A stretch of 64,000 bases of DNA from assembly GCF_025717065.2 (NCBI RefSeq), contig NZ_JAOVZO020000018.1, positions 1,178,001 to 1,242,000 of the forward strand, written 5' to 3'. This stretch comes from Tahibacter soli. GTDB lineage: Bacteria; Pseudomonadota; Gammaproteobacteria; Xanthomonadales; Rhodanobacteraceae. The notes beneath the pieces are model-generated. The model saw nothing but the letters and a program-made list of their open reading frames with translations, ran no database searches and was not told where the DNA came from. Each line of letters opens with the position of its first letter. Position 1 is the stretch's first letter. Positions 1-64,000 of this stretch are shown here, piece after piece. Position numbers and translations under genes: made by a program.

Positions 1-47
1 ACAAGAGCGGCGACGTTGGAGGCTGCGGCTTCGCTGTTTCTTCGCTT

Positions 48-134
48 GTCATACCGGCGCAGGCCGGTATCCAGCTTCTAGGCTCGGTTTTCGCCGACAC
101 CGAAAAGCTGGATACCGGCCTTCGCCGGTATGAC
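48..134. repeat. Inverted repeat with GCCGGTATCCAGCTT arms
   Basis: A left arm beginning GTCATACCGGCGCAGGCC is answered by its near-perfect reverse complement ending GGCCTTCGCCGGTATGAC, about 25 bases apart. Each arm is itself a small hairpin (ACCGGC...GCCGGT). This is the layout of paired REP-like elements, two oppositely facing palindromes. Shorter relatives (GGATCCCAGC...GCCGGGATGA) occur at the end of the tandem array near 907-935 and degenerate traces near 43650. Confidence 0.75.
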
Positions 135-262
135 GGCGTTGTAGAAATGCCGCGCTTTGGCCGTTGCAGTTGCCGTTGCTTCTGGCGGCAGGAAGCCGCC
201 CGCTCTACCCGGGGCCCCGTCGGTCGCGGCGAGATTGCGGAGGAAAAGCCCGCGCAGCGGGT

Positions 263-362
263 GCGCGCAGGGATGCGCGCAGTTCGTTGACGGGCCATGG
301 ATGGCCCATCAACGAACCCCGGAGCGATCTCGCGGAGTTTGCGGGCATGGATGCCCGCAAAC
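263..362. repeat. Cluster of three palindromes with GG or GGGA centres
   Basis: Three hairpins stand side by side. At 263-280, GCGCGCA and TGCGCGC flank GGGA. At 282-317, 9-base and 7-base arms pair around a central GG with one C/A mismatch, giving GGGCCAT-GG-ATGGCCC at the core. At 337-362, a perfect 12-base arm ending GCGGGCAT is followed by GG and its complement. The centres read CA-GGGA-TG or CAT-GG-ATG, so they look like members of one intergenic palindrome family. They could act on RNA or be binding sites; nothing decides. Confidence 0.7.
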
Positions 363-432
363 CGCGGCCGTCGGGGTGCCCTTGGAGGGTGCAGGGAGGG
401 GTTGGGCAAGCAACCTCTCCTTGCTCGCTCGC

Positions 433-945
433 GGCAGCGAGCGAAACGCTTTGTTCAACGCCAAGCAAAAGCTACAAAGCGACAAGAAAAAGCTGGACCC
501 CAGCGTTCGCTGGGGTGACGAGCCAAGAGGGCGGGCGGCAGCGAGCGAAACGCTTTGTCCAAAGTCGGGCAAAAACTACAAAGAGACAGTCAAAAGCTGG
601 ACCCCAGCGTTCGCTGGGGTGACGAGCCAAGAGGGCGGGCGGCAGCGAGCGAAACGCTTTGTCCAAAGCCAGGCAAAAACTACAAAGCGACAGTCAAAAG
701 CTGGACCCCAGCGTTCGCTGGGGTGACGAGCCAAGAGGGCGGGCGGCAGCGAGCGAAACGCTTTGTCCAAAGCCGGGCAAAAACTACAAAGCAACAGTCA
801 AAAGCTGTACCCCGGCGTTCGCTGGGGTGACGAGCCAAGAGGGCGGGCGGCAGCGAGCGAAACGCTTTGTTCAAAGCCAAGCAAAAGCTACAAGGCGACA
901 ATCAAAGGCTGGATCCCAGCTTTCGCCGGGATGACCAGCCAAAAG
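433..945. repeat. 104-bp tandem repeat, about 4.9 copies
   Basis: The phrase AGCTGGACCCCAGCG and its relatives recur at 491, 595, 699, 803 and 907, exactly 104 bases apart. The phrase GGCAGCGAGCGAAACGC recurs with the same period from 433. Each unit contains a hairpin (CCCCAGCG-TTCG-CTGGGG style) plus an A-rich linker (AAAACTACAAAG). Copies differ at a few positions; the last is the most diverged and carries a GGATCCCAG...CCGGGATGA hairpin. There are no unique spacers, so it is not a CRISPR array. Confidence 0.9.
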
Positions 946-981
946 ACCGCGAGCCAGGAGCGCGAAGCGCCACCAGGAGAG

Positions 982-1764
982 TTACTGCATATTCCACCCA
1001 TGACTGACGATCAACGACTGCCCCGTGAGCGCATTGCTCTGGAACCCCGCGAACAGCAGCGCGACTTCCGCGACGTCGGCCACGGTGGTGAACTCGCCGT
1101 CGACGGTTTCCTTGAGCATCACCTTCTTGATCACGTCGGCTTCCGACAGCCCCAGCGCCTGCGCCTGTTCCGGAATCTGCTTGTCGACGAGCGGCGTGCG
1201 CACGAAGCCCGGACAGATCACGTTCGCGCGGATGCCGTGCGGGCCGCCTTCCTTCGCCACCGTCTTGGCGAGGCCGATCAGCCCGTGCTTCGCCGTGACG
1301 TACGGCGCCTTGAGCACCGACGCTTCTTTCGAGTGCACCGATCCCATATAGATGATGCTGCCGCCGTTGCCGGCCTTCTTCATCTGTTTGATGCACGCGC
1401 GCGTCGTCAGGAATGCGCCGTCGAGATGGATCGCGAGCAGCTTCTTCCACTCGGCGTAGGTGAAGTCTTCCACCGGATGCACGATCTGGATGCCGGCGTT
1501 GGAGACGAGAATGTCGACCGTGCCGAACGCCTGCACGGTCGCGGCGACGGAGACGTCGACCTGCACTTCGTCCGTCACGTCGACCGCGACGCCGATCGCC
1601 TGGCCGCCGGCATGGCGGATTTCCGCGGCGGCGGCCTCGGCCGCGTCGATGTTGAGATCGGCGATCGCGATCTTCGCGCCCTCGCGCGCATAGCGCAGCG
1701 CGATGGCCTTGCCGATGCCGCTCGCGGCGCCGGTGACATAAGCGACTTTGTCTCGAAGTTGCAT
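982..1764 (-). CDS. bdhA: 3-hydroxybutyrate dehydrogenase (SDR family)
   Basis: This 260-residue short-chain dehydrogenase should oxidise D-3-hydroxybutyrate to acetoacetate with NAD+ in the cytoplasm, linking storage polymer or ketone-body use to acetyl-CoA. The cofactor glycine motif TGAASGIG is at residues 11-18, NAG at 89-91, and the catalytic set is Ser142, Tyr155 and Lys159. Length and the C-terminal GWNMQ end fit BdhA rather than a generic SDR. The start has a good ribosome site (AGGAAAG) and lies 25 bases after the patatin-like gene, so the two are probably co-transcribed. A different SDR substrate cannot be excluded, but the family fit is strong. Confidence 0.87.
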   Translation of the reverse strand: MQLRDKVAYVTGAASGIGKAIALRYAREGAKIAIADLNIDAAEAAAAEIRHAGGQAIGVAVDVTDEVQVDVSVAATVQAFGTVDILVSNAGIQIVHPVEDFTYAEWKKLLAIHLDGAFLTTRACIKQMKKAGNGGSIIYMGSVHSKEASVLKAPYVTAKHGLIGLAKTVAKEGGPHGIRANVICPGFVRTPLVDKQIPEQAQALGLSEADVIKKVMLKETVDGEFTTVADVAEVALLFAGFQSNALTGQSLIVSHGWNMQ

Positions 1765-1789
1765 GGGGATCTTTCCTGTCTGGGAGGTG

Positions 1790-2944
1790 TCAGGGCTTGC
1801 GCGTCAGGTCGTACTGCGTGACGCCGTCGTCGAGTCCGCTCGACTTGAGCCACTCGGGGTGGTTGATCGTGTCGCACATGTCGCGCCTGCCGGCGTCCCA
1901 GTGCTCGCGCACCGACGTGCGCGAAAATTCGTAGTCCTTCGATTCGAGCTCGTAGGGCTTGTGCCGGTAGATCAGCTGCACGATGTCGACCGGCGCGCTC
2001 TTGAGCGCCGCGACCATCGCCTGTACGGCCGGCTGCTTGCGCGTGGCGGCCGGCAGGCCGGCGAGGATTTCGCGCAGCGCCTGGCGCTCGTTCGCGATCT
2101 GCGCCGCCTTGTCGCTGTTGTAGCGCGTGCGGCTCGAGTAAAGAATGTCCTTCTGCCGCTGCGCCACTTCGGCGAGATTGCGCGGCAAGAGGCCGCGCGC
2201 GGCGAAAAGATCGACCTGCAGCACGAGGAGGCTCCTGCCTTCGCGTGCGTCGAGCACGTACTGCAGCGGCGTGTTCGAGACGATGCCGCCGTCCCAGTAC
2301 GCTTCGCCGTCGATCTCGACCGGGCCGAACGCCGGCGGCAACGCGCCCGACGCGAGGATGTGCTCGGGGCCGATGCGGCAGCGGTGATTGTCGAAGTATT
2401 CCGAGTTGCCGGTACGCACGTTCACCGCGCCGACCGACAGGCGCACGCGCTTGTCGTTGATGAGGTCGAAGTCGACCAGCGATTCGAGCGTGCGCTTGAG
2501 CGGGGCGTTGTCGTAGAACGACAGCGCGCGCGGATCGCCGTCGGGCCGCAGCCACGCCGGGGGCACGCGCGGTTCGTAGAAGCCCGGCACGCCGGCGAGG
2601 GCCGACCACATCGCGCTCAGCTGGTTGAACGCCAGGCGCGGCTTTTCCAGCGCCTCGCCGAGCCACCCGATCGCCGCGTGCAGCGACGGCGGCTGCAGAT
2701 GCGAGGAGACGAGATCCCAGAACTCGCGCAGGCGCTCGACGCGCCGCTGCGGCGTGTTGCCGGCGATCAGCGCCGCGTTGATCGCGCCGATCGACACGCC
2801 GGCGACCCAGCCCGGCTGGTAGGCGGTCTTGTGCAGCTCCTCGTAGACGCCGGCCTGGTACGAGCCGAGCGCGCCGCCGCCCTGCAGGACGAGGGCGATG
2901 CCGTCGTAGTCGCGCGTGATGCTGGGGTGCTTCTTGGCGGTCAT
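1790..2944 (-). CDS. Patatin-like phospholipase (DUF3734 type)
   Basis: This 384-residue protein is a predicted serine acyl hydrolase. It has the oxyanion-hole glycines (QGGGALG, residues 21-27), the nucleophile elbow GVSIG (49-53, Ser51) and the DGG motif (218-220) that supplies the catalytic aspartate of the patatin Ser-Asp dyad. No signal peptide is evident, so it is probably cytoplasmic. Longer upstream readings are in frame, but the start MTAKKHPS places the family's N-terminal domain correctly. It sits directly upstream of 3-hydroxybutyrate dehydrogenase, a pairing that suggests a role in polyhydroxybutyrate or lipid turnover. That link is inference from context; the substrate is not shown by sequence. 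Confidence 0.85.
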   Translation of the reverse strand: MTAKKHPSITRDYDGIALVLQGGGALGSYQAGVYEELHKTAYQPGWVAGVSIGAINAALIAGNTPQRRVERLREFWDLVSSHLQPPSLHAAIGWLGEALEKPRLAFNQLSAMWSALAGVPGFYEPRVPPAWLRPDGDPRALSFYDNAPLKRTLESLVDFDLINDKRVRLSVGAVNVRTGNSEYFDNHRCRIGPEHILASGALPPAFGPVEIDGEAYWDGGIVSNTPLQYVLDAREGRSLLVLQVDLFAARGLLPRNLAEVAQRQKDILYSSRTRYNSDKAAQIANERQALREILAGLPAATRKQPAVQAMVAALKSAPVDIVQLIYRHKPYELESKDYEFSRTSVREHWDAGRRDMCDTINHPEWLKSSGLDDGVTQYDLTRKP

Positions 2945-3351
2945 CGGGACGTTCTTCGGCGCTGACCGCGAGGGTAGTGACGCGGTGCAGCATTGTCGAG
3001 GGGCCGGCTGCCGGGCCGCCCTCGTACCAAAGGACGACTCGACAGCGGCCGGCGGTCGCCGGCGCGTATGGCCGAGTCCGCCGCGATGCCCGTACGAACC
3101 GCGCCCGAGCATCACCCTTTGCATACCGACTGGGCGGTACGTTGAAACGATCCATGTGCCTTTAAACCCGAATTTTCGGGGTCCACCGAATTTCACGGCA
3201 CTTTCACAATGCCGGCAAGACTTTGCGGCATTGACGCAATTTCCACATTCGGAGAGTGCAGCATACAATTGGTTGAAGTATGTTCGTGTCGAGTTTGTTC
3301 GTCGTTTCACGTATCTATCGGGGGTTTTGTCCGAAAACCGGGGAGGAAGCT
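2945..3351. other. Divergent intergenic region
   Basis: These 407 bases separate the minus-strand patatin gene from the plus-strand secreted-protein gene. The right half (about 3140-3350) is clearly more AT-rich than its surroundings, as expected for a promoter region. A TACAAT box at 3264-3269 is a plausible -10 element, but the -35 candidate 17 bases upstream (TTCCAC) is poor. I see no gene, RNA or strong palindrome here. Confidence 0.5.
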
Positions 3352-3978
3352 ATGCGTTTTGCACGAGCAAGTGTTTTATTGGGGGCGATCGTCGCATCGG
3401 GGGCGGCGGTTGCGGGTACGCCGGGGTTCTGTAATTCGGCGGCGATCACGATCAACGATGCGGCCAATGCCAGTCCGTATCCGTCCGCCGTCACCGTGGT
3501 CGGTGCGCCGGGCAGCATCACGGGCGTCACGGTCAGTCTGAACGGCGTGACGCACGCGTTTCCCGACGACCTGAGCATCGTGCTCGTCGGGCCGACCGGC
3601 GCGGCGCTGCTGTTGCAGTCGGGCGCCGGCGACTCCGCATCGGCGCTGTCGGGCGTCAGCTACACGTTCGCCGATGCAGCGGCGGCGCAGCTGCCCGACC
3701 TCACCGGCTGGGCCCCCGGTTCGTACAAGCCGACCAGCTACTACGGCGGCGGCGACAATTTCCCGGCGCCGGGTCCGGGCGTGACGTACGGCAACCCGGG
3801 ACCGGGCGGCGGCGGCACGGCGACGCTCGCCAGCGTCTACAACGGCACGAGCGCCAACGGCACCTGGAATCTCTACGCGGTCGACTTCGCGGCCGGCGAC
3901 GCCGGACAGATCTCCGGCGGCTGGTGCATCGCGTTCACCGGCACGCCGGTGTCCCTGCAGCAGTTCACCGTCGAATGA
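3352..3978 (+). CDS. Secreted protein with P-domain-like module
   Basis: This 208-residue protein starts with a Sec signal peptide (about 1-21, ending AVAG) and is likely exported. The mature part resembles the jelly-roll P/homoB domain that follows subtilisin-like proteases: strands around residues 50-85 (HAFPDDLSIVLVGPTG) and the characteristic NGTWNLYAVD element at about 169-178, then SGGWCIAF. No protease domain is attached. The ATG is preceded by GGGAGGAAGC at 3341-3350. It lies 14 bases before a second gene with the same module, so the pair is probably an operon and a duplication. A role in surface binding or cell adhesion is inference only. Confidence 0.75.
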   Translation: MRFARASVLLGAIVASGAAVAGTPGFCNSAAITINDAANASPYPSAVTVVGAPGSITGVTVSLNGVTHAFPDDLSIVLVGPTGAALLLQSGAGDSASALSGVSYTFADAAAAQLPDLTGWAPGSYKPTSYYGGGDNFPAPGPGVTYGNPGPGGGGTATLASVYNGTSANGTWNLYAVDFAAGDAGQISGGWCIAFTGTPVSLQQFTVE

Positions 3979-3992
3979 CCGGGAGAGACGAC

Positions 3993-5948
3993 ATGCGCAC
4001 AATGATATTTTTCGCTGCGGTGACGTTCCTCGCCGCGTCGACGGCGCAAGCCGCCAAACCCGTGACCGAAGCCGACCCGGCGACGCCGTCCGTCGCCGCC
4101 TGGCGCACCTCGCAGCATCCCACGACGCCGCATCGCGCGGCGCCGGGTCCGCAGGGCGGGCCGGTGTCGTTCAGCAACGCCACCGCCATCACGATCACCG
4201 ACTGTCCGAATCCGTGTCCCGCGTCGGGCCAGGCCGCGAGCCTGTATCCGTCGCCGATCGTGGTGTCGGGCGTCACCGGCGTCGTGCAGCGCGTTTCGGT
4301 CACGATCAACGGTTTCTCGCATGCGTTTCCGGCCGACACCGACTTCCTGCTCGTATCGCCGTCGGGCCGCAAATCGGTGCTGATGTCCGACTTCGGCGCC
4401 GGCAGCCCCGGCGTGTCGAACATCGACGTCACGATGGACGACTACGCCGCGCGGCCGATTCCGTCGACCGTCACCGGCAACACGGGCGTACCGTTCGTGA
4501 CCGGCTCGTACCGGCCGGCCAACAGCGGTACGACCGACCTGTTTCCGGCACCCGCACCGGCGTCGCCGTATACCTACACGCTGTCGGCGTTCAACGGCGA
4601 CGCGCCGAACGGCACGTGGAATCTCTACATCATCGACGACGCTAACCTCGACGGCGGCAGCATCAGCGGCGGCTGGACGATCACGTTCGACGACCGGCCG
4701 ACGCCGCCGGCGGCGGGCGACATCCTGATCTCCGAGTTCCGCACGCGCGGCGCCGGCACCACGCCGCCGGGCTCGGACGGTTCGGCCGACGAGTTCATCG
4801 AGATCTACAACAATACCGATGCCTCGATCACGATCATCGACGCGATACCGGGCGCCGACCCGACCAGCCCGACGGGCGCCGGCTGGCGCTTCGCCGGTGC
4901 GCAGGGCGCGACCGAAACGACGTTCCTCGTGCTGCCGCAGACGCTGTCGACCGCGGGACCGATCGCGTTGCCGCCGCGCGGCTACTTCCTGGTCTCGACG
5001 CAGCCGACGACGCCGAGTCCGGCCGGCAATACGTACAGCCTCGCGACGTATCCGACCGGCACCGGCATCACGGCCAGCGGATCGGCGAACGTGTCGGTCA
5101 ATCCGGCGTCGGCGACGGTCGGCTTCTTCCCGGACGACGTCGGCATCGCGGTGTTCTCGACCGCGGCGGCGGTAACGGCGAACCGGCTCGATTCGGTCGG
5201 CTACAGCTCGGTCACGAACGCCGACTACAAGGAAGGCACGGGCCTGTCGCCCGCGGCCGGCATCGTCACGGCGGGCCAGCATTCCTGGATCCGCAAGCCG
5301 TCGGGCAACCGTCTGCAGGATACCGGCGACAACGCGGCCGACTTCCAGCTCGTGTCGACGACCGGCGCGACGATCGACGGCGTGGCGTCGACGCTCGGCG
5401 CGCCGGGTCCGCAGCGCGGCCCGACGATGACGGCGTACACGACGACGAGCGCGCCGATCGTGCACACGGGCGACTTCGCGATGGCGATCATCGATCCGCT
5501 GCAACCGTCGACGAGCGCGCCGAACCAGGTGCGCGACCCGACGCCGGTGACGAACGGCAATCTCGGCACGCTGAAGATCCGCCGCATGTTCACCAACAAC
5601 ACCGGCCTGCCGGTGGTCGCGTTGCGCTACCGCGTGAGCAAGATTCCGACGCTGACCGGCGGCGCGGCGTCGCCGCAGGGCGACTACCGCGTGCTCAATT
5701 CGCCGACGCAGACGATCACGCTGACCGACACGACCTCGGTTACGGGACAGGCGCTCACGGTGCAGACGCCGGCCGCGCAGGCCGACGGCGGCGGTCTGAA
5801 CACGTCGCTCGCCGAAGGCGTCGTCACGACGACGGCGCCGCTCGCCAACGGCGCGAGCACGGTCGTCGAGTTCAACCTCGGCGTGATGGTCGAAGGCTCG
5901 CCGCGCTTCCACGTCGCGGTCGAAGCGCTGACCGTTCCGCCGCAGTAA
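3993..5948 (+). CDS. Secreted protein: P-domain-like module plus lamin-tail domain
   Basis: The 651-residue protein has a signal peptide (1-20, AQA-A cleavage style). Residues about 55-235 repeat the P-domain-like fold of the preceding gene, including HAFPADTDFLLVSPSG and NGTWNLYIID (about 206-215). From about 243 a lamin-tail (LTD) domain begins with ILISEFRTRG and DEFIEIYNNT. The last 250 residues are Thr/Ala-rich, beta-rich and unrecognised. LTD domains occur on bacterial surface or secreted proteins, often beside nucleases or phosphatases, but no enzyme domain is seen here. The start is chosen at MRTMIFF because it begins the signal peptide and follows GGGAGAGACGAC. A strong terminator follows the stop. 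Confidence 0.8.
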   Translation: MRTMIFFAAVTFLAASTAQAAKPVTEADPATPSVAAWRTSQHPTTPHRAAPGPQGGPVSFSNATAITITDCPNPCPASGQAASLYPSPIVVSGVTGVVQRVSVTINGFSHAFPADTDFLLVSPSGRKSVLMSDFGAGSPGVSNIDVTMDDYAARPIPSTVTGNTGVPFVTGSYRPANSGTTDLFPAPAPASPYTYTLSAFNGDAPNGTWNLYIIDDANLDGGSISGGWTITFDDRPTPPAAGDILISEFRTRGAGTTPPGSDGSADEFIEIYNNTDASITIIDAIPGADPTSPTGAGWRFAGAQGATETTFLVLPQTLSTAGPIALPPRGYFLVSTQPTTPSPAGNTYSLATYPTGTGITASGSANVSVNPASATVGFFPDDVGIAVFSTAAAVTANRLDSVGYSSVTNADYKEGTGLSPAAGIVTAGQHSWIRKPSGNRLQDTGDNAADFQLVSTTGATIDGVASTLGAPGPQRGPTMTAYTTTSAPIVHTGDFAMAIIDPLQPSTSAPNQVRDPTPVTNGNLGTLKIRRMFTNNTGLPVVALRYRVSKIPTLTGGAASPQGDYRVLNSPTQTITLTDTTSVTGQALTVQTPAAQADGGGLNTSLAEGVVTTTAPLANGASTVVEFNLGVMVEGSPRFHVAVEALTVPPQ

Positions 5949-5964
5949 CGGGTCGATCCCGGAC

Positions 5965-5999
5965 CGGCGCCGCGGATTTCCCGCGGCGCCGTTTTTTTT
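5965..5999 (+). terminator. Intrinsic terminator after the LTD gene
   Basis: A perfect 11-base-pair GC stem (CGGCGCCGCGG / CCGCGGCGCCG) with the loop ATTTC is followed at once by eight T. It begins 16 bases after the stop codon of the secreted protein at 3993-5948. The converging lactonase-like gene ends at 6007, just beyond it. The T run lies only on the plus-strand side. Confidence 0.92.
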
Positions 6000-6006
6000 G
6001 GATTTT

Positions 6007-6849
6007 TCAGTCGAGATACGCGGGAAACGCCGGCAGCGCCTTGAAGTCGGCCGGATCGTGCTGGATCACGACGCGCGCCTTCGTGCGCTTCGCGATCGCC
6101 TCGACGCGGTCCATCGACGCGAGCGTGTCGGCGCGGCTGTCGTTGAACGACGGCAGGCGGCGCTGCGCGCGGTTCTCGCGCGTGTGCCACAGGTCGCCCG
6201 CGAGGATCACCGTGCCGCTTTTCGCGAGCGTCAGCATCAGCACCTGATGGCCCGGCGTGTGACCCGGCGTCTTCAGGATCTTCACGCTGCCGTCGCCGAA
6301 CACGTCGTAATCGCCGTCGACCGGTTTGGTCTTCGCGGTCTTGTAGGCGGCCAGCGTCGACGGATCGACGCCGAACGGCGGCGGCGTCTGCTCGGCCCAG
6401 TGCGTTTCCTTCGAATTCACGAGCCACGTCGCCGCGCCGAACAGGCCCGCGTTGCCCAGGTGATCGAAGTGAAAATGCGAGAAAGCGATAAAGTTCACAT
6501 CGGCCGGAGAAATCTTGATTTCGGCGAGCTGGTCCGCCATCGTCTTCGAGATCGACAGGCGAATGCCGCTGGGGCTCTCGGCGGGCTTGTCCGCGAGCTT
6601 GTCGCCGAGGCCCGTATCCCAGACGAGTATGCCGTTCGGATGTTTCACGACGAAACAGGAAGCCGCGAGCGTCGCGGGCTTGCCGTCGTATTCGCCGGTG
6701 TCGGCGAAGATGCCGAAATCCTTGAACTGCACCGTGCCGCAGTCGAGCGCGTAAAGGCGCACGTCGGGTTTCGCAGCGGCGTGCGCGAGCGACGCGCCGG
6801 TGAAGAGCACAGCCGCGGCGACGGCGCCGCGCAGGGTGTTGGCGATCAT
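6007..6849 (-). CDS. Exported metallo-beta-lactamase-fold hydrolase, AHL-lactonase-like
   Basis: This 280-residue protein carries a signal peptide (about 1-25, AHA-A) and the zinc-binding motif HFHFDH at residues 125-130. It also has later ligands in TPGHTPGH and the AGDLWH aspartate, and a distal QHD histidine near the C-terminus. The overall arrangement matches the N-acyl-homoserine-lactonase branch of the metallo-beta-lactamase superfamily, which opens lactone rings and quenches quorum signals. The export signal is unlike cytoplasmic AiiA, so the true substrate may be another lactone or ester. The start has GGAGAACACC upstream. The AraC-type gene lies 119 bases upstream on the same strand and may regulate it. 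Confidence 0.8.
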   Translation of the reverse strand: MIANTLRGAVAAAVLFTGASLAHAAAKPDVRLYALDCGTVQFKDFGIFADTGEYDGKPATLAASCFVVKHPNGILVWDTGLGDKLADKPAESPSGIRLSISKTMADQLAEIKISPADVNFIAFSHFHFDHLGNAGLFGAATWLVNSKETHWAEQTPPPFGVDPSTLAAYKTAKTKPVDGDYDVFGDGSVKILKTPGHTPGHQVLMLTLAKSGTVILAGDLWHTRENRAQRRLPSFNDSRADTLASMDRVEAIAKRTKARVVIQHDPADFKALPAFPAYLD

Positions 6850-6968
6850 GGTGTTCTCCGGTTGGGAAGCGCGATGCTACGCTGGCGGGGCGCGCGCAAC
6901 GCTCGATCTCGAACGCGAAACGATCACGCGTCGGACGAACGCGCCTGGAACGATTGCGCGTCGAACAT

Positions 6969-7814
6969 CTACGGCTGGCTGATGCGCGACGGCTCGATGC
7001 CGTAGCGATCGGCGAAGCGCCTGGCGAACGTCGACGCCGACGCGTAGCCCACGCGCCCCGCGACGCTTTTCACCGGCAACGGCGTCGTGATCAAGAGGTT
7101 CAGCGCGTGCGCGAGGCGCGCGTCGGCGACGATGTCGCGCAGCGACGCGCCTTCGTCGGCCAGCCGGCGGCGCAGCGTCGCGCCGCTGACGCCGAGGTCG
7201 GTCTCCAGCTGCGACGACGTCCAGTCGCGCGCCGGATGCGCATCGACCATCGCGCGGATGCGCTGCGCGAGCGTCGGCGCCGGCGGATGCAGTAGCGCCG
7301 AATGACCGCGCCGCGACAGCGCCAGCACGACGCCGACGAGCGCATAGCGCACGCCGAGCGGGTCGCCGCGCTCGACCGCGTCGCGCCATGCGAGGAGTTC
7401 GTCGGCATAGTCGCGCACCGCGAGCACGGCCGCCGCACGGCTCGGCGCGAGCGGCGGCTCGGGCAGCAGGCGCCGCGCCGCTTCCAGCACGTCGACCGGG
7501 AACAGCATCGCGACCGCCAGATACGGCCGTTCGGCATCGGGCGGCACGTTTTCGGTGTCGAAGCGGCAGCCGGTCGGCAGGAGCGCCATGTCGCCGGTGT
7601 GCACGAGCGTCCAGTCCGACTCGGCGCGCAGGCGCTTGTGGCCTTGCAGCGGCACGGCCAGCATCGGCTGGTCGACGGCGATCGACTTGACGAGATAGGC
7701 GTGCGTCGCGCGGATGTACAGCAGCGGTTGTTCGAGATCGGGACGCGCCAGTTCGGCGAGTTGCGCGATGAGCGGTGCGAGGTCTTTCGTCGGATCGAGC
7801 ATGAGGGCAAGCAT
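6969..7814 (-). CDS. AraC-family transcriptional regulator
   Basis: This protein of about 281 residues has an N-terminal AraC_N (DUF-type cupin) half and a C-terminal double helix-turn-helix. The first helix-turn-helix is around WTSSQLETDLGVSGATLRRRL and the second around VKSVAGRVGYASASTFARRF, followed by YGIEPS, the usual AraC end. The N-terminal half (LLYIRATHAYLVKS, LPTGCRFDTENVP) matches regulators that sense small aromatic or fatty effectors. Start codons at 7814 and 7802 are both possible; neither has a good ribosome site. It is divergent from the thioesterase gene (118-base gap) and upstream of the lactonase-like gene, so either could be a target. Confidence 0.85.
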   Translation of the reverse strand: MLALMLDPTKDLAPLIAQLAELARPDLEQPLLYIRATHAYLVKSIAVDQPMLAVPLQGHKRLRAESDWTLVHTGDMALLPTGCRFDTENVPPDAERPYLAVAMLFPVDVLEAARRLLPEPPLAPSRAAAVLAVRDYADELLAWRDAVERGDPLGVRYALVGVVLALSRRGHSALLHPPAPTLAQRIRAMVDAHPARDWTSSQLETDLGVSGATLRRRLADEGASLRDIVADARLAHALNLLITTPLPVKSVAGRVGYASASTFARRFADRYGIEPSRISQP

Positions 7815-7932
7815 AGCGCGGCATCGCCGCGCCGCCGATGCGACTTCCGCCGCCTGTCGCTTCTCGCACGTCGCACCGCTGCGCTCGCGCAGGCACAATC
7901 GCCGGATTGTTTGTCGAAACGGAGCGTCACGC

Positions 7933-8382
7933 ATGAGTCTCGTCAACGATATCGGCGCGGGCCTGGACGGTCTTGCGCAGCTGCGCGCGCTGATCGCGTC
8001 GGGCCGGCGGCCCGGCATCGCGGTGTCGCTCGATTTCAATCTCGTGGAGATCGACGCGGGCTTCGCGGTGTTCGAGGGCGTGCCCGGCGAGCACGCGTAC
8101 AATCCGATCGGCACCGTGCACGGCGGCTACGCCGCGACGCTGCTCGATTCGGCCTGCGGCTGCGCGGTGCATTCGAAGCTCACGGCGACGCAGGCGTATA
8201 CGACGCTGGAACTGAAGATCGCGTATCACAAGGCGATCCTCGCCGACACGGGCCTCTTGCGTGCGGAAGGCCGCATCGTCAGCATCGGCCGCCGCGCGGC
8301 GTTCGCCGAAGGGCGGATCGTCGACCGCGAGGGCAGGCTGTACGCGTCGGCGACGTCGACGCTGCTCGTGTTCGAACGCTAA
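7933..8382 (+). CDS. PaaI-family hotdog thioesterase
   Basis: This 149-residue protein is a single hotdog domain. It has the family signature around residues 57-70 (NPIGTVHGGYAATLLD), where the Asp and the HGG turn form the acyl-CoA hydrolysis site, and the closing strand YASATSTLLVF. It should hydrolyse aryl- or acyl-CoA thioesters in the cytoplasm. The start follows GGAGCGTCACGC. The ketosynthase gene begins 21 bases after its stop, so the two probably form an operon handling an acyl chain. The AraC regulator is divergent from it. Substrate specificity cannot be read from sequence. Confidence 0.85.
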   Translation: MSLVNDIGAGLDGLAQLRALIASGRRPGIAVSLDFNLVEIDAGFAVFEGVPGEHAYNPIGTVHGGYAATLLDSACGCAVHSKLTATQAYTTLELKIAYHKAILADTGLLRAEGRIVSIGRRAAFAEGRIVDREGRLYASATSTLLVFER

Positions 8383-8403
8383 GTACTATCGAGGGTTTTA
8401 CTT

Positions 8404-9648
8404 GTGGACAATGCAAAACGTCGCGTCGTCGTCACCGGGCTCGGCACGGTCAGTCCCGTCGGCAACGACGTCGACACCGCGTGGCGCAACGTGCGCGACG
8501 CCGTCAGCGGCATCGGACCGATCACGCATTTCGACACCGCCGCCTACGCGACGAAGATCGCGGGGCAGGTGCGCGACTTCGACGCGACGCGCTACATGTC
8601 GGCGAAAGAAGTGCGTTTCACCGATCCTTTCATCCACTACGGCGTCGCGGCCGGACGCCAGGCGTTCGACGACGCCGGCCTCGCGGTCACGCCGGAAAAC
8701 GCCGCGCGCATCGGCGTGGCGATCGGCTCGGGCATCGGCGGCATCGGCACGATGGAAACGACGTCGCTGCTGCTCGCCGAGCGCGGTCCGCGCCGCATCT
8801 CGCCGTTCTTCCTGCCGGGCAGCATGATCAACATGGCGTCGGGCTTCCTGTCGATCGGGCTCGGGCTCGAAGGCCCGAACCTGTGTACGACCACCGCGTG
8901 CAGCACCGCGACGCACAGCATCGGCCTCGCGCTGCGCACGATCCAGCACGGCGACGCCGACGTGATGATCGCCGGCGGATCGGAACACTCGACGACCGGC
9001 ACCGCGATCGCCGGCTTCTGCTCGGCGCGCGCGATGTCCACGCGCAACGACGCGCCCGGCGAGGCGAGCCGGCCGTGGGACGCCGAACGCGACGGCTTCG
9101 TGCTGTCCGACGGCGCCGGCGCGCTGGTGCTCGAGGAGTACGAGCACGCGAAGGCGCGCGGCGCGAAGATCTACGCCGAACTCGCCGGCTTCGGCATGTC
9201 GAGCGACGCCTACCACGTGACCGCGCCCGAACCGAGCGGCGACGGCGCGCGCCGCAGCATGCGCAACGCGCTCGCCGACGCGGGCCTGAATCCCGCCGAC
9301 GTCGGCTACGTCAACGCACACGCGACGTCGACGGAACTGGGCGACCGCGCCGAAGTGCAGGCGATCTACGCCGCGTTCGGCGAACACGCGCGGCGCCTCG
9401 CGGTGAGTTCGACGAAGTCGACGACCGGGCATCTGCTCGGCGCGGCCGGCGCGGTCGAGGCGATCTACAGCGTGCTGGCGCTGCATTACGGCGTGATACC
9501 GCCGACCGCGAACCTGCACGTGCCGGGCGAGGGCTGCGATCTCGACTTCGTGCCGCGGGTCGCGCGCGACGCGAAGCTCGTCGCGGCGATCTCGAACTCG
9601 TTCGGTTTCGGTGGCACGAACGGCACGCTCGCGTTCAAGAAGGTCTGA
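8404..9648 (+). CDS. fabF: Beta-ketoacyl-ACP synthase II-like enzyme
   Basis: The 414-residue protein is a full-length KAS II type condensing enzyme. The nucleophile is Cys166 in TTTACSTAT; the catalytic histidines are His306 in NAHATS and His343 in [11 protein letters not shown]; Lys338 is also present. The C-terminal GFGGTNG loop is intact. It starts with GTG and has only a weak ribosome site. It lies next to a thioesterase, not in the usual fabD-fabG-acpP-fabF cluster, so it is probably a second, specialised KAS II copy for a modified or secondary fatty acid. The symbol reflects the family; a housekeeping role is not implied. Confidence 0.85.
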
Positions 9649-9943
9649 GCGCGGCGCCGTCCGCGCCGGCGCGTCGTCGCGCGTTCACGCCGCGCATTGC
9701 AAATCGCGGCGCGGTCGCGCTCGCCGCTCATGCAGGGCGCGGCGACGGCGTCGCCTCCCTGCCGAACTGTGCCGTTGCGCAACCGTTGCCGATGCGCGAC
9801 GAACGGCGACGATGGCCGGCGTTGTCGCGCAGAGCCCGCTTCCCGGGCCGCTCGTTAAGAAAATGAACAATTGCTGTTGTCGTTTCGTTCGCTGGCATCG
9901 GCCTTGAACGACCCCTACCGACCGGGATCGGTGGGAGACGACG

Positions 9944-11557
9944 ATGAAAGCCAGCGACGGTATGCAACGGGGAACGGTGCGGCGGATGCGCGATGCGGCG
10001 CTCTGCGCGTGTTTGATAGGCATGGCGGGCGCGGCGCTCGCCGAGTCCGCCGTGCGCCGCGTGTCGACGACGCCGCCCGTGCGCGGTGCGGCGCCCGCCG
10101 ATGCGGAAGGGATGACCTGCGCGACGATACCGGACGACGGCTACGACGGCAGCCTCGGCTCGATGACGTGCGTCGACGTGCCCGGCGTGAACGCGACGGT
10201 CGAGCACGTCAAGCTGCACCTGGCGCTGCGGCATCGCTTCGCCGGCGACCTCGTGGTCAAGGTCGTCGACCCGGGCAATCGTGCGGTGACGGTGATGAGC
10301 CGGCCGGGCATGCCGGAAAGCGCCGACGACGGCTCGGGCTGCTGCGGCGCTCCGGCCGGATTGACGCAGACCTCGCCGGTCAGCTTCGCCGACGACGCGG
10401 CCGGACCGTCGGCCGAAGCGATGGGCGCGGGCTTGCGCGACGCCCAGGTCGTGTGTCGCGACGATCCGAACTGCGCGTTCGTACCGGCGGCGGGCGCGGC
10501 GGCGCCGGGCGGTCTGTCGACGTTCAACGGCGCGAACGGCGCGGGCACGTGGAAGGTGTGCGTCGGCGACGCCGAGAATCTCGAGACCGGCGGCCTGTGT
10601 TCGGCCGTGCTCGCGTTCAACCGTCTCGAAAGCGATCTGGCGCTGACCGCGACGTTTCCGAACGGCATGTCGGCCGACCAGCCGTACGTGCTCGCGTTCG
10701 ACGCGGTCAACCGCGGGCCTAGCGCGCAGACGAACGTCTTCGTGAACGCGGTGCTGTCGTCGGGCCTGAGCTACGTGTCGGACGACTGCGGCGGCGTGCC
10801 GAGCGGCGAGGGCTGGCGCTGGAACGCCGGCGCGCTCGGCGTCGATGCGCACGCGCGCTGCAACGTCACGGTGCGCATGGCGCAGTCGGGCCAGTGCCGT
10901 TCGGTCAGCACGACCGCGGGCATCGCCGGCGACATCGCCGACCCGCAGCCGCAGAACAACGTCGCGGTCGCGCAGGAAGGCGATGCGAACCGCGTCGTCG
11001 ATCCGGGCTACGAAGCGTCCGGACCGGCCGGCGGCGGCGCGTGGACGTCGACGTCGACGAACTTCGGCCACGTGTTCTGCGCGGTCGGTCGCTGCACCGA
11101 CGTACCGACGCTCAACGCCTGGGACGGCGACTGGTGGGCGTGGTTCGGCGGCGTCGATCCGGTCATGCCGGGCGATGCGGCGTTGCCCGAAATCGGCACG
11201 GTCCGGCAGACGGTCGCGATTCCGGCCGGCGCGACGGCGCTCGCGTTCCGGCTGCGCGTGCCGAGCTGCAGCGGCAGCGCGTCGGACTTTCTCGCGCTCA
11301 CCGTCGACGGCGTCGAGCGCTGGCGCGTCGACGCGAGCGACGCCACGCTGTGCGGCGGCACCGCGTACACACAGCAGACGGTCGACGTATCGGCGTTCGC
11401 CGACGACGCGAACCATGTCGTCGAGTTGCATGGCGAGCAGCGGGCGGCGGGCGGCGCGACGTCGTTCTTCGTCGACGACGTGCAACTCGTCGCGCCGGCG
11501 GTCTGCGGTCGCGGCGACAGCGTCTACCTCGACGGGTTCGAGGGCGCGACGCCGTAG
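9944..11557 (+). CDS. Secreted multidomain DUF11-type protein with DGFE C-terminal tail
   Basis: This protein of 537 residues has a signal peptide, probably read from the inner region MRDAALCACLIGMAGAALA (about 16-34). Residues about 60-225 form a P-domain-like module with GAGTWKVCVGD. About 228-345 are a DUF11 (conserved-repeat) Ig-like domain (YVLAFDAVNRGPSAQTNVFV). About 360-520 form a jelly-roll domain like carbohydrate-binding or MAM modules (FGHVFC, DWWAWFGG, FFVDDVQLV). Many cysteines suggest disulfides. The protein ends GDSVYLDGFEGATP, a tail shared with two other secreted proteins in the window. The start follows GGGAG at 9933-9937. Function is unknown; surface or extracellular location is likely. 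Confidence 0.78.
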   Translation: MKASDGMQRGTVRRMRDAALCACLIGMAGAALAESAVRRVSTTPPVRGAAPADAEGMTCATIPDDGYDGSLGSMTCVDVPGVNATVEHVKLHLALRHRFAGDLVVKVVDPGNRAVTVMSRPGMPESADDGSGCCGAPAGLTQTSPVSFADDAAGPSAEAMGAGLRDAQVVCRDDPNCAFVPAAGAAAPGGLSTFNGANGAGTWKVCVGDAENLETGGLCSAVLAFNRLESDLALTATFPNGMSADQPYVLAFDAVNRGPSAQTNVFVNAVLSSGLSYVSDDCGGVPSGEGWRWNAGALGVDAHARCNVTVRMAQSGQCRSVSTTAGIAGDIADPQPQNNVAVAQEGDANRVVDPGYEASGPAGGGAWTSTSTNFGHVFCAVGRCTDVPTLNAWDGDWWAWFGGVDPVMPGDAALPEIGTVRQTVAIPAGATALAFRLRVPSCSGSASDFLALTVDGVERWRVDASDATLCGGTAYTQQTVDVSAFADDANHVVELHGEQRAAGGATSFFVDDVQLVAPAVCGRGDSVYLDGFEGATP

Positions 11558-11591
11558 CGATCGGGCGCGTCGGGCAGCGCGCCGCGGCGAG

Positions 11592-12704
11592 TCAGGCGAC
11601 GGCCGCGGCGCAGCGGCGGGCGAGGTCGATGTCCTTGAACGCGGTCAGGCGCGGCAGCACGCTGCGCAAGAGCGCGCGGGCGGCGCGCTTTTCGCCGAGC
11701 CGCGCGCTGGCGATCACCAGGTGCGCGGCGATGAAGTCGCAGACCATCTGCGTCAGCGGCGTGTTGGATGCCGCGGCCTGGCCTTCGATCGCGCGCTCGA
11801 AACGATCCTTCGCGACGTCGTCGTGGCCGCGTTCGAGCGCGATCAGGCCCTCGGCGTAGTCGACGAACGTCTGCGCGAGCGCCGTGCGCGTGCGGCCGGC
11901 GATGCCGGCGAGCAGGCGCTGTGCCGCGTCCGCGTCGCGCCGGCGCCAGACGAGCGTGACCGCGTAGTCGATCGTTTCGGGCATGCCGCCGCCGGAGAGG
12001 CGCCACGCCTCTTCCTGGCAGCGCAGGGCGCCGGTCCAGTCGCGTGCGGCGAAGTGGATCGACGCGATGCGGCCGAGGTACACCTGCCGGGGTGCGACGG
12101 TCGCCTCGTAGTGCGCGACGCTCGCTAGCGCGGCGGCGAGATCGCCCTGCGCCGCCACCGCGGTCGCGTCGCGGATGTCGACGTCGAACCGCGGCGTCGG
12201 GGCCAGAAACCACCGCCGCCAGCGGCGAAAGAACGCGCATTGCCTGCGCACGTCGTCCCAGCGCGCCCACGCCGAAGCGTCGAGCAGCTTCTGGTACGCC
12301 AGCGACGGAACCGCCGCCCAGGCGGGAAACGCAAGGCCGATCGCCGCGAGCGCGAAGCTCGCCTGGTCGACGAGCGAATACGGCGCGCCGCCGGCGAGAT
12401 TCCACAATGCCCACGCGAGCGGCGGCACCCAGGCGATCCAGTTGCCGATGTAGCAGGCGCGCACGAACGCGAAACCGTGCAGCGGATCGGTGAGCGCGGC
12501 GAGCTCTGCGTCGGCGCTGACCTCGGCCGGCGCCATGCCTTCGGCACGCAGCTGCGCAGGCAATATCTCGTCGGTGTGGAACACGATGTCGCGCAGCCCG
12601 CTTTGTTCGAGCCGGAACTTCGCGGCATCGAGACTCGCCGCGTCGATGCGGCCGGCGCGGCGCCCGCCGTCGTCGCCGGCGGCCGAGTAGAGGAACAGCG
12701 TCAT
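11592..12704 (-). CDS. Membrane protein with GspF-like N-terminus and helical repeats
   Basis: I do not recognise a characterised family for this 370-residue protein. The first 45 residues (YSAAGDDGGRRAGRIDAAS...) resemble the short N-terminal module of type II secretion GspF proteins, but the rest does not. Two hydrophobic stretches lie at about 86-108 and 112-135. The C-terminal 200 residues are Ala-rich helical pairs, like TPR repeats. The start is fixed by AGGGAAGTGCG just upstream. It is divergent from the TetR gene, whose operator-like palindrome lies 77 bases upstream of this start, so TetR may control both. It meets the previous gene tail to tail. Confidence 0.68.
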   Translation of the reverse strand: MTLFLYSAAGDDGGRRAGRIDAASLDAAKFRLEQSGLRDIVFHTDEILPAQLRAEGMAPAEVSADAELAALTDPLHGFAFVRACYIGNWIAWVPPLAWALWNLAGGAPYSLVDQASFALAAIGLAFPAWAAVPSLAYQKLLDASAWARWDDVRRQCAFFRRWRRWFLAPTPRFDVDIRDATAVAAQGDLAAALASVAHYEATVAPRQVYLGRIASIHFAARDWTGALRCQEEAWRLSGGGMPETIDYAVTLVWRRRDADAAQRLLAGIAGRTRTALAQTFVDYAEGLIALERGHDDVAKDRFERAIEGQAAASNTPLTQMVCDFIAAHLVIASARLGEKRAARALLRSVLPRLTAFKDIDLARRCAAAVA

Positions 12705-12780
12705 CGCACTTCCCTGGCTGCGGATGCGCGGTTGTAGCACGGCTCGCCCGTGCATGGCACGCGGCGCTTGCCGTTCGCGG

Positions 12781-12809
12781 CCTTCATGTTTACAGTGTAA
12801 ACATGAAGG
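12781..12809. promoter_or_regulatory. 29-bp perfect palindrome over the tetR start codon
   Basis: The arms CCTTCATGTTTACA and TGTAAACATGAAGG flank a single G at 12795 with no mismatch. The ATG of the TetR gene (12803-12805) lies inside the right arm. TetR dimers bind palindromes of this size, so this is most simply an autoregulatory operator. A ribosome site cannot be placed upstream without entering the palindrome, so translation may be leaderless or weak. The inner core GTTTACAGTGTAAAC is the likely contact region. Confidence 0.85.
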
Positions 12810-13390
12810 CGCAGCCGACCACCGCGCAGGCGCTGCTCAAGGCCGCGCGCAAGCTGTTCGAAAAGCACGGCGCCGAGGCCGTGACGATGCGGCGCGTCGG
12901 AGATGCGGTCGGCGTCAGCGCGATGGCGATCTACCGGCACTATCCGAACCGGCAGGCGCTGCTCGACCGCATCGCGACCGAGGCGTTCGTCGATCTCGCC
13001 GCGCATCTCGCCGCCAAGGCGACGCAGACCGACCCGCTCGCGCGGCTGACGCAGCTCGCCGACCTGCATCTCGACTTCGCGCTCGCGCACCGCCGCCTGT
13101 ACGACTACATGTTCTTCGCGCCGCGGCCGGGGGCGCGCAAATATCCGGACGATTTCCACGCGCGCGGTTCGCCGACCGCCAATCCGCTCGCCGATGCCGT
13201 CGCCGACGCGATGCGCGCGGGGCAGTTGCGCGACGACGACGTCTGGGCCGTGGCGTTCGCGCTGTCGACCCAGGCGCACGGCCTCGTCGCGCTGTATCTC
13301 GGCGGCCGTTTCGCGTTCACCCTGCCGCAATTTCGCGCGTTCTATCACGCCACGCTCGGGAGACTCATCGATGGACTCAAAGCCCGCTGA
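12803..13390 (+). CDS. TetR-family transcriptional regulator
   Basis: This 195-residue protein has the TetR N-terminal helix-turn-helix at about residues 10-56, with VTMRRVGDAVGVSAMAIYRHY carrying the recognition helix. The C-terminal ligand domain is of the TetR_C type (ADLHLDFALAHRRLYDYMFF). The start codon sits inside a perfect 29-bp palindrome, strongly suggesting self-repression. The Lnt-like gene begins before its stop (20-base overlap), so the two are co-transcribed and translationally coupled. The effector is not known. Confidence 0.88.
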   Translation: MKAQPTTAQALLKAARKLFEKHGAEAVTMRRVGDAVGVSAMAIYRHYPNRQALLDRIATEAFVDLAAHLAAKATQTDPLARLTQLADLHLDFALAHRRLYDYMFFAPRPGARKYPDDFHARGSPTANPLADAVADAMRAGQLRDDDVWAVAFALSTQAHGLVALYLGGRFAFTLPQFRAFYHATLGRLIDGLKAR

Positions 13391-14834
13391 CGCGCCGCTC
13401 GCGTTTGCGTTCGCCGCCTTCGCCGCGACCGCCGCCGGCGCGTACTTCGCCTATGCGCTGCAACCCGTGTGGTGGCTCGCCTGGCTCGCGCCGATCCCCG
13501 TATTCGCGTACGCGCTGCGCGCCGGCCGCGCGATGGCGTTTGCCGTCGCCGCGCTCGCGTTTCTCGCCGGCGCCGCGAGCTGGTGGCCGTTCCTGCACGG
13601 CCGCCTGCACGTTCCGGCGTTCGCGCTCGCCGCGGCGTTCGCGGTGCCGTCGCTGCTGTTCGGCGTCGCCGCGCTCGTGCTGCGCGCGTTCGCGCGGCGC
13701 GGATTCGTCGCCGCCGCGCCGTTCGCGGTCGCCTGCCTGTGGACCGCCGTGTCGTTCGTCGCCGCGTCGACGTCGGTCGACGGCACCGCCGGCAATCTCG
13801 CGTATTCGCAGATGGACTTCCTGCCGGCGATCCAGATCGCCGCGTTCGGCGGCATCCACGCGATCGGTTTTCTCGTGATGCTGTTCGCCGCGAGCATCGC
13901 CGTGGTCTTCGCACCGGTCGCGGCGAACGCGCGCCTGCGCGCATCGGCGATCGGCGTCGCCGTCGTCGCGCTGGCGCTCGCGGCCGGCGGCTGGCGGCTC
14001 GCCGACACGGTGGCGCCGACGTTGAAGGTCGCCGCGCTCGCGATCGACGACCCCGGCGCCGAGCTCGTGCCGAAGGCCGGTTCGCCGGCCGGGCAGGCGC
14101 TGGTTTCGCGCTACGTCGACGGCGTCGGTGCCGCGGCGAACGCCGGCGCGAAGCTCGTGCTGATTCCCGAGAACATCGCGACGGTCGACGACGCCGCGGC
14201 CCCGGCCTTCGAAACGGCGTTCCGCGACGCCGCGCGCGCGAACGCGGTCGACGTCGTCGTCGGCGCCGGCCGCGGCGCGACCGGCCCGGAACGCAACGTC
14301 GCCTACGTGTTCCGCGCCGGAGGCGACAAACCGGAAAGGTATACGAAGACGCATCTCGTGCCCGGCTTCGAAAAGCACTTCGCGCCGGGCGACGGCACGC
14401 CGCTCGTCGTCGACGATCCGGCCGCGCGCTGGGCCGTGTCGATCTGCAAGGATCTCGATTTTCCGCAGTACCAGCGCAAGTACGGCCTCGCGCGCGCGGG
14501 CCTTCTCGTCGTGCCGGCGTGGGATTTCGTCGACGACGCGTGGATGCACAATCGCATGGCCGTGCTGCGCGGCGTCGAGAACGGCTACGCGATGCTGCGC
14601 ACGGCGCGCGACGGCCTGTTGACGGTCAGCGACGACCGCGGCCGCGTGCTCGCGAGCGTCGAGAGCGCATCGGCGCCGCTCGCGATGCTCGTCGCGACGG
14701 CGCCGGTCGCGCATCGTCCGACGTGGTACGCGCGGATCGGCGATGTATTCTCGTATGCCGCGATCGCCGTGTTCGTACTGCTGTGCGCGTTGCTCGCGCT
14801 CGACGCGCGCAAGCGCGCCGCCGGATCGATCTGA
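13371..14834 (+). CDS. Lnt-like membrane acyltransferase (nitrilase-superfamily)
   Basis: The 487-residue protein has six or more hydrophobic segments in the first 205 residues (for example 10-50, 55-75, 84-104, 113-133, 155-182, 190-208). A carbon-nitrogen hydrolase domain runs from about 218 to 450, and a last membrane helix lies at about 463-480. The catalytic triad is visible: Glu267 in LIPEN, Lys326 in YTKTH and Cys359 in SICKD. This is the plan of apolipoprotein N-acyltransferase, but it is TetR-linked and lacks the usual lnt neighbours (corC, ybeY). It is more likely a paralogue acting on another substrate than the essential Lnt. The start overlaps tetR by 20 bases. Confidence 0.8.
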   Translation: MDSKPADAPLAFAFAAFAATAAGAYFAYALQPVWWLAWLAPIPVFAYALRAGRAMAFAVAALAFLAGAASWWPFLHGRLHVPAFALAAAFAVPSLLFGVAALVLRAFARRGFVAAAPFAVACLWTAVSFVAASTSVDGTAGNLAYSQMDFLPAIQIAAFGGIHAIGFLVMLFAASIAVVFAPVAANARLRASAIGVAVVALALAAGGWRLADTVAPTLKVAALAIDDPGAELVPKAGSPAGQALVSRYVDGVGAAANAGAKLVLIPENIATVDDAAAPAFETAFRDAARANAVDVVVGAGRGATGPERNVAYVFRAGGDKPERYTKTHLVPGFEKHFAPGDGTPLVVDDPAARWAVSICKDLDFPQYQRKYGLARAGLLVVPAWDFVDDAWMHNRMAVLRGVENGYAMLRTARDGLLTVSDDRGRVLASVESASAPLAMLVATAPVAHRPTWYARIGDVFSYAAIAVFVLLCALLALDARKRAAGSI

Positions 14835-14875
14835 CGTTTTGCGCCCGCTGCCGCTACCGACAGGAAAACATCGAA

Positions 14876-16036
14876 GTGGAAAACGCTGATATTGCCGCGG
14901 CGCTGGCGTCGCCGGATCTCGATACGCCGTGCCTCGTCCTCGACGTCGCGCGGCTCGACGCGAATCTCGCGCGCATGAACGCGATCGTCGCGCGCCTGGG
15001 CGTGGCGCTGCGCCCGCACGTGAAGACGGCCAAATGCACGCGCGTGGCGCGCCGGGCGTTCGGCGGCGGCACGGGGCCGATCACCGTGTCGACGTTGCGC
15101 GAAGCCGAGTATTTCTTCGCCGACGGTTTTCGCGATCTGCTGTACGCCGTGTCGATCGCGCCGGCGAAGCTTCCACGCGCCGCGAAGCTCGCGCGTGCCG
15201 GCGCGCGCATGGCGCTCGTCGTCGACGACGCCGGCAGCGCGCAGGCCGTCGCGAGCGCGGCCGTCGCCGAAGGCGCGGCGTTCGACGTGCTGATCGAGAT
15301 CGACGCCGACGGCCACCGCGCGGGGCTCAAGCCCGGCGATCCGCGCATCGTCGAGATCGCGCGCGCGCTCGACGCGGCGCCGGGCGTGCGCTTCGCCGGC
15401 GTCATGACGCATGCCGGCGGTTCGTACGACCGCGTCGGCGCCGCCGCGCTGCGCGCGCATGCCGAGCGCGAACGCGATGCCGTCGTACAGGCGGCGGCGA
15501 TGCTGCGCGACGCGGGGCTGCCGTGCGATACCGTCAGCGTCGGATCGACGCCGACGCTGACCTTCGCGCACGATCTCACCGGCGTGACCGAGGCGCGCGT
15601 CGGCGTGTACGTCTTCCACGATCTCGTGCAGAGCAACCTTGGCGTGTGCGGGCTCGACGCGATCGCGCTGTCGGTGCTCGCGACGGTGATCAGCCACAAG
15701 CGCGACACGGGCCGCGTGATCGTCGACGCCGGAGGGCTGGCGTTGTCGAAAGACCACGGCACCGCGAAGCACGCGATCGACTACGGCTACGGCCAGGTGT
15801 GCGCGCTCGACGGCACGCCGATCGCGGGTCTGCGCGTCGTCGAAGTGAACCAGGAGCACGGGCTGATCGCGGCGGCGGACGACGCGGGCGCGCAGGCGAT
15901 GTTCGAACGCCTGCCGATCGGCGCGCGCGTGCGCGTGCTGCCGAACCATGCATGCATGACGGCAGCGGCCTACGACGCCTATCGGGTGATCGGAGAACGC
16001 GGCCTCGAGGTGTGGGAGCGCTGCAACGGCTGGTGA
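14876..16036 (+). CDS. D-threonine aldolase / D-serine dehydratase-like PLP enzyme
   Basis: This 386-residue enzyme belongs to the alanine-racemase-N fold type III PLP enzymes. Its N-terminus TPCLVLDVARLDANLARM is typical, and the PLP lysine is Lys50 in LRPHVKTAK. The C-terminal beta domain carries the metal-ligand pattern PNHACMT, with a His and Cys two apart, as in D-threonine aldolase and DSD1-type D-serine dehydratase. It would cleave or deaminate a D-3-hydroxy amino acid using PLP and a divalent metal. A GTG start is used, preceded by CAGGAAAACATC. The Lnt-like gene ends 41 bases upstream, possibly the same transcript. Confidence 0.82.
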   Translation: MENADIAAALASPDLDTPCLVLDVARLDANLARMNAIVARLGVALRPHVKTAKCTRVARRAFGGGTGPITVSTLREAEYFFADGFRDLLYAVSIAPAKLPRAAKLARAGARMALVVDDAGSAQAVASAAVAEGAAFDVLIEIDADGHRAGLKPGDPRIVEIARALDAAPGVRFAGVMTHAGGSYDRVGAAALRAHAERERDAVVQAAAMLRDAGLPCDTVSVGSTPTLTFAHDLTGVTEARVGVYVFHDLVQSNLGVCGLDAIALSVLATVISHKRDTGRVIVDAGGLALSKDHGTAKHAIDYGYGQVCALDGTPIAGLRVVEVNQEHGLIAAADDAGAQAMFERLPIGARVRVLPNHACMTAAAYDAYRVIGERGLEVWERCNGW

Positions 16037-16326
16037 CGCGAACGAGCCCGGGCGTGGCGTCGGCGTCCCGCGCTCGCCATGACGTTGTCGACCGTGTTGC
16101 CGGCGCCGTTCGTCAGCACCGCGTGGCGAGTGTCGGTGACGAACAGCAGCTTGCCGGCGTCGTCGCGCAAGCTCGCTGAAACGACGCAGGTGTGCCTCCG
16201 CGACAGCCGGCCGCCCGATGTTGACGATTCGCGCCGCCGTGATGCGACAGATGTCGTGAAGGTCGCGCGAAGATTCGCCGCGTCGCGTCACAGTACTGGC
16301 AGCGCCGATCCGCGCGGGAGGGCCGC
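16037..16326. other. Intergenic region with a possible gene remnant
   Basis: These 290 bases lie between the PLP enzyme and the LysR gene. On the minus strand, about 16080-16200, one frame reads like a normal protein segment (LRDDAGKLLFVTDTRHAVLT), with strong third-position GC and few rare codons. It has no convincing start or ribosome site and runs into the 3' end of the PLP gene. It may be a remnant of a lost gene. No RNA gene or terminator was seen. Confidence 0.35.
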
Positions 16327-17229
16327 ATGAGCCGCGAGATACCGCCGATGTCGACCGATCAGGTCGCCGCGTTCGTCGCGCTGGTCGCGCACGGCAGCCT
16401 GCGCGCGGCGGCCGACGCGCTGCATCTGTCGGAGGAGGGGCTGCGCAACCGGCTGCTGACGCTCGAGGAGCGCCTGCGCGTGCCGCTGTACGAAAAATCG
16501 CGCGGCCGGCGCGGCGACGTGCGCCTGACGCCGCAGGGCCTGCGCTTTCACGCGAAGGCGCTGCGTTTTCTCGCGCATGCGCGCGAGCTGGCGGACCTGT
16601 TCGAACCGGCGCCGGCCACGGCCGAGATCCACGTCGCGGCGAGTCACTATCTCGCGTACTACCGTCTGATCGACATCGTCGCCGCGTTTCAGGCCGAGCA
16701 CGCGCACGTCTCGGTGCGGCTGACCACGCGCAGCGAACGCGAGATTCCGCAGGCGTTCGGCCAGGACCCGCAACTCGCGTTCGGCATCTGCGCGCCGCAG
16801 GAATTTCCGGAAGGGTTGAAATACCGGCCGTGGTTTCGCACCGACTGGTACTGCGTCGCGCCACCCGGCCACGCGCTGCTGCGCGGCGACCGCGCGACGC
16901 TCGCCGAACTCGCGGGCGAACGCCTGATCCTGTTCGAACCCGGCTCGACCGGGCGCCAGCACGTGCTCGAAGCGTTCTACGCGCAAGGTCTCGCGCCGAC
17001 GATCGCGCTCGAGGCGACGTCGACGACGGTGATCCTGCGCATGATCGAAGCGGGCCTCGGCGTCGGCATCGTGCCGCTGCTGCCTTCGGGCGCGGTGACC
17101 GCCGGACTCGCGGTCGCGGCGCTGCCGCTCGCCGACCCGATACGCCCGATCGAATCGGGCATCTTCAGCCGCGCCGAACCGCTCGACCCGACGGCACGGC
17201 GTTTCTGCGATTTCGTGCTCGCGCATTGA
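16327..17229 (+). CDS. LysR-family transcriptional regulator
   Basis: The 300-residue protein has an N-terminal LysR helix-turn-helix (about 10-65, AFVALVAHGSLRAAADALHL) and a periplasmic-binding-like effector domain (about 95-295). The recognition region is slightly unusual (SEEGLRNRLLTLEERL instead of the common S-x-s-A-v-S-r-q-I). The start follows GGGAGGGCCGC. No divergent partner gene is present upstream, which is less usual for LysR; possible targets are the PLP enzyme or the downstream secreted protein. The effector is unknown. Confidence 0.87.
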   Translation: MSREIPPMSTDQVAAFVALVAHGSLRAAADALHLSEEGLRNRLLTLEERLRVPLYEKSRGRRGDVRLTPQGLRFHAKALRFLAHARELADLFEPAPATAEIHVAASHYLAYYRLIDIVAAFQAEHAHVSVRLTTRSEREIPQAFGQDPQLAFGICAPQEFPEGLKYRPWFRTDWYCVAPPGHALLRGDRATLAELAGERLILFEPGSTGRQHVLEAFYAQGLAPTIALEATSTTVILRMIEAGLGVGIVPLLPSGAVTAGLAVAALPLADPIRPIESGIFSRAEPLDPTARRFCDFVLAH

Positions 17230-17351
17230 CGCCGCGAGCCGTGACCCGGAATTTCGGGGACGTCGCGGCGCAAAACCTGCTACCGCGTGCGCATCGCGGC
17301 AACTAGTTTCCTTGACACCGCGCGTTCGCGCGGCACGACAAGGAGTCCGTC

Positions 17352-19433
17352 ATGCTGCTTTTTCGGGGTTGTGCAAATCTTTGCGCGGCGCTCGCCGCGC
17401 TCGTCTTCGCCGACGTCGCGCACGCCGACGTGCGCGTCTGGCCGAGCTTCACCGGCATCGGCTGCACCGGCACGCTGCAGGCGTGCATCGACGCGTCGGC
17501 GGCCGGCGACACGGTCGTCATCGGTGCCGACGATCCGCTGTTTCCCGACGCGTACACCGCGATCGACGAATCGCTGACGATCGTTCGCGGCATCACGCTG
17601 CGCGCGGGCGACGGCATCGACGCGGCGTTCGCGCCGGGCCGCGGCATCCGCATCGTCTCGTCCGGCGCCGATCCGTTCGACGCGACGCTCGAACGCCTGC
17701 AGCTGCGGCGTGCGCGCATCTACGTCGATCACGGCAGCTCGTCCGCGGCGACGTACCTGCTCGATCGCGTGCGCATCCGCGACGCGGGCGACGGCGACGC
17801 GTGCGCGATCGATTTCAACGGCAGCGGCAGCGGCGATCCGCACTTCATCGCCGGCGACGGCGACCTCGGCTTCGAGCGGCCGCGCACGACGAGCAACGCG
17901 GCGATCTGCGCGTCGCACGCGAGCGGCAGCTGGCGCGTCGACGTGTTCCGCAACCGCATCGTCGCCGCGCGCGGCGCGCTGTTCGCCGGCATCTCGATCG
18001 GCGGGCCGGTCGGCGGCAACGTCGTGATCGACGCGAATCAGGTGCGCGGCATCGATCTCGTCCGCGGCATCACGGTCTCGCACGGCGCCGGCGCCGCGAG
18101 CACGATCCGCGTGCAGAACAATGCGATCGCCGGCCAGTCGATACCGGGCCTCGGCGCCGACGAATGGGCGATCCGCGCGGCCGTCGCCAACGCGGCCGTG
18201 TTCGTCGTGAACAACACGACGGCCTACAACGCGCGCGGCGTCGCCGTCGTCGCGGTCGGCGGCGGCAACTCAGGGCGCGTGGCGAACAATCTCGTCGCGT
18301 TCAACACCGCCAGCGGCCTGCTGATCGACGCCGCGGGCGTGACGAACGCGAACAATCTCGCGTTCGGCAACGGCGCCGACTTTTTCACGCCCGGGCCGGG
18401 CACCGTCGTCGCCGATCCGCTGCTGGGCGGTCGCGACGACCTGCGCACGCGCGCCGGTTCGCCCGCGCGCGGCGCCGGCAGCAACGCCGACGCGCCGGCG
18501 TTTCCGCTCGGACCCACGTTCGACGCCGACGGCGAACTGCGCATCGTCAACGGCACCGTCGACATCGGGGCGTTCGAGAAGAACGCCGACTACGCCGTCG
18601 TCGAACGCGCCGACGCGTCGAACACGAGCGGCAACGTCACGGCCATCACCTCGCTCGCGGGCCTGCTCGGCACGAACGAAGCGCTGCAGCTGACGCCGAT
18701 CGCATCGCCCGGCGTCGCGAGCGCATCGCTGGCGGCGAACCTCGGCGTCTACCTGGAATCGACAGCGCCGGTCGCGTGGGCCGTGTTCGCCGAAAACCTC
18801 GGCGCGCTGCCGCTGACGCGCCGCTACGCCGTGCTCGCGGCGCTCGACGGCCGCGAGCGCTACGTGCACGCCACGACGCTCGCGAACGTCGTCAACACGT
18901 TCACGACGCTCGACCATCCCGATCTCAACGGGCGCCCGTTCGCGCTCGCGTTCGTCACGCACAACTGGAATCCCGACGGTGTCGGCGGCACGTATCACGA
19001 CCATCGGCTCGGCCTCGCGTATGCCGGCGCGCGCTGGGCGATCGGCAACCAGGACCCGACCGACATGCCGGCCGGCCTCTCGTTCAACGTCGCGATCGCG
19101 CCGGCCGGTTCGCCGAACGCGTTCGTCGCCGGCGTCGGTGCGTCGTCGCGCGCGGCCGTGCCGGTGTCGCACCGCCTGCTCGACGGCAATCCGTGCGCGG
19201 CGCCCTCGGTCACGCGCAACAACGGCGCGAGCGGCGCGTCGAACGACGTCGCGTTCGCGCTGCGCTATCGCCGCGGCGGCCCGGGCGCGGCGGGCGGCTG
19301 GCAGATCGAAACGGTCGGCGTCGGCACGCCGGGCTTCACCGCCGGCACCGCGTTCAACGTGATGGTGCAGGGCGCGCAGGCGAACGCCTGCCGCGACGAT
19401 CGTATCTTCGTCGACGGTTTCGACGGGGAGTAG
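17352..19433 (+). CDS. Secreted right-handed beta-helix protein with DGFD C-terminal tail
   Basis: This 693-residue protein starts with a signal peptide (about 1-25, AHA-D). Residues about 95-395 look like a parallel beta-helix of the pectin-lyase or choice-of-anchor type, with repeated short N-rich turns (NNAIAG, NNTTAYNARGVA, NNLVAFNTASG) and an end like GAFEKN. Residues about 470-680 hold a beta-sandwich module with the pattern YVHATTLAN, NWNPDGVGG, AIGNQDPTDMP and FNV, seen in many secreted bacterial proteins. The protein ends DDRIFVDGFDGE. No catalytic residues are evident. The ribosome site AGGAG is at 17341-17345. It probably acts outside the cell or on the surface. Confidence 0.78.
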   Translation: MLLFRGCANLCAALAALVFADVAHADVRVWPSFTGIGCTGTLQACIDASAAGDTVVIGADDPLFPDAYTAIDESLTIVRGITLRAGDGIDAAFAPGRGIRIVSSGADPFDATLERLQLRRARIYVDHGSSSAATYLLDRVRIRDAGDGDACAIDFNGSGSGDPHFIAGDGDLGFERPRTTSNAAICASHASGSWRVDVFRNRIVAARGALFAGISIGGPVGGNVVIDANQVRGIDLVRGITVSHGAGAASTIRVQNNAIAGQSIPGLGADEWAIRAAVANAAVFVVNNTTAYNARGVAVVAVGGGNSGRVANNLVAFNTASGLLIDAAGVTNANNLAFGNGADFFTPGPGTVVADPLLGGRDDLRTRAGSPARGAGSNADAPAFPLGPTFDADGELRIVNGTVDIGAFEKNADYAVVERADASNTSGNVTAITSLAGLLGTNEALQLTPIASPGVASASLAANLGVYLESTAPVAWAVFAENLGALPLTRRYAVLAALDGRERYVHATTLANVVNTFTTLDHPDLNGRPFALAFVTHNWNPDGVGGTYHDHRLGLAYAGARWAIGNQDPTDMPAGLSFNVAIAPAGSPNAFVAGVGASSRAAVPVSHRLLDGNPCAAPSVTRNNGASGASNDVAFALRYRRGGPGAAGGWQIETVGVGTPGFTAGTAFNVMVQGAQANACRDDRIFVDGFDGE

Positions 19434-19479
19434 GCGATTGTCGCGACGGCGGTACGACGGCGACGGCGCCGCGCGCGCT

Positions 19480-21030
19480 TCAAGGCTGACAGCCGCAGTC
19501 GCCGACGAGGCGCATCAGCCGGTTGCCGCGCGAGTTGCGATACTCGAACCGCATGCTCTTGATGTTGACGTCGCAGTTCGGCTCGTTGTCGGCGCAACGC
19601 GTATCGCGAACGATCGCGTTGGCGGTCAGCCGGTCGTTGTAGAACTCGTAGTAGTTCAGGTCGTCGGCGAACTCGGGCGGATTGAGTACCTCGGGCTTCT
19701 TCGTCGCCGTGCGCACGTCGAGCGTTCGCAATGCGCTGTTTTCATGAATGTATACCTTTTCTCTCGTGCGGTCCCACAGCAGCATCGGCGTGCCGAACTG
19801 CCGGGCTTCGACCTGCGGTTCGGTCCAGAAACGGCAAGGGCACACCGCGCCGGTGCGCTCGACTTCGGAGGCCGTCAGCGGTTCGAGCACCGGCCCGAAA
19901 AGTTCGGAAGGAAGGTCGCTGAAGATACCTGGCCTGTCCTCTTTTGCGTCTTTTCGCGCGTCGAGTCCCTGTGCCGGCGGTGGCGACGCGGCAGCGGTGG
20001 AGGCAGGGGAAGTCGTCGCGGCCGGCGTCGACGAAGGCGGGGGCGACGATCGCGTCGCCGCAGCTACGGCACTCCGGTCGGCGGATTCCGGCGCTTCGAC
20101 CGGTGCCCGGACTGCCTGATCCGCCGGCGTCGTCGCGACATTGACCAGGGGGCCGTCGAGCCACAGGACGCCGATACCGGCGCCGACGATGGCGAGCGCC
20201 GCCGCCGCGGCGACGATCGTTCGCCGCCGCGGCGGGCGGCGGCCTTTGCGGATGGCTGCGAGGTCGCGTGCGACATGCGCGCCGCGCGCATAGCGCTCAT
20301 GCGGTTGCCGCGCGAGCAGCCGATCCAGAACCGCCTGGAACGCGGCAAACGCCGGCGGCAATGCGGTCGGACCGCCGACGCAGCGTCGTACGGCGATTTC
20401 GTTCCACGATCCGCCGTGCGGCGGCGAGCCGACGAGCAGCTCGAACAGGATGAGGCCGAGTGCATACAGATCGCTGCGGCCGTCGACCGTTTCGCCGGCG
20501 ATCTGCTCGGGACTCATGTACAGCGGCGTGCCGGCGAACGACGTGCCGGGCACCGTCGTTCGCTGCAATACCCGGGAGATGCCGAAGTCCGTCAACACCG
20601 GCGTCGTCGCGTCGCGCATCAGCACGTTCGCGGGTTTCAGATCGCGATGCACGATGCCGTTCTGATGCGCGATATCGAGCGCGAGCGCGATCCGCGAAAT
20701 GCAGTCGATCGTGCGTGCCGGTTCGAAGGGACCATGGGACATCTGCGTTTCGAGCGTGCCGCCGGGCACGTACTCCATGACGATGTAGTGGCGCGAGTCG
20801 ACCGGACCGTTGTCGTAGATCCGGACGATATCCGGTGTGTCGAAACCGGCGAGCACTTCGGCCTCGCGCACGAAGGCAGCGTACGGGTCGAAGGCGTCGC
20901 CTCGCGACTCGTTGAGGATCTTGATCGCGACGCGGCGCTTGTTCAGTCGATGCTCGGCGAGCCAGACCTCGGCGAACCGGCCTTTACCGAGCGGCTGCAA
21001 CAGCGCGTACCGGGGAATGTCGATCGACAT
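19480..21030 (-). CDS. Membrane Ser/Thr protein kinase with Cys-containing extracytoplasmic domain
   Basis: The 516-residue protein begins with a complete Hanks-type kinase domain (about 8-260): glycine loop LGKGRFAEVWLA, VAIKIL lysine, HRDLKPANVL catalytic loop, DFGISR metal-binding Asp, and GTPLYMSPEQ. A membrane helix follows at about 273-292, then a Pro/Ala/Thr-rich linker. The outer domain of about 150 residues contains CPCRFW, CADNEPNC and GDCGC. Six cysteines in an exported domain suggest disulfides or metal binding. It lies 13 bases after a second kinase gene with near-identical N-terminal architecture, so they form an operon and probably a duplication. Substrates and signal are unknown. 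Confidence 0.87.
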   Translation of the reverse strand: MSIDIPRYALLQPLGKGRFAEVWLAEHRLNKRRVAIKILNESRGDAFDPYAAFVREAEVLAGFDTPDIVRIYDNGPVDSRHYIVMEYVPGGTLETQMSHGPFEPARTIDCISRIALALDIAHQNGIVHRDLKPANVLMRDATTPVLTDFGISRVLQRTTVPGTSFAGTPLYMSPEQIAGETVDGRSDLYALGLILFELLVGSPPHGGSWNEIAVRRCVGGPTALPPAFAAFQAVLDRLLARQPHERYARGAHVARDLAAIRKGRRPPRRRTIVAAAAALAIVGAGIGVLWLDGPLVNVATTPADQAVRAPVEAPESADRSAVAAATRSSPPPSSTPAATTSPASTAAASPPPAQGLDARKDAKEDRPGIFSDLPSELFGPVLEPLTASEVERTGAVCPCRFWTEPQVEARQFGTPMLLWDRTREKVYIHENSALRTLDVRTATKKPEVLNPPEFADDLNYYEFYNDRLTANAIVRDTRCADNEPNCDVNIKSMRFEYRNSRGNRLMRLVGDCGCQP

Positions 21031-21043
21031 GCTGCGGCTCGTC

Positions 21044-22780
21044 TCAGTCGGGGTTGGACTGCAGCCATCCTTCGGCCAGCCATGAGCCGTTCCCGGCCGC
21101 GAGCTTCATCAGCCGTCTCCCTTCTCTTTCGTCCTTTTCCACGCCGTGTCCGAGGAGATAAGCCTGCGCCAGCATGTGTTGGGCGGAGCCGTAGTTGTTC
21201 GCGGCAGCCTTGCGGGCCCACAGGACCATCGTCGGAAAGTCGTCGCGATTGTTCGCATAGCGCGCGACGGCGTACTGCGCGTGCGTGTAGCCGGCTTCGG
21301 CGGCCTTCAGGTACCACTCGTACGCCTTGTCGAAGTTCTTTTCGACGCCGTGCCCCTTCTCGTATGCGACGGCGAGATTCGTCTGCGCCGGCGCGAACTT
21401 CTGCCGGGCGGCGCGCGTGAACAACTCGACAGCCTTGACGTCGTCGTGCGGCACCTCCAGGCCGTGGTAGTACAGGATGCCGAGATTGTTCTGGGCCTCG
21501 GCAATGCCGTCCGCCGCGGCGAGCCGCAGCACCGGCAGCGCGCTCTTGTATTTCTTCTGCTCCATGTCGCGGTATGCCTGCTTGAGCTGCGCCTGCGTAA
21601 ATTTTTCCGCAGGCTTCGCGGCAGGCGCGGAGGCCTTGGCGGCGGCCCCCGCGGCTTTTTCCGGCGCCGGTTTTGCGGAAGTCGCCGCGGCGACGGGTCG
21701 CGGTGTCGCATCGACGGGCGCATCGGCGGGTTTCGCGTCGTCGGCGCGGGCCGGCGCTGCCGACGGCGTCACGAGCGTCGCCGGCGCCATTGGCGTCGGC
21801 ACCGGCGTCTTGTCAGGCTGCAGCCACCACCAGACGCTCGTGCCGCCCGCACCGAAGATCGCCGCCGCCGCCAGCGCGAGGATCGGCCAGCGCCGCACGG
21901 CGGGCGCGTTCGCGGGGGCCGGCGAGCCTGCGTGAGGTGCGGACTCCGGGACGAACGGCGTCGCCGAGCGCGTCGACTGCGTCAGCGCGATCGTGCGGAT
22001 CGCAGCCACAAGTTCGGTACCGTTCGCGAACCGCATATCGGGCGAGCGGGCGAGCATCCCGTCGACGATCGGTTGAAAGGCGCGCGTGCCGGCCGGCAGC
22101 CAAGGCGCCGACTTTTCGTCGATGCGAGTGCGCGCGATCTGCGTGTAGTCGCCCGCGTGCGCCGGCTCGCCGGCGATCAGCTCGAACAGGATCAGGCCGA
22201 GCGCGTAAAGGTCGCTGCGGCCGTCCAGCGGCTCGCCGAGCAATTGCTCGGGGCTCATGTACTCGCAGGTGCCGACGACGACGCCGGTCGCCGGTACGAT
22301 AGTCGTGCGGTCGAGCACGCGAGCGATGCCGAAGTCGGTCAGTACGGGCGTCGTCGCGTCGCGCATCAGAATGTTGTCGGGCTTGAGGTCGCGATGGACG
22401 ATGCCGCGCGCGTGCGCCAGGTCGAGCGCGGCGGCAATCTGCGAAACGATGTGCAGCGCCGCGTTCGCGTCGATCGCGCCGTGTTGCATGCGCGCCTTCA
22501 GCGTGCCGCCCTCGACGTACTCCATGACGATGTACGCGTGCGGCCCGGCGCGGCCGTTGTCGTAGATATGTACAATATTGCGCGAATCGAACTTCGCCAT
22601 CAGCTCGGCTTCGCGGCGGAACGCAGCGTCGACATCGACCGCGCCGCCGCCGGCTTCGGGTTTGAGTATCTTGATCGCCGCCCGGCGCTTGTTCTGTGTG
22701 TGCTCGGCGAGCCAGACTTCCGCGAAGCTTCCCGTACCTAGACGTTTCGTCAGCACATAGTTCGGGACATCGATCGGCAT
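21044..22780 (-). CDS. Membrane Ser/Thr protein kinase with Sel1-like repeats
   Basis: The 578-residue protein has an intact kinase domain (LGTGSFAEVWLA, AAIKIL, HRDLKPDNIL, DFGIAR, GTCEYMSPEQ) over about residues 10-265. A membrane helix lies at about 310-330, followed by an Ala/Pro-rich linker and, from about 415, at least four Sel1-type helical repeats (AQNNLGILYYHGLEVPHD, AQTNLAVAYEKGHGVEKN, AQHMLAQAYLLGHGVEKD). Sel1 repeats bind proteins, so the outer part may sense a periplasmic partner. ATGs at 22798, 22792 and 22780 are possible; 22780 is chosen because GGAG lies 9 bases upstream and it aligns with the paralogue start MSIDIP. It is the first gene of the kinase pair. Confidence 0.87.
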   Translation of the reverse strand: MPIDVPNYVLTKRLGTGSFAEVWLAEHTQNKRRAAIKILKPEAGGGAVDVDAAFRREAELMAKFDSRNIVHIYDNGRAGPHAYIVMEYVEGGTLKARMQHGAIDANAALHIVSQIAAALDLAHARGIVHRDLKPDNILMRDATTPVLTDFGIARVLDRTTIVPATGVVVGTCEYMSPEQLLGEPLDGRSDLYALGLILFELIAGEPAHAGDYTQIARTRIDEKSAPWLPAGTRAFQPIVDGMLARSPDMRFANGTELVAAIRTIALTQSTRSATPFVPESAPHAGSPAPANAPAVRRWPILALAAAAIFGAGGTSVWWWLQPDKTPVPTPMAPATLVTPSAAPARADDAKPADAPVDATPRPVAAATSAKPAPEKAAGAAAKASAPAAKPAEKFTQAQLKQAYRDMEQKKYKSALPVLRLAAADGIAEAQNNLGILYYHGLEVPHDDVKAVELFTRAARQKFAPAQTNLAVAYEKGHGVEKNFDKAYEWYLKAAEAGYTHAQYAVARYANNRDDFPTMVLWARKAAANNYGSAQHMLAQAYLLGHGVEKDEREGRRLMKLAAGNGSWLAEGWLQSNPD

Positions 22781-23033
22781 CGAATTCTCCATCGACATGA
22801 ATAGTGCGAACCTCGGAACCGCCCGGTCGCGGCGCCGTGCGCGCGTCATGCATCGGCAAGGCCCTTGGGTCCACTGCGACGACGGCGACGACCCTCCCAC
22901 CGCGACGAGCGAGGCGCTTTCGTCGCGGCGGCGGCGGGGTTCGTCGGCGCAGGGCCGGGTTTCGTCGCAAAATCGCACGCGGCGCAGCGCGCGCACTACG
23001 CTGGCGGCGCATTCCCTCCGACGAGTCCGCCCC

Positions 23034-24662
23034 ATGCATCTTCGCCTGCTCGCCATCGCCGTCATTTCCGCTTTGTCCACACATTCCACGTTCGCCACGA
23101 CCGACGCCGAACTCCGATCGGTGCTCGAAAAGCGCTTCGCTGGCGACCGCAGCGGCGTCTGCGTTGCCGCGGCCGTCGTCGGCGACGGCGGCGGCGTCGC
23201 CCGGGCGTTCGTCTGCGCCGGCGGCGGCAAGCCGCGCGTCGACGCGACGAGCGCGTTCGAAATCGGCTCGATCACCAAGACGATGAACGGCACGCTGCTC
23301 GCGCAGTTCATCCTCGCGGGCAAGGTGTCGCTCGACACGCCGTTCGCCGACCTGCTGCCGAAAGACGCGAAGCTGCCCGTGTTCGACGGCAAGCCGATCC
23401 TCGTGCGCCACGTCGTGACGCATACGTCGGGTCTGCCGGGACTGCCGCCGGGTTTCGCGCCGACCGATCTGTCCGACCCGTACGCGTCGCTGACCGAAGC
23501 CGCGCTTTTCGCCTCGCTCGCCGGCGCGAAGCTCGAGCGCGCGCCGGGCGCGGCTTTCGAATACTCGAACTACGCGACGATGCTGCTGTCGGCGTCGCTC
23601 GCGCGCATGGCCGGCACCGACTACGAAACGCTGCTGCGCGAGCGCGTGTTCGCGCCGCTGGCGATGCGGCAGTCGTACATCGGCAAGCGCCCCGACGGCG
23701 TGCGTGCGACGGCCGGCCACATGAGCAACGGCGGCGAGACGCCGCCCTGGACGCTGCCCGGCAATCTCGCCGGCGTCGGCGGCGTGCGCGCGACGCTCGG
23801 CGACATGGTGAACTACGTGCAGGCGCAGCTCGCCGCGCGCGACTCGACGATCGCAGACGCGATCGCGCTGACGCACGTCGAAGTGAAGACCGGTGCGCAG
23901 CCGACAATGGGCATCAACTGGATACTCACGCCGCTCGCCGGCCGCACGGTGCTGATGCACGACGGCGGCACCGGCGGCTTCGCGTCGTTCGCGGGCTTCG
24001 ATCCCGAACGCCGGCGCGGCGTGGTCGTGCTCGCCGATGCCGCGATCGACGGCGTCAACGAATTGGGGCTCCATCTGATCGACGCGTCGACGCCGCTCGG
24101 TACGCCGCGCACGGTGACGAAGCCCGACCCGAAGCTCGTCGACGCGCTCGTCGGCGACTACACGATGGCCGGCATGAAGGTGTCGCTGACGAAGCGCGGC
24201 GATGCGCTCGTCGTGCAGGCGCAGGGACAGCCCGCGTTCGTGCTGTCGCACGACAGCGCCGGCGATTTCTTCACGACCGAATTCGACGCGCGCCTCTCCC
24301 CGATCCGCAAGGCCGACGGCGGCTACGGCTTCGCCTGGCACCAGCTCGGCGGCACGCAGGTCGCGCAGCGCGTCGGTGCGGTTGCGGGCAAGCCCGCGGT
24401 CGTGCCGACTCCCGAACAACTGGCGGCCTATGCCGGCGAATATCCGCTCGTGCCGGGCTTCGCGCTGACCGTGTTCGAAAAGGACGGCAAGCTGTACGTG
24501 CAGGGCACCGGCCAGCCGCCGATCGAAGTCGCCGCGGCGGGCGACGACGTGTTCGTCGCCGACGCCGTCGGCGCGCAGTTGCGCTTCGAGCGCCGCGAAG
24601 GCAAGGTCGCGGCCGTCACTCTCGAACAGAACGGACAGAAGCTGCGTGGCGAACGACGATAA
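23034..24662 (+). CDS. Exported serine hydrolase of the beta-lactamase / AmpC-like family
   Basis: This 542-residue protein has a signal peptide (about 1-21) and a penicillin-binding-like serine hydrolase domain with SITK (Ser-x-x-Lys nucleophile pair, about residue 78), YSN (Tyr-x-Asn) and HDGGTGG replacing the KTG motif. The C-terminal 190 residues (after about 350) are a beta-rich domain with two DUF3471-type repeats (VGDYTM, AGEYPL). It is likely a periplasmic peptidase or esterase rather than an antibiotic-degrading enzyme. The sensor kinase gene starts inside its 3' end (17-base overlap), so this hydrolase and the LytS/LytTR-like pair are one transcriptional unit. Confidence 0.85.
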   Translation: MHLRLLAIAVISALSTHSTFATTDAELRSVLEKRFAGDRSGVCVAAAVVGDGGGVARAFVCAGGGKPRVDATSAFEIGSITKTMNGTLLAQFILAGKVSLDTPFADLLPKDAKLPVFDGKPILVRHVVTHTSGLPGLPPGFAPTDLSDPYASLTEAALFASLAGAKLERAPGAAFEYSNYATMLLSASLARMAGTDYETLLRERVFAPLAMRQSYIGKRPDGVRATAGHMSNGGETPPWTLPGNLAGVGGVRATLGDMVNYVQAQLAARDSTIADAIALTHVEVKTGAQPTMGINWILTPLAGRTVLMHDGGTGGFASFAGFDPERRRGVVVLADAAIDGVNELGLHLIDASTPLGTPRTVTKPDPKLVDALVGDYTMAGMKVSLTKRGDALVVQAQGQPAFVLSHDSAGDFFTTEFDARLSPIRKADGGYGFAWHQLGGTQVAQRVGAVAGKPAVVPTPEQLAAYAGEYPLVPGFALTVFEKDGKLYVQGTGQPPIEVAAAGDDVFVADAVGAQLRFERREGKVAAVTLEQNGQKLRGERR

Positions 24663-25866
24663 CGTGGCGCTCGAGAGCGTCCTGCCGGCCGACGTCGTCG
24701 CGGCCGGCAACCACGCGTGGTCGCGCTACCGGCACTATCCGGCGTTCAGCGCGCCGTGGTTCGCGGGCCGCACGCGCGTGTTCGCGGTCGTCATCGGCTC
24801 GGTCGCGCTCGTGATCGGCTTCGGACGCGGCGTCATCGACGGCGACTATCCGCTCGGCACGCTCGGCGGCGTGTATCTGTTCGCGAGCTTCATGCTGATG
24901 GCGTCCACCGGCCCCGCGTTCGCGACGTGGGTGCGGCACCGCCGCTGGTCGGCGCGCACCGAGCGACGGGCGATCGTCGCGGCGGTGCTCGCCGGCATCC
25001 TCGCCAGCGGCGTCATCGACTGGTGGGCGTCGACGCAGCTCGACCGCATGTTCGAGCTGTCCGTGTCGTACGGACAGATACCCAAGCGCGCGCCGCCGGG
25101 ATTCGCCGAACGCGCCGTCGCGCTCACGGTCAACCTCGCGGTGCTGTTCGTGCTGTACGGGCTCCTGGGCGGCGGCCTCGCGCTGCGCACGTATTTCGGC
25201 GAGGCGCGTCGCGTCGCGGCGAGCCGGCAGAAGCACGAACTCGACGCGCTGCGCCTGCGCGAGCGCGACGCCGAACAGCGGCTCGCGCTGCTGCAGGCGC
25301 AGATCGAGCCGCACTTCCTGTTCAACACGCTCGCGTCGATCCGCGCGCTCGTGTCGCAGTCGCCGCGGCGCGCCGAGGCCGCGCTCGACGCGCTCGTCGC
25401 GTACCTGCGCGCGACGATTCCGCAATTGCGAGAAGGCGACAACGGCGCATTGTCCACGCTCGGACGGCAGCTCGATCTCGCCGCGGCGTTTCTCGGACTG
25501 ATGCAGGCGCGCATGGGCGAGCGGCTGTCGTTCGACGTCGCCGCGCCCGACGAACTGCGCGAGCGGCCGTTTCCGCCGCTCGTCGTCGTCGGGCTCGTCG
25601 AGAACGCGATCAAGCACGGCCTCGAACCGAAGGCGGGGCCGGGGCACGTCGAGGTGCGCACGCACGCCGACGGCGACGCGATCGTGCTGCGCGTCGCCGA
25701 CGACGGCGTGGGTCTCGCGTCCGGCGCCGGCGGCGGTCTCGGGCTCGCCAACCTGCGCGAACAGCTCGCGCTGCGCTACGGCGGGCGCGCCGATTTTCGC
25801 CTGATCGGGCGGCGCGACCGCGGCGCGTTGGCGCAGGTGCGGGTGCCGCTGGAGGAACCGGCGTGA
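24646..25866 (+). CDS. LytS/AlgZ-type sensor histidine kinase
   Basis: The 406-residue protein has about four membrane helices in residues 43-180, a coiled-coil (185-215) and the His_kinase domain with QIEPHFLFNTL (phosphoacceptor His about 223). A HATPase_c domain follows with VENAIKHG and DDGVGL. This is the HPK8/LytS class, which pairs with LytTR regulators. The GTG start overlaps the upstream hydrolase by 17 bases; a second GTG at 24664 is also possible. Its stop overlaps the response regulator start (GTGA). No extracytoplasmic sensor domain of notable size is present, so the membrane helices probably sense the signal. Confidence 0.88.
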   Translation: MANDDNVALESVLPADVVAAGNHAWSRYRHYPAFSAPWFAGRTRVFAVVIGSVALVIGFGRGVIDGDYPLGTLGGVYLFASFMLMASTGPAFATWVRHRRWSARTERRAIVAAVLAGILASGVIDWWASTQLDRMFELSVSYGQIPKRAPPGFAERAVALTVNLAVLFVLYGLLGGGLALRTYFGEARRVAASRQKHELDALRLRERDAEQRLALLQAQIEPHFLFNTLASIRALVSQSPRRAEAALDALVAYLRATIPQLREGDNGALSTLGRQLDLAAAFLGLMQARMGERLSFDVAAPDELRERPFPPLVVVGLVENAIKHGLEPKAGPGHVEVRTHADGDAIVLRVADDGVGLASGAGGGLGLANLREQLALRYGGRADFRLIGRRDRGALAQVRVPLEEPA

Positions 25867-26624
25867 CGCGGCTCGTCGCGCTCGTGGCCGAGGACGAGGC
25901 GCCGCAGCGCGAATCGCTGTGCGCGCAGTTGGCAGAACTGTGGCCCGACCTCGACCCGATCGTGCCGTGCGAGGACGGCCTCGCGGCGCTCGAAGCGATC
26001 GCCGAACACCGGCCGGCCGTCGCGTTCCTCGACATCCGCATGCCGGGCGTCGGCGGCCTCGACGTGGCGCGCGCGGCGATCGAACACGGCGCGCTCGTCG
26101 TGTTCACGACGGCGTACGACGCGCACGCGGTCGCCGCGTTCGACGCCGGCGCCATCGACTACGTGCTCAAGCCGATTCGCATCGAACGCCTCGCGCAGAG
26201 CCTCGTGCGCGTGCGCGAGCGGCTCGCGTCGCGCGCCCGACCCGACCTCGACGCGCTCTTCGGCGAACTCGCCGCGCGCTTCAAACCCGCGGGCGACAAC
26301 GCGATCCGCTGGATCACCGCGGCGATCGGCGACGAGGTGCGCCTGATCGCGCTCGACGACGTCGTGTATTTCCAGGCCGACGACAAATACGTGCGCGTGG
26401 CCACCAAGGCCGAAGACGCGCTGATCCGCCTGCCGCTCAAGGAGCTCGTCGCCGGACTCGATCCCGACGCGTTCTGGCAGATCCATCGCGGCACCGTCGT
26501 GCGCGTCGCGGCGGTCGATCGCATGCGCAGGGACGAACTCGGCCGCTGCTGGCTGAGCGTGAAGGGCAGGGCCGAACGGTTACCGGTCAGCGCCGCGTTC
26601 CAGCGGCGCTTTCGCGGGATGTAG
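25863..26624 (+). CDS. LytTR-family response regulator
   Basis: This 253-residue protein has an N-terminal receiver domain (acidic pocket AEDE near 9-12, phospho-Asp57 in FLDIRMPG, Lys in YVLKPI) and a C-terminal LytTR DNA-binding domain (about 145-250, with VVYFQADDKYVRV and HRGTVVRVAAVDRM). LytTR proteins bind direct repeats through a beta-rich fold. The GTG start overlaps the kinase stop by 4 bases, so the pair is translationally coupled. Its 3' end overlaps that of the converging serine hydrolase by 38 bases. Confidence 0.9.
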   Translation: MTRLVALVAEDEAPQRESLCAQLAELWPDLDPIVPCEDGLAALEAIAEHRPAVAFLDIRMPGVGGLDVARAAIEHGALVVFTTAYDAHAVAAFDAGAIDYVLKPIRIERLAQSLVRVRERLASRARPDLDALFGELAARFKPAGDNAIRWITAAIGDEVRLIALDDVVYFQADDKYVRVATKAEDALIRLPLKELVAGLDPDAFWQIHRGTVVRVAAVDRMRRDELGRCWLSVKGRAERLPVSAAFQRRFRGM

Positions 26625-27705
26625 GCGCGACGCTCTCCCGGCCGATCATGTGTCGCGCGATCTTCGCCGCGAACTCGTCGAGGTCGGCCGACGTGGTGTT
26701 CGCGAGCAGCACGACCGTGATGTCCGGTTCGACGACGCGCAACAGCTGCGCCTGCGCGCCCATGATGCTGCCGGGACGCTTGACGACGTGCACGGTCCGG
26801 TCGCCGGCCTTCATGTCGAACGACCACACGCCGTAGCCGTAGTCGTCGAGTCCGGGCTTCGTCATCGCCGCGAGCGATTCGGGCTTGACGAGCTTGCCGC
26901 CGAACAGCGCGTCGGAGAACGCGAGCACGTCGGCCGGCGTCGCGTACATCGCGCCGGACGCGTACCAGTTTTCCGGATACACCGGCAACGCGTTGGCCAT
27001 CGCTTTGAGATCGTCGCGGAAGAAATACGTGTTCGCGAGATCCGGGAGAATCTCGTACTGCCTGAGCACGCCGGTATCGGCGAGCTTGAGCGGCGCGAGG
27101 ATGCGTTCGCGCAGCAGCGTCTCGTACGGCTTGCCCGAAACGCGTTCGAGGATGCGGCCGAGCAGCACGTAGTCGCCGTTGTTGTAGTCGAACGCCTTGC
27201 CGGGTTCGGCCACGAGCGCGCCGCTCACGAATTTCGCGACGAGCTGCTCGGGCGTGTACGGCGTCTGGTAGTTCGGCAGGCCGCTCCTGATCGCCGTTTC
27301 GGCGTCCTTCACCTGGTCGAAGTTCGGCAGGCCCGACGTGTGGTTGAGCAGCTGGTGGATCGTGACCTTGCGCGCGCCGTCGCCGGCATAGTCGGACAGG
27401 TAGTCGGCGATCTTGCCGTCGAGTGCGAGGCGGCCTTCGTCGACGAGCTGCAGTACAAGCACGGCCGTGAACGCCTTCGTGATCGATGCGATCCAGAACT
27501 TCGTACGCGGGCCGTTGGGCACGTGGAACGCGCGGTTCGCTTCGCCGTAGCTGCGCTCGACGAGAACCTTCCCGTCCTTCGCGACGAGCGCGGTGCCGCT
27601 GAAGTCGTGCGCTTTGGCGTACGTGTCGACGAATTCGACCGGCGTCTGCGCCGGTGCGGCCGAGGGAACGAGCAAGGCGAGGGCAAACGCGAACAGACGC
27701 GACAT
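26587..27705 (-). CDS. Exported serine hydrolase of the beta-lactamase family
   Basis: The 372-residue protein has a signal peptide (about 1-19) and one beta-lactamase-fold domain: Ser-x-x-Lys in ASITKAF (about 73-77), Tyr-x-Asn in YNNGDY, and a KRPGSIMG region in place of KTG. It is shorter than the hydrolase at 23034 and lacks its C-terminal repeats, so the two are distant paralogues. Family members include D-aminopeptidases, esterases and EstB-like enzymes; penicillinase activity is not implied. It converges with the LytTR regulator, with a 38-base overlap. The start codon follows GGAGTGCACC. Confidence 0.85.
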   Translation of the reverse strand: MSRLFAFALALLVPSAAPAQTPVEFVDTYAKAHDFSGTALVAKDGKVLVERSYGEANRAFHVPNGPRTKFWIASITKAFTAVLVLQLVDEGRLALDGKIADYLSDYAGDGARKVTIHQLLNHTSGLPNFDQVKDAETAIRSGLPNYQTPYTPEQLVAKFVSGALVAEPGKAFDYNNGDYVLLGRILERVSGKPYETLLRERILAPLKLADTGVLRQYEILPDLANTYFFRDDLKAMANALPVYPENWYASGAMYATPADVLAFSDALFGGKLVKPESLAAMTKPGLDDYGYGVWSFDMKAGDRTVHVVKRPGSIMGAQAQLLRVVEPDITVVLLANTTSADLDEFAAKIARHMIGRESVAPTSRESAAGTRR

Positions 27706-27772
27706 GGTGCACTCCGGGCGGTGGCGGTCGACGGCATCGATACGTCGACCGCGAACCCGGTTGCGGCGCGCG

Positions 27773-28507
27773 CTACGCGGGCTTCCTTCCGACGAAGCGG
27801 TAGTACGGCACGCGCGCGAGCGGCAGGTACGGCACCGATGCGCGACATTCGGCGAGCGTGTGTTCGGGCAGTTGCGCGCGCAGTTCGGCGAGCGGTTCGG
27901 CGCTGAGCTTGACGCCGTCGTGGCCGAACCAGGCCGGCCAGAACCGGCGCGTCAGCGGACCGTGACGCACGAGGCCCGGCGCGGGCCGCGCTTCGGAGAC
28001 GTAGAAGTCGACGACGCCGAGCGTGCCGCCGGGCTTGAGCATCGCGACGGCGTTGCCGATCGCCGCGCGCCATTCCGGAATCATCGTCAGCGCGTACGAC
28101 AGATACACGCAGTCGACCGGCCGCTCGGGCCGCCACGTCGTCGCGTCGGCGAGGCTGACGTGCACGCGTGTGTCGGCCGCGCTGCGTCGGCGCGCCTGCT
28201 CGACCAGCGCGGGACACAGGTCCACCACATCGACGCGCGCGATGCGCGCCATGCGTTCGCCGAAAAATTCCACGTTGCGGCCGGTGCCGCCGCCGAGTTC
28301 GACGACGTGCGCGCCGTCGGGCAGCGGCAGGCTTTCGACGAGTTCGCGCCGGCCCTGCAGCAGGCGCTCGCGAAACGCGTCGTAGTGCGCGGCCTGCGGC
28401 GCGTAGAACGCTTCGAGCCGCTGCGCGTGCGTCAGGTCGCGCGGCATGCCGCGCAGCATCTGCACGAGAATGCCGACGTCGGCGCGCAGCGCGTCAAGCC
28501 GGGGCAT
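27773..28507 (-). CDS. btaB: BtaB-like betaine lipid N-methyltransferase
   Basis: The 244-residue protein is a class I SAM-dependent methyltransferase with motif I VVELGGGTGRNVEFF (about 67-81), the acidic VDVVDLCP strand and the VDFYVS strand. It overlaps the BtaA-like gene by 14 bases on the same strand, so both are made together. In known systems BtaB adds three methyl groups to diacylglyceryl-homoserine, finishing the betaine lipid DGTS, a phosphorus-free replacement for phosphatidylcholine. The assignment rests on the pairing with BtaA plus overall fold; alone it could be any small-molecule methyltransferase. Confidence 0.8.
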   Translation of the reverse strand: MPRLDALRADVGILVQMLRGMPRDLTHAQRLEAFYAPQAAHYDAFRERLLQGRRELVESLPLPDGAHVVELGGGTGRNVEFFGERMARIARVDVVDLCPALVEQARRRSAADTRVHVSLADATTWRPERPVDCVYLSYALTMIPEWRAAIGNAVAMLKPGGTLGVVDFYVSEARPAPGLVRHGPLTRRFWPAWFGHDGVKLSAEPLAELRAQLPEHTLAECRASVPYLPLARVPYYRFVGRKPA

Positions 28508-29687
28508 CGGCGATCACGAAGCCGGCGTAGGTGTGCACGCGGTCGCCGACGTGCAGCGAGCGCGCGAGTTCGTCGCGGAACGCGAGCACTTCGCGCAGCG
28601 GGCGGCGCTCGGGGCCGACGCGCAGCGTATCGAGAAACGCGGGATTCTCGTGCGCGCTGCGCAGGAGGATGCGCGCCTGCGGCGCCGCGCGCTCGAGGAT
28701 CGCTTCCCATTCCTCGGCGAGCGCTTCGGGGTAGTAGCTCGACATCCAGTCCATGTGGTCGAGCAGCACGAAGCGCGAGATCGCGCCGTCGTGGCCGCGC
28801 AGGAACTCGGTCACGGTGGTGGTATGCGGCTCGATCGCGTCGACGCGACCGCTCTTCAGGAGTTCGAAATTGGCTTGTTTCAAATATTCCGGACAGCAGT
28901 CGCGGCGATAGCGGCCGGCGACGTAGACGTGCCAGAAATAGTTGTCGGCGACCGGCAGCTGGCGGAACACGTACTGCACCGATTCGCGGATGAAGCCCGA
29001 CACGCCGCCGGCGTGCTGCGCCTCGACGAGCTTGCGCTGCGGATACGGCACGCCGAGAAGGCTCATCACGAACTGCTGCGACAGCACCCAGTTGACGGCG
29101 CGGTTCCACATCAGCGGCGCGACGCGATCGTCGTAGATCACGCGCTGCTCGTCGATGTCGCGCGACTGGAACAGCGCGGTCAGCGCGTGCTTGAGCTTCG
29201 GGCGCATTTTGAAGTACGCGCGGCAGCTGCGCGCGACGATGCCCGAGAGGCCGTGGAAATAGAAACTCGCGTTGGCGCTGGCGAACCAGGTCCAGTGCTT
29301 GTCCCACCAGGCGCGCGCGAATTCGTCGAGTTCGCCGCGCAGCGCGTCGTGGTAGATCTCGCGAAAGCGCGGGTGATAGCCCTCGCCGAACACCGCGAAG
29401 TAGTCGTCGAACGCGAGCTTGCGGATGCCGGCGATCTTGAGCTGCAGCAGCGCCGTCTGGCGCGGGTTGGCGTCGACCGCGTAGACGCGGCGCGGCCCCT
29501 GGATCGCGTAGTCGAGCGCGTTGCAGCCGGCGCTGGTGATGACGAGCACGGTGTCGTCGGCGCCGAGCGCGAGCGCCTGGCGGTCTACCGCGGGATCTTC
29601 CCAGCACGCGTTGTAGACGAGGTTGCGCGAATAGATCGCGTTGAACAGACGGTGATCCAGTTTGTCGCGCAGGTTCGGCTTGGACAT
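28494..29687 (-). CDS. btaA: BtaA-like diacylglycerol 3-amino-3-carboxypropyltransferase (DUF3419)
   Basis: This 397-residue protein matches the DUF3419/BtaA family: N-terminal RNLVYNACWEDPAVDRQAL, the SAM-binding strand VLVITSAGCNALDYA, AVDANPRQTALL, and the C-terminal DHMDWM. BtaA moves the 3-amino-3-carboxypropyl group of SAM to diacylglycerol to give diacylglyceryl-homoserine. It is the committed enzyme and family defining. It acts at the inner membrane. It is upstream of and overlaps the BtaB-like gene. The intergenic space before it (29688-29895) is shared with the divergent CHAD gene. In other bacteria such genes are induced by phosphate limitation; no Pho box was identified here by eye. 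Confidence 0.85.
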   Translation of the reverse strand: MSKPNLRDKLDHRLFNAIYSRNLVYNACWEDPAVDRQALALGADDTVLVITSAGCNALDYAIQGPRRVYAVDANPRQTALLQLKIAGIRKLAFDDYFAVFGEGYHPRFREIYHDALRGELDEFARAWWDKHWTWFASANASFYFHGLSGIVARSCRAYFKMRPKLKHALTALFQSRDIDEQRVIYDDRVAPLMWNRAVNWVLSQQFVMSLLGVPYPQRKLVEAQHAGGVSGFIRESVQYVFRQLPVADNYFWHVYVAGRYRRDCCPEYLKQANFELLKSGRVDAIEPHTTTVTEFLRGHDGAISRFVLLDHMDWMSSYYPEALAEEWEAILERAAPQARILLRSAHENPAFLDTLRVGPERRPLREVLAFRDELARSLHVGDRVHTYAGFVIADAPA

Positions 29688-29895
29688 CGTAGTCGGCGGC
29701 TTGGCATAGGCTCGTGGCAGCGTAGGCGCCGTTCATGACGCGCCGGTGACGGCCGCGCCGGCGGCGCCTGGAAACGCGTGCCGCATTGGCGTAGCCTCGA
29801 AAGGTTGCCGTCGGACCCCTGACCGGATCGGCCTGTGAAAAAAGTCAAACGGTGCAACACCCGGACCGCTCGGCGCCGCGCTGCAAGCCGTCGCA

Positions 29896-30663
29896 ATGAG
29901 CGAGCTGGCGACGATCGACGCCGCGCTGTCGCGTAGCCGCGCACGGCATCGCGGCGTGCACGAGGCGCGCAAGGCGATACGCCGGCTGCGTGCGCTGCTC
30001 GCGCTCGGCGACGATGCGTTCGGCGATGCCGGCGAAGCCCTCGACGCGACGCTGTCGCGCATCGGCAAGAGTCTTTCGACGCTGCGCGACGCGCAGGTCG
30101 TCGTCGACACCGCGCGACGCATCGGCAGGCGGGCCGACCAGGCGAGCCGCCGCGACGTCTGGCTGCGCCTGCGTGCCGCGCTGAGCGAGCGGCGCGCGCA
30201 GATGCTCGCGCGTGCGGTCGCGGCCGATCCGCAGTTCGAACGGCGGCGGCGGCGCGTGCAGGCGCTGCGCACGGCGCTGGCGACGCTGCCGTGGCGCCGG
30301 CTCGACCGGCGGGCCGTGGCCGCGGCGCTGACGCGACAGGCGCGGCGCAGCGACAAGGCGCAGCGCCGCGCGCAGGCGCATCGCGGCGCGCACGAGCGGC
30401 ACCGCTGGCGCCGGCGGTTGCGGCGGCTGCGCATGCAGATGGACCTGCTGAAATCGCTCGCGCAACGCGAGCCGTCGCTGCCGCCCGCCGTCGACGCCTA
30501 CAAGGCCGCGCGGCGCGACATCGCGCCGCCGAAGCGGCTCGGAAAGCAGGCCGACGCGCTCGGGCGAGGGCAGGACGAGGAAATCCTGCGCCGCGCGGTG
30601 CGCGCGCTCGCGCCGGGCGCGTTGCGCGACGAGGGGCTCAAGGCGTTGCGCAAGGTAGCGTAG
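29896..30663 (+). CDS. CHAD-domain protein
   Basis: The 255-residue protein consists of one CHAD domain: the first helix carries the conserved histidine and basic run HEARKAIRRLRALL (about 22-35), and further helices are rich in Arg and Lys (RRRRVQALRTALA, RRLRRLRMQM). CHAD domains are all-helical, bind inorganic polyphosphate through these basic surfaces, and often localise to polyphosphate granules. No CYTH triphosphatase domain is attached or adjacent. The gene is divergent from btaA; both would fit a phosphate-related setting, but that is inference. A small minus-strand gene overlaps its 3' end. Confidence 0.82.
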   Translation: MSELATIDAALSRSRARHRGVHEARKAIRRLRALLALGDDAFGDAGEALDATLSRIGKSLSTLRDAQVVVDTARRIGRRADQASRRDVWLRLRAALSERRAQMLARAVAADPQFERRRRRVQALRTALATLPWRRLDRRAVAAALTRQARRSDKAQRRAQAHRGAHERHRWRRRLRRLRMQMDLLKSLAQREPSLPPAVDAYKAARRDIAPPKRLGKQADALGRGQDEEILRRAVRALAPGALRDEGLKALRKVA

Positions 30664-30863
30664 GGTGCTCGATAGGCGAATCGCAGTGCGCTGACGAAGT
30701 CGCCGTTCGCATCGCAGGCATGCAGAAACAGGAACGCTTCGATATCGCGCAGCGGGCGGCTCGGCGGCATGCGCATCGTCGGCGTGGCGCGCGCCAGCGT
30801 CACGCGCCAGTCGTGGTACAGAGGCCGAGCCGCGTCACCGGGAATCGCGTCGTGCAAAGTCAT
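30498..30863 (-). CDS. Small hypothetical protein overlapping the CHAD gene
   Basis: A reading frame of 121 codons starts with ATG preceded by a strong ribosome site (GGGAGGCACTCA). Its first 66 residues lie outside any other gene and have ordinary codon use (for example LYHDWRVTLARA, DIEAFLFLHACDANGDF). The remaining 55 residues are antisense to the CHAD gene and look like shadow sequence, rich in Ser, Arg and Pro. It may be a real short gene with an overlapping tail, or a truncated gene whose 3' end was lost. I do not recognise the family. Confidence 0.42.
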   Translation of the reverse strand: MTLHDAIPGDAARPLYHDWRVTLARATPTMRMPPSRPLRDIEAFLFLHACDANGDFVSALRFAYRAPYATLRNALSPSSRNAPGASARTARRRISSSCPRPSASACFPSRFGGAMSRRAAL

Positions 30864-30988
30864 TGAGTGCCTCCCTGGCGCAATCCGGTTGCGTGGTTTT
30901 CAAGATGTCGCCACTGCGACACTCGGTCGCATGCGCGGCGGCAAAACGAACTTCTACCCTTCGCGCATCTTTGCAGGATGCGCCCCTC

Positions 30989-33274
30989 ATGAACCGTCGT
31001 TCGACCGCCACGTTCGCCCTCGTCACGCTGCTGCCGGTCGCGGCGACGGCCGCCGACGCCGACACCGCCACGCGCCTGGACACCGTCGACGTGCGCGGCC
31101 TGCAGCCCACGTCGCTGCCGACGCAGATTCCGACGACGACCGAAGGCATCACCGCCGTCGAGATCGACGAGCGCATCAACGCGACCGACAGCGAAGACGC
31201 CCTGAAATACTTCCCGAGCCTGCTCGTGCGCAAGCGCTACATCGGCGACTACGATCACGCCGTGCTCGCCACGCGCGCTTCGGGCACCGGCAACAGCGCG
31301 CGGTCGCTCGTGTTCGCCGACGGCATACAGATCTCGAACCTGCTCGGCAACGGCGCGACGTTCACGCCGCGCTGGGGGCTCGTGACGCCCGAGGAAATCG
31401 AACGCGTCGACGTATTGTACGGTCCGTTCTCGGCCGCGTACGCCGGCAATTCGGTCGGCGCGGTCGTCGACTACGTCACGCGCATGCCGCAGGCGTTCGA
31501 AGCGCACGTCAAGGCCGGCTGGTATTCGCAGAATTATTCGCTGTACCGCACCGACGACACGTTCGACGCGTGGCACACGAGCGCGTCGATCGGGGACAGG
31601 CAAGGCCGCTTCGCGTGGTGGCTCAATCTCAGCCGCCTCGACAGCGAAAGCCAGCCGATCGGATTCGCCAATCGGCTCGTCAGCGCCGGCACGCCCGTAA
31701 CCGGAGCACCCGGTGCCGCGGGCACGCCGGTCGACGGCGCCGTGGCCGGCCGCAATCCGCGCGAGCAGCCGTGGTGGCTGTTCGGCGCGACGAGCCAGAC
31801 GAACACGGTGCAAGACCACGCCAAGATCAAGCTGGCCTACGACGTCGCCGACGACCTGCGCGCGAGCGTCGTCGCGGCGCAGTGGGAAAACGACGTGTTC
31901 CGCGATTCGCAGAGCTTCATCGAAGACGCCGCCGGCAATCCGGTCTACGCCGGCAACGTCGTCGTCGGCGCCGATCGCTACACGCTAGCGCCGACCGACA
32001 TCTCGCTGCAGCGCGCCGACCTTCGGCATCGCATGATCGGCGCGACGCTCAAGCGCGCGAGCGGCGGCACGTTCGACTACACGCTGAGCGCGAGCCGGTA
32101 CGACTACGCGCGCGATCTCGTGCGTTCGCCGACGGTCGCGCGACCGCTCGCCGACGCCGGCGGCGCCGGCCGCATCGCGAACGGCGACGGCACGGGCTGG
32201 GACGCCGTGTGGTTCGCCGCGACGTGGCGGCCAAACGCCGCGCACGTCGTCGACGCCGGCGTGCAGCGCGACGCGTACGCGCTGCGCACGGCGGTGTCGA
32301 CCACGAGCGACTGGATACGCGGTCGCGCCGAGGCGCCGTTCTCGGCGTTTCGCGGCGACACCGATCTCACGAGTTTCTACGCGCAGGACACGTGGCGCAT
32401 GGACGCGCGCTGGACCGCGACGCTCGGCGTGCGCTACGAGGATTGGTCGGCGCACGACGGGGCACTCGCCGACGCGTCGCGCACGCTGCGCTTCGCGCGT
32501 CGCGACGAAACCGACGCGTCGCCGAAGGCGGCGCTGGCCTGGGCGGTCGCCGACGACTGGACGGTGAAGGCGTCGCTCGGCCGCTCGGTGCGCTATCCGA
32601 CAGTCAGCGAGCTGTTTCAGGGCTCGATCTCCGCCGACGCGATCGTCAACAACGATCCGAACCTCAAACCCGAGCGCGCGTGGACGGCCGAGCTGTCGAG
32701 CGTGCACGAACTCGAACGCGGCAGCCTGCGCGCGACGGTGTTCGCCGAGCGCACGCGCGATGCGCTGTACTCGCAGACGAACGTCACGGTCACGCCGACG
32801 GTGACGAACATCCAGAACGTCGATCGCATCGAGACGCGCGGCCTCGAACTCGCGTACGCCGCGCAGGGCGTCGGCGTCGAGGGGCTGGATCTGCTCGGCA
32901 GCGTCACGTTCGCCGATTCGATCATCCGCGAGAACGCGAACTTTCCGGCGAGCGTCGGGAAGTGGCAGCCGCGCGTGCCGCGCTGGCGCGCCAACCTCGT
33001 CGGCACGTATCGGGCGGGCGCGCACTGGACGTATACGCTCGCGGCGCGCTACAGCGGCAAGCAGTTCAACACGCTCGACAACGCCGATCCGAACGGCGCG
33101 TCGTACACCGGCGTCAGCGATTTCTTCGTCGTCGACGCACGTGCGCGCTTCGCGCTCGACGAGCGCTGGAGCGGGTCGGTCGGCGTCGATAATCTGAACA
33201 ATCGCGAATACTGGAATTTTCATCCGTATCCGCAGCGCACGTGGAGCGTCGAGGTGCGGTACGACTATCGCTGA
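30989..33274 (+). CDS. TonB-dependent outer-membrane receptor
   Basis: This 761-residue protein has a signal peptide (1-21), a plug domain (about 40-160, with LKYFPSLLVRKR, TRASGTGNSARSLVFADGIQI and the ERVDVLYGPFSAAYAGNSVGAVV motif) and a 22-strand-type barrel ending in YWNFHPYPQRTWSVEVRY. The C-terminal VDNLNNREYWNFHPYP element is typical of siderophore or metal receptors. It should import a scarce ligand using TonB energy. No TonB, ExbB or siderophore gene is nearby, so the ligand is not predictable. The start is the ATG beginning the signal peptide, with AGGAT upstream. It is divergent from the small gene at 30498-30863. Confidence 0.9.
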   Translation: MNRRSTATFALVTLLPVAATAADADTATRLDTVDVRGLQPTSLPTQIPTTTEGITAVEIDERINATDSEDALKYFPSLLVRKRYIGDYDHAVLATRASGTGNSARSLVFADGIQISNLLGNGATFTPRWGLVTPEEIERVDVLYGPFSAAYAGNSVGAVVDYVTRMPQAFEAHVKAGWYSQNYSLYRTDDTFDAWHTSASIGDRQGRFAWWLNLSRLDSESQPIGFANRLVSAGTPVTGAPGAAGTPVDGAVAGRNPREQPWWLFGATSQTNTVQDHAKIKLAYDVADDLRASVVAAQWENDVFRDSQSFIEDAAGNPVYAGNVVVGADRYTLAPTDISLQRADLRHRMIGATLKRASGGTFDYTLSASRYDYARDLVRSPTVARPLADAGGAGRIANGDGTGWDAVWFAATWRPNAAHVVDAGVQRDAYALRTAVSTTSDWIRGRAEAPFSAFRGDTDLTSFYAQDTWRMDARWTATLGVRYEDWSAHDGALADASRTLRFARRDETDASPKAALAWAVADDWTVKASLGRSVRYPTVSELFQGSISADAIVNNDPNLKPERAWTAELSSVHELERGSLRATVFAERTRDALYSQTNVTVTPTVTNIQNVDRIETRGLELAYAAQGVGVEGLDLLGSVTFADSIIRENANFPASVGKWQPRVPRWRANLVGTYRAGAHWTYTLAARYSGKQFNTLDNADPNGASYTGVSDFFVVDARARFALDERWSGSVGVDNLNNREYWNFHPYPQRTWSVEVRYDYR

Positions 33275-33281
33275 GCCGGTT

Positions 33282-34415
33282 TTGTCGTCTAAGCTCGTCG
33301 CTTTGCCAATCGCTTCCGAAACGCCCGTGTTCGACCTCGACGCTCTCGCGCACCATCGCCGCGCCCACGTGCTGCTCGAAGCCGTGGCGGGCAGCCGCGC
33401 GTACGGCACGGCGAACGCCGACAGCGATGAGGACGTGCGCGGCGTGTTCGCGGTGCCGGCGCACGCGTACCTCGCGCTCGCCGCGCCGCCGAACCAGGTC
33501 GCGGACGAACGCAACAACGTCGTCTACTACAGCCTGCGCCGCACGATCGAACTCCTGGCCGCGGCGAACCCGAATATTCTGGAACTGGTGTATCTGCCCG
33601 ACGACTGCGTGCGCGTCTGCACGCCGCAGATGCATGCGCTGATCGCGGCGCGCGCGTCGTTCGTCACGCGCGAGTGCGCAGCGAGCCACGTCGGCTACGC
33701 GTTTTCGCAGATCAAGAAGGCGCGCGGGCAGAACAAGTGGATCAACCAGCCGCAGCCGCGGCAGGCGCCGGCGAAGGAAGCGTTCTGCCATGTGATTCCG
33801 GCGCGCGCCGACGGCGCGCCGATGCGTCCGCGCGCGCTCGCCGATCTGGGCTGGAACCTCGCCGAGTTTCACGCCGCGCGGCTCGAACACGCGCGCGAGA
33901 TGTTCCGGCTGTACCACTATGGGGATGCCGCGCGCGGCGTGTTCCGCAACGAGACGCTCGCCCTCGAATCGATACCCGAGGCCGACGAGACGGCGCGTTA
34001 CGCGGGCCTCCTGATCTTTCGAGAACAGGCGTGGCGGCAGGCGTGCGACGATCACCGCAACTATTGGACCTGGCGCGCCGAGCGCAACGAAGCGCGCTGG
34101 CGGCAGCAGGAGTGCGGCGAGATCGACTACGACGCCAAGAACCTGATGCACACGGTGCGTCTGCTGCTGTCCGGACGTTCGATCCTCGAACGCGGCGAAC
34201 CGATCGTGCGCTTCGCCGGCGACGCGCTGGAGACGCTGCTCGACATCCGCGCGGGCCGCTACGCGTACAAAGACGTCATGGAACTCGCGCAGGGGATCGC
34301 GGCCGACTGCGAAACGCTCAAGGCGACCGCCGATCTGCCGGAGCGCTGCGACGTCGCGCGGGCCGACCGCCTGCTGCTCGACCTCACCAATGCCTGGGAA
34401 ACGCGATGCGCGTAG
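33282..34415 (+). CDS. DNA-polymerase-beta-superfamily nucleotidyltransferase (RlaP/YcgL type)
   Basis: The 377-residue protein has the minimal nucleotidyltransferase signature: GSRAYGTANADSDEDVRGVF (about 39-58), with the G-S motif and two metal-binding Asp residues. A helical half follows (AGLLIFREQAWRQACDDHRNYW, YDAKNLMHTVRLL). This is the PF10127 family, which includes phage RNA-ligase-associated proteins. It should transfer a nucleotide to an unknown acceptor. There is no clean ATG; TTG at 33282 is used, but TTG at 33303 or GTG at 33328 is possible. It begins 7 bases after the TonB-receptor stop and overlaps the next gene, a paralogue, by 10 bases. Confidence 0.82.
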   Translation: MSSKLVALPIASETPVFDLDALAHHRRAHVLLEAVAGSRAYGTANADSDEDVRGVFAVPAHAYLALAAPPNQVADERNNVVYYSLRRTIELLAAANPNILELVYLPDDCVRVCTPQMHALIAARASFVTRECAASHVGYAFSQIKKARGQNKWINQPQPRQAPAKEAFCHVIPARADGAPMRPRALADLGWNLAEFHAARLEHAREMFRLYHYGDAARGVFRNETLALESIPEADETARYAGLLIFREQAWRQACDDHRNYWTWRAERNEARWRQQECGEIDYDAKNLMHTVRLLLSGRSILERGEPIVRFAGDALETLLDIRAGRYAYKDVMELAQGIAADCETLKATADLPERCDVARADRLLLDLTNAWETRCA

Positions 34416-35209
34416 AAGCACCGATCGAAGAGGCCATCGGCGAGGCGCTCGCCGATGTCGAAGCGCGCCACGGCGTGCGCGTGCTGTTCGCCGCCGAGTC
34501 GGGCAGCCGCGCGTGGGGCTTCGCTTCGCCGGACAGCGACTACGACGTGCGCTTCGTGTATGCGCATGCGCTGGAAAAGTATCTGGCGATCGACGATCCG
34601 CCCGGCGTCATCGAAGCGATGCTGCCGCGCGACATCGACCTTGCGGGCTGGGAGCTGCGCAAGACGCTGCGTCTGATGGCGGGCGGCAACGCGACGCCGT
34701 TCGAATGGCTCGATTCGCCGATCGTGTATCGGCAGGATGCCGCGTTCGTCGCGCGTCTGCGCGCGCTCGCACCGGCGCTGTTCCGGCCGGCCAAGGCGCT
34801 GTTCCACTATCTCGGCACCGCGCGTTCGACCTGGCGCGACCATCTGTGCGCGCCCGAGGTTCGCCTGAAGAAAGTGTTCTACGCGCTGCGGCCGCTGCTG
34901 GCCTGCCGCTGGATCGAACAGACGCGCATGGCCCCGCCGACGCCGTTCGCGCGGCTCGTCGAAGCGCCGTGGGTGAGCGAAGCGGAGCGCACGATGATCG
35001 CCGCGCTGCACGCGGCCAAGACGGCGGCGAACGAGGCCGACCGCGCGCCGCTGCCGCCCGACGTTGCCGAGTGGCTGGCTGAGCAGCTGGCGCATTACGA
35101 ACGCATCGGACCGACGCTCGCGACGCGCGGCGACACGGATGCCGCACCGCTCGATCGTCTGCTGAGCGAAACGATTCAGCGGTCGTCGTCGGCCTCGGCA
35201 ACGGCATAG
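34406..35209 (+). CDS. Second DNA-polymerase-beta-superfamily nucleotidyltransferase
   Basis: This 267-residue protein carries the same motif as its neighbour (ESGSRAWGFASPDSDYDVRFVY, about 31-52), with Gly-Ser and the D-x-D pair intact. It has the short helical tail of the PF10127 family (FHYLGTARSTWRDHL, KKVFYALRPLLACRWIE). It is a smaller paralogue and overlaps the first gene by 10 bases, so the two are co-translated. The two enzymes may act in sequence or as a heteromer. Nearby genes give no substrate. Its 3' end overlaps the converging GGDEF gene by 34 bases. Confidence 0.84.
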   Translation: MRVEAPIEEAIGEALADVEARHGVRVLFAAESGSRAWGFASPDSDYDVRFVYAHALEKYLAIDDPPGVIEAMLPRDIDLAGWELRKTLRLMAGGNATPFEWLDSPIVYRQDAAFVARLRALAPALFRPAKALFHYLGTARSTWRDHLCAPEVRLKKVFYALRPLLACRWIEQTRMAPPTPFARLVEAPWVSEAERTMIAALHAAKTAANEADRAPLPPDVAEWLAEQLAHYERIGPTLATRGDTDAAPLDRLLSETIQRSSSASATA

Positions 35210-36192
35210 CGCCGCGCCGGGTCGCGCTTGGCGCGATACATCGCATCGTCCGCGGCGTGCAGCAGGCTGTCGTAGTCGTCGCCGTGATCGGGGTACAGCG
35301 CGACGCCGAAGCTCGCGCTGATCTTCACTTCGACGGTCTCTTCGCGCAGCACCAGCGCGTAGGGCGCGGCCAGCGTCATCGCGAGCGACTCGACGCGACG
35401 CGACGCGGCCTCGATATCGGGCGCGCGCTCGAGGATCACGACGAATTCGTCGCCGCCGACGCGCGCGACGGTGTCGCCGGTGCGCATCGCCTGCCGCAGC
35501 CGCTGCGCGACGCCGACGAGCAGCACGTCGCCGGCCAGGTGGCCGTAGCGGTCGTTGACCGGCTTGAAATGGTCGATGTCGATGTATATCAGTGCAAAAC
35601 GGGACGAGTCGCGGCGACAGCGCTCGATCGCTACTTCGATGCGGTCTTCGAACAGCAGGCGGTTCGGCAGGCCGGTGAGGCTGTCGTGGATCGCCTGGTG
35701 CCGCACGAGTTCTTCGGCGCGCCGGCGCTCGGCGATCTCGGCTTCGAGCATGCGGTTGCGCTCGCGCAGCGTTTCGGCCGCGACGCGCAGCGCGTTGCGG
35801 TGGCGATACAGCTCGAGAAACACCTGCACCTTCGACAGGAGTATCGATTCGTTGACCGGCTTGGTGATGTAGTCGACCGCGCCGAAGCCATAGCCGCGCA
35901 GGCGGTTGAGGTCGTCGGCGTGCGTCGCGGTGACGAAGATGATCGGCAGGTAGCGCGTCGCCTCTTCCTGCGCGAGCAGTTTCGCCGCCTCGAAGCCGTC
36001 CATCTCGGGCATGTGCACGTCGAGCAGCAAGAGCGCGAAATCGTGATCGAGCGTGGCGCTGAGCGCTTCGCTGCCGGTGCGCGCTTCCACGATGTCGATC
36101 TCGAAGCGGCCGAGCAGGCGGCGCATCGCGATGAGATTGTGTTCGTTGTCGTCGGCGACGAGCACCTTCGGACGTAGCGTCGATTCGATCAT
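35176..36192 (-). CDS. Receiver-GGDEF response regulator (diguanylate cyclase)
   Basis: This 338-residue protein has an N-terminal receiver domain (about 10-125; phospho-Asp in LLLLDVHMPEMDG; Lys in YITKPV), a short coiled coil (about 130-165) and a GGDEF domain (about 175-330). The active loop reads GGDEF and is preceded by an RTGD inhibitory site five residues before it, so it should make cyclic di-GMP and be product-inhibited. The helix pair is dimerising, as in PleD/WspR. It lies downstream of CheB, CheR and the hybrid kinase on the same strand with a 322-base gap, and is a likely output of that block. Confidence 0.9.
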   Translation of the reverse strand: MIESTLRPKVLVADDNEHNLIAMRRLLGRFEIDIVEARTGSEALSATLDHDFALLLLDVHMPEMDGFEAAKLLAQEEATRYLPIIFVTATHADDLNRLRGYGFGAVDYITKPVNESILLSKVQVFLELYRHRNALRVAAETLRERNRMLEAEIAERRRAEELVRHQAIHDSLTGLPNRLLFEDRIEVAIERCRRDSSRFALIYIDIDHFKPVNDRYGHLAGDVLLVGVAQRLRQAMRTGDTVARVGGDEFVVILERAPDIEAASRRVESLAMTLAAPYALVLREETVEVKISASFGVALYPDHGDDYDSLLHAADDAMYRAKRDPARRYAVAEADDDR

Positions 36193-36514
36193 GGTGCGCG
36201 TCCCTGTCGCCGGCGTTCTTGGACGAGCCGCGCTTCGGGCTTGCAACCTCGCAAGCACCGCGGCGCAGTCGTGCGGCCTTCCCCCATACGCCCTCCGAGG
36301 CGCCGTGCGGCGCGACGCTATCTTACTCGGCGCGAAATCGAACGTACGAAAATGCACGGTAAACAACTGTAAGGTCGTGAATTTATGCTGCGAAATACAA
36401 AGTTCAGTTTGGCGGCATCAGCGTGCGTATGCGTGCGGCGACATCGCGACGCGGGCGACGAACCTCGGTAGGGAGCGTTTGACAGCGGTGTCTTTTTTCA
36501 ACGCGAAGCGCCGT
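36193..36514. other. Intergenic region before the GGDEF gene
   Basis: This 322-base gap between the cheB stop and the GGDEF start contains an unusually AT-rich core (about 36340-36420). This is where a promoter for the GGDEF gene would be expected. No coding frame has good codon use, and I see no palindrome long enough to be a terminator. The GGDEF gene may therefore have its own promoter rather than rely on the cheB transcript. Confidence 0.4.
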
Positions 36515-37087
36515 TCATTCGACGAACAGCCGGTTGAGCAGCGGTGCGATCTGCGCGAGCGGCAGGCAGTGGTCGGCGCCGGCGGCGGCGAGCGCGGCGG
36601 CCGGCATGACGTCGACCTCGGCGTCGGACGGCTCCTGCACGATCGCGATGCCGCCGCGTTCGCGGATGCGCGCGAGACCGTCGGCGCCGTCGCTGTTCGC
36701 GCCGGTCAGCACGATGCCGGCGACGCGGCCGCCGCACGCCGCCGATGCCGATTCGAACCACACGTCGATCGACGGGCGCGCGAAGCCGACGCGCGCCTCG
36801 GCCGACAGCGCGAAGCGGCCGTCGCGGCCGAGCAGGAGGTGATAGCCCGACGGCGCGACGTAGATGCGCCCGGGCAGCGGCGACGTGCGTTCGGTCGCTT
36901 CGTCGACCGGCAGCGTCGCCGAGCGCGCGAGCAGTTCGCACAGGAGGCTCACATCGTCCGAACCGGTGTGGCAGACCGCGACGAGCGGCAGCGGAAAGCG
37001 GCGGTCGAGCCCGGCGAACAGCGTGTGCAGCGCACGCAACCCGCCCGCCGAGCAGCCGATCGCGACGAGGTCGATGCGGCGTTTCAT
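36515..37087 (-). CDS. CheB-type methylesterase, catalytic domain only
   Basis: The 190-residue protein is a CheB methylesterase domain without the receiver. It has the serine motif GCSAGG (about 11-16), the histidine near VCHTGSDD (about 38-45), and the C-terminal catalytic Asp in [10 protein letters not shown] (about 127-136). Chemotaxis CheB hydrolyses glutamyl methyl esters; stand-alone copies next to CheR and hybrid kinases probably tune such kinases. No methyl-accepting protein is seen nearby. The start ATG overlaps the CheR stop by 4 bases (ATGA), so they are translationally coupled. Confidence 0.85.
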
Positions 37088-37910
37088 CGCTGTGCGAGCT
37101 GAAAGATCCGCAGACGCGGGTCGATCGCGCGGAAGTTCTGCGCGGCGCGCGCGAACGCGATGTTCTCGCGCGTGCCGAGGCACAGAAAGCCGCTGCGCAC
37201 GAGGCTGTCGCGAAACAGTTCGAGCACGTGGTTCTGCAGCGAGTCGGTGAAATAGATCAGCACGTTCCGGCAGAGAATCAGGTGCGCTTCGCAGAAGACG
37301 CCGTCGCAGACGAGATTGTGGTTCGCGAACGTGACGTTGCGCTTCAACGCCGCGTCGATCGTGATGAGATCGTAGCGCGCGTGGTAGTAGTCGGCGAGCG
37401 AGTGCGCCCCGCCTGCCGCGAGGTAGTTTTCCGAGTACAGGCGCGCCTCGCGCGCCGGGAAGATGCCTTCCTGCGCGCGCGCGATCGCCGCGTCGGAGAA
37501 GTCGGTCGCGTAGATCTGCGTGCGGTCGTACAGCCCGGCTTCTTCGAGCAGTATCGCGAGCGAATACACTTCCTGGCCGAACGCGCAGCCGGCCTGCCAG
37601 ATGTTGATGTGCGGGTACGACGCGAGCAGCGGCAGCACCTCGTCGCGCAGTTTGCGGAACACGGCGGGGTCGCGGAACATTTCCGACACCGGCACCGACA
37701 GGCCCGCGATCACCTTCGGCAGCAGCGCGTCGTCGCGCAGCACGCGTGCGGTCAGCTCGCCGATCGTTTCGCAGCCGATGCCCTGCAGCAGCGCGTTGAC
37801 GCGGCGCCGGAACGACGCGCGCGCGTATTCGCCGAAGTCGTAGCCGTGGCGCAGCTTGAGCGCGCGCACGAACAGTTCGAGCTCGACCTCCTCGACGTCG
37901 GGCCGCGCCA

Positions 37911-37911
<1 letters not shown>
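37084..37911 (-). CDS. CheR-type methyltransferase
   Basis: This 275-residue protein matches CheR: the N-terminal helical domain ([20 protein letters not shown]), the SAM-binding strand [18 protein letters not shown] (about 113-130), the [15 protein letters not shown] helix, and the [10 protein letters not shown] motif. The canonical motif is GxGEE; here it reads FGQE, a Thr-to-Phe and Glu-to-Gln change next to the SAM pocket. The enzyme may still be active, as the rest is intact. Its stop overlaps the CheB start and its start overlaps the hybrid kinase stop by one base (TGATG). Confidence 0.85.
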
Positions 37912-41561
<3,650 letters not shown>

Positions 41562-41821
41562 GGGTTTTTCGCTGGTTGTCCCGAACTCGTCGCCTGTGCG
41601 GATATGGAACCACGTCCGCGCGTCTTGCCGGCGTGAACCGGCATGTGCGTCATGGTAGCGGCGCGGTGCCGGGGCGGCGAGCGTTCGCGGGTTTTCGGGG
41701 GGAGTCTTTGCAAAAAGTATGGATGTGCGGGTGCATTGAAGGCCTGGTGTTCGGTTCAACCGGTCTCGTCGGTGTGACGCGGCCTTGGCATCCGGCGATA
41801 TAGACGAATCGAAAAAATTGG
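41562..41821. other. Divergent region between hybrid kinase and YheO-like gene
   Basis: 260 bases separate two divergent start codons. The right edge (41800-41835) is AT-rich for this genome and contains TTGGATGTATCATCTAA, a partial palindrome reaching the regulator start. No gene or RNA is recognised in the remainder. Confidence 0.45.
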
Positions 41822-41834
41822 ATGTATCATCTAA
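41818..41834. promoter_or_regulatory. Imperfect palindrome at the yheO-like start
   Basis: TTGGATG and CATCTAA form a 7-base inverted repeat (one mismatch) around TAT, immediately before and over the first possible ATG (41822) of the YheO-like regulator. It is AT-rich compared with its flanks and no ribosome site is evident nearby. It could be an operator for autoregulation. Confidence 0.4.
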
Positions 41835-42475
41835 AAATGACGCGACGTTCCGATTCGCCCGCCGACCGCCACGCATCGACCGCCGCGGCGATCGGCGCAC
41901 TGTTGTACCCGCACGCCGAGGTCGTGCTGCACGACCTGGCGAGCGGCACCGTCGCGGGCATCTGGAACGCCTGGTCCGGTCGCAAGATCGGCAGTCCGTC
42001 GCTGCTCGACGACGACACGAGTGCGTTCGATCGCGGCGAGGCGGTGCTGGGTCCGTACGAGAAAACCGGCGAGGACGGCCGCCGCATCAAGTCGGTGACG
42101 GCCGTGCTGCCCGGGCCGCGCGGGCGCGCGGCGGGGCTGCTGTGCATCAACCTCGACGTATCCCGGCTCGACGAGGCGATGCGCGTGCTGGCCGCGTTCG
42201 TCGCGCCGCGCACCGAGCGACCGGCGACGCTGTTCGCGCAGGACTGGCGCGAGCGGATCAATCTCGCGCTGCACGCATGGCTGCGCGAACGCGGTATCGC
42301 GCTCGCGGCGCTGACGCGTGCCGACCGCGTCGCGCTGGTCGCCGCGCTCGATGCGCAGGGCGTGTTCGCGACGCGGCATGCCGCACAGCACCTGGCCGGC
42401 CTGATCGGCGCTTCGCGCGCGTCGATCTACAACTATCTCGCCGACGCCCGGCGCCCGACGACTTCCGCCCCATGA
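41822..42475 (+). CDS. YheO-like PAS / helix-turn-helix regulator
   Basis: This 217-residue protein has a YheO-type PAS domain in the first half (ALLYPHAEVVLHDLASGTV, GLLCINLDVSRL) and a C-terminal helix-turn-helix (about 160-210, with the helix LAGLIGASRASIYNYL). YheO-like proteins are DNA-binding regulators. Start codons at 41822 and 41837 are both possible; neither has a clear ribosome site. The next gene overlaps its stop by 4 bases (ATGA), so an aminotransferase is made from the same message and is the likely target or partner. Confidence 0.82.
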   Translation: MYHLKMTRRSDSPADRHASTAAAIGALLYPHAEVVLHDLASGTVAGIWNAWSGRKIGSPSLLDDDTSAFDRGEAVLGPYEKTGEDGRRIKSVTAVLPGPRGRAAGLLCINLDVSRLDEAMRVLAAFVAPRTERPATLFAQDWRERINLALHAWLRERGIALAALTRADRVALVAALDAQGVFATRHAAQHLAGLIGASRASIYNYLADARRPTTSAP

Positions 42476-43605
42476 CGACGTTGCCCGATTTTCGCCTCGA
42501 AACGCATTTTTCCCGTTGGGAATTCAACGCAAAATACAATATGGCCGCGAGCGACGCGCAAAGCCTGCCGCTGGCCGAACTGCTCGCGCTCGCCGACGAA
42601 CCCGAACGCGCGGCGTGGGACGCGCTCGGCCTCGGCTACACCGAAACCTGGGGTTCGCCCGCGCTGCGCCGCGCGATCGCGCGCACGTACGAGACGATCG
42701 CGCCCGAACACGTGCTGTGTTTCGCAGGCGCGGAAGAGGGTCTGTACTGCGCGATGCTCGCGCTGCTCGGGCCGGAAGACCACGCGATCGTGACGGTGCC
42801 GAACTACCAGTCGATGGAGACGCTGCCGGCGTCGATCTGCGGCGCCGTTTCCGGCTGGCGCCTGCGCGCCGAGAACGGCTGGCAACCCGATCCCGACGAA
42901 CTGCGCGCGCTGATCCGGCCGAACACGAAGCTCGTCGCGGTGAACTTCCCGAACAATCCGACCGGCGCGATCGCCGACGCGGCGACGTTCCGGGCGCTGG
43001 CGCAGCTGTGCGACGAGCGCGGCATTCACCTCTTCAGCGACGAGGTGTACCGCGGCCTCGAGCGCGACGCGGCGCACCGGCTGCCGCAGGCGGCGGATAT
43101 CGCCGCGCGCGGCGTGTCGCTCAACGTCATGTCGAAGGCGTACGGCCTGCCGGGCCTGCGCATCGGCTGGATCGCGACGCGCGACGCCGCCTTGCTGACG
43201 CGCATGGAGCGCATGAAGCATTACCTGTCGATCTGCAACGCGGCAACGAGCGAAGTGCTCGCATGCATCGCGCTCGGCGCGAGCGACACGCTGCTGTCGC
43301 GCAATCTGGAACTGTGCAGAAATAATCTCGGCGCGGTCGGCGCCTTCTTCGCCGAGCGGCCGGATCTGTACGAATGGGAGACGCCGCGCGGCGGCTGCGT
43401 CGGGTTCGCGCGTTACCTCGGCGCCGACGGCGTCGAAGCGCACTGCCGGCGGCTGGTGGAGGAGGCGGGCGTGCTGCTGCTGCCCGCGAGCGTGTTCGAA
43501 TCGCCGTTGGCGCAGGTGCCGACGGATCGGTTTCGGGTGGGGTACGGGCGGGCGGAAATCGCGGCGGGGTTGGATGCCTGGCGGGAGTTTCTGCGTTCGG
43601 CTTAG
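42472..43605 (+). CDS. Class I/II pyridoxal-phosphate aminotransferase
   Basis: The 377-residue protein is a fold-type I PLP enzyme with GAEEGLYCAML (phosphate-binding turn), NFPNNPTGA (Asn), the FSDEVYRGLE aspartate, and the Schiff-base lysine in NVMSKAYGLPGLRIGW. Substrate specificity is not visible. The family includes capreomycidine-synthase-like and aspartate-aminotransferase-like enzymes. The start overlaps the YheO-like regulator stop (ATGA). Downstream lies a convergent region with degraded repeats, then the OmpV/MipA gene. Confidence 0.87.
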   Translation: MTTLPDFRLETHFSRWEFNAKYNMAASDAQSLPLAELLALADEPERAAWDALGLGYTETWGSPALRRAIARTYETIAPEHVLCFAGAEEGLYCAMLALLGPEDHAIVTVPNYQSMETLPASICGAVSGWRLRAENGWQPDPDELRALIRPNTKLVAVNFPNNPTGAIADAATFRALAQLCDERGIHLFSDEVYRGLERDAAHRLPQAADIAARGVSLNVMSKAYGLPGLRIGWIATRDAALLTRMERMKHYLSICNAATSEVLACIALGASDTLLSRNLELCRNNLGAVGAFFAERPDLYEWETPRGGCVGFARYLGADGVEAHCRRLVEEAGVLLLPASVFESPLAQVPTDRFRVGYGRAEIAAGLDAWREFLRSA

Positions 43606-43785
43606 CCGGTCCTTCGCTTCGGCTCGTCGTTCCTCCGCACGCCGGAATCCAGACTTCGCTGTCGCGACAGCCCGACCGCAACGCGATCCTTCGCGCCGCC
43701 CCTCGCCCCGGCCCTCTCCCCCAAGCGCGCTTGAAGGAGAGGGAGTGCCGCACCGTCGTTGCGTGGCGTCGTTCGCCGCCGTCGA
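43606..43785. repeat. Convergent intergenic region with CCCTCTCCC hairpin
   Basis: At 43712-43743 a hairpin, CCCTCTCCCCCAAGCG and its partner CGCTTGAAGGAGAGGG, stands between two converging genes. It closely resembles two hairpins at 51910-51940 and 51972-52003, so it belongs to a dispersed intergenic family. The flank has GCCGGAATCCAG, akin to the repeat near position 60. Such elements are often REP-like and may act in mRNA ends. Confidence 0.7.
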
Positions 43786-44586
43786 TCAAAACGCCCGCGA
43801 AAACCCCACGAACACGCCGACCGTCCCGTTCTTGCCCGGTTCGATGAGCGGACTTTTCTTGATCTCATCCGGCAGACGGCTGTACTTCACGTCCGCCATC
43901 ATCGACCACTTCTCGCCGAGCGGCCGGAAGTACGACACGCCGACGTGCCCGATCGTCACCGCGCCCGGTTTGTAGTCGATCACGCCGCGCGCGACTTCTT
44001 TGGGCAGCGTGCCGTAGTAGTAGTTGGCCATGTCTTTGGACTGCCACGTCAAGCCGACCTGCGGCGTCAGCGTTCCCTGGCCGAGTTCGAAAGGGTAGCC
44101 GTACTGGATCTGGAATTCCTGGCCGCCGCTCTTGTCGGTCGCGTCGGTGAGGATCTCCGCTTCGATCTCGCCGGCGCTGCCGCGCCACTGCATCGCGACG
44201 CCCACGTCCACGGCCTCGGCGCGGTCGTCGAGCTTGCGGTAGTCGATGCCGTTGCGCGCCAGTTCCCGGCGGCCCAGATCCTTCACGTCGAAGCCGTCGA
44301 AGCGCAGCTTCGCGACGGCCGCGAGTTCGATCCCGCCGAGGTCGAGCACGGTCCAGCCGGCCGAGATGCCGCGGAACCAGAAGCGCTCGCCCTCGTACGA
44401 CACGAGCGGAATCGGCATCACGCGCGAGCCTTCGCCCGCATACGGGCTCGCGAAGACCGCCGCCGCCACGCCCAGCTGCCAGCCTTGCGGCGGTCCGCCC
44501 GGCGAGTCTTCGTCGGCGTCGGGAGACTGCGCGGCGGCGCCGAACGACAGGCCGGACAGCAGTACGGGCCACAGGAATTTCATCAT
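43786..44586 (-). CDS. MipA/OmpV-family outer-membrane protein
   Basis: This 266-residue protein has a signal peptide (about 1-20, AAA-Q) and amphipathic beta strands through the barrel. The segments AAAVFASPYAGEGSRVMPIPLVSYEGERF and VGVSYFRPLGEKWSMMADVKYSRLPDEIKKSPL are OmpV/MipA family hallmarks, and it ends in aromatic FSRAF. MipA was linked to murein enzyme scaffolding; relatives are also found beside efflux systems. It lies 132 bases after a two-component and RND operon on the same strand and may be part of that regulon. Confidence 0.85.
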   Translation of the reverse strand: MMKFLWPVLLSGLSFGAAAQSPDADEDSPGGPPQGWQLGVAAAVFASPYAGEGSRVMPIPLVSYEGERFWFRGISAGWTVLDLGGIELAAVAKLRFDGFDVKDLGRRELARNGIDYRKLDDRAEAVDVGVAMQWRGSAGEIEAEILTDATDKSGGQEFQIQYGYPFELGQGTLTPQVGLTWQSKDMANYYYGTLPKEVARGVIDYKPGAVTIGHVGVSYFRPLGEKWSMMADVKYSRLPDEIKKSPLIEPGKNGTVGVFVGFSRAF

Positions 44587-44718
44587 GGGAAGCCTGACCT
44601 CGTGCAAGAGTGGAATACGCGTCTGCCGCACCGCGTGTGCGGCCGCAAACGTCCACTGCAGCATGAGGCGGCGATGTCGCCGAAATGTCGTGTGCGGCGC
44701 GGCTTCGCTGAACGCGGC

Positions 44719-46041
44719 TTAAGGGACGAACACGCTCGCGCTCACGTCGAGCGTCGCGCGCGTGCCGCCGGCCGCCGCCGGTTCGATCGCGAGCTTCCAG
44801 CCGAAGCGATCGCAGATGCGGCCGATCAGGAACAGCCCGAGTCCCTGGCCGCGCACCGGCGCCGACGATCGCAGGCTGTCGCGATAGCGGCGCGCCGCTT
44901 CGACCGGATCGAAGCCGCTGCCCGAGTCGGCGACGCAGACGACGCCGCCGGCGAGCGTCAGCTCGACATGCCCCGCGGCCGTGTTCTCTATCGCGTTGCG
45001 AATGAGATTGCTCACCGCGATGCGCACCATCGCTTCGGGCGCGGCGACGAACGTCGGTTCGACGTCGCCGACGCGCAGCCGCGCCGGTTTGTCGCGCACG
45101 AGATGTTCGTGGTCGCGCGCCAGCCGCGGCAGGAGTTCGTGCAGCACCGTGACGTCGACCGGCTCTCCGTCCGGGCTCGCTTCGCGCGCGAGGTAGAGCA
45201 GGGCCACCATCGTTTCCGACAGGTCTTCGACCGCGTGCTCGATGCGCCCGAGCGCGGGTTTCGACGCGTCGGGCAGCGCGATCTGCTTGAGCACGTCGAC
45301 GGCGCCGGCGATCACCGCGATCGGCGTGCGGAATTCGTGGCTCGCCTGGTCGAGCAGGCTGCGCTCGCGCTCGATGAATCGCTCGACGCGTTCGAGGTGC
45401 GCATTGCTCGCCTGCGCGATCACGGCGATTTCTTCGCGGCCGTAGGTCGTCGGCAGCCGCGCGCCGGGCGTGCCGGGATCGATATTGCGCATGCGCTCGG
45501 CGAGGTCGCGCACCGGCCGCACGAAGTTGACGTGCAGCCAGGCGATGACGCCGGCGATCAGCGCGATCAGCAGCAGCGCCCAGATGCCGCTCAGCAGCGA
45601 GTCGAGGTTCTGCTGGTCTTCGAGTTCGCCGATGTCGACGATGGTGACCAGCCGGCCCGGCGGCAGGTCGACGACGAGCGCGTGAAAGCTGTCGTCGGTC
45701 TCGACGATGTCGCCCCATCCTTCCGACGAGTAGTGGCCCAGCGGCAGCGCGGCGAAATAGTCCGGTGCGTTTGAAGGGTTGCGACCGTTTTCGACGTACC
45801 ACGACCGGACGATGCCGACGGCGGGAAGCGACGCGGCTTCGCCGCGCCGCACGCGCGCGGCGTGGTCGGCTGATACGGATTCGAGCAGTTCCGTCCAGTA
45901 TCCGTGTTCCAGCAGTCGCTGGCTGCTGAACGCCTGCAGCGTCAGCGACGCGACCATCACGACGCCGAACACGATCAGCGCGGCGCTGATCCACCGCTGC
46001 ACGCTGCGGCGTCCGCCGATGACGGGCGTGCGGCTATTCAA
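44719..46041 (-). CDS. Sensor histidine kinase of an efflux-linked two-component pair
   Basis: The 440-residue protein has helices at about 15-38 and 150-172 with a periplasmic sensor between, a HAMP (about 172-225), HisKA with ASHEFRTPIAV (phospho-His about 235) and a HATPase_c domain (NLIRNAIENT, DSGSGFD, GQGLGLFL). It overlaps the response regulator gene by 8 bases. The upstream order is membrane fusion protein, RND pump, regulator, kinase, so the system probably senses an antimicrobial or metabolite and controls the pump. Confidence 0.88.
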   Translation of the reverse strand: MNSRTPVIGGRRSVQRWISAALIVFGVVMVASLTLQAFSSQRLLEHGYWTELLESVSADHAARVRRGEAASLPAVGIVRSWYVENGRNPSNAPDYFAALPLGHYSSEGWGDIVETDDSFHALVVDLPPGRLVTIVDIGELEDQQNLDSLLSGIWALLLIALIAGVIAWLHVNFVRPVRDLAERMRNIDPGTPGARLPTTYGREEIAVIAQASNAHLERVERFIERERSLLDQASHEFRTPIAVIAGAVDVLKQIALPDASKPALGRIEHAVEDLSETMVALLYLAREASPDGEPVDVTVLHELLPRLARDHEHLVRDKPARLRVGDVEPTFVAAPEAMVRIAVSNLIRNAIENTAAGHVELTLAGGVVCVADSGSGFDPVEAARRYRDSLRSSAPVRGQGLGLFLIGRICDRFGWKLAIEPAAAGGTRATLDVSASVFVP

Positions 46042-46729
46042 CGGCGTGCAACCGGTAGCCGGCGCCCGGCACGGTATGCAGCAGCGGCGGCTCGGCGTCG
46101 TGTTCGATCGCCCGGCGCAGCACGTACATGTGCGAGCGCAGAAGGTCGGTGCCGGGCTGGCTGTCGCCCCACGCCTCGCGCTCGAGGCGTGCGCGCGTGA
46201 CGACGTGCGGGCTCTCGCGCATGAGGAGTTCCAGCAGGCGGCGACCGATGCGCGTCAGCACGATGCGCCGGTCGTTGCGACGGATTTCCATCGTTTTGAG
46301 ATCGAACCGCAGGTCGCCGACGGCGAGCACGTCGTCGGGCGCCGCGGCCTGCTTGCGGCGCGCGACCAGGGCGCGCAGGCGCACCTCGATCTCGGGCAGC
46401 GCCACGGGTTTCACGAGGTAGTCGTCGAGGCCCGCTTCGAATCCGTCGATCTTGTCGGCGAGCTGGTCGCGGGCCGTGAGCATGATCACCGGCACCTTCT
46501 TCTTCGCCTCGCCGCGCAATCGCCTCAGCACCGTCAGGCCGTCGAGCCGCGGCAGGTTCCAGTCGAGCACGATCGCGTCGTAGTCGCGCGACGACGCCAG
46601 ATGCAGCCCCGACACGCCGTCGGGCGCCGCGTCGAGACTGTGGCCGCAGCCTTCCAGATAGTCGTAGAGGTTCGCCGCGAGCTGCGCGTTGTCTTCGATG
46701 ATGAGGATGGCGAGCGATTGCCGGATCAC
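46034..46729 (-). CDS. OmpR/PhoB-family response regulator
   Basis: This 231-residue regulator has an N-terminal receiver (IIEDN acidic pocket, phospho-Asp in VLDWNLPRLDG, Lys in YLVKPVALP) and a C-terminal winged helix (about 130-228; LTRIGRRLLELLMRES, LLRSHMYVLRRAIE, TVPGAGYRLH). A GTG at 46729 gives a typical N-terminus; an upstream GTG at 46762 shares one base with the RND stop (TAGTG) and would add 11 residues. Either way it is translationally close to the pump gene. It overlaps the kinase by 8 bases. Confidence 0.88.
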   Translation of the reverse strand: MIRQSLAILIIEDNAQLAANLYDYLEGCGHSLDAAPDGVSGLHLASSRDYDAIVLDWNLPRLDGLTVLRRLRGEAKKKVPVIMLTARDQLADKIDGFEAGLDDYLVKPVALPEIEVRLRALVARRKQAAAPDDVLAVGDLRFDLKTMEIRRNDRRIVLTRIGRRLLELLMRESPHVVTRARLEREAWGDSQPGTDLLRSHMYVLRRAIEHDAEPPLLHTVPGAGYRLHAVE

Positions 46730-46761
46730 GATGCGTTTGCCTGCATGAGTGTGGTTGAACA

Positions 46762-49700
46762 CTAAGCTTCGATCTGCGAGCCGTCCAATGCCGTCACGGC
46801 CGGCCGGTGGAACCACAGCCTGACGGCTTCGACCGCGTCGTCCACGAGGCTGTAGATCACCGGTACCACGACGAGGCACAGCACGGTCGACGTGACGAGT
46901 CCGCCGATCACGACGATCGCCATCGGCGCGCGAAAACTCGGGTCGGCGCCGACGCCGAGCGCGATCGGCAGCATGCCGGCGCCCATCGCGATCGTCGTCA
47001 TGACGATAGGCCGCGCGCGCTTGCGGCACGCATCGACGATCGCACGCCGGCGATGGAATCGGCGATCGCGGCGCGCGATGACGATGTAGTCGACGAGCAG
47101 GATCGCGTTCTTCGTCGTGACGCCCATCAGCATGACGAGGCCGATCATCGACGGCATCGACAACGTCGAGCCGGTGACGAGGAGCGCGGCGAACGCGCCC
47201 GGAATCGACAGCGCGAGCGCCGCGAGCACGGTCAGCGGCTGTGCGAAATCCCTGAGCAGCAGCACGAGCACGACGTAGACGCACAGCACGCCGGCGCCCA
47301 TCGCGACCGCGAAGCCGGCGACGAGTTCGTCCATGACTTCGGCGTCGCCGGCCGACGCCTGCACGACGCCGCGCGGCAGGTTGCGCAGGCTCGGCAATGC
47401 CGCCGCCGCGTCCTCGACGTCGCCGAGCGGCCGGCCGCCGAGTTCCACGGTGAAGCGCACGTTGCGCAGGCGGTCGTAGCGCGCGAGCTCCGACGGGCCG
47501 TCGGCGATGTCGAGGTCGGCGACGCCGTGCAGCGGCACCGGGCCGCGCGCGCCGGGCACCGGCAATCGCCGCAGCGTGTCGAGGTCGTTGCGACCGCGGT
47601 CGGCGAGCCGCACCACGACGGGCACCTGGCGCTCGCTGAGATTGAGCTTCGCGAGCGCCTCGGTGTAGTCGCCCGACGTGGCGATGCGCAGGGTTTCGGC
47701 GATCGCGGCCGACGTGACGCCGAGATCGGCCGCGCGCGCGAAGTCGGGCCGCACGACGAGTTCGGGCCGCAAGAGGCTCGCCGACGACGTGACCGCACCG
47801 ATGCCGGGCAGCGTGCGCAGCTCGCGCTCGACGAGGCTCGCATGCCGGGCCAGCAGCGCGCCGTCTTCGGCGGCGAGCACGAGCTCGTAGCCTTCGTCGT
47901 CCTGCCCGACGCGGATGCGCGCGCCGGGTATCGCGGCGAGCGCCGCGCGCAGATCGTTTTCGATCGCCTGCCGCGTGACGCCGCCGCGATCCTTGCGCGG
48001 CGCGAGGTTGACGGTCAGCACCGCGCTGGTCACGTTCGACGCGGCGCGCGGCCCTTCGTCCGGCTCGCCGGCGCTGCCCGCGGCGCCGATCGCGGTGTAG
48101 ACGGATCGGACATGTGGAATATTCGAGATCGCCAGGCGCGCCCGCTCGGCGCTCGCCTGCGTGTCGCGCAGCGTGCTTCCGGGCGGCAGCGACAGCGCGA
48201 TCCGCGACGTGTCGCCGTCGTCCGGCGGCATGAACTCGTCCGGCAGGTTCGCACCGATCGCAAGGCCGCCGGCGACGAGCAGCGCGGCGATGCCGAGCGT
48301 CAGGCCGCGCTGCCGCAGGCACGCGCGCATGCCGCGCAGGTAGCGCGCGATCCAGCGCGGCGTTCTGCGCCTCGCCGCTGGCGCCTTCAGGAAATACGCC
48401 GCCAGCGTCGGCGTCAGCAGGCGCGCGACGACGAGCGAGAAGAACACGGCGACCGACGCCGTCCAGCCGAACTGCACGAAATACCTGCCGACCGTGCCGC
48501 CCATCAGCGACGTCGGCAGGAACACGGCGACGAGCGTGAACGTCGTGGCGATCACGGCGAGTCCGATTTCCGTCGCGGCGTCGGCGGCGGCGCGCAACGG
48601 CGACTTGCCCATGCGCCGGTGCCGCTCGATGTTCTCGATCTCGACGATCGCATCGTCGACGAGCACGCCGGTGACGAGCGACAGCGACAGCAGCGTGACC
48701 GTGTTGAGCGTGAAGCCCGCCAGATGCATCACCGCGAACGTCGGCACGGCCGACAGCGGCAGCGCGACGGCGGCGATCGCGGTCGCACGCCAGTCGCGCA
48801 GGAACAGCAGCACGACGAGCACCGCGAGCGCGGCGCCTTCGTACAGCAACAGCATCGAGCCGTCGTAGTTTTCGACGATGGGACCGACGAAGTTCACGGC
48901 CTCGGTGAAGACGAGATCGGGATGCACATCCCGCAGTTGCGCGATCGCCGCGCGTGCCGCGTCGGCGACGTCGATTTCGCCGGCGCCGCGCGCGCGAAGA
49001 ATCTCGAACGCCACGACGGGCGTGCCGTCGATCGACGCCGCCGAGCGCGGCGGCGCCGTCGTGTCCGACACGGCGGCAACGTCGTCGAGGCGGATCCGGC
49101 GCCCGTCGCTCAGCGCGACGTCGAGTTCCGCGATCTCCTGCGCCGAGGCCACGGTGGCGACCGCGCGCACCGATTGTTCGGCGCCGCCGATGTCGACGCG
49201 ACCGCCCGACGCCTCCTGCTGCAGTTCGCGCAGGCGACGCGAGATGTCGGCGGCCGTCGCGTTCAGCGCGAGCAGGCGGTCGGGATCGAGTTCGACGCGC
49301 ACCTCGCGATCGACGCCGCCGACGCGCGCGACCGCGCCGACGCCGGGTAGGGCCAGCAGGCGCTTCGTCACGTCGTGATCGACGAACCACGACAGCGCTT
49401 CGTCGTCGCGTCGCGACGACGACACCGCGTAGGTCACGACCGGCGTCGCGGCGAGTTCGATCTTGCGGACGACCGGATCGCGCAGGTCGGCGGGCAGGGT
49501 CGCGCGCGTGCTCGCGATCGCGCCGCGCACGTCGTCGAGCGCGTCACGCGCCGGCTTGTCGACGTCGAACTCGGCCGTGATCGCGGCGACGCCGTCGGTC
49601 AGCGTGCTCGTGATGTGGCGGATGCCTTGCAGGTTCGCGAGCGCGTCTTCGATCTTGCGCGCGACGTCGCTCTCGAGCTGCGGCGGCGACGCGCCCGGCA

Positions 49701-49857
49701 GTTCGGCGGTGACGGTGACGATCGGAAAATCGATGTCCGGAAAGTTCTGCACCTTCATCGCCGCGAAGCCCGCGACGCCCGCGAGCGTCAGCAGGACGAA
49801 CAGCAGCGTCGCGGGAACCGGATTGTCGATCGACCAGGTCGAGAGGTTGCGGCTCAC
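46762..49857 (-). CDS. RND efflux transporter, AcrB/MexB-like permease
   Basis: The 1031-residue inner-membrane protein has the RND layout: first helix near 10-30, large periplasmic loop, helices at about 335-500, second loop and final helices from about 845. TM4 carries the proton-relay pair in VLVDDAIVEIENIERH, and the hydrophobic region GVTTKNAILLVDYIV is present. It exchanges protons for hydrophobic substrates. The family is HAE1/MexB type, though it is shorter in identifying loops than the clinical pumps, so substrates are unknown. The GTG start overlaps the membrane fusion protein stop by 4 bases (GTGA), so they are coupled. No outer-membrane factor gene is next to it. Confidence 0.9.
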   Translation of the reverse strand: MSRNLSTWSIDNPVPATLLFVLLTLAGVAGFAAMKVQNFPDIDFPIVTVTAELPGASPPQLESDVARKIEDALANLQGIRHITSTLTDGVAAITAEFDVDKPARDALDDVRGAIASTRATLPADLRDPVVRKIELAATPVVTYAVSSSRRDDEALSWFVDHDVTKRLLALPGVGAVARVGGVDREVRVELDPDRLLALNATAADISRRLRELQQEASGGRVDIGGAEQSVRAVATVASAQEIAELDVALSDGRRIRLDDVAAVSDTTAPPRSAASIDGTPVVAFEILRARGAGEIDVADAARAAIAQLRDVHPDLVFTEAVNFVGPIVENYDGSMLLLYEGAALAVLVVLLFLRDWRATAIAAVALPLSAVPTFAVMHLAGFTLNTVTLLSLSLVTGVLVDDAIVEIENIERHRRMGKSPLRAAADAATEIGLAVIATTFTLVAVFLPTSLMGGTVGRYFVQFGWTASVAVFFSLVVARLLTPTLAAYFLKAPAARRRTPRWIARYLRGMRACLRQRGLTLGIAALLVAGGLAIGANLPDEFMPPDDGDTSRIALSLPPGSTLRDTQASAERARLAISNIPHVRSVYTAIGAAGSAGEPDEGPRAASNVTSAVLTVNLAPRKDRGGVTRQAIENDLRAALAAIPGARIRVGQDDEGYELVLAAEDGALLARHASLVERELRTLPGIGAVTSSASLLRPELVVRPDFARAADLGVTSAAIAETLRIATSGDYTEALAKLNLSERQVPVVVRLADRGRNDLDTLRRLPVPGARGPVPLHGVADLDIADGPSELARYDRLRNVRFTVELGGRPLGDVEDAAAALPSLRNLPRGVVQASAGDAEVMDELVAGFAVAMGAGVLCVYVVLVLLLRDFAQPLTVLAALALSIPGAFAALLVTGSTLSMPSMIGLVMLMGVTTKNAILLVDYIVIARRDRRFHRRRAIVDACRKRARPIVMTTIAMGAGMLPIALGVGADPSFRAPMAIVVIGGLVTSTVLCLVVVPVIYSLVDDAVEAVRLWFHRPAVTALDGSQIEA

Positions 49858-50966
49858 GAGTCGCTCCCGGCAGGCGTGGCGCTCGCGTCGACGATCCGGA
49901 CCGTGTCGCCGTCGGCGAGAAAGCCGAGGCCCGAGACGATCACGGCGTCGGACGCGGAGAGTCCTTCGGTGATCTCGAGACGGTCGCCGGCGCGGCGGCC
50001 GACGGACACCTTCTGCATCACGACGGTCGATGCAGGCCCCACGCGCATGACGTAGCGAAACCCGTCGCGCAGCAGCACGGCGCTTTGCGGCACGGTCAGC
50101 GCCGGCGCATCGCCGAGTTCGACGTGGCCGCGCGCAAAGGCGCCGGTGCGGATCGCGGGATCGTCCGGCAGGTCGACATAGACGAGGCCGGTGCGCGTCT
50201 GCGTGTCGATCGCCGGCGCGATCGTGCGCAGCCGGCCGCGAACGGCGTGCCCTTCGATGTCGAGCGTCGCGACCTGTCCCGGCGCGAGCCGGCCGATGTC
50301 GGCGGCGGCGACCGCGGCGCGCCATTCCAGGCGGCCGTCGCGGATCACGCGAAACAGTTCCTGGCCCGCGGGAACGACGGCGCCGACCGTCGCGGTACGC
50401 GACGTGACGATGCCGTCGTCGGGCGCGACGACGCGCGTCTGCGTCACGCGCAGGCGCTGACGCCGCTCGGCCGCGCGTGTCGCCTCGAGCCGCGCGCGCC
50501 CGGTCGCCGCGGCGACGACGTACTGGTCGATCTGCTGGGTCGACAGCGCACCGGTGTGCGTGAGGCTGCGTGCACGCGCGGCGTTGGACTGTGCTTCGTC
50601 CACTTGCGCCGCGGCCTGCGCGACCGCGGCGCTCGCTTCGGCGAGTTCGGCCCGTACGATGTCGGCGCTGAATCGCGCGAGCACCTGGCCGCGCCTTACC
50701 GTGTCGCCGACGTCGACGTCGACGGCGACGAGCCGCAGTCCGTCGGCCTCGGCGCCGATGCTCGCTTCCTGCCATGCGGCGATGTTGCCGGTCGCCGGCA
50801 CGCGAACCGGCAGCGCCGCGATCCGCGCGTGTGTGACGGCGACCGACAGGACGGGCGGCGGCGCGGACTGCGCCGGGTCTTCGCGGTTGCCGTCGCATGC
50901 CGCGACGAGCACCGCCGGCAGTAGGAAAAACGCCGCACCGATCCGTGCGATTCGACGCTGCTGCAT
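49854..50966 (-). CDS. RND membrane fusion protein (lipoprotein)
   Basis: This 370-residue protein has a lipoprotein signal (LVAAC, Cys about 24), the biotinyl-lipoyl region (WQEASIGAEADGLRLVAVDVDVGDTVRRGQVL), a coiled-coil hairpin (about 105-160), and beta-barrel and membrane-proximal domains. It links the RND pump to an outer-membrane channel. The start ATG sits before the signal, with the pump gene overlapping its stop. It is the first gene of the efflux-regulation operon, so the promoter is expected in 50967-51046. Confidence 0.9.
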   Translation of the reverse strand: MQQRRIARIGAAFFLLPAVLVAACDGNREDPAQSAPPPVLSVAVTHARIAALPVRVPATGNIAAWQEASIGAEADGLRLVAVDVDVGDTVRRGQVLARFSADIVRAELAEASAAVAQAAAQVDEAQSNAARARSLTHTGALSTQQIDQYVVAAATGRARLEATRAAERRQRLRVTQTRVVAPDDGIVTSRTATVGAVVPAGQELFRVIRDGRLEWRAAVAAADIGRLAPGQVATLDIEGHAVRGRLRTIAPAIDTQTRTGLVYVDLPDDPAIRTGAFARGHVELGDAPALTVPQSAVLLRDGFRYVMRVGPASTVVMQKVSVGRRAGDRLEITEGLSASDAVIVSGLGFLADGDTVRIVDASATPAGSDS

Positions 50967-51046
50967 GGGTAGACAAATCCTCGAAACGCTACGGGGCGTC
51001 TTCGATGATCGATTCCCGATGTCGCGGAAATGTCGCGCCGCGTTCT

Positions 51047-51493
51047 TCAGCCGTGCGCGAGCGCCGCCGCGATCGCCATGCGCCACTCGTCCATGAACGC
51101 CGCGTAGCGCGGCGGCGACAGGAACTCGCGCACCGTCGATTCGGCATCGTCGGCGAGCGCGGTCAGCGTATAGCGCACGGTGACGTCGGTCGCGTCGTCG
51201 CCGGCCGGCGCGCACGCGACGTCGACGAGGCCCATGCTGACGCCTTGCGCGATGCGCGCGTAGCCGGCCGCGTGCAGCGCCGGTTCGTAGCGCGTGACGA
51301 TCCATACCGATTCGACGCCGCCGGCGCCGATCGTGCGGAACACGGTGCCGCGCTCGGTCTCGCCGCTGAGCATATGCGGGTTCCAGCCCTTCGCCCAGGC
51401 GCGCTCGCCGAGCGGGGTGAACATGGGAAACACGCGCGCGATCGGCGCGTCGAGACGGAAGGTGCCTTGCTGCGACTGCGGGCTTGCGGCCAT
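51047..51493 (-). CDS. SRPBCC-fold protein
   Basis: The 148-residue protein looks like a START/Bet v1 fold (polyketide-cyclase-like) protein: the N-terminal FRLDAPIARVFPMFTPLGERAWAKGWNP and later strands and a long C-terminal helix (YAAFMDEWRMAIAAAL) fit that fold. These proteins bind hydrophobic small molecules or act as cyclases or lyases. The 61-base region before its start contains a strong palindrome (51507-51524) and a divergent ribbon-helix-helix gene, so the two are probably co-regulated. Ligand unknown. Confidence 0.72.
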   Translation of the reverse strand: MAASPQSQQGTFRLDAPIARVFPMFTPLGERAWAKGWNPHMLSGETERGTVFRTIGAGGVESVWIVTRYEPALHAAGYARIAQGVSMGLVDVACAPAGDDATDVTVRYTLTALADDAESTVREFLSPPRYAAFMDEWRMAIAAALAHG

Positions 51494-51506
51494 GAGCTTG
51501 CCTTGT

Positions 51507-51524
51507 TTGGTAGGTATGTACCAA
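51507..51524. promoter_or_regulatory. Palindrome between SRPBCC and RHH genes
   Basis: TTGGTA and TACCAA form a perfect inverted repeat around GGTATG within the 61-base divergent region. A second GGTATG occurs 20 bases downstream (51533-51538). It is a good candidate operator for the divergent ribbon-helix-helix protein, whose dimers bind such spaced half-sites. Confidence 0.62.
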
Positions 51525-51554
51525 GATAACATGGTATGAAATCCGGAGAAAACC

Positions 51555-51839
51555 ATGGCGGCGCGCAGAAACGAGACGAAGACCGGCAATCCGACCCCTC
51601 CCGCGGTCGAACGCATCCAGACGGGCGTGCGGCTGGAAAAGCGGCTGCTCAAGGTGCTCAAGGGGCTCGCGGAATACCTCGACCTGTCGCTCGGCGACCT
51701 GCTCGAAGGCGTGGCGCTGCACGCGCTGGAGAACAAGGCGCCGTTCTCGGCGGCGACGCTCAAGAAGATCGCGGATCTGAAGCGGGTGTACGGGCTGGCG
51801 CTAGGGGCGGGGGACAGTCACCGGTTGAAGGAGGGGTGA
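51555..51839 (+). CDS. Small ribbon-helix-helix-like DNA-binding protein
   Basis: This 94-residue protein has a basic N-terminus followed by a beta strand and two helices (RIQTGVRLEKRLLKVLKGLA, YLDLSLGDLLEGVALHAL) at about 19-58. This matches the ribbon-helix-helix fold used by MetJ/Arc-type regulators and antitoxins, though the length allows more. It starts 30 bases after the palindrome in the same intergenic region, and its stop is followed by a repeat-rich gap. No toxin partner is evident downstream. A DNA-binding regulator of the SRPBCC gene is the simplest reading. Confidence 0.72.
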   Translation: MAARRNETKTGNPTPPAVERIQTGVRLEKRLLKVLKGLAEYLDLSLGDLLEGVALHALENKAPFSAATLKKIADLKRVYGLALGAGDSHRLKEG

Positions 51840-52127
51840 AGCTTTCGCCGCGCATGTGCCGCGCAAACGTGTTCACTCGACGAGGTCCTTCGCGGCGCCC
51901 CCATCCCATCCTTCTCCCCCAACGCGGTTGGGGGAGAAGGAGCCGAGGGTTTCGGCGTTGCGACGCTTGAGCCCTCTCCTCCAAGCTTGCTTGGGGGAGA
52001 GGGTTGGCCGCTCGTGCGCATCCGGCGCCCGCGGCATTAGTACATCCATGTACGTCAGGCGAGGGGGCGACGCCCAGGTCTTCGTTGTAGCTGGATCGAT
52101 AGCGCAACGAAAAAACTTATGAACTGA
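51840..52127. repeat. Intergenic region with two GGGGGAGA hairpins
   Basis: Two hairpins stand at 51910-51940 (CCTTCTCCCCCAA / TTGGGGGAGAAGG, loop CGCGG) and 51972-52003 (CCCTCTCCTCCAAGC / GCTTGGGGGAGAGGG, one internal mismatch). Both are near-relatives of the hairpin at 43712-43743. The remainder shows no gene. These are dispersed palindromic elements that could act as terminators for either converging gene, but no T run follows them. Confidence 0.75.
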
Positions 52128-53783
52128 TTATCTGGCGCCTGCGACATCCTCGCGCAAGATCCGCAGCACCTCCGCCACCGCCTCGCGACTCTCGTACACG
52201 TCGTGCCCCCACTCGACGACGAGCGTCGATGCCGCGCCCGGCAGCAGCGCGCTGTCGAGCGGCACGAAGCCGTCGGTCGGCGGATCGCGGCCCGGCAGGC
52301 TGCCGGCGATCGTGTGGTACGGAATCGACGGCAGCAGCGCCTGTGCCGCCTTGCGCACCGGCTGCGCCGTCTGCAGCGTCGTGATGCTGTTGAGCAGGCC
52401 GCGCTGGTACAGCATGCGCAGGTCTTCCTTGACGTAGCCCGCGTTCGCGCGGGCCAGGCGCCGCAGCGCGTCGATCTCCGGCGCGCGCTGGCCGACGATG
52501 CTGCGCGCCAGCCGGCCGAGGAATCCGTCGGCCGTCGGGCTGCCCTTGTGCGGCGACGCGATGAAGATCGCGCGCGTCACGCCGGGATAGCGGCCGAAGT
52601 GAAACACCTGGTCGGCCAGGCGCAGATCGTCCTCGTCGCCGGCGAAATCGCCGATCGGCGCGTTGAACGCGGCCGACCACAGTGCCTCGCCGCTGTCGAC
52701 GCTGAGCAGTCGCGACAGCACGCCGCCGAGGCTGTGGCCGACCAGTACGATGCCGCGCCGCGCCGCGTCGTCGCCTTCGGGATCGACCGCCTGCCACGTC
52801 GCGTCGAGATAGCCGCGCAGGCGGTGCCGCAGCACGAGCGTCGGCGCGTTCGTCTGGTACACCATGTGCCACACTTGAAATTGTGAACGCAGCAGCGCGT
52901 CGCCCCAGATCGCGTTCGACAGCCGCGCCCACGCGAGCGGATTGCTGCCCAGGCCGTGGATCATCACGACCGGGCGCTTGTTCGGATCGTAGTCCTCGAG
53001 CAGGTACAGGCCCGCGCGCCGGCCGATTTCATTGCCGCGCAGCAGGCCCCAGACACCGAGCCGGCGCAGCGTCGACGTGCTCGCGCCGTGCGCGTAGAAC
53101 GCGGACGTGTCGGCCGCGAGCGGATAGCGCCGCGCGCCGACCTGCACGTCGCCGAGCGCGACGGGATCGCCGATCACGAGCCGCGGCATCGGCGCGCCGG
53201 GCGCGTTTTCGATCCACGCGGTCGCCCAGCGGAACACGCCTTCGGGCGGCAGGTGCGTGCACAGCGGCCGGTCGTCGCAACGCGGCGCGAGCAAGGTCAG
53301 CGGCACGCCGAAGCCCGGCGTCGTGTGGCGCTCGCCGTCGAACAGGTCGGCCGGCACGTCGGCCGCGAGCGCGAGCTGCGCGGGCTTGGAGAAGTAATGA
53401 CTGATGCGGCGAAAGTCGACGTCGACGGCGACGCCCGCGATGCGCGTCGGCCCCGGCCTCCAGCCCGGCGACGAGCGGCGCAGCACCGTTTCGAGCAGGC
53501 CCTCGGTGCAGCGGTTCGCGAGCGTCGCGGCGGCGCTGGCGACGTCGGCGCGCGGCGACGCCATCGGCGCGTACGCCGTCGCGGCGCAGCGCAGCCAGTA
53601 TTCGGCGCGCGCGCGTTCGTTGCGGGCGTGCGCGGCGGAGTAGGCGAGGCTGCGCGCGGCTTCGAGTTCGGTCGATACGTCGGCGACGACGGGGGGCTGC
53701 GACGGCGGCGCGTGCGCGCACGCGGCGAGCAGCGCGCACAGCGCTGTCCCGAGACATCGAACACCGGCCGACGAGCTTCGCAT
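52128..53783 (-). CDS. Lipoprotein alpha/beta hydrolase
   Basis: The 551-residue protein begins with a lipoprotein signal (LLAACA, Cys about 22), then a helical or unassigned half to about 270. An alpha/beta hydrolase domain follows with VVMIHGLGSNP (oxyanion), the nucleophile elbow VGHSLGG (about 345-351) and a possible histidine in EWGHDVYES near the end. The domain fits DUF676/lipase-like serine hydrolases. It should act in the periplasm or outer membrane, on lipids or peptides. It is divergent from the CadC-like regulator (71 bases), so the regulator may control it. Confidence 0.85.
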   Translation of the reverse strand: MRSSSAGVRCLGTALCALLAACAHAPPSQPPVVADVSTELEAARSLAYSAAHARNERARAEYWLRCAATAYAPMASPRADVASAAATLANRCTEGLLETVLRRSSPGWRPGPTRIAGVAVDVDFRRISHYFSKPAQLALAADVPADLFDGERHTTPGFGVPLTLLAPRCDDRPLCTHLPPEGVFRWATAWIENAPGAPMPRLVIGDPVALGDVQVGARRYPLAADTSAFYAHGASTSTLRRLGVWGLLRGNEIGRRAGLYLLEDYDPNKRPVVMIHGLGSNPLAWARLSNAIWGDALLRSQFQVWHMVYQTNAPTLVLRHRLRGYLDATWQAVDPEGDDAARRGIVLVGHSLGGVLSRLLSVDSGEALWSAAFNAPIGDFAGDEDDLRLADQVFHFGRYPGVTRAIFIASPHKGSPTADGFLGRLARSIVGQRAPEIDALRRLARANAGYVKEDLRMLYQRGLLNSITTLQTAQPVRKAAQALLPSIPYHTIAGSLPGRDPPTDGFVPLDSALLPGAASTLVVEWGHDVYESREAVAEVLRILREDVAGAR

Positions 53784-53854
53784 GCATCCCCCTTCGCGCC
53801 GCGCAACGTTAGCGCATCTGCGCCGCGTTCGAACGGCGTGGCATCATCGCGTGG

Positions 53855-56131
53855 ATGATCTACCGCTTCGGCGACTTTCGACTCGACCCGGCTGCGCGCG
53901 AACTGCGGCGCGCGGATGCCGCCGTTGCCGCGCCGCGCCGCGTGTTCGACCTGCTCGTGTACCTCGTCGAGCAGCGCGACCGCGCGGTCGGCCGCGACGA
54001 ACTCGTGTCCGCCGTGTGGGGGCGCGTCGACGTCGCCGACGTGCAGGTGAGCCAGCTGATCGCGCGCGCGCGCCGCGTGCTCGGCGACGACGCGCAGGCG
54101 CAGACCGCGATACGCACGGTGCCCGGCTTCGGCTATCGCTGGGCGATGGCGGTGACGGTCGACGAGGCGCCGCCGCCCGACGTCGTCACGCCGTCGAATG
54201 CCGCGCCGTCGATCGACGCGCCGCCGTCGAAGCGCCGCATCGCGCTCGGGCTCGCGCTCATCGCCGCGCTCGTCGCCGCGCTGCTGTTCGCCACGCGCGA
54301 CGGCGAACGCCGCGAAGCGCCGCGCGCGGCGGCTGCCGCGTCGATCGCGGTGCTGCCGGTCGACGTCGACGGGCCCGCCGATGCGAGCTGGGTGCCGCTC
54401 GGCGTCATGGATCTCGTCGCCGCGCGCCTGCGCGACGCGGGCCTCGCGGTGCCGCCGAGCGACAGCGTGATGGCCGCGCTGCATGCGGCGCGCACGCGCG
54501 ACGCGACGCGGCCGGTCGCCGACGTGCGCGCGATCCTCGGCACCGCGCGGCTGGTGCGCGGCTCGGCGCGCAAGGCCGCGAACGGATGGATCGTCGCGCT
54601 CGAAACCGACGACGACGACGGCCAGCGCCATCGCGTGGAAGCCGAACGCACGGACGTGATCGATGCGGCGAGCCGCGCCGCCGACCTGCTGCTCGCCGCG
54701 CTCGGTCGCACCGACGCATCGCCGCGCGAGGGCGGCGACGCGCTCGACGAGATCGCGCAGCGCATCCAGGCCGCGACGCTCGCCGGGCGCTACGACGCGG
54801 CCGGCGAAATCCTCGAATCGGCGCCGCCCGACGTGCGCGCCAATCCGCGCCTGCGCCTGCAGGCCGCGCAGCTCGACTACTACCGCGGCCGCGTCGACGC
54901 GGCGCGGCAGCAGGTCGACGCGCTGCTCGCGACCGAACTCGACGCGCCGCTGCGCGCCCGCGCGCTGACGTCGCGCGGCCTGTTGCACGTGCGCGCGGGC
55001 GAATGCGCCGAAGCCGAGCGCGCGTTCGACGCGGCACTCGCGGCCTGGCCGAAGACCGAACCGACCGCGCTCGCCGGCCGCGGCCTTGCGCGCACGTGCC
55101 TGGAAAAGCACGCGGCGGCGGCCGACGATCTCGGCCTAGCGCGCGTGCGGCTCGAAGCGGCCGGCGACCGGCTCGGCGTCGCGCGCGCCGACAACTATCT
55201 CGGCATCCTCGATGCGAACCGCAACCGGCTCGATGCCGCCCGTGCGCGCTTCGACGCGGCGCGCGAAACGTTCGAGGCGTTCGGCGTGATCGACGCGCAG
55301 CGCGCGGCGCTGTCGGCGCTGATCGACACCGATGTGCACCTGTTGCGCTGGAACGACGCGCTGCGCGACGCCGAGCGCCTCGCGGCGCTGCGGCCGAAGA
55401 TCACCGACGCGGCGCAGCGGCAGATTCTCGACAGCGACCGCGCGCGCGCCTACATCGGCGTCGGCCGCTGGCGCGACGCGGCGATGCTGCTCGCGCCGAC
55501 GCCCGGCGAAGTGACGAGCGGCGCCGCGCAGCGCTATCTCGACGCGGTGCGCGCCGATCTCGCGTGGCGCGAAGGCCGCCGCGACGATGCGCGCGACGCC
55601 GCGCGGCGCGCGCTGGCCGACTGGCCCGACCGCGCGTCGGACGATCGCCGCGCGGCGGCCGTGCTCGTGCTCGCGCGCGCGTCGCCGGATTCGCCGGTGC
55701 CGGTGCCGCCGGCCGAGTCGGGCGACGACGTGCCGGCCGGTCTGCCGCTGCTGCGCATCGCGGCGGCCGAGCGCGCGGCGGCGAGCGGCGACGTCGCCGC
55801 CGCGTCGCACGCGTTCGTGCAGGCGCAAGCGGCGGCCGACGCGGCGGCCGTACCGTCGGTGCTCGTCGCGACGACGGCGAGCCACGCGCAATGGCTGATC
55901 GGGCAGGGGCGCGTCGAGGAAGCCGCGTCGCTCGCCGGCCGCATCGCGCCGTGGACCGCCGACGACTTCGACGGCGCGCTGCTGCGCGTCGCGCTGTTTC
56001 GCGCGCGCGGCGAGCACGAGGCGTGGCGCGCGAGCCTCGATGCGGCGCGGCGTCTGGCCGGCGAGCGCGCGATTCCGCCGGCGTTGCTCGAGGCGCCGCT
56101 GCCCGGGAATGTGCGCAACGTCATGAAATAG
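53855..56131 (+). CDS. CadC-like winged-helix regulator with TPR-like repeats
   Basis: The 758-residue protein starts with an OmpR-type winged helix (about 1-95: IYRFGDFRLDP, YLVEQRDRAVGRDELVSAVWG, RTVPGFGYRW). A linker to about 125 follows, then a single membrane helix (about 130-148), a mixed alpha/beta segment with SIAVLPVDVDG (about 163-173), and from about 290 Ala-rich helix pairs that resemble TPR repeats. It is a one-component membrane-linked transcription factor like CadC, without a phosphate switch. It may read a periplasmic signal. Its likely target, by arrangement, is the divergent lipoprotein hydrolase. No autoregulatory site was identified. Confidence 0.85.
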   Translation: MIYRFGDFRLDPAARELRRADAAVAAPRRVFDLLVYLVEQRDRAVGRDELVSAVWGRVDVADVQVSQLIARARRVLGDDAQAQTAIRTVPGFGYRWAMAVTVDEAPPPDVVTPSNAAPSIDAPPSKRRIALGLALIAALVAALLFATRDGERREAPRAAAAASIAVLPVDVDGPADASWVPLGVMDLVAARLRDAGLAVPPSDSVMAALHAARTRDATRPVADVRAILGTARLVRGSARKAANGWIVALETDDDDGQRHRVEAERTDVIDAASRAADLLLAALGRTDASPREGGDALDEIAQRIQAATLAGRYDAAGEILESAPPDVRANPRLRLQAAQLDYYRGRVDAARQQVDALLATELDAPLRARALTSRGLLHVRAGECAEAERAFDAALAAWPKTEPTALAGRGLARTCLEKHAAAADDLGLARVRLEAAGDRLGVARADNYLGILDANRNRLDAARARFDAARETFEAFGVIDAQRAALSALIDTDVHLLRWNDALRDAERLAALRPKITDAAQRQILDSDRARAYIGVGRWRDAAMLLAPTPGEVTSGAAQRYLDAVRADLAWREGRRDDARDAARRALADWPDRASDDRRAAAVLVLARASPDSPVPVPPAESGDDVPAGLPLLRIAAAERAAASGDVAAASHAFVQAQAAADAAAVPSVLVATTASHAQWLIGQGRVEEAASLAGRIAPWTADDFDGALLRVALFRARGEHEAWRASLDAARRLAGERAIPPALLEAPLPGNVRNVMK

Positions 56132-56277
56132 CGGTTTGATACCGGTTTGCTATCGCCCGGATAGCGGGCCGGCAAGGCGCGCGGCGGTCGCGGAACGACA
56201 GTCGGCAGACCGACCGTCACCACCGCGTCATGCGGCTGTGTTCGCGGTCATCACCCCCCGCGCCGAGGTCCATGACG

Positions 56278-58587
56278 ATGTTGCTACGCCCGAATCGACT
56301 CGCTCTTGCACTGCTTGCCCTGCTCGCGTCCCCCGCTTACGCGAAACCCGTGACCGTCGCGCCGGCCGGCGGCGAAACCTGCTCCGCCGACGGCCTGTGC
56401 CTGACGCTGACCGTCGGCCGCGCCGATCCGGCGAACCCGCAGGCCTGTGCGGCCGAGGGCCCGCTGACGGTCGACGTCGGCGACCCGGTCAGCTGGTGCT
56501 ACACGCTGCGCAACGCCGGCACGCGCACGCTCGGCTTCCACAACGTGACCGACAGCGTGCACGGCGCGGTGCTGTCGCAGCTCGCGCGCATCCTCGCGCC
56601 GGGCGAGTCGTACAGCCACGTGCGCGTCGAGCGTGCCGGCACGGCGACGACCGGCGCCGTGAACGCGCGCTGGACCGCGAGCGAGACGCAGTCGAGCTAC
56701 ACGACCGACGATGCGATCGCGTTCGACTACATCGACGCGACCGACGGCGACCAGCTCGCGATGACGGGCGGCTTCGCCAGCGCGCGCAGCACGGCCGTGA
56801 CGCTGCCGTTTCCGATCGACTTCTTCGGCACGGTCACCGACCGGCTCTGCGTGGGGCACGGCGGCGTCATCGTCGTCGATACGTTCGTGTGCGCGCCGCC
56901 GAGCACGTTCGGCTTTCCGTCGTTCTACGTCGACAAGGCGATCGCGCCGATGTGGTCGAGCTTCGACAAGGACGTCGGTGCGACGTACATCAAGACGCTC
57001 GGCGAAGCCGGCCAGCGCCGCACCGTGATCGAGTGGAAGGACTACGCGCTCGACTTCCCGGAAATGCCGGGCTTCACGTTCGAGGTCGTGTTCGAGGAGG
57101 CCACCGGCGCGATCGTGTTCAACTATGCGTCGACCGGCTCGGGCGACGGCGCGTTCGGCGACGCCGGCGAAATGGCGGCGGTGGGACTGCAGTCGAGCGC
57201 CTCGACCGGCGTCGTCTACTCGTTGTTCGACCCGAATCTCGCGCCCGGCGACGCCGTGCGCTTCACGCCGGCACCGACGCAGACGTGGTCGGTCGATGCG
57301 AGCGTAGCGGTCGACATCGGCGCCGCGCGGCTCATGCTGCCGGTGCCGTCGCTGACCGCGAACGCGGGCGTCGGCATGACGATCCAGCAGCCGATGGTGG
57401 TGGTCAACACCGGCAACCGCGCGCTGACGTGGAGCGCCGGCGAATATCCGGCGGCGCCGCTCGCCGCGCTCGCGCCGCTGAAACTCGCGCCGCGCGTCGC
57501 CGAAAACGCGAGCCTGACGCGCGCCGGGCGCGATCCCCATCCGCGCGTGCTGCGCGCCGCGCCGCGCGCCGCCGCGCCGCTCGGCGGCTGGGACGTGCCG
57601 GCCTACGGCATGCAGTCGGTGCCGGGCGAAGGGCTCAACTACGTCACGCTCGACCTGCGCAACGACGCGGCGCTGCAGACGATCGTCCCGGCGATCGACC
57701 AGCGCGGCTTCGCCGGCATCACCGGCGGCGACTTCGTCGGCGAGGACTTCACGCAGCAGCTGATGATCGACAGCGACTACGACCGCCTGTACCGCTTCGA
57801 CACGCTCACGGGCGCATCGACGCTCGTCGGCTGGCCGACCGGCAACATGACCAACGGCTTCGAGTACTGGAGCGGCGTGACGTGGGACGCGTCGACCGAC
57901 ACGCTGTACGGCGTCACGTCGCGCTACAACGCGCAGCGCGAGTGCTTCTGGACCGGCCTGTACACGATCGACGCGACGACGGCCGCGGCGAGCTACGTCG
58001 GCCCGATCGACACCGGCGCCGACAACTGCCTGATCGACATCGCGGTCGACGGCAACGGCGCGATGTTCGGCCTCGACATCAAGACCGACACGTTGATCGC
58101 GATCGACAAGGCCACCGGCAAGGCGACGACGGTCGGTTCGCTCGGCGTCGACGCGAACTATCTGCAAAGCATCAAGTTCGACCGCTCGACCGGCACGCTG
58201 TACTGGGCCGGCTACGCGCAGGGCATCGGTTTCGTCGCGACGATCGACCCGGTCACCGGCCAGCCGACGATGGTCGGCCCGACGCCGGGCAACCGCGAGA
58301 TGGCGGCGGTCGCGATCGCCAAGGCCGGCGGCGACTGCAGCCAGCCGCTCGACACGCCGTGGCTGACGATCAACACGACGGGCGGCACGCTCGAGCCGGG
58401 TGCGCCGGCCGGCGTGTATCCGCTGACGTTCGACGCGTCGCAACTCGCCGCCGGCGAGTACCGCGCGTCGATCTGCGTGTTCAGCAACGATCCGGCGTAT
58501 CGCGCGCATCCGGCGATCGTGCCGGTGAGCTTCACCGTGCACGCGCCCGACGCGATCTTCGCGAACGGATTCGAACAGGCGCGGTAA
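56278..58587 (+). CDS. Large secreted protein with DGFE-type C-terminal tail
   Basis: This 769-residue protein has a signal peptide (about 1-23), a first beta domain (about 25-110, like DUF11), a central jelly-roll-like region (about 125-330; WTASETQSSYTTDDAIAFDY, FDYIDATDGD), and a propeller-like region of short repeats (about 475-680; DSDYDRLYRFDTLTGAS, DIKTDTLIAIDKATGKA, VTGQPTMVG). It ends APDAIFANGFEQAR. ATG at 56278 is chosen because GAGG lies 9 bases upstream; 56272 is also possible. Function unknown; extracellular or surface location is likely. Confidence 0.76.
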   Translation: MLLRPNRLALALLALLASPAYAKPVTVAPAGGETCSADGLCLTLTVGRADPANPQACAAEGPLTVDVGDPVSWCYTLRNAGTRTLGFHNVTDSVHGAVLSQLARILAPGESYSHVRVERAGTATTGAVNARWTASETQSSYTTDDAIAFDYIDATDGDQLAMTGGFASARSTAVTLPFPIDFFGTVTDRLCVGHGGVIVVDTFVCAPPSTFGFPSFYVDKAIAPMWSSFDKDVGATYIKTLGEAGQRRTVIEWKDYALDFPEMPGFTFEVVFEEATGAIVFNYASTGSGDGAFGDAGEMAAVGLQSSASTGVVYSLFDPNLAPGDAVRFTPAPTQTWSVDASVAVDIGAARLMLPVPSLTANAGVGMTIQQPMVVVNTGNRALTWSAGEYPAAPLAALAPLKLAPRVAENASLTRAGRDPHPRVLRAAPRAAAPLGGWDVPAYGMQSVPGEGLNYVTLDLRNDAALQTIVPAIDQRGFAGITGGDFVGEDFTQQLMIDSDYDRLYRFDTLTGASTLVGWPTGNMTNGFEYWSGVTWDASTDTLYGVTSRYNAQRECFWTGLYTIDATTAAASYVGPIDTGADNCLIDIAVDGNGAMFGLDIKTDTLIAIDKATGKATTVGSLGVDANYLQSIKFDRSTGTLYWAGYAQGIGFVATIDPVTGQPTMVGPTPGNREMAAVAIAKAGGDCSQPLDTPWLTINTTGGTLEPGAPAGVYPLTFDASQLAAGEYRASICVFSNDPAYRAHPAIVPVSFTVHAPDAIFANGFEQAR

Positions 58588-58596
58588 CGCACCGGG

Positions 58597-58627
58597 AAAA
58601 AGCGGCGGCGCAAGAACGCGCCGCCGC
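58597..58627 (-). terminator. Intrinsic terminator for the hydrolase at 58658-59641
   Basis: A perfect 10-base-pair stem (GCGGCGGCGC / GCGCCGCCGC) with a 6-base loop is flanked on its left by AAAAA, which on the minus strand is a TTTTT run. It lies just after the minus-strand hydrolase stop (58658) and only 10 bases past the plus-strand stop at 58587. The T run points to the minus strand as the terminated strand. Confidence 0.82.
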
Positions 58628-58657
58628 AAGGGGTGTTGCGGGAGGGGGCGACGCCGA

Positions 58658-59641
58658 TCAGCTCTTCACGAACGCCAGCATGTCGGCGTTGAGCTTTTCC
58701 TTGTGCGTGTCGGTGATGCCGTGCGGCGCGCCGGCGTAGACCACGAGCTTGGCGTGCGGCACGAGCTTCGCCGACGCGCGCGCCGCCGCGTCGATCGGCA
58801 CGATCTGGTCGTCGTCGCCGTGCAGGATCAGCGTCGGCTTGTCGAATTTCTTCAGGTCCTCGGTGAAGTCGGTTTCCGAGAACGCCTTGATGCAGTCGTA
58901 CGTGTTCTTGTGGCCGCCGAGCATGCCCTGCATCCAGAACGCGTCGATGACGCCCTGCGAGGGCTTGGCGCCCGGGCGGTTGTAGCCGAAGAACGGGCCG
59001 CTCGCGATGTTCTTGTACAGCTGCGAGCGGTCGGCGATCGAACCTGCGCGGATCTCGTCGAACACGCTGACCGGCAGGCCGCCGGGGTTCTTGTCGGTCT
59101 TGACCATCAGCGGCGGCACCGCCGAGATCAGGCCGAGCTTCGCGATGCGCTTCGTGCCGTGACGGCCGACGTAGCGTGCCACTTCGCCGCCGCCGGTCGA
59201 AAAGCCGAACAATGCGGCATCTTTTACATCGAGCGTGTCGAGGAGGTGCGCCAGGTCGTCGGCGTAGGTGTTCATCTCGTTGCCGTGCCAGGGCTGGCTC
59301 GAACGGCCGTGGCCGCGGCGGTCGTGCGCGATCACGCGGAAGCCGTTGGACGCGAGATGGAACATCTGCGCTTCCCAGCTGTCGGCGGTCAGCGGCCAGC
59401 CGTGGCTGAGCACGACGGTCGGGCCGGTGCCCCAGTCCTTGTAGTAGATCTGCGTGCCGTCTTTCGTGGTGACGTAGCTCATCGGTGTGCTCCGGGCGGT
59501 TGAAGGTGGGGCGGAAGCGGCGGACTTGCCGCCGGCGGCGAACGCCGGCAGCGGCAGCGCTGCGGTGGCGGCGAGCGCGGCGGCGGCGACGACGAGCGCG
59601 CGGCGTTCCGCGTCGATCGACGTGGGATCGGTTTCGTGCAT
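58658..59641 (-). CDS. Chloroperoxidase-like alpha/beta hydrolase
   Basis: The 327-residue protein has an alpha/beta hydrolase domain with [11 protein letters not shown] (oxyanion), the nucleophile elbow GFSTGGGE (about 150), the Asp in [10 protein letters not shown] and the catalytic His in [10 protein letters not shown]. It is close to cofactor-free chloroperoxidases and esterases. The N-terminal region [19 protein letters not shown] resembles a Tat-type signal. A second in-frame ATG at 59482, with GGAG upstream, gives MSYVTTKDG, the usual start of cytoplasmic relatives, so a shorter form may also be made. The stop is followed by a strong terminator. Confidence 0.83.
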
Positions 59642-59871
59642 GGCAACCCTCTCGGCGAGGCGCGCGGCACGGGCCGCGCGGGCCGGAAGATCATGCGCGC
59701 CGCGCCGAAACCGCGCAGTCCCCGAACGGGTATGGCGCCTTGCCCTGTTCGGGGAGCCCGGCCGTGCGCGGAGGCTGCGAACAATGATAGTTTTGCGCAG
59801 GTTTTCCCGAATGCATCGAACGTGCGGCGCTCGCCGCGCGACGACAACGGCTTGCGCACCAAGGGGGAGCG

Positions 59872-62766
59872 ATGCTGATCGTGAAGGACGGCCTCGGCCG
59901 CGCGTTCGATCTCGACGCGAACACGCCGCTCAGCGACACGCTGCGCGCGCTGTCGCAAAGCCGCGGCGTCGGCATCGGCGACGCGCTCGTCGCGCTGTAC
60001 AACTATCTGCACGGCGCGCTCGCGCAGAACTCGGCGCTCGCCAAGGCCGCGGCCGCCGCGCTGACCAAGGCCGAAACCGACGATGCGACGCTGACCGCGA
60101 TCCTCGACGGCGCGCTCGGCAAGTTCCTGCTCGACCGCGAAGGCGGCAATCCGCTGCCGGTGCCGCGCACGCTCGCGTCGGCCGGCGCGCCGCTCGCCTA
60201 CGCGCTGGACGCGAAGAAGACGATCGCCGCGAAAACCGGCGACGTGACCTTGTCGTTCGCGCCGACGGCCGGCGCGACGGCGCAGATCGCGGTGCTGCGC
60301 GGGCCGTCGCCGTCGGTCGATCCGCCGCTGGCGCTGCCGGCCGGCGACGCGCTGCTGCGCTTTTCGCTGTCGGGCGAGGTCGACGTCGAAGGTTCGTTCA
60401 AGGTGCCGTTCAACGGCGGCAGCGGCGCGGGCTCGGCCGGCGCCGGCGCGAGCGTCGAGATCGACGCGCTGTTCCAGTGGCCCGCGACGACGACCGTCGC
60501 CGGCGCGCTCGTCGAAAGCGTGGGCGGGCTCGCGTCGCCGTGGGATCTCGACGTCGTCGCGGCCGATCTCGCGCCGGTCGATGCGGGCGGCGAATGCCGC
60601 GGACTGCGCCGTCTCGCGTTCGACCTGACCGGCGATCTGCACCTGACCGGCACCGTGGGCCTCGGCCGCAGCTGGCGCTACGTCGACAAGAATTTCGCGC
60701 AAGGCGTCGATCTCAACGCGACGCTCGGCGTGCAGGCCGACCTGTCGCTCGGCTGGTCGCGCAACGGCGCGTTCCGGCTGACCGTCGAGCGCGCGTCGGA
60801 CGGCTCCGTCGCGATCGGCGTGCATCGCACCGACGGCACGCAGGGCACGTTCGGCGCCGATCTCACGGCGGGGCTCGTCGTCACCGGGCTCGGACAGGCC
60901 GCGCAGCCGATCGTCGACGATCTGTTTCCCGATGCGACGGGTCTCATGCAGAAGCTGCGCGCGTGGAGCGCGCCGGGGACGATGCTCGTCGACCGGCTGC
61001 TCGCGCAGATCGGCAGCGACGATCCCGCGGTCGCGGCGCTCGCGCAGCTGCTGCTCGGCCGCACGACGAGCGGTGAGGCGCAGACGCAGATTCGCGACCT
61101 GATCCTCGCCGAGATCAAGGAGCAGGTGAACACGTATGTGCCGTTCTGGAAACAGCTGTCGCAGCCGACCGCGCTCGCCGCGCAGCTGTCGGCCGCGCTC
61201 GCGCGCCGCTTCGGCGCCGAGGGCGACGCGGCGGCGCTGATCGCGCAGCAGCTGCAGAAGTGGCTCGCGCCGGCGCTGACGAAGGCGTACCAGGATTTTT
61301 CCGCGGCGATGACGACGCTCGCGACCGACGCGTCGAACACGCTCGCGCCGCTGCTGGCCGCGTTCGGCAAGATCGGCGAAGACGTCGCCGCGCTGACGAA
61401 GGCGATCGACGCCGACGCGTCGGCCGTCGTCACGCCGGCGCTGCGCCTGATGCAGCGCTACGAGGCGATTCGCGCGCAGGTGCTCGATGCGGTGACGGCC
61501 GCATCGAAACTCAAGCTCGGCCTGGGCCTGAAGCTTGCGTATTCGCGCACGACGAACGACACGGCCGAAGTGTCGTTCCGCGTCGCGCAGGTGACCGACC
61601 GCACGCGGCTCGTCTACCGCAGCCTCGTGACCGGGCGCCTGGACGCCGCGTGGGGCGTGCTGCAGGCCGCGATCGACGCCGGCGAGATCGTCGCGCTCGA
61701 CGGCGCGTTCACGAGCGCGATCGCGCGGTCGCGCAGCCTCGATCTGTCGCTGTCGTTCGGCGACGCGTCGATCGCGTGGGACGCGTCGTCCGCGTCGAGC
61801 GCGACGATCACGGTCGAGGCGAACGGCATGCTCAGCGTCGGGCAGGGCCGGTTCACGAGTTCCAATGTGGCCAAGGCGTTCGGCCGGTCGAGCGGCGCGA
61901 GCTTCGGCGGCACGCTCGACGTCGCCGCGGCGCTCGCGCATCCGGCCGCCGCGCTGCCGGTCGCGTTCGGGTTCGCGCTGAACTATCAGGACAAGCGCAT
62001 GCAGCCGTCGGAACTGGCGACGTACCTGCGGTCGCTGCAGCGCGTCGGCGGCGGCGCGGCGCTGTTCGGCGACGACGCGGTGCGCGCCGCGCTCGCGCAG
62101 TACGGCGCGGCGCCGGCCGACGCGCGCGTCGACACCGTCGTGAACCTCGACGCGGCGACGCTGCAGCGCGTGTTCGATCTGACGACGACGAGCAACGGCC
62201 GCGCGCGCATCCTCGCGACCGCGCGCGCTGCGCTGTTCGCGGCCGGCGCGGCGCGCGACACGGGCGTCGCCGTGCTCACCGCGCTCGCGGGCGGCACGAA
62301 TCCCGCGGCGATCGCGCAGGTACTCGCCGATCTCGCCGATCTCGACGCGTTCGCGATCGGCCAGCGCTACGGCGCCAAGACCGGGCAGACGCTGCCGACG
62401 ACCAGCGGCGCCGACCAGCGCGTGTACCAGGACGTGCGCAACATCAACGGCCTCGCCGCCGGCCTCGTCGACGCGCTGACCGCGCTCGCCGGCGCGCCGG
62501 CGCTGTTCGTCGCGGCGCAGGCGCAGACCGGCGATCCGGCCGCGCAGGCGACGCGCTACGCGCGCGCGCTCGACGGCGTCAACACGCGCGTCAACGCGGG
62601 CATCGGCGCGTGGTTCGAACAGTTCGGACAGACCGACCAGGCGCCGTCGTTCGCGGTGGCGCTGCTCGCGTCGCTCGCGCAGCTGGCCGACCTGCCGGCG
62701 CCGCTGCTCGTGCCCGTCGCGCAGGTGCGCAGCGCGGCCGGCACGCTGCGCGTCCTTGCATTCTGA
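59872..62766 (+). CDS. Large unrecognised protein, first gene of a possible new operon
   Basis: I recognise no family in this 964-residue protein. It has no signal peptide and no long hydrophobic helix; composition is Ala-rich with even hydrophobic spacing. Residues about 130-360 and 560-770 look beta-rich with alternating polar and apolar residues (for example [52 protein letters not shown]). Helical stretches lie at about 25-110, 395-545 and 780-960. The internal similarity of the beta segments suggests a duplicated scaffold. The start follows GGGGGAGCG. A membrane protein gene follows after 14 bases; a third gene starts later. Confidence 0.75.
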
Positions 62767-62780
62767 AGACGGAGATATCC

Positions 62781-63830
62781 ATGTTCGGTTCGGAAATCCT
62801 GGACGTCGCGATCGGTCTGTCGCTGATCTATCTGTTGCTGGCGTCGATCTGCAGCCTGCTGCGCGAACGCGCCGAGGCGCTGCTGAAAACGCGCGCGATC
62901 GATCTCGAACGGGGCATCCGCTCGCTGCTCGACGATCCGGACGGCGTGATGGCCGCGAAGATCTACAACCATCCGCTCGTCAGCGGCCTGTTCGTCGGCA
63001 CGTACGACCCGAACGCGCTCAAGGGCGCCGGCGACGACAAGCGCATGCCGCGCGGCACGACGCTGCCGTCGTACATCCCGGCGAAGAACTTCGTCGGCGC
63101 GCTGCTCGATACCGTCGGCGGCACCTCGGCGGCCGACCTGCGCACCGCCGCGGCGACGATTCCCGACGACGCCGTGCGCAAGGTGATGCTGCATGCGCTC
63201 GACGACGCGGCCGGCGACGTCGCGCGCCTGCGCACGAATCTCGAAACGTGGTTCAACAACGGCATGGACAGCGTATCGAGCTGGTACCGGCGGCGCAGCC
63301 AGAACGTGATCATGCTGCTGGCGCTGGTCGCGACGGTCGTGGTCAACGCCAACACGCTGACGATCGTCGAACGCCTGTCGATCGACGATTCGCTGCGCGC
63401 GACGCTCGTGGCGCAAGCCGGCGACCGCGGCGGGCAGGGCGTCGCCGTCGCCGATCCGTACGCGCAGCTCGGCAAGCTCGGCCTGCCGCTGGGCTGGCAG
63501 GGCGGCTGGCCCGGCGCGCGCGGCAATCCGCTGGTCGCCGCGCCCGCCGCCGTCGGCTGGGCGTGGTGGTGGGAGCAGGTGCTGCAGCCGCTGATCGGGC
63601 TGCTCCTGACCGCGTTCGCGGTATCGCTCGGCGCGCCCGTATGGTTCGACGTGATGAACCGGCTGGTGTCGCTGCGCGCGTCGCTCAAGCCGCCCGAGAC
63701 GCCGGTGCCGGCCGCGCCGCCGAACGTGACGGTACAGATGGTGATGCCGGCGGCGGCGGGCGACTTGTCCAACAATGGAATTTCGCCGGCAGGCGCGGAA
63801 CCGAACGTCGCGAACGTTGTCGCAAAGTGA
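62781..63830 (+). CDS. Membrane protein of the same operon
   Basis: The 349-residue protein has an N-terminal membrane helix (about 5-26, GLSLIYLLLASICSLL), an amphipathic charged segment (about 27-170; YNHPLVSGLF, AKNFVGALLD), a second helix pair (about 172-198) and a third near 262-285 (PLIGLLLTAFAVSLGAPVWF). The tail is Pro/Ala/Asn-rich. I do not recognise a named family. The gene follows the 964-residue protein by 14 bases with GGAGATATCC as ribosome site, so they are made together and probably act together at the membrane. Confidence 0.78.
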   Translation: MFGSEILDVAIGLSLIYLLLASICSLLRERAEALLKTRAIDLERGIRSLLDDPDGVMAAKIYNHPLVSGLFVGTYDPNALKGAGDDKRMPRGTTLPSYIPAKNFVGALLDTVGGTSAADLRTAAATIPDDAVRKVMLHALDDAAGDVARLRTNLETWFNNGMDSVSSWYRRRSQNVIMLLALVATVVVNANTLTIVERLSIDDSLRATLVAQAGDRGGQGVAVADPYAQLGKLGLPLGWQGGWPGARGNPLVAAPAAVGWAWWWEQVLQPLIGLLLTAFAVSLGAPVWFDVMNRLVSLRASLKPPETPVPAAPPNVTVQMVMPAAAGDLSNNGISPAGAEPNVANVVAK

Positions 63831-63932
63831 ACAATCGCCGCACGTTCGCTCCGACGACTGGCTTTCGTCCGCCGACTTGTTCATGATCGCCGTCGTCGGC
63901 GCCCGGTTTACCAGTCGCGAGAGGCATCCCCG

Positions 63933-64000
63933 ATGGAAGGAATGTCGGACGGTGAGAGACCCCCATCGGAACCTGCCGCGCCGGCCGTCTCCGAGTCCGA
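63933..64000 (+). CDS. Start of a third operon gene, cut by the window end
   Basis: An ATG at 63933 preceded by GAGAGGCATCCCCG opens a frame reading MEGMSDGERPPSEPAAPAVSE and continues to the edge of the window. The first residues are charged and Pro/Ala-rich, like a flexible N-terminal tail. The gene begins 102 bases after the membrane protein stop and is likely part of the same unit. Nothing can be said about its product. Confidence 0.5.
   Translation, partial: MEGMSDGERPPSEPAAPAVSES

Follow-up and report, generated by a model that had tools for sequence, protein, structure and literature searches.

A nine-position peptide tag on unrelated exported proteins of Tahibacter soli and its co-occurrence with a PDZ-type type II secretion system in Lysobacterales

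Results

Three unlike exported proteins with a common tail

The window analysed here, a stretch of 64,000 nucleotides from Tahibacter soli, carries on its + strand three genes whose products end alike. P0001 (9944..11557) has a DUF11 domain and a P-domain match just above cut-off, P0002 (17352..19433) combines DUF7452 with a choice-of-anchor Q domain, and P0003 (56278..58587) shows a weak match to DUF4394. At the end of P0001, the tag DSVYLDGFE is followed by GATP and the stop codon (tail DSVYLDGFEGATP, 11516..11554, + strand); in P0002, DRIFVDGFD is followed by GE and the stop (tail DRIFVDGFDGE, 19398..19430, + strand), and in P0003, DAIFANGFE by QAR and the stop (tail DAIFANGFEQAR, 58549..58584, + strand). 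Each stop codon comes directly after the tail, and a simple script finds a signal peptide at the start of all three proteins. A preliminary description of the window had reported just this, namely a shared tail on exported proteins of unlike build, and it had noted that two P-domain proteins nearby lack it. They do: the genes called at 3379-3978 and 4020-5948 are untagged. Since P0001 is tagged and has a P-domain match while these P-domain neighbours are untagged, tag and P-domain are independent of each other.

The tag in the host genome

A search of the whole 6.65 Mb host genome with the DNA pattern RTNTWYNNNRAYGGNTTYGAN returned 87 matches, and none with the reversed pattern used as a control. 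The consensus, [DE]-x-[IVLM]-F-x-[DN]-G-F-[EDQ], spans nine positions. Most matches (72 of the 87) lie 0-13 residues ahead of a stop codon, and 15 are internal. An acidic residue (D or E) stands two positions ahead of the pattern in 69 of these 72 tails, although it was not part of the query; other upstream positions, to -24, are without conservation. By the same kind of script as above, 77 of the 82 called tagged genes have a signal peptide, and 73 have a signal peptide and no later membrane helix. Equal frequency at internal positions or in cytoplasmic proteins had been named beforehand as a finding that would speak against a signal, and the motif does not show it.

The idea of a strictly C-terminal tail holds for most copies only: some tags are found directly behind signal peptides and others in loops, away from the C-terminus, and some are in-frame insertions within domains. 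Because it is present also in these places, the tag is portable. Comparison of orthologues showed that it is retained, with variants, while linkers and flanks diverge.

The structure model of a tagged Endonuclease I (mean pLDDT 65.9) places the tag behind the last helix, in a disordered tail with pLDDT <50; the poor model of an internally tagged protein (pLDDT 55.8) gives a mere hint that the tag sits in a loop. A fold search ranked Ig-like (CopC-type) domains first, which is uninformative on the tag.

Comparison with known C-terminal signals

The PEP-CTERM/exosortase, GlyGly-CTERM/rhombosortase and MYXO-CTERM/myxosortase systems resemble the tag in several respects: unrelated exported proteins, dozens of them, share a short homologous stretch at the C-terminus, the distribution is patchy, and the pairing with one machine is many-to-one. 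PEP-CTERM-like signals have a hydrophobic helix and a basic cluster behind the signature motif, and GlyGly-CTERM a Gly-rich motif and then a helix. The tag, in contrast, has no transmembrane helix and also occurs at the N-terminus and in loops. Behind it there is no space for a helix, because 63 of the 72 host tails have 0-4 residues there and the longest has 13; nor is it Gly-rich, as a single Gly is conserved. Type IX C-terminal domains share with the tag their position as C-terminal signals on exported surface proteins of very unlike architecture. They are, however, folded domains of about 70-100 residues from another phylum, as opposed to a nine-position motif whose upstream region is unconserved to -24 and which lies in the low-pLDDT tail of one model.

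Exosortase (PF09721) was nevertheless looked for. Of 27 tagged genomes 14 have it, compared with 6 of the 34 others, which amounts to a weak association (p 0.006). As the machine it was rejected, being missing from 13 of the 27 tagged genomes, including those with 97, 66 and 50 matches. The comparison with PEP-CTERM made at the outset is corrected on two points, the missing helix and the absence of exosortase from these 13 tagged genomes. Literature searches returned no description of the motif, which is weak evidence of absence.

Distribution across the order

Extending the search to relatives, as the preliminary description had proposed, revealed multi-copy sets across Lysobacterales; outside this order, no multi-hit genome was found. 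The preliminary description had mentioned similar tails in Rhodanobacteraceae proteins. In that family, the host's own, the tag is present patchily (4 of 14 genera sampled), and it is spread over the order.

One genus, g35, at first appeared to be an exception, with the secretion system described below and no tags. There, Arg or Ser replaces the Gly: its 16 genomes hold 368 matches to the Arg/Ser form and 19 to the Gly form, which resolves the discrepancy. Such a concerted change is as expected if one trans-acting reader serves all copies.

Co-occurrence with a PDZ-type T2SS

The preliminary description had also suggested looking for a secretion gene that co-occurs with the tag, and a candidate was found. 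The type II secretion system (T2SS) in general was discarded as a partner: GspD-like matches occur in 60 of 61 genomes, so that only the split into T2SS kinds is informative. Kind A here denotes the T2SS with a PDZ domain in its GspC. Kind-A GspC proteins carried the T2SSC domain in 29 of 29 cases and the PDZ domain in at least 26 of 29; the PDZ model matched none of three kind-B GspC candidates.

Across 160 genomes of the order, counting as tagged those with 5 or more matches, 83 had both tag and kind A, 65 neither, 6 the tag only and 6 kind A only. Of the 64 genera, 30 had both and 31 had neither, 3 had kind A without the tag, and 0 had the tag alone. Tag and kind A thus agree in 61 of 64 genera, a concordance reached by 0 of 20000 within-family shuffles. 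Of the 26 genomes of f2, G388 is the only one with real tags and also the only one with kind A.

Exceptions were inspected. Kind A is present in 83 of the 89 genomes with 5 or more matches, and in one of the six others, G384, the 9 matches are one repeated gene. No kind-A GspD was detected in G364, where tags are real (one closes 4 of the 6 loci that were read), nor in G417, which has at least one real tag. Conversely, G365, G380, G387, G421 and G449 possess kind A with 0-3 matches each. Ten homologues of tagged segments were compared in other genomes: 8 are untagged at that place, 7 of these from kind-A genomes, and some run on into further domains.

A second candidate is an npdA-like S-layer gene, which was found beside the kind-B gspD in all 26 tagged genomes examined and in 4 of the 25 untagged ones. 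It is one gene lost along with kind A.

Discussion

A possible sorting signal for the kind-A T2SS

The best reading of these data remains a sorting or secretion signal distinct from any domain, as originally proposed, with the amendments that it is not strictly C-terminal and lacks a PEP-CTERM-like helix. More precisely, co-occurrence suggests that the tag may be a portable linear sorting signal for the kind-A T2SS, to which we give a probability of about 0.5. Carriers are built like T2SS substrates, with a signal peptide and no further membrane helix in 73 of 82. The signal peptide, visible as a sequence feature, would take the tagged protein over the inner membrane. The protein would then fold in the periplasm and leave its tag accessible, either at one end or within a loop, a step to which the structure models lend weak support, and the tag would recruit it to the kind-A T2SS for passage through the outer membrane. 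The least certain step is the identity of the reader. The likeliest would be the PDZ domain of kind-A GspC, the periplasmic N-domains of the secretin GspD, or both, because the PDZ domain sets kind A apart from the T2SS kept by tag-free relatives, and because in Dickeya and Vibrio exposed segments that bind GspC or GspD already function as signals for the T2SS.

According to two articles, a 9-residue loop of PelI serves as such a signal (PMC7949064), a PelI loop binds the OutC PDZ domain, and secretion of VesB requires the PDZ domain of EpsC (PMC12369372). These determinants (loop 3 of PelI with GspC/GspD, the Ig fold of VesB with the EpsC PDZ) have in common with the tag an exposed segment, a folded periplasmic protein and a PDZ-type GspC. 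Each of these known determinants, however, belongs to one substrate, whereas the tag is common to tens of unrelated proteins per genome. Full PDZ dependence is reported for only one known Vibrio substrate, and the authors stress the absence of a linear universal signal (PMC12369372); recruitment mechanisms are called elusive (PMC7949064). These published PDZ-type T2SS, of Vibrio and Dickeya, lie outside Lysobacterales, and no multi-hit genome was found beyond that order.

We raise, tentatively and as something short of probable, the broader notion of a universal linear T2SS signal. It would be a nonapeptide that functions at both termini as well as within loops, is recognised by the PDZ domain of GspC (or by GspD) and has co-evolved with its reader (Gly form in most of the order, Arg/Ser form in one genus). 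In each genome it would send folded proteins without mutual relationship, tens of them, through a single T2SS. Substrate recognition by T2SS is an open question, and a tag predicting the substrates of one T2SS across an order would make it testable. If it does predict them, surface and secreted proteins could be identified from sequence alone, and the tag might offer a handle for protein secretion in harmless bacteria.

Other readers, or none

The co-occurrence rests on few independent losses, and any gene lost along with kind A therefore fits it. The main rival reader is the putative NpdA, whose gene tracks the tag almost as well as kind A. The tag would then be a docking peptide, and its carriers, exported by some route, probably the kind-A T2SS, would be held on a tag-binding NpdA-type S-layer. 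Its placement at termini and in loops would be fitting for such a peptide, and P0002 carries a choice-of-anchor domain. A further likeness to the NpdA-type surface layer is that a similar gene stands beside a T2SS cluster, and passages of PMC10765051 name Dokdonella, Tahibacter, Chiayiivirga and Wenzhouxiangella among the carriers. These passages mention neither a tag nor a docking peptide, and the tentative identification as NpdA draws on synteny, size, signal peptide and the genera listed there. Four examined genomes have the npdA-like gene without tags. G015, G043 and G053 have this gene but neither tags nor kind A, which makes kind A the tighter partner, and we consider docking rather unlikely. 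A slightly less favoured proposal is that the tag is read by the product of a third gene, be it a protease, a modifying enzyme or an anchor, which would have disappeared from the lineages that also lost kind A and the S-layer gene. Few losses lie behind the correlation, hence other genes could share its pattern; yet exosortase fails as described, and among families with at least three members near tagged genes of the one host genome no obvious candidate emerged. The recurrent untagged neighbours resembled regulators, kinases, sigma factors and similar proteins (labels assigned by eye), and neighbouring genes were set aside as the machine.

Compared with these readers, a coding element, selfish or neutral, that inserts copies of itself into genes for exported proteins and plays no part in sorting seems very improbable to us. 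In-frame insertions within domains would suit it, and so would an excess of GGG as the Gly codon of the tag, which may be a trace of copying (31 of 82 tags, compared with about 6 of 107 other [DN]GF sites). But the tag goes with exported proteins (signal peptide in 77 of 82), clusters near stop codons (72 of 87), is retained while its flanks diverge, and changed in concert from Gly to Arg/Ser in one genus. An AT-rich genome, furthermore, spells it with different codons. This last observation also led us to reject an element acting at the DNA level, such as an uptake sequence or one resembling the tRNA T-arm.

A tag shared by exported proteins of the host genome

The preliminary description had pointed to a common tail in three exported proteins (genes at 9944-11557, 17352-19433 and 56278-58587, forward strand). 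All three tails were confirmed, and they are members of a set that extends over the whole genome. Searched with a DNA pattern for [IV]-[FY]-x-[DN]-G-F-[DE], which by itself fixes six positions of the motif, the host genome gave 87 matches, and none with the reversed control. The stop codon followed within 0 to 13 residues in 72 of them (0 to 4 residues in 63 of these), and 15 matches were internal. The C-terminal location claimed at first holds for most copies but not for these 15, and the motif is not equally common at internal positions. Outside the fixed positions, strong conservation is limited to the acidic residue two positions ahead of the pattern (D or E in 69 of the 72 terminal tags). 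At the fourth place, D and N are equally common (37 versus 35), and no conservation was found in these 72 tags at upstream positions to −24. No Pfam or NCBIfam model matched the tail of any of the three proteins in the window.

Called genes contained 82 of the 87 matches, the remaining five being one spurious-looking frame and four frames leaving the fetched stretch. As proposed for an export-related tag, tagged genes were enriched in signal peptides (77/82, versus 328/636 untagged neighbours) when all called genes were scored by one simple script, a liberal one that membrane proteins also pass. With the same script, a signal peptide without later helix was found in 73/82 tagged genes versus 209/636 untagged neighbours. 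Among the five tagged genes that failed, one clearly starts with a signal peptide by eye. A relaxed motif, searched in the last 25 residues, yielded 8 further tails in the 209 untagged exported genes and 1 in the 427 others; near the N-terminus it gave 4 matches, half of them in exported genes, with one tag-like match among them. The carriers are unrelated to each other: DUF11, P-domain, DUF7452, DUF4394 and Endonuclease I domains were found, and subtilases, kelch and plastocyanin-like proteins were named by eye.

Internal copies, homologues and codons

Some internal tags lie directly behind the signal peptide (loci L056 and L072, and L116 and L126 in other genomes), and others are insertions inside domains. 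For a subtilase with an internal tag, the insert was present in a homologue at 82% identity and absent from four more distant ones (32-48%). Tandem tags also occur (L068, L124). Between orthologues of the host's genus the linker changes and the tag persists, in forms that include the variants NGFQ, DSFE and DAFQ; in one family, 1 of 6 relatives had no tag. More distant homologues are often untagged (8 of 10 read in other genomes lacked the tag at that place), and, for an internally tagged protein of genome G055, a variant tag was seen in 2 of the 6 homologues read. In the Endonuclease I family carrier, the domain match covers the protein up to residue 394 (of 420), and the tag-bearing tail is modelled as disordered; 12 of the 14 aligned members have the tag or a variant, those of G388 and G379 having none.

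In the AT-rich genome G044, the same tag residues are encoded by different codons (ATTTTTAACAATGGGTTTGA and similar). In the host genome, the Gly codon was GGG in 31 of the 82 tagged genes, versus about 6/107 at other [DN]GF sites, a DNA trace suggesting that tags may have spread by copying. Where Ala directly precedes I/V in the 72 terminal tags, its codon is always GCG (26/26). Two contigs start with near-identical parts of an internally tagged, subtilase-like gene (L057, C17:1-5279; L087, C20:1-5281), which may reflect an assembly broken at a repeat.

Distribution and co-occurrence with a type II secretion system

A survey of the host together with 60 relatives (61 genomes) gave 7 to 97 matches in 27 genomes and 0 to 3 in 34. 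In a class-wide draw outside the order Lysobacterales, a single match was found in 19 of 271 genomes and more in none, with 3 control matches. A scan of 84,980 species, one genome each, limited to the strict motif form with stop codon and to a set from which the host's records or near kin may be missing, returned 9 stretches, all from Lysobacterales, including Dokdonella fugitiva and Chiayiivirga flava.

Exosortase was weakly associated with the tag (14/27 tagged versus 6/34 other genomes), 13 tagged genomes having none. Searches with GspD revealed two main kinds of type II secretion system (T2SS). Kind A is a gspC-D-E-F locus; GspC was found in 29 of 30 such loci, with a T2SSC domain in 29/29 and a PDZ domain in at least 26/29. 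Kind B is a cluster that tag-free relatives also keep, and none of its three GspC candidates, chosen by position, matched the PDZ model. In Xanthomonas GspC, a helix is described in place of the PDZ fold of others (PMC11981180). T2SS loci neither clearly kind A nor kind B (L187 in G057, L185 in G031) occur in genomes of one family, f2, and in G031, without tags.

We scored one set of 160 genomes for Gly-form tags, for Arg/Ser-form tags (Arg or Ser replacing the Gly) and for kind-A GspD (E ≤ 1e-90, identity ≥ 45%; some of these genes are split or cut by contig ends, and two contig-edge fragments, in G446 and G413, were included). With at least 5 matches counted as tagged, 83 genomes had both tag and kind A, 6 the tag only, 6 kind A only and 65 neither. 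Eight genomes were set aside as having other T2SS kinds (G362 and G448, 39-40% identity, and six f2 genomes near 1e-76), each with at most one Gly-form match; if G362 and G448 were counted with kind A, the kind-A-only class would grow from 6 to 8. Gly-form tags alone, at a threshold of at least 4, gave 66, 5, 23 and 66. By genus, 30 had both, 0 the tag only, 3 kind A only and 31 neither. The kind-A T2SS is a candidate for the co-occurring secretion machinery that the preliminary description proposed to look for, with 61 of 64 genera concordant; within-family shuffles gave a mean of 50.8 and a maximum of 59, and reached 61 in 0 of 20000.

Exceptions to the co-occurrence

All 16 genomes of genus g35 have kind A and only 0 to 3 Gly-form matches each. 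A homologue in G341 ends in DAIFADRFEGPLD, which suggested an Arg form of the tag. Because the Arg/Ser pattern was chosen after seeing this one homologue, the remaining genomes serve as its test. It gave 368 matches in the 16 genomes, versus 19 of the Gly form, with 9 to 66 in fifteen of them, 0 in G387 and 0 for the reversed control in all. In G341, it was C-terminal in 5 of 6 loci read. The 9 matches of G384 are one repeated gene, a transposase by eye (six of the nine loci read, matched letters identical in all nine).

Three tag-only genomes are incomplete or fragmented (G351, 90%; G361, 77%; G418, 96%, 530 contigs) and have congeners with kind A. Kind A was undetected in G364, with the tag at the end in 4 of 6 loci read, and in G417, with the tag in 1 of the loci read. 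Kind A with few matches was seen in G041 (4 matches, versus 15 by the pattern of the 61-genome survey), G365 (3), G380 (2), G449 (1), G387 and G421 (0 each). G387 has the most divergent GspC among those aligned, a suggestive observation at most.

Candidate readers of the tag

Co-occurrence and the concerted change of the tag suggest that a protein exported via its signal peptide would be recruited by the tag to the kind-A T2SS. This is the most likely role of the tag, its main weakness being the small number of independent losses behind the co-occurrence. The reader could be the GspC PDZ domain or GspD, by analogy with exposed segments that bind these parts in published cases (PMC7949064, PMC12369372).

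A second candidate is that the tag docks exported proteins onto the S-layer. In the kind-B locus of tagged genomes, a gene adjoining gspD, here termed npdA-like, encodes an exported protein, some 500 residues long, that fits NpdA; NpdA is an S-layer protein with its gene beside a T2SS cluster (PMC10765051). Among genomes with a known kind-B gspD position, searched near that gene only, the npdA-like gene was present in 26/26 tagged versus 4/25 untagged genomes, and kind A in 24/26 and 1/25. G015, G043 and G053 have the npdA-like gene without kind A and carry no tags, so that kind A is the tighter partner of the tag, but a docking tag would likewise vanish once its exporter is lost.

Neighbours of tagged genes

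A family of host loci L031-L105 resembling, by eye, CadC-type winged-helix plus TPR regulators, singled out after looking at about 25 clusters, lies within 600 bp of tagged genes in 9/14 cases, versus 131/636 untagged genes; the window gene at 53782-56139 resembles it by eye. Two serine/threonine protein kinase-like genes (19480-22780) adjoin the tagged gene at 17352, and, of the six kinase-like genes across all fetched loci, three have a tagged gene no more than 600 bp away.
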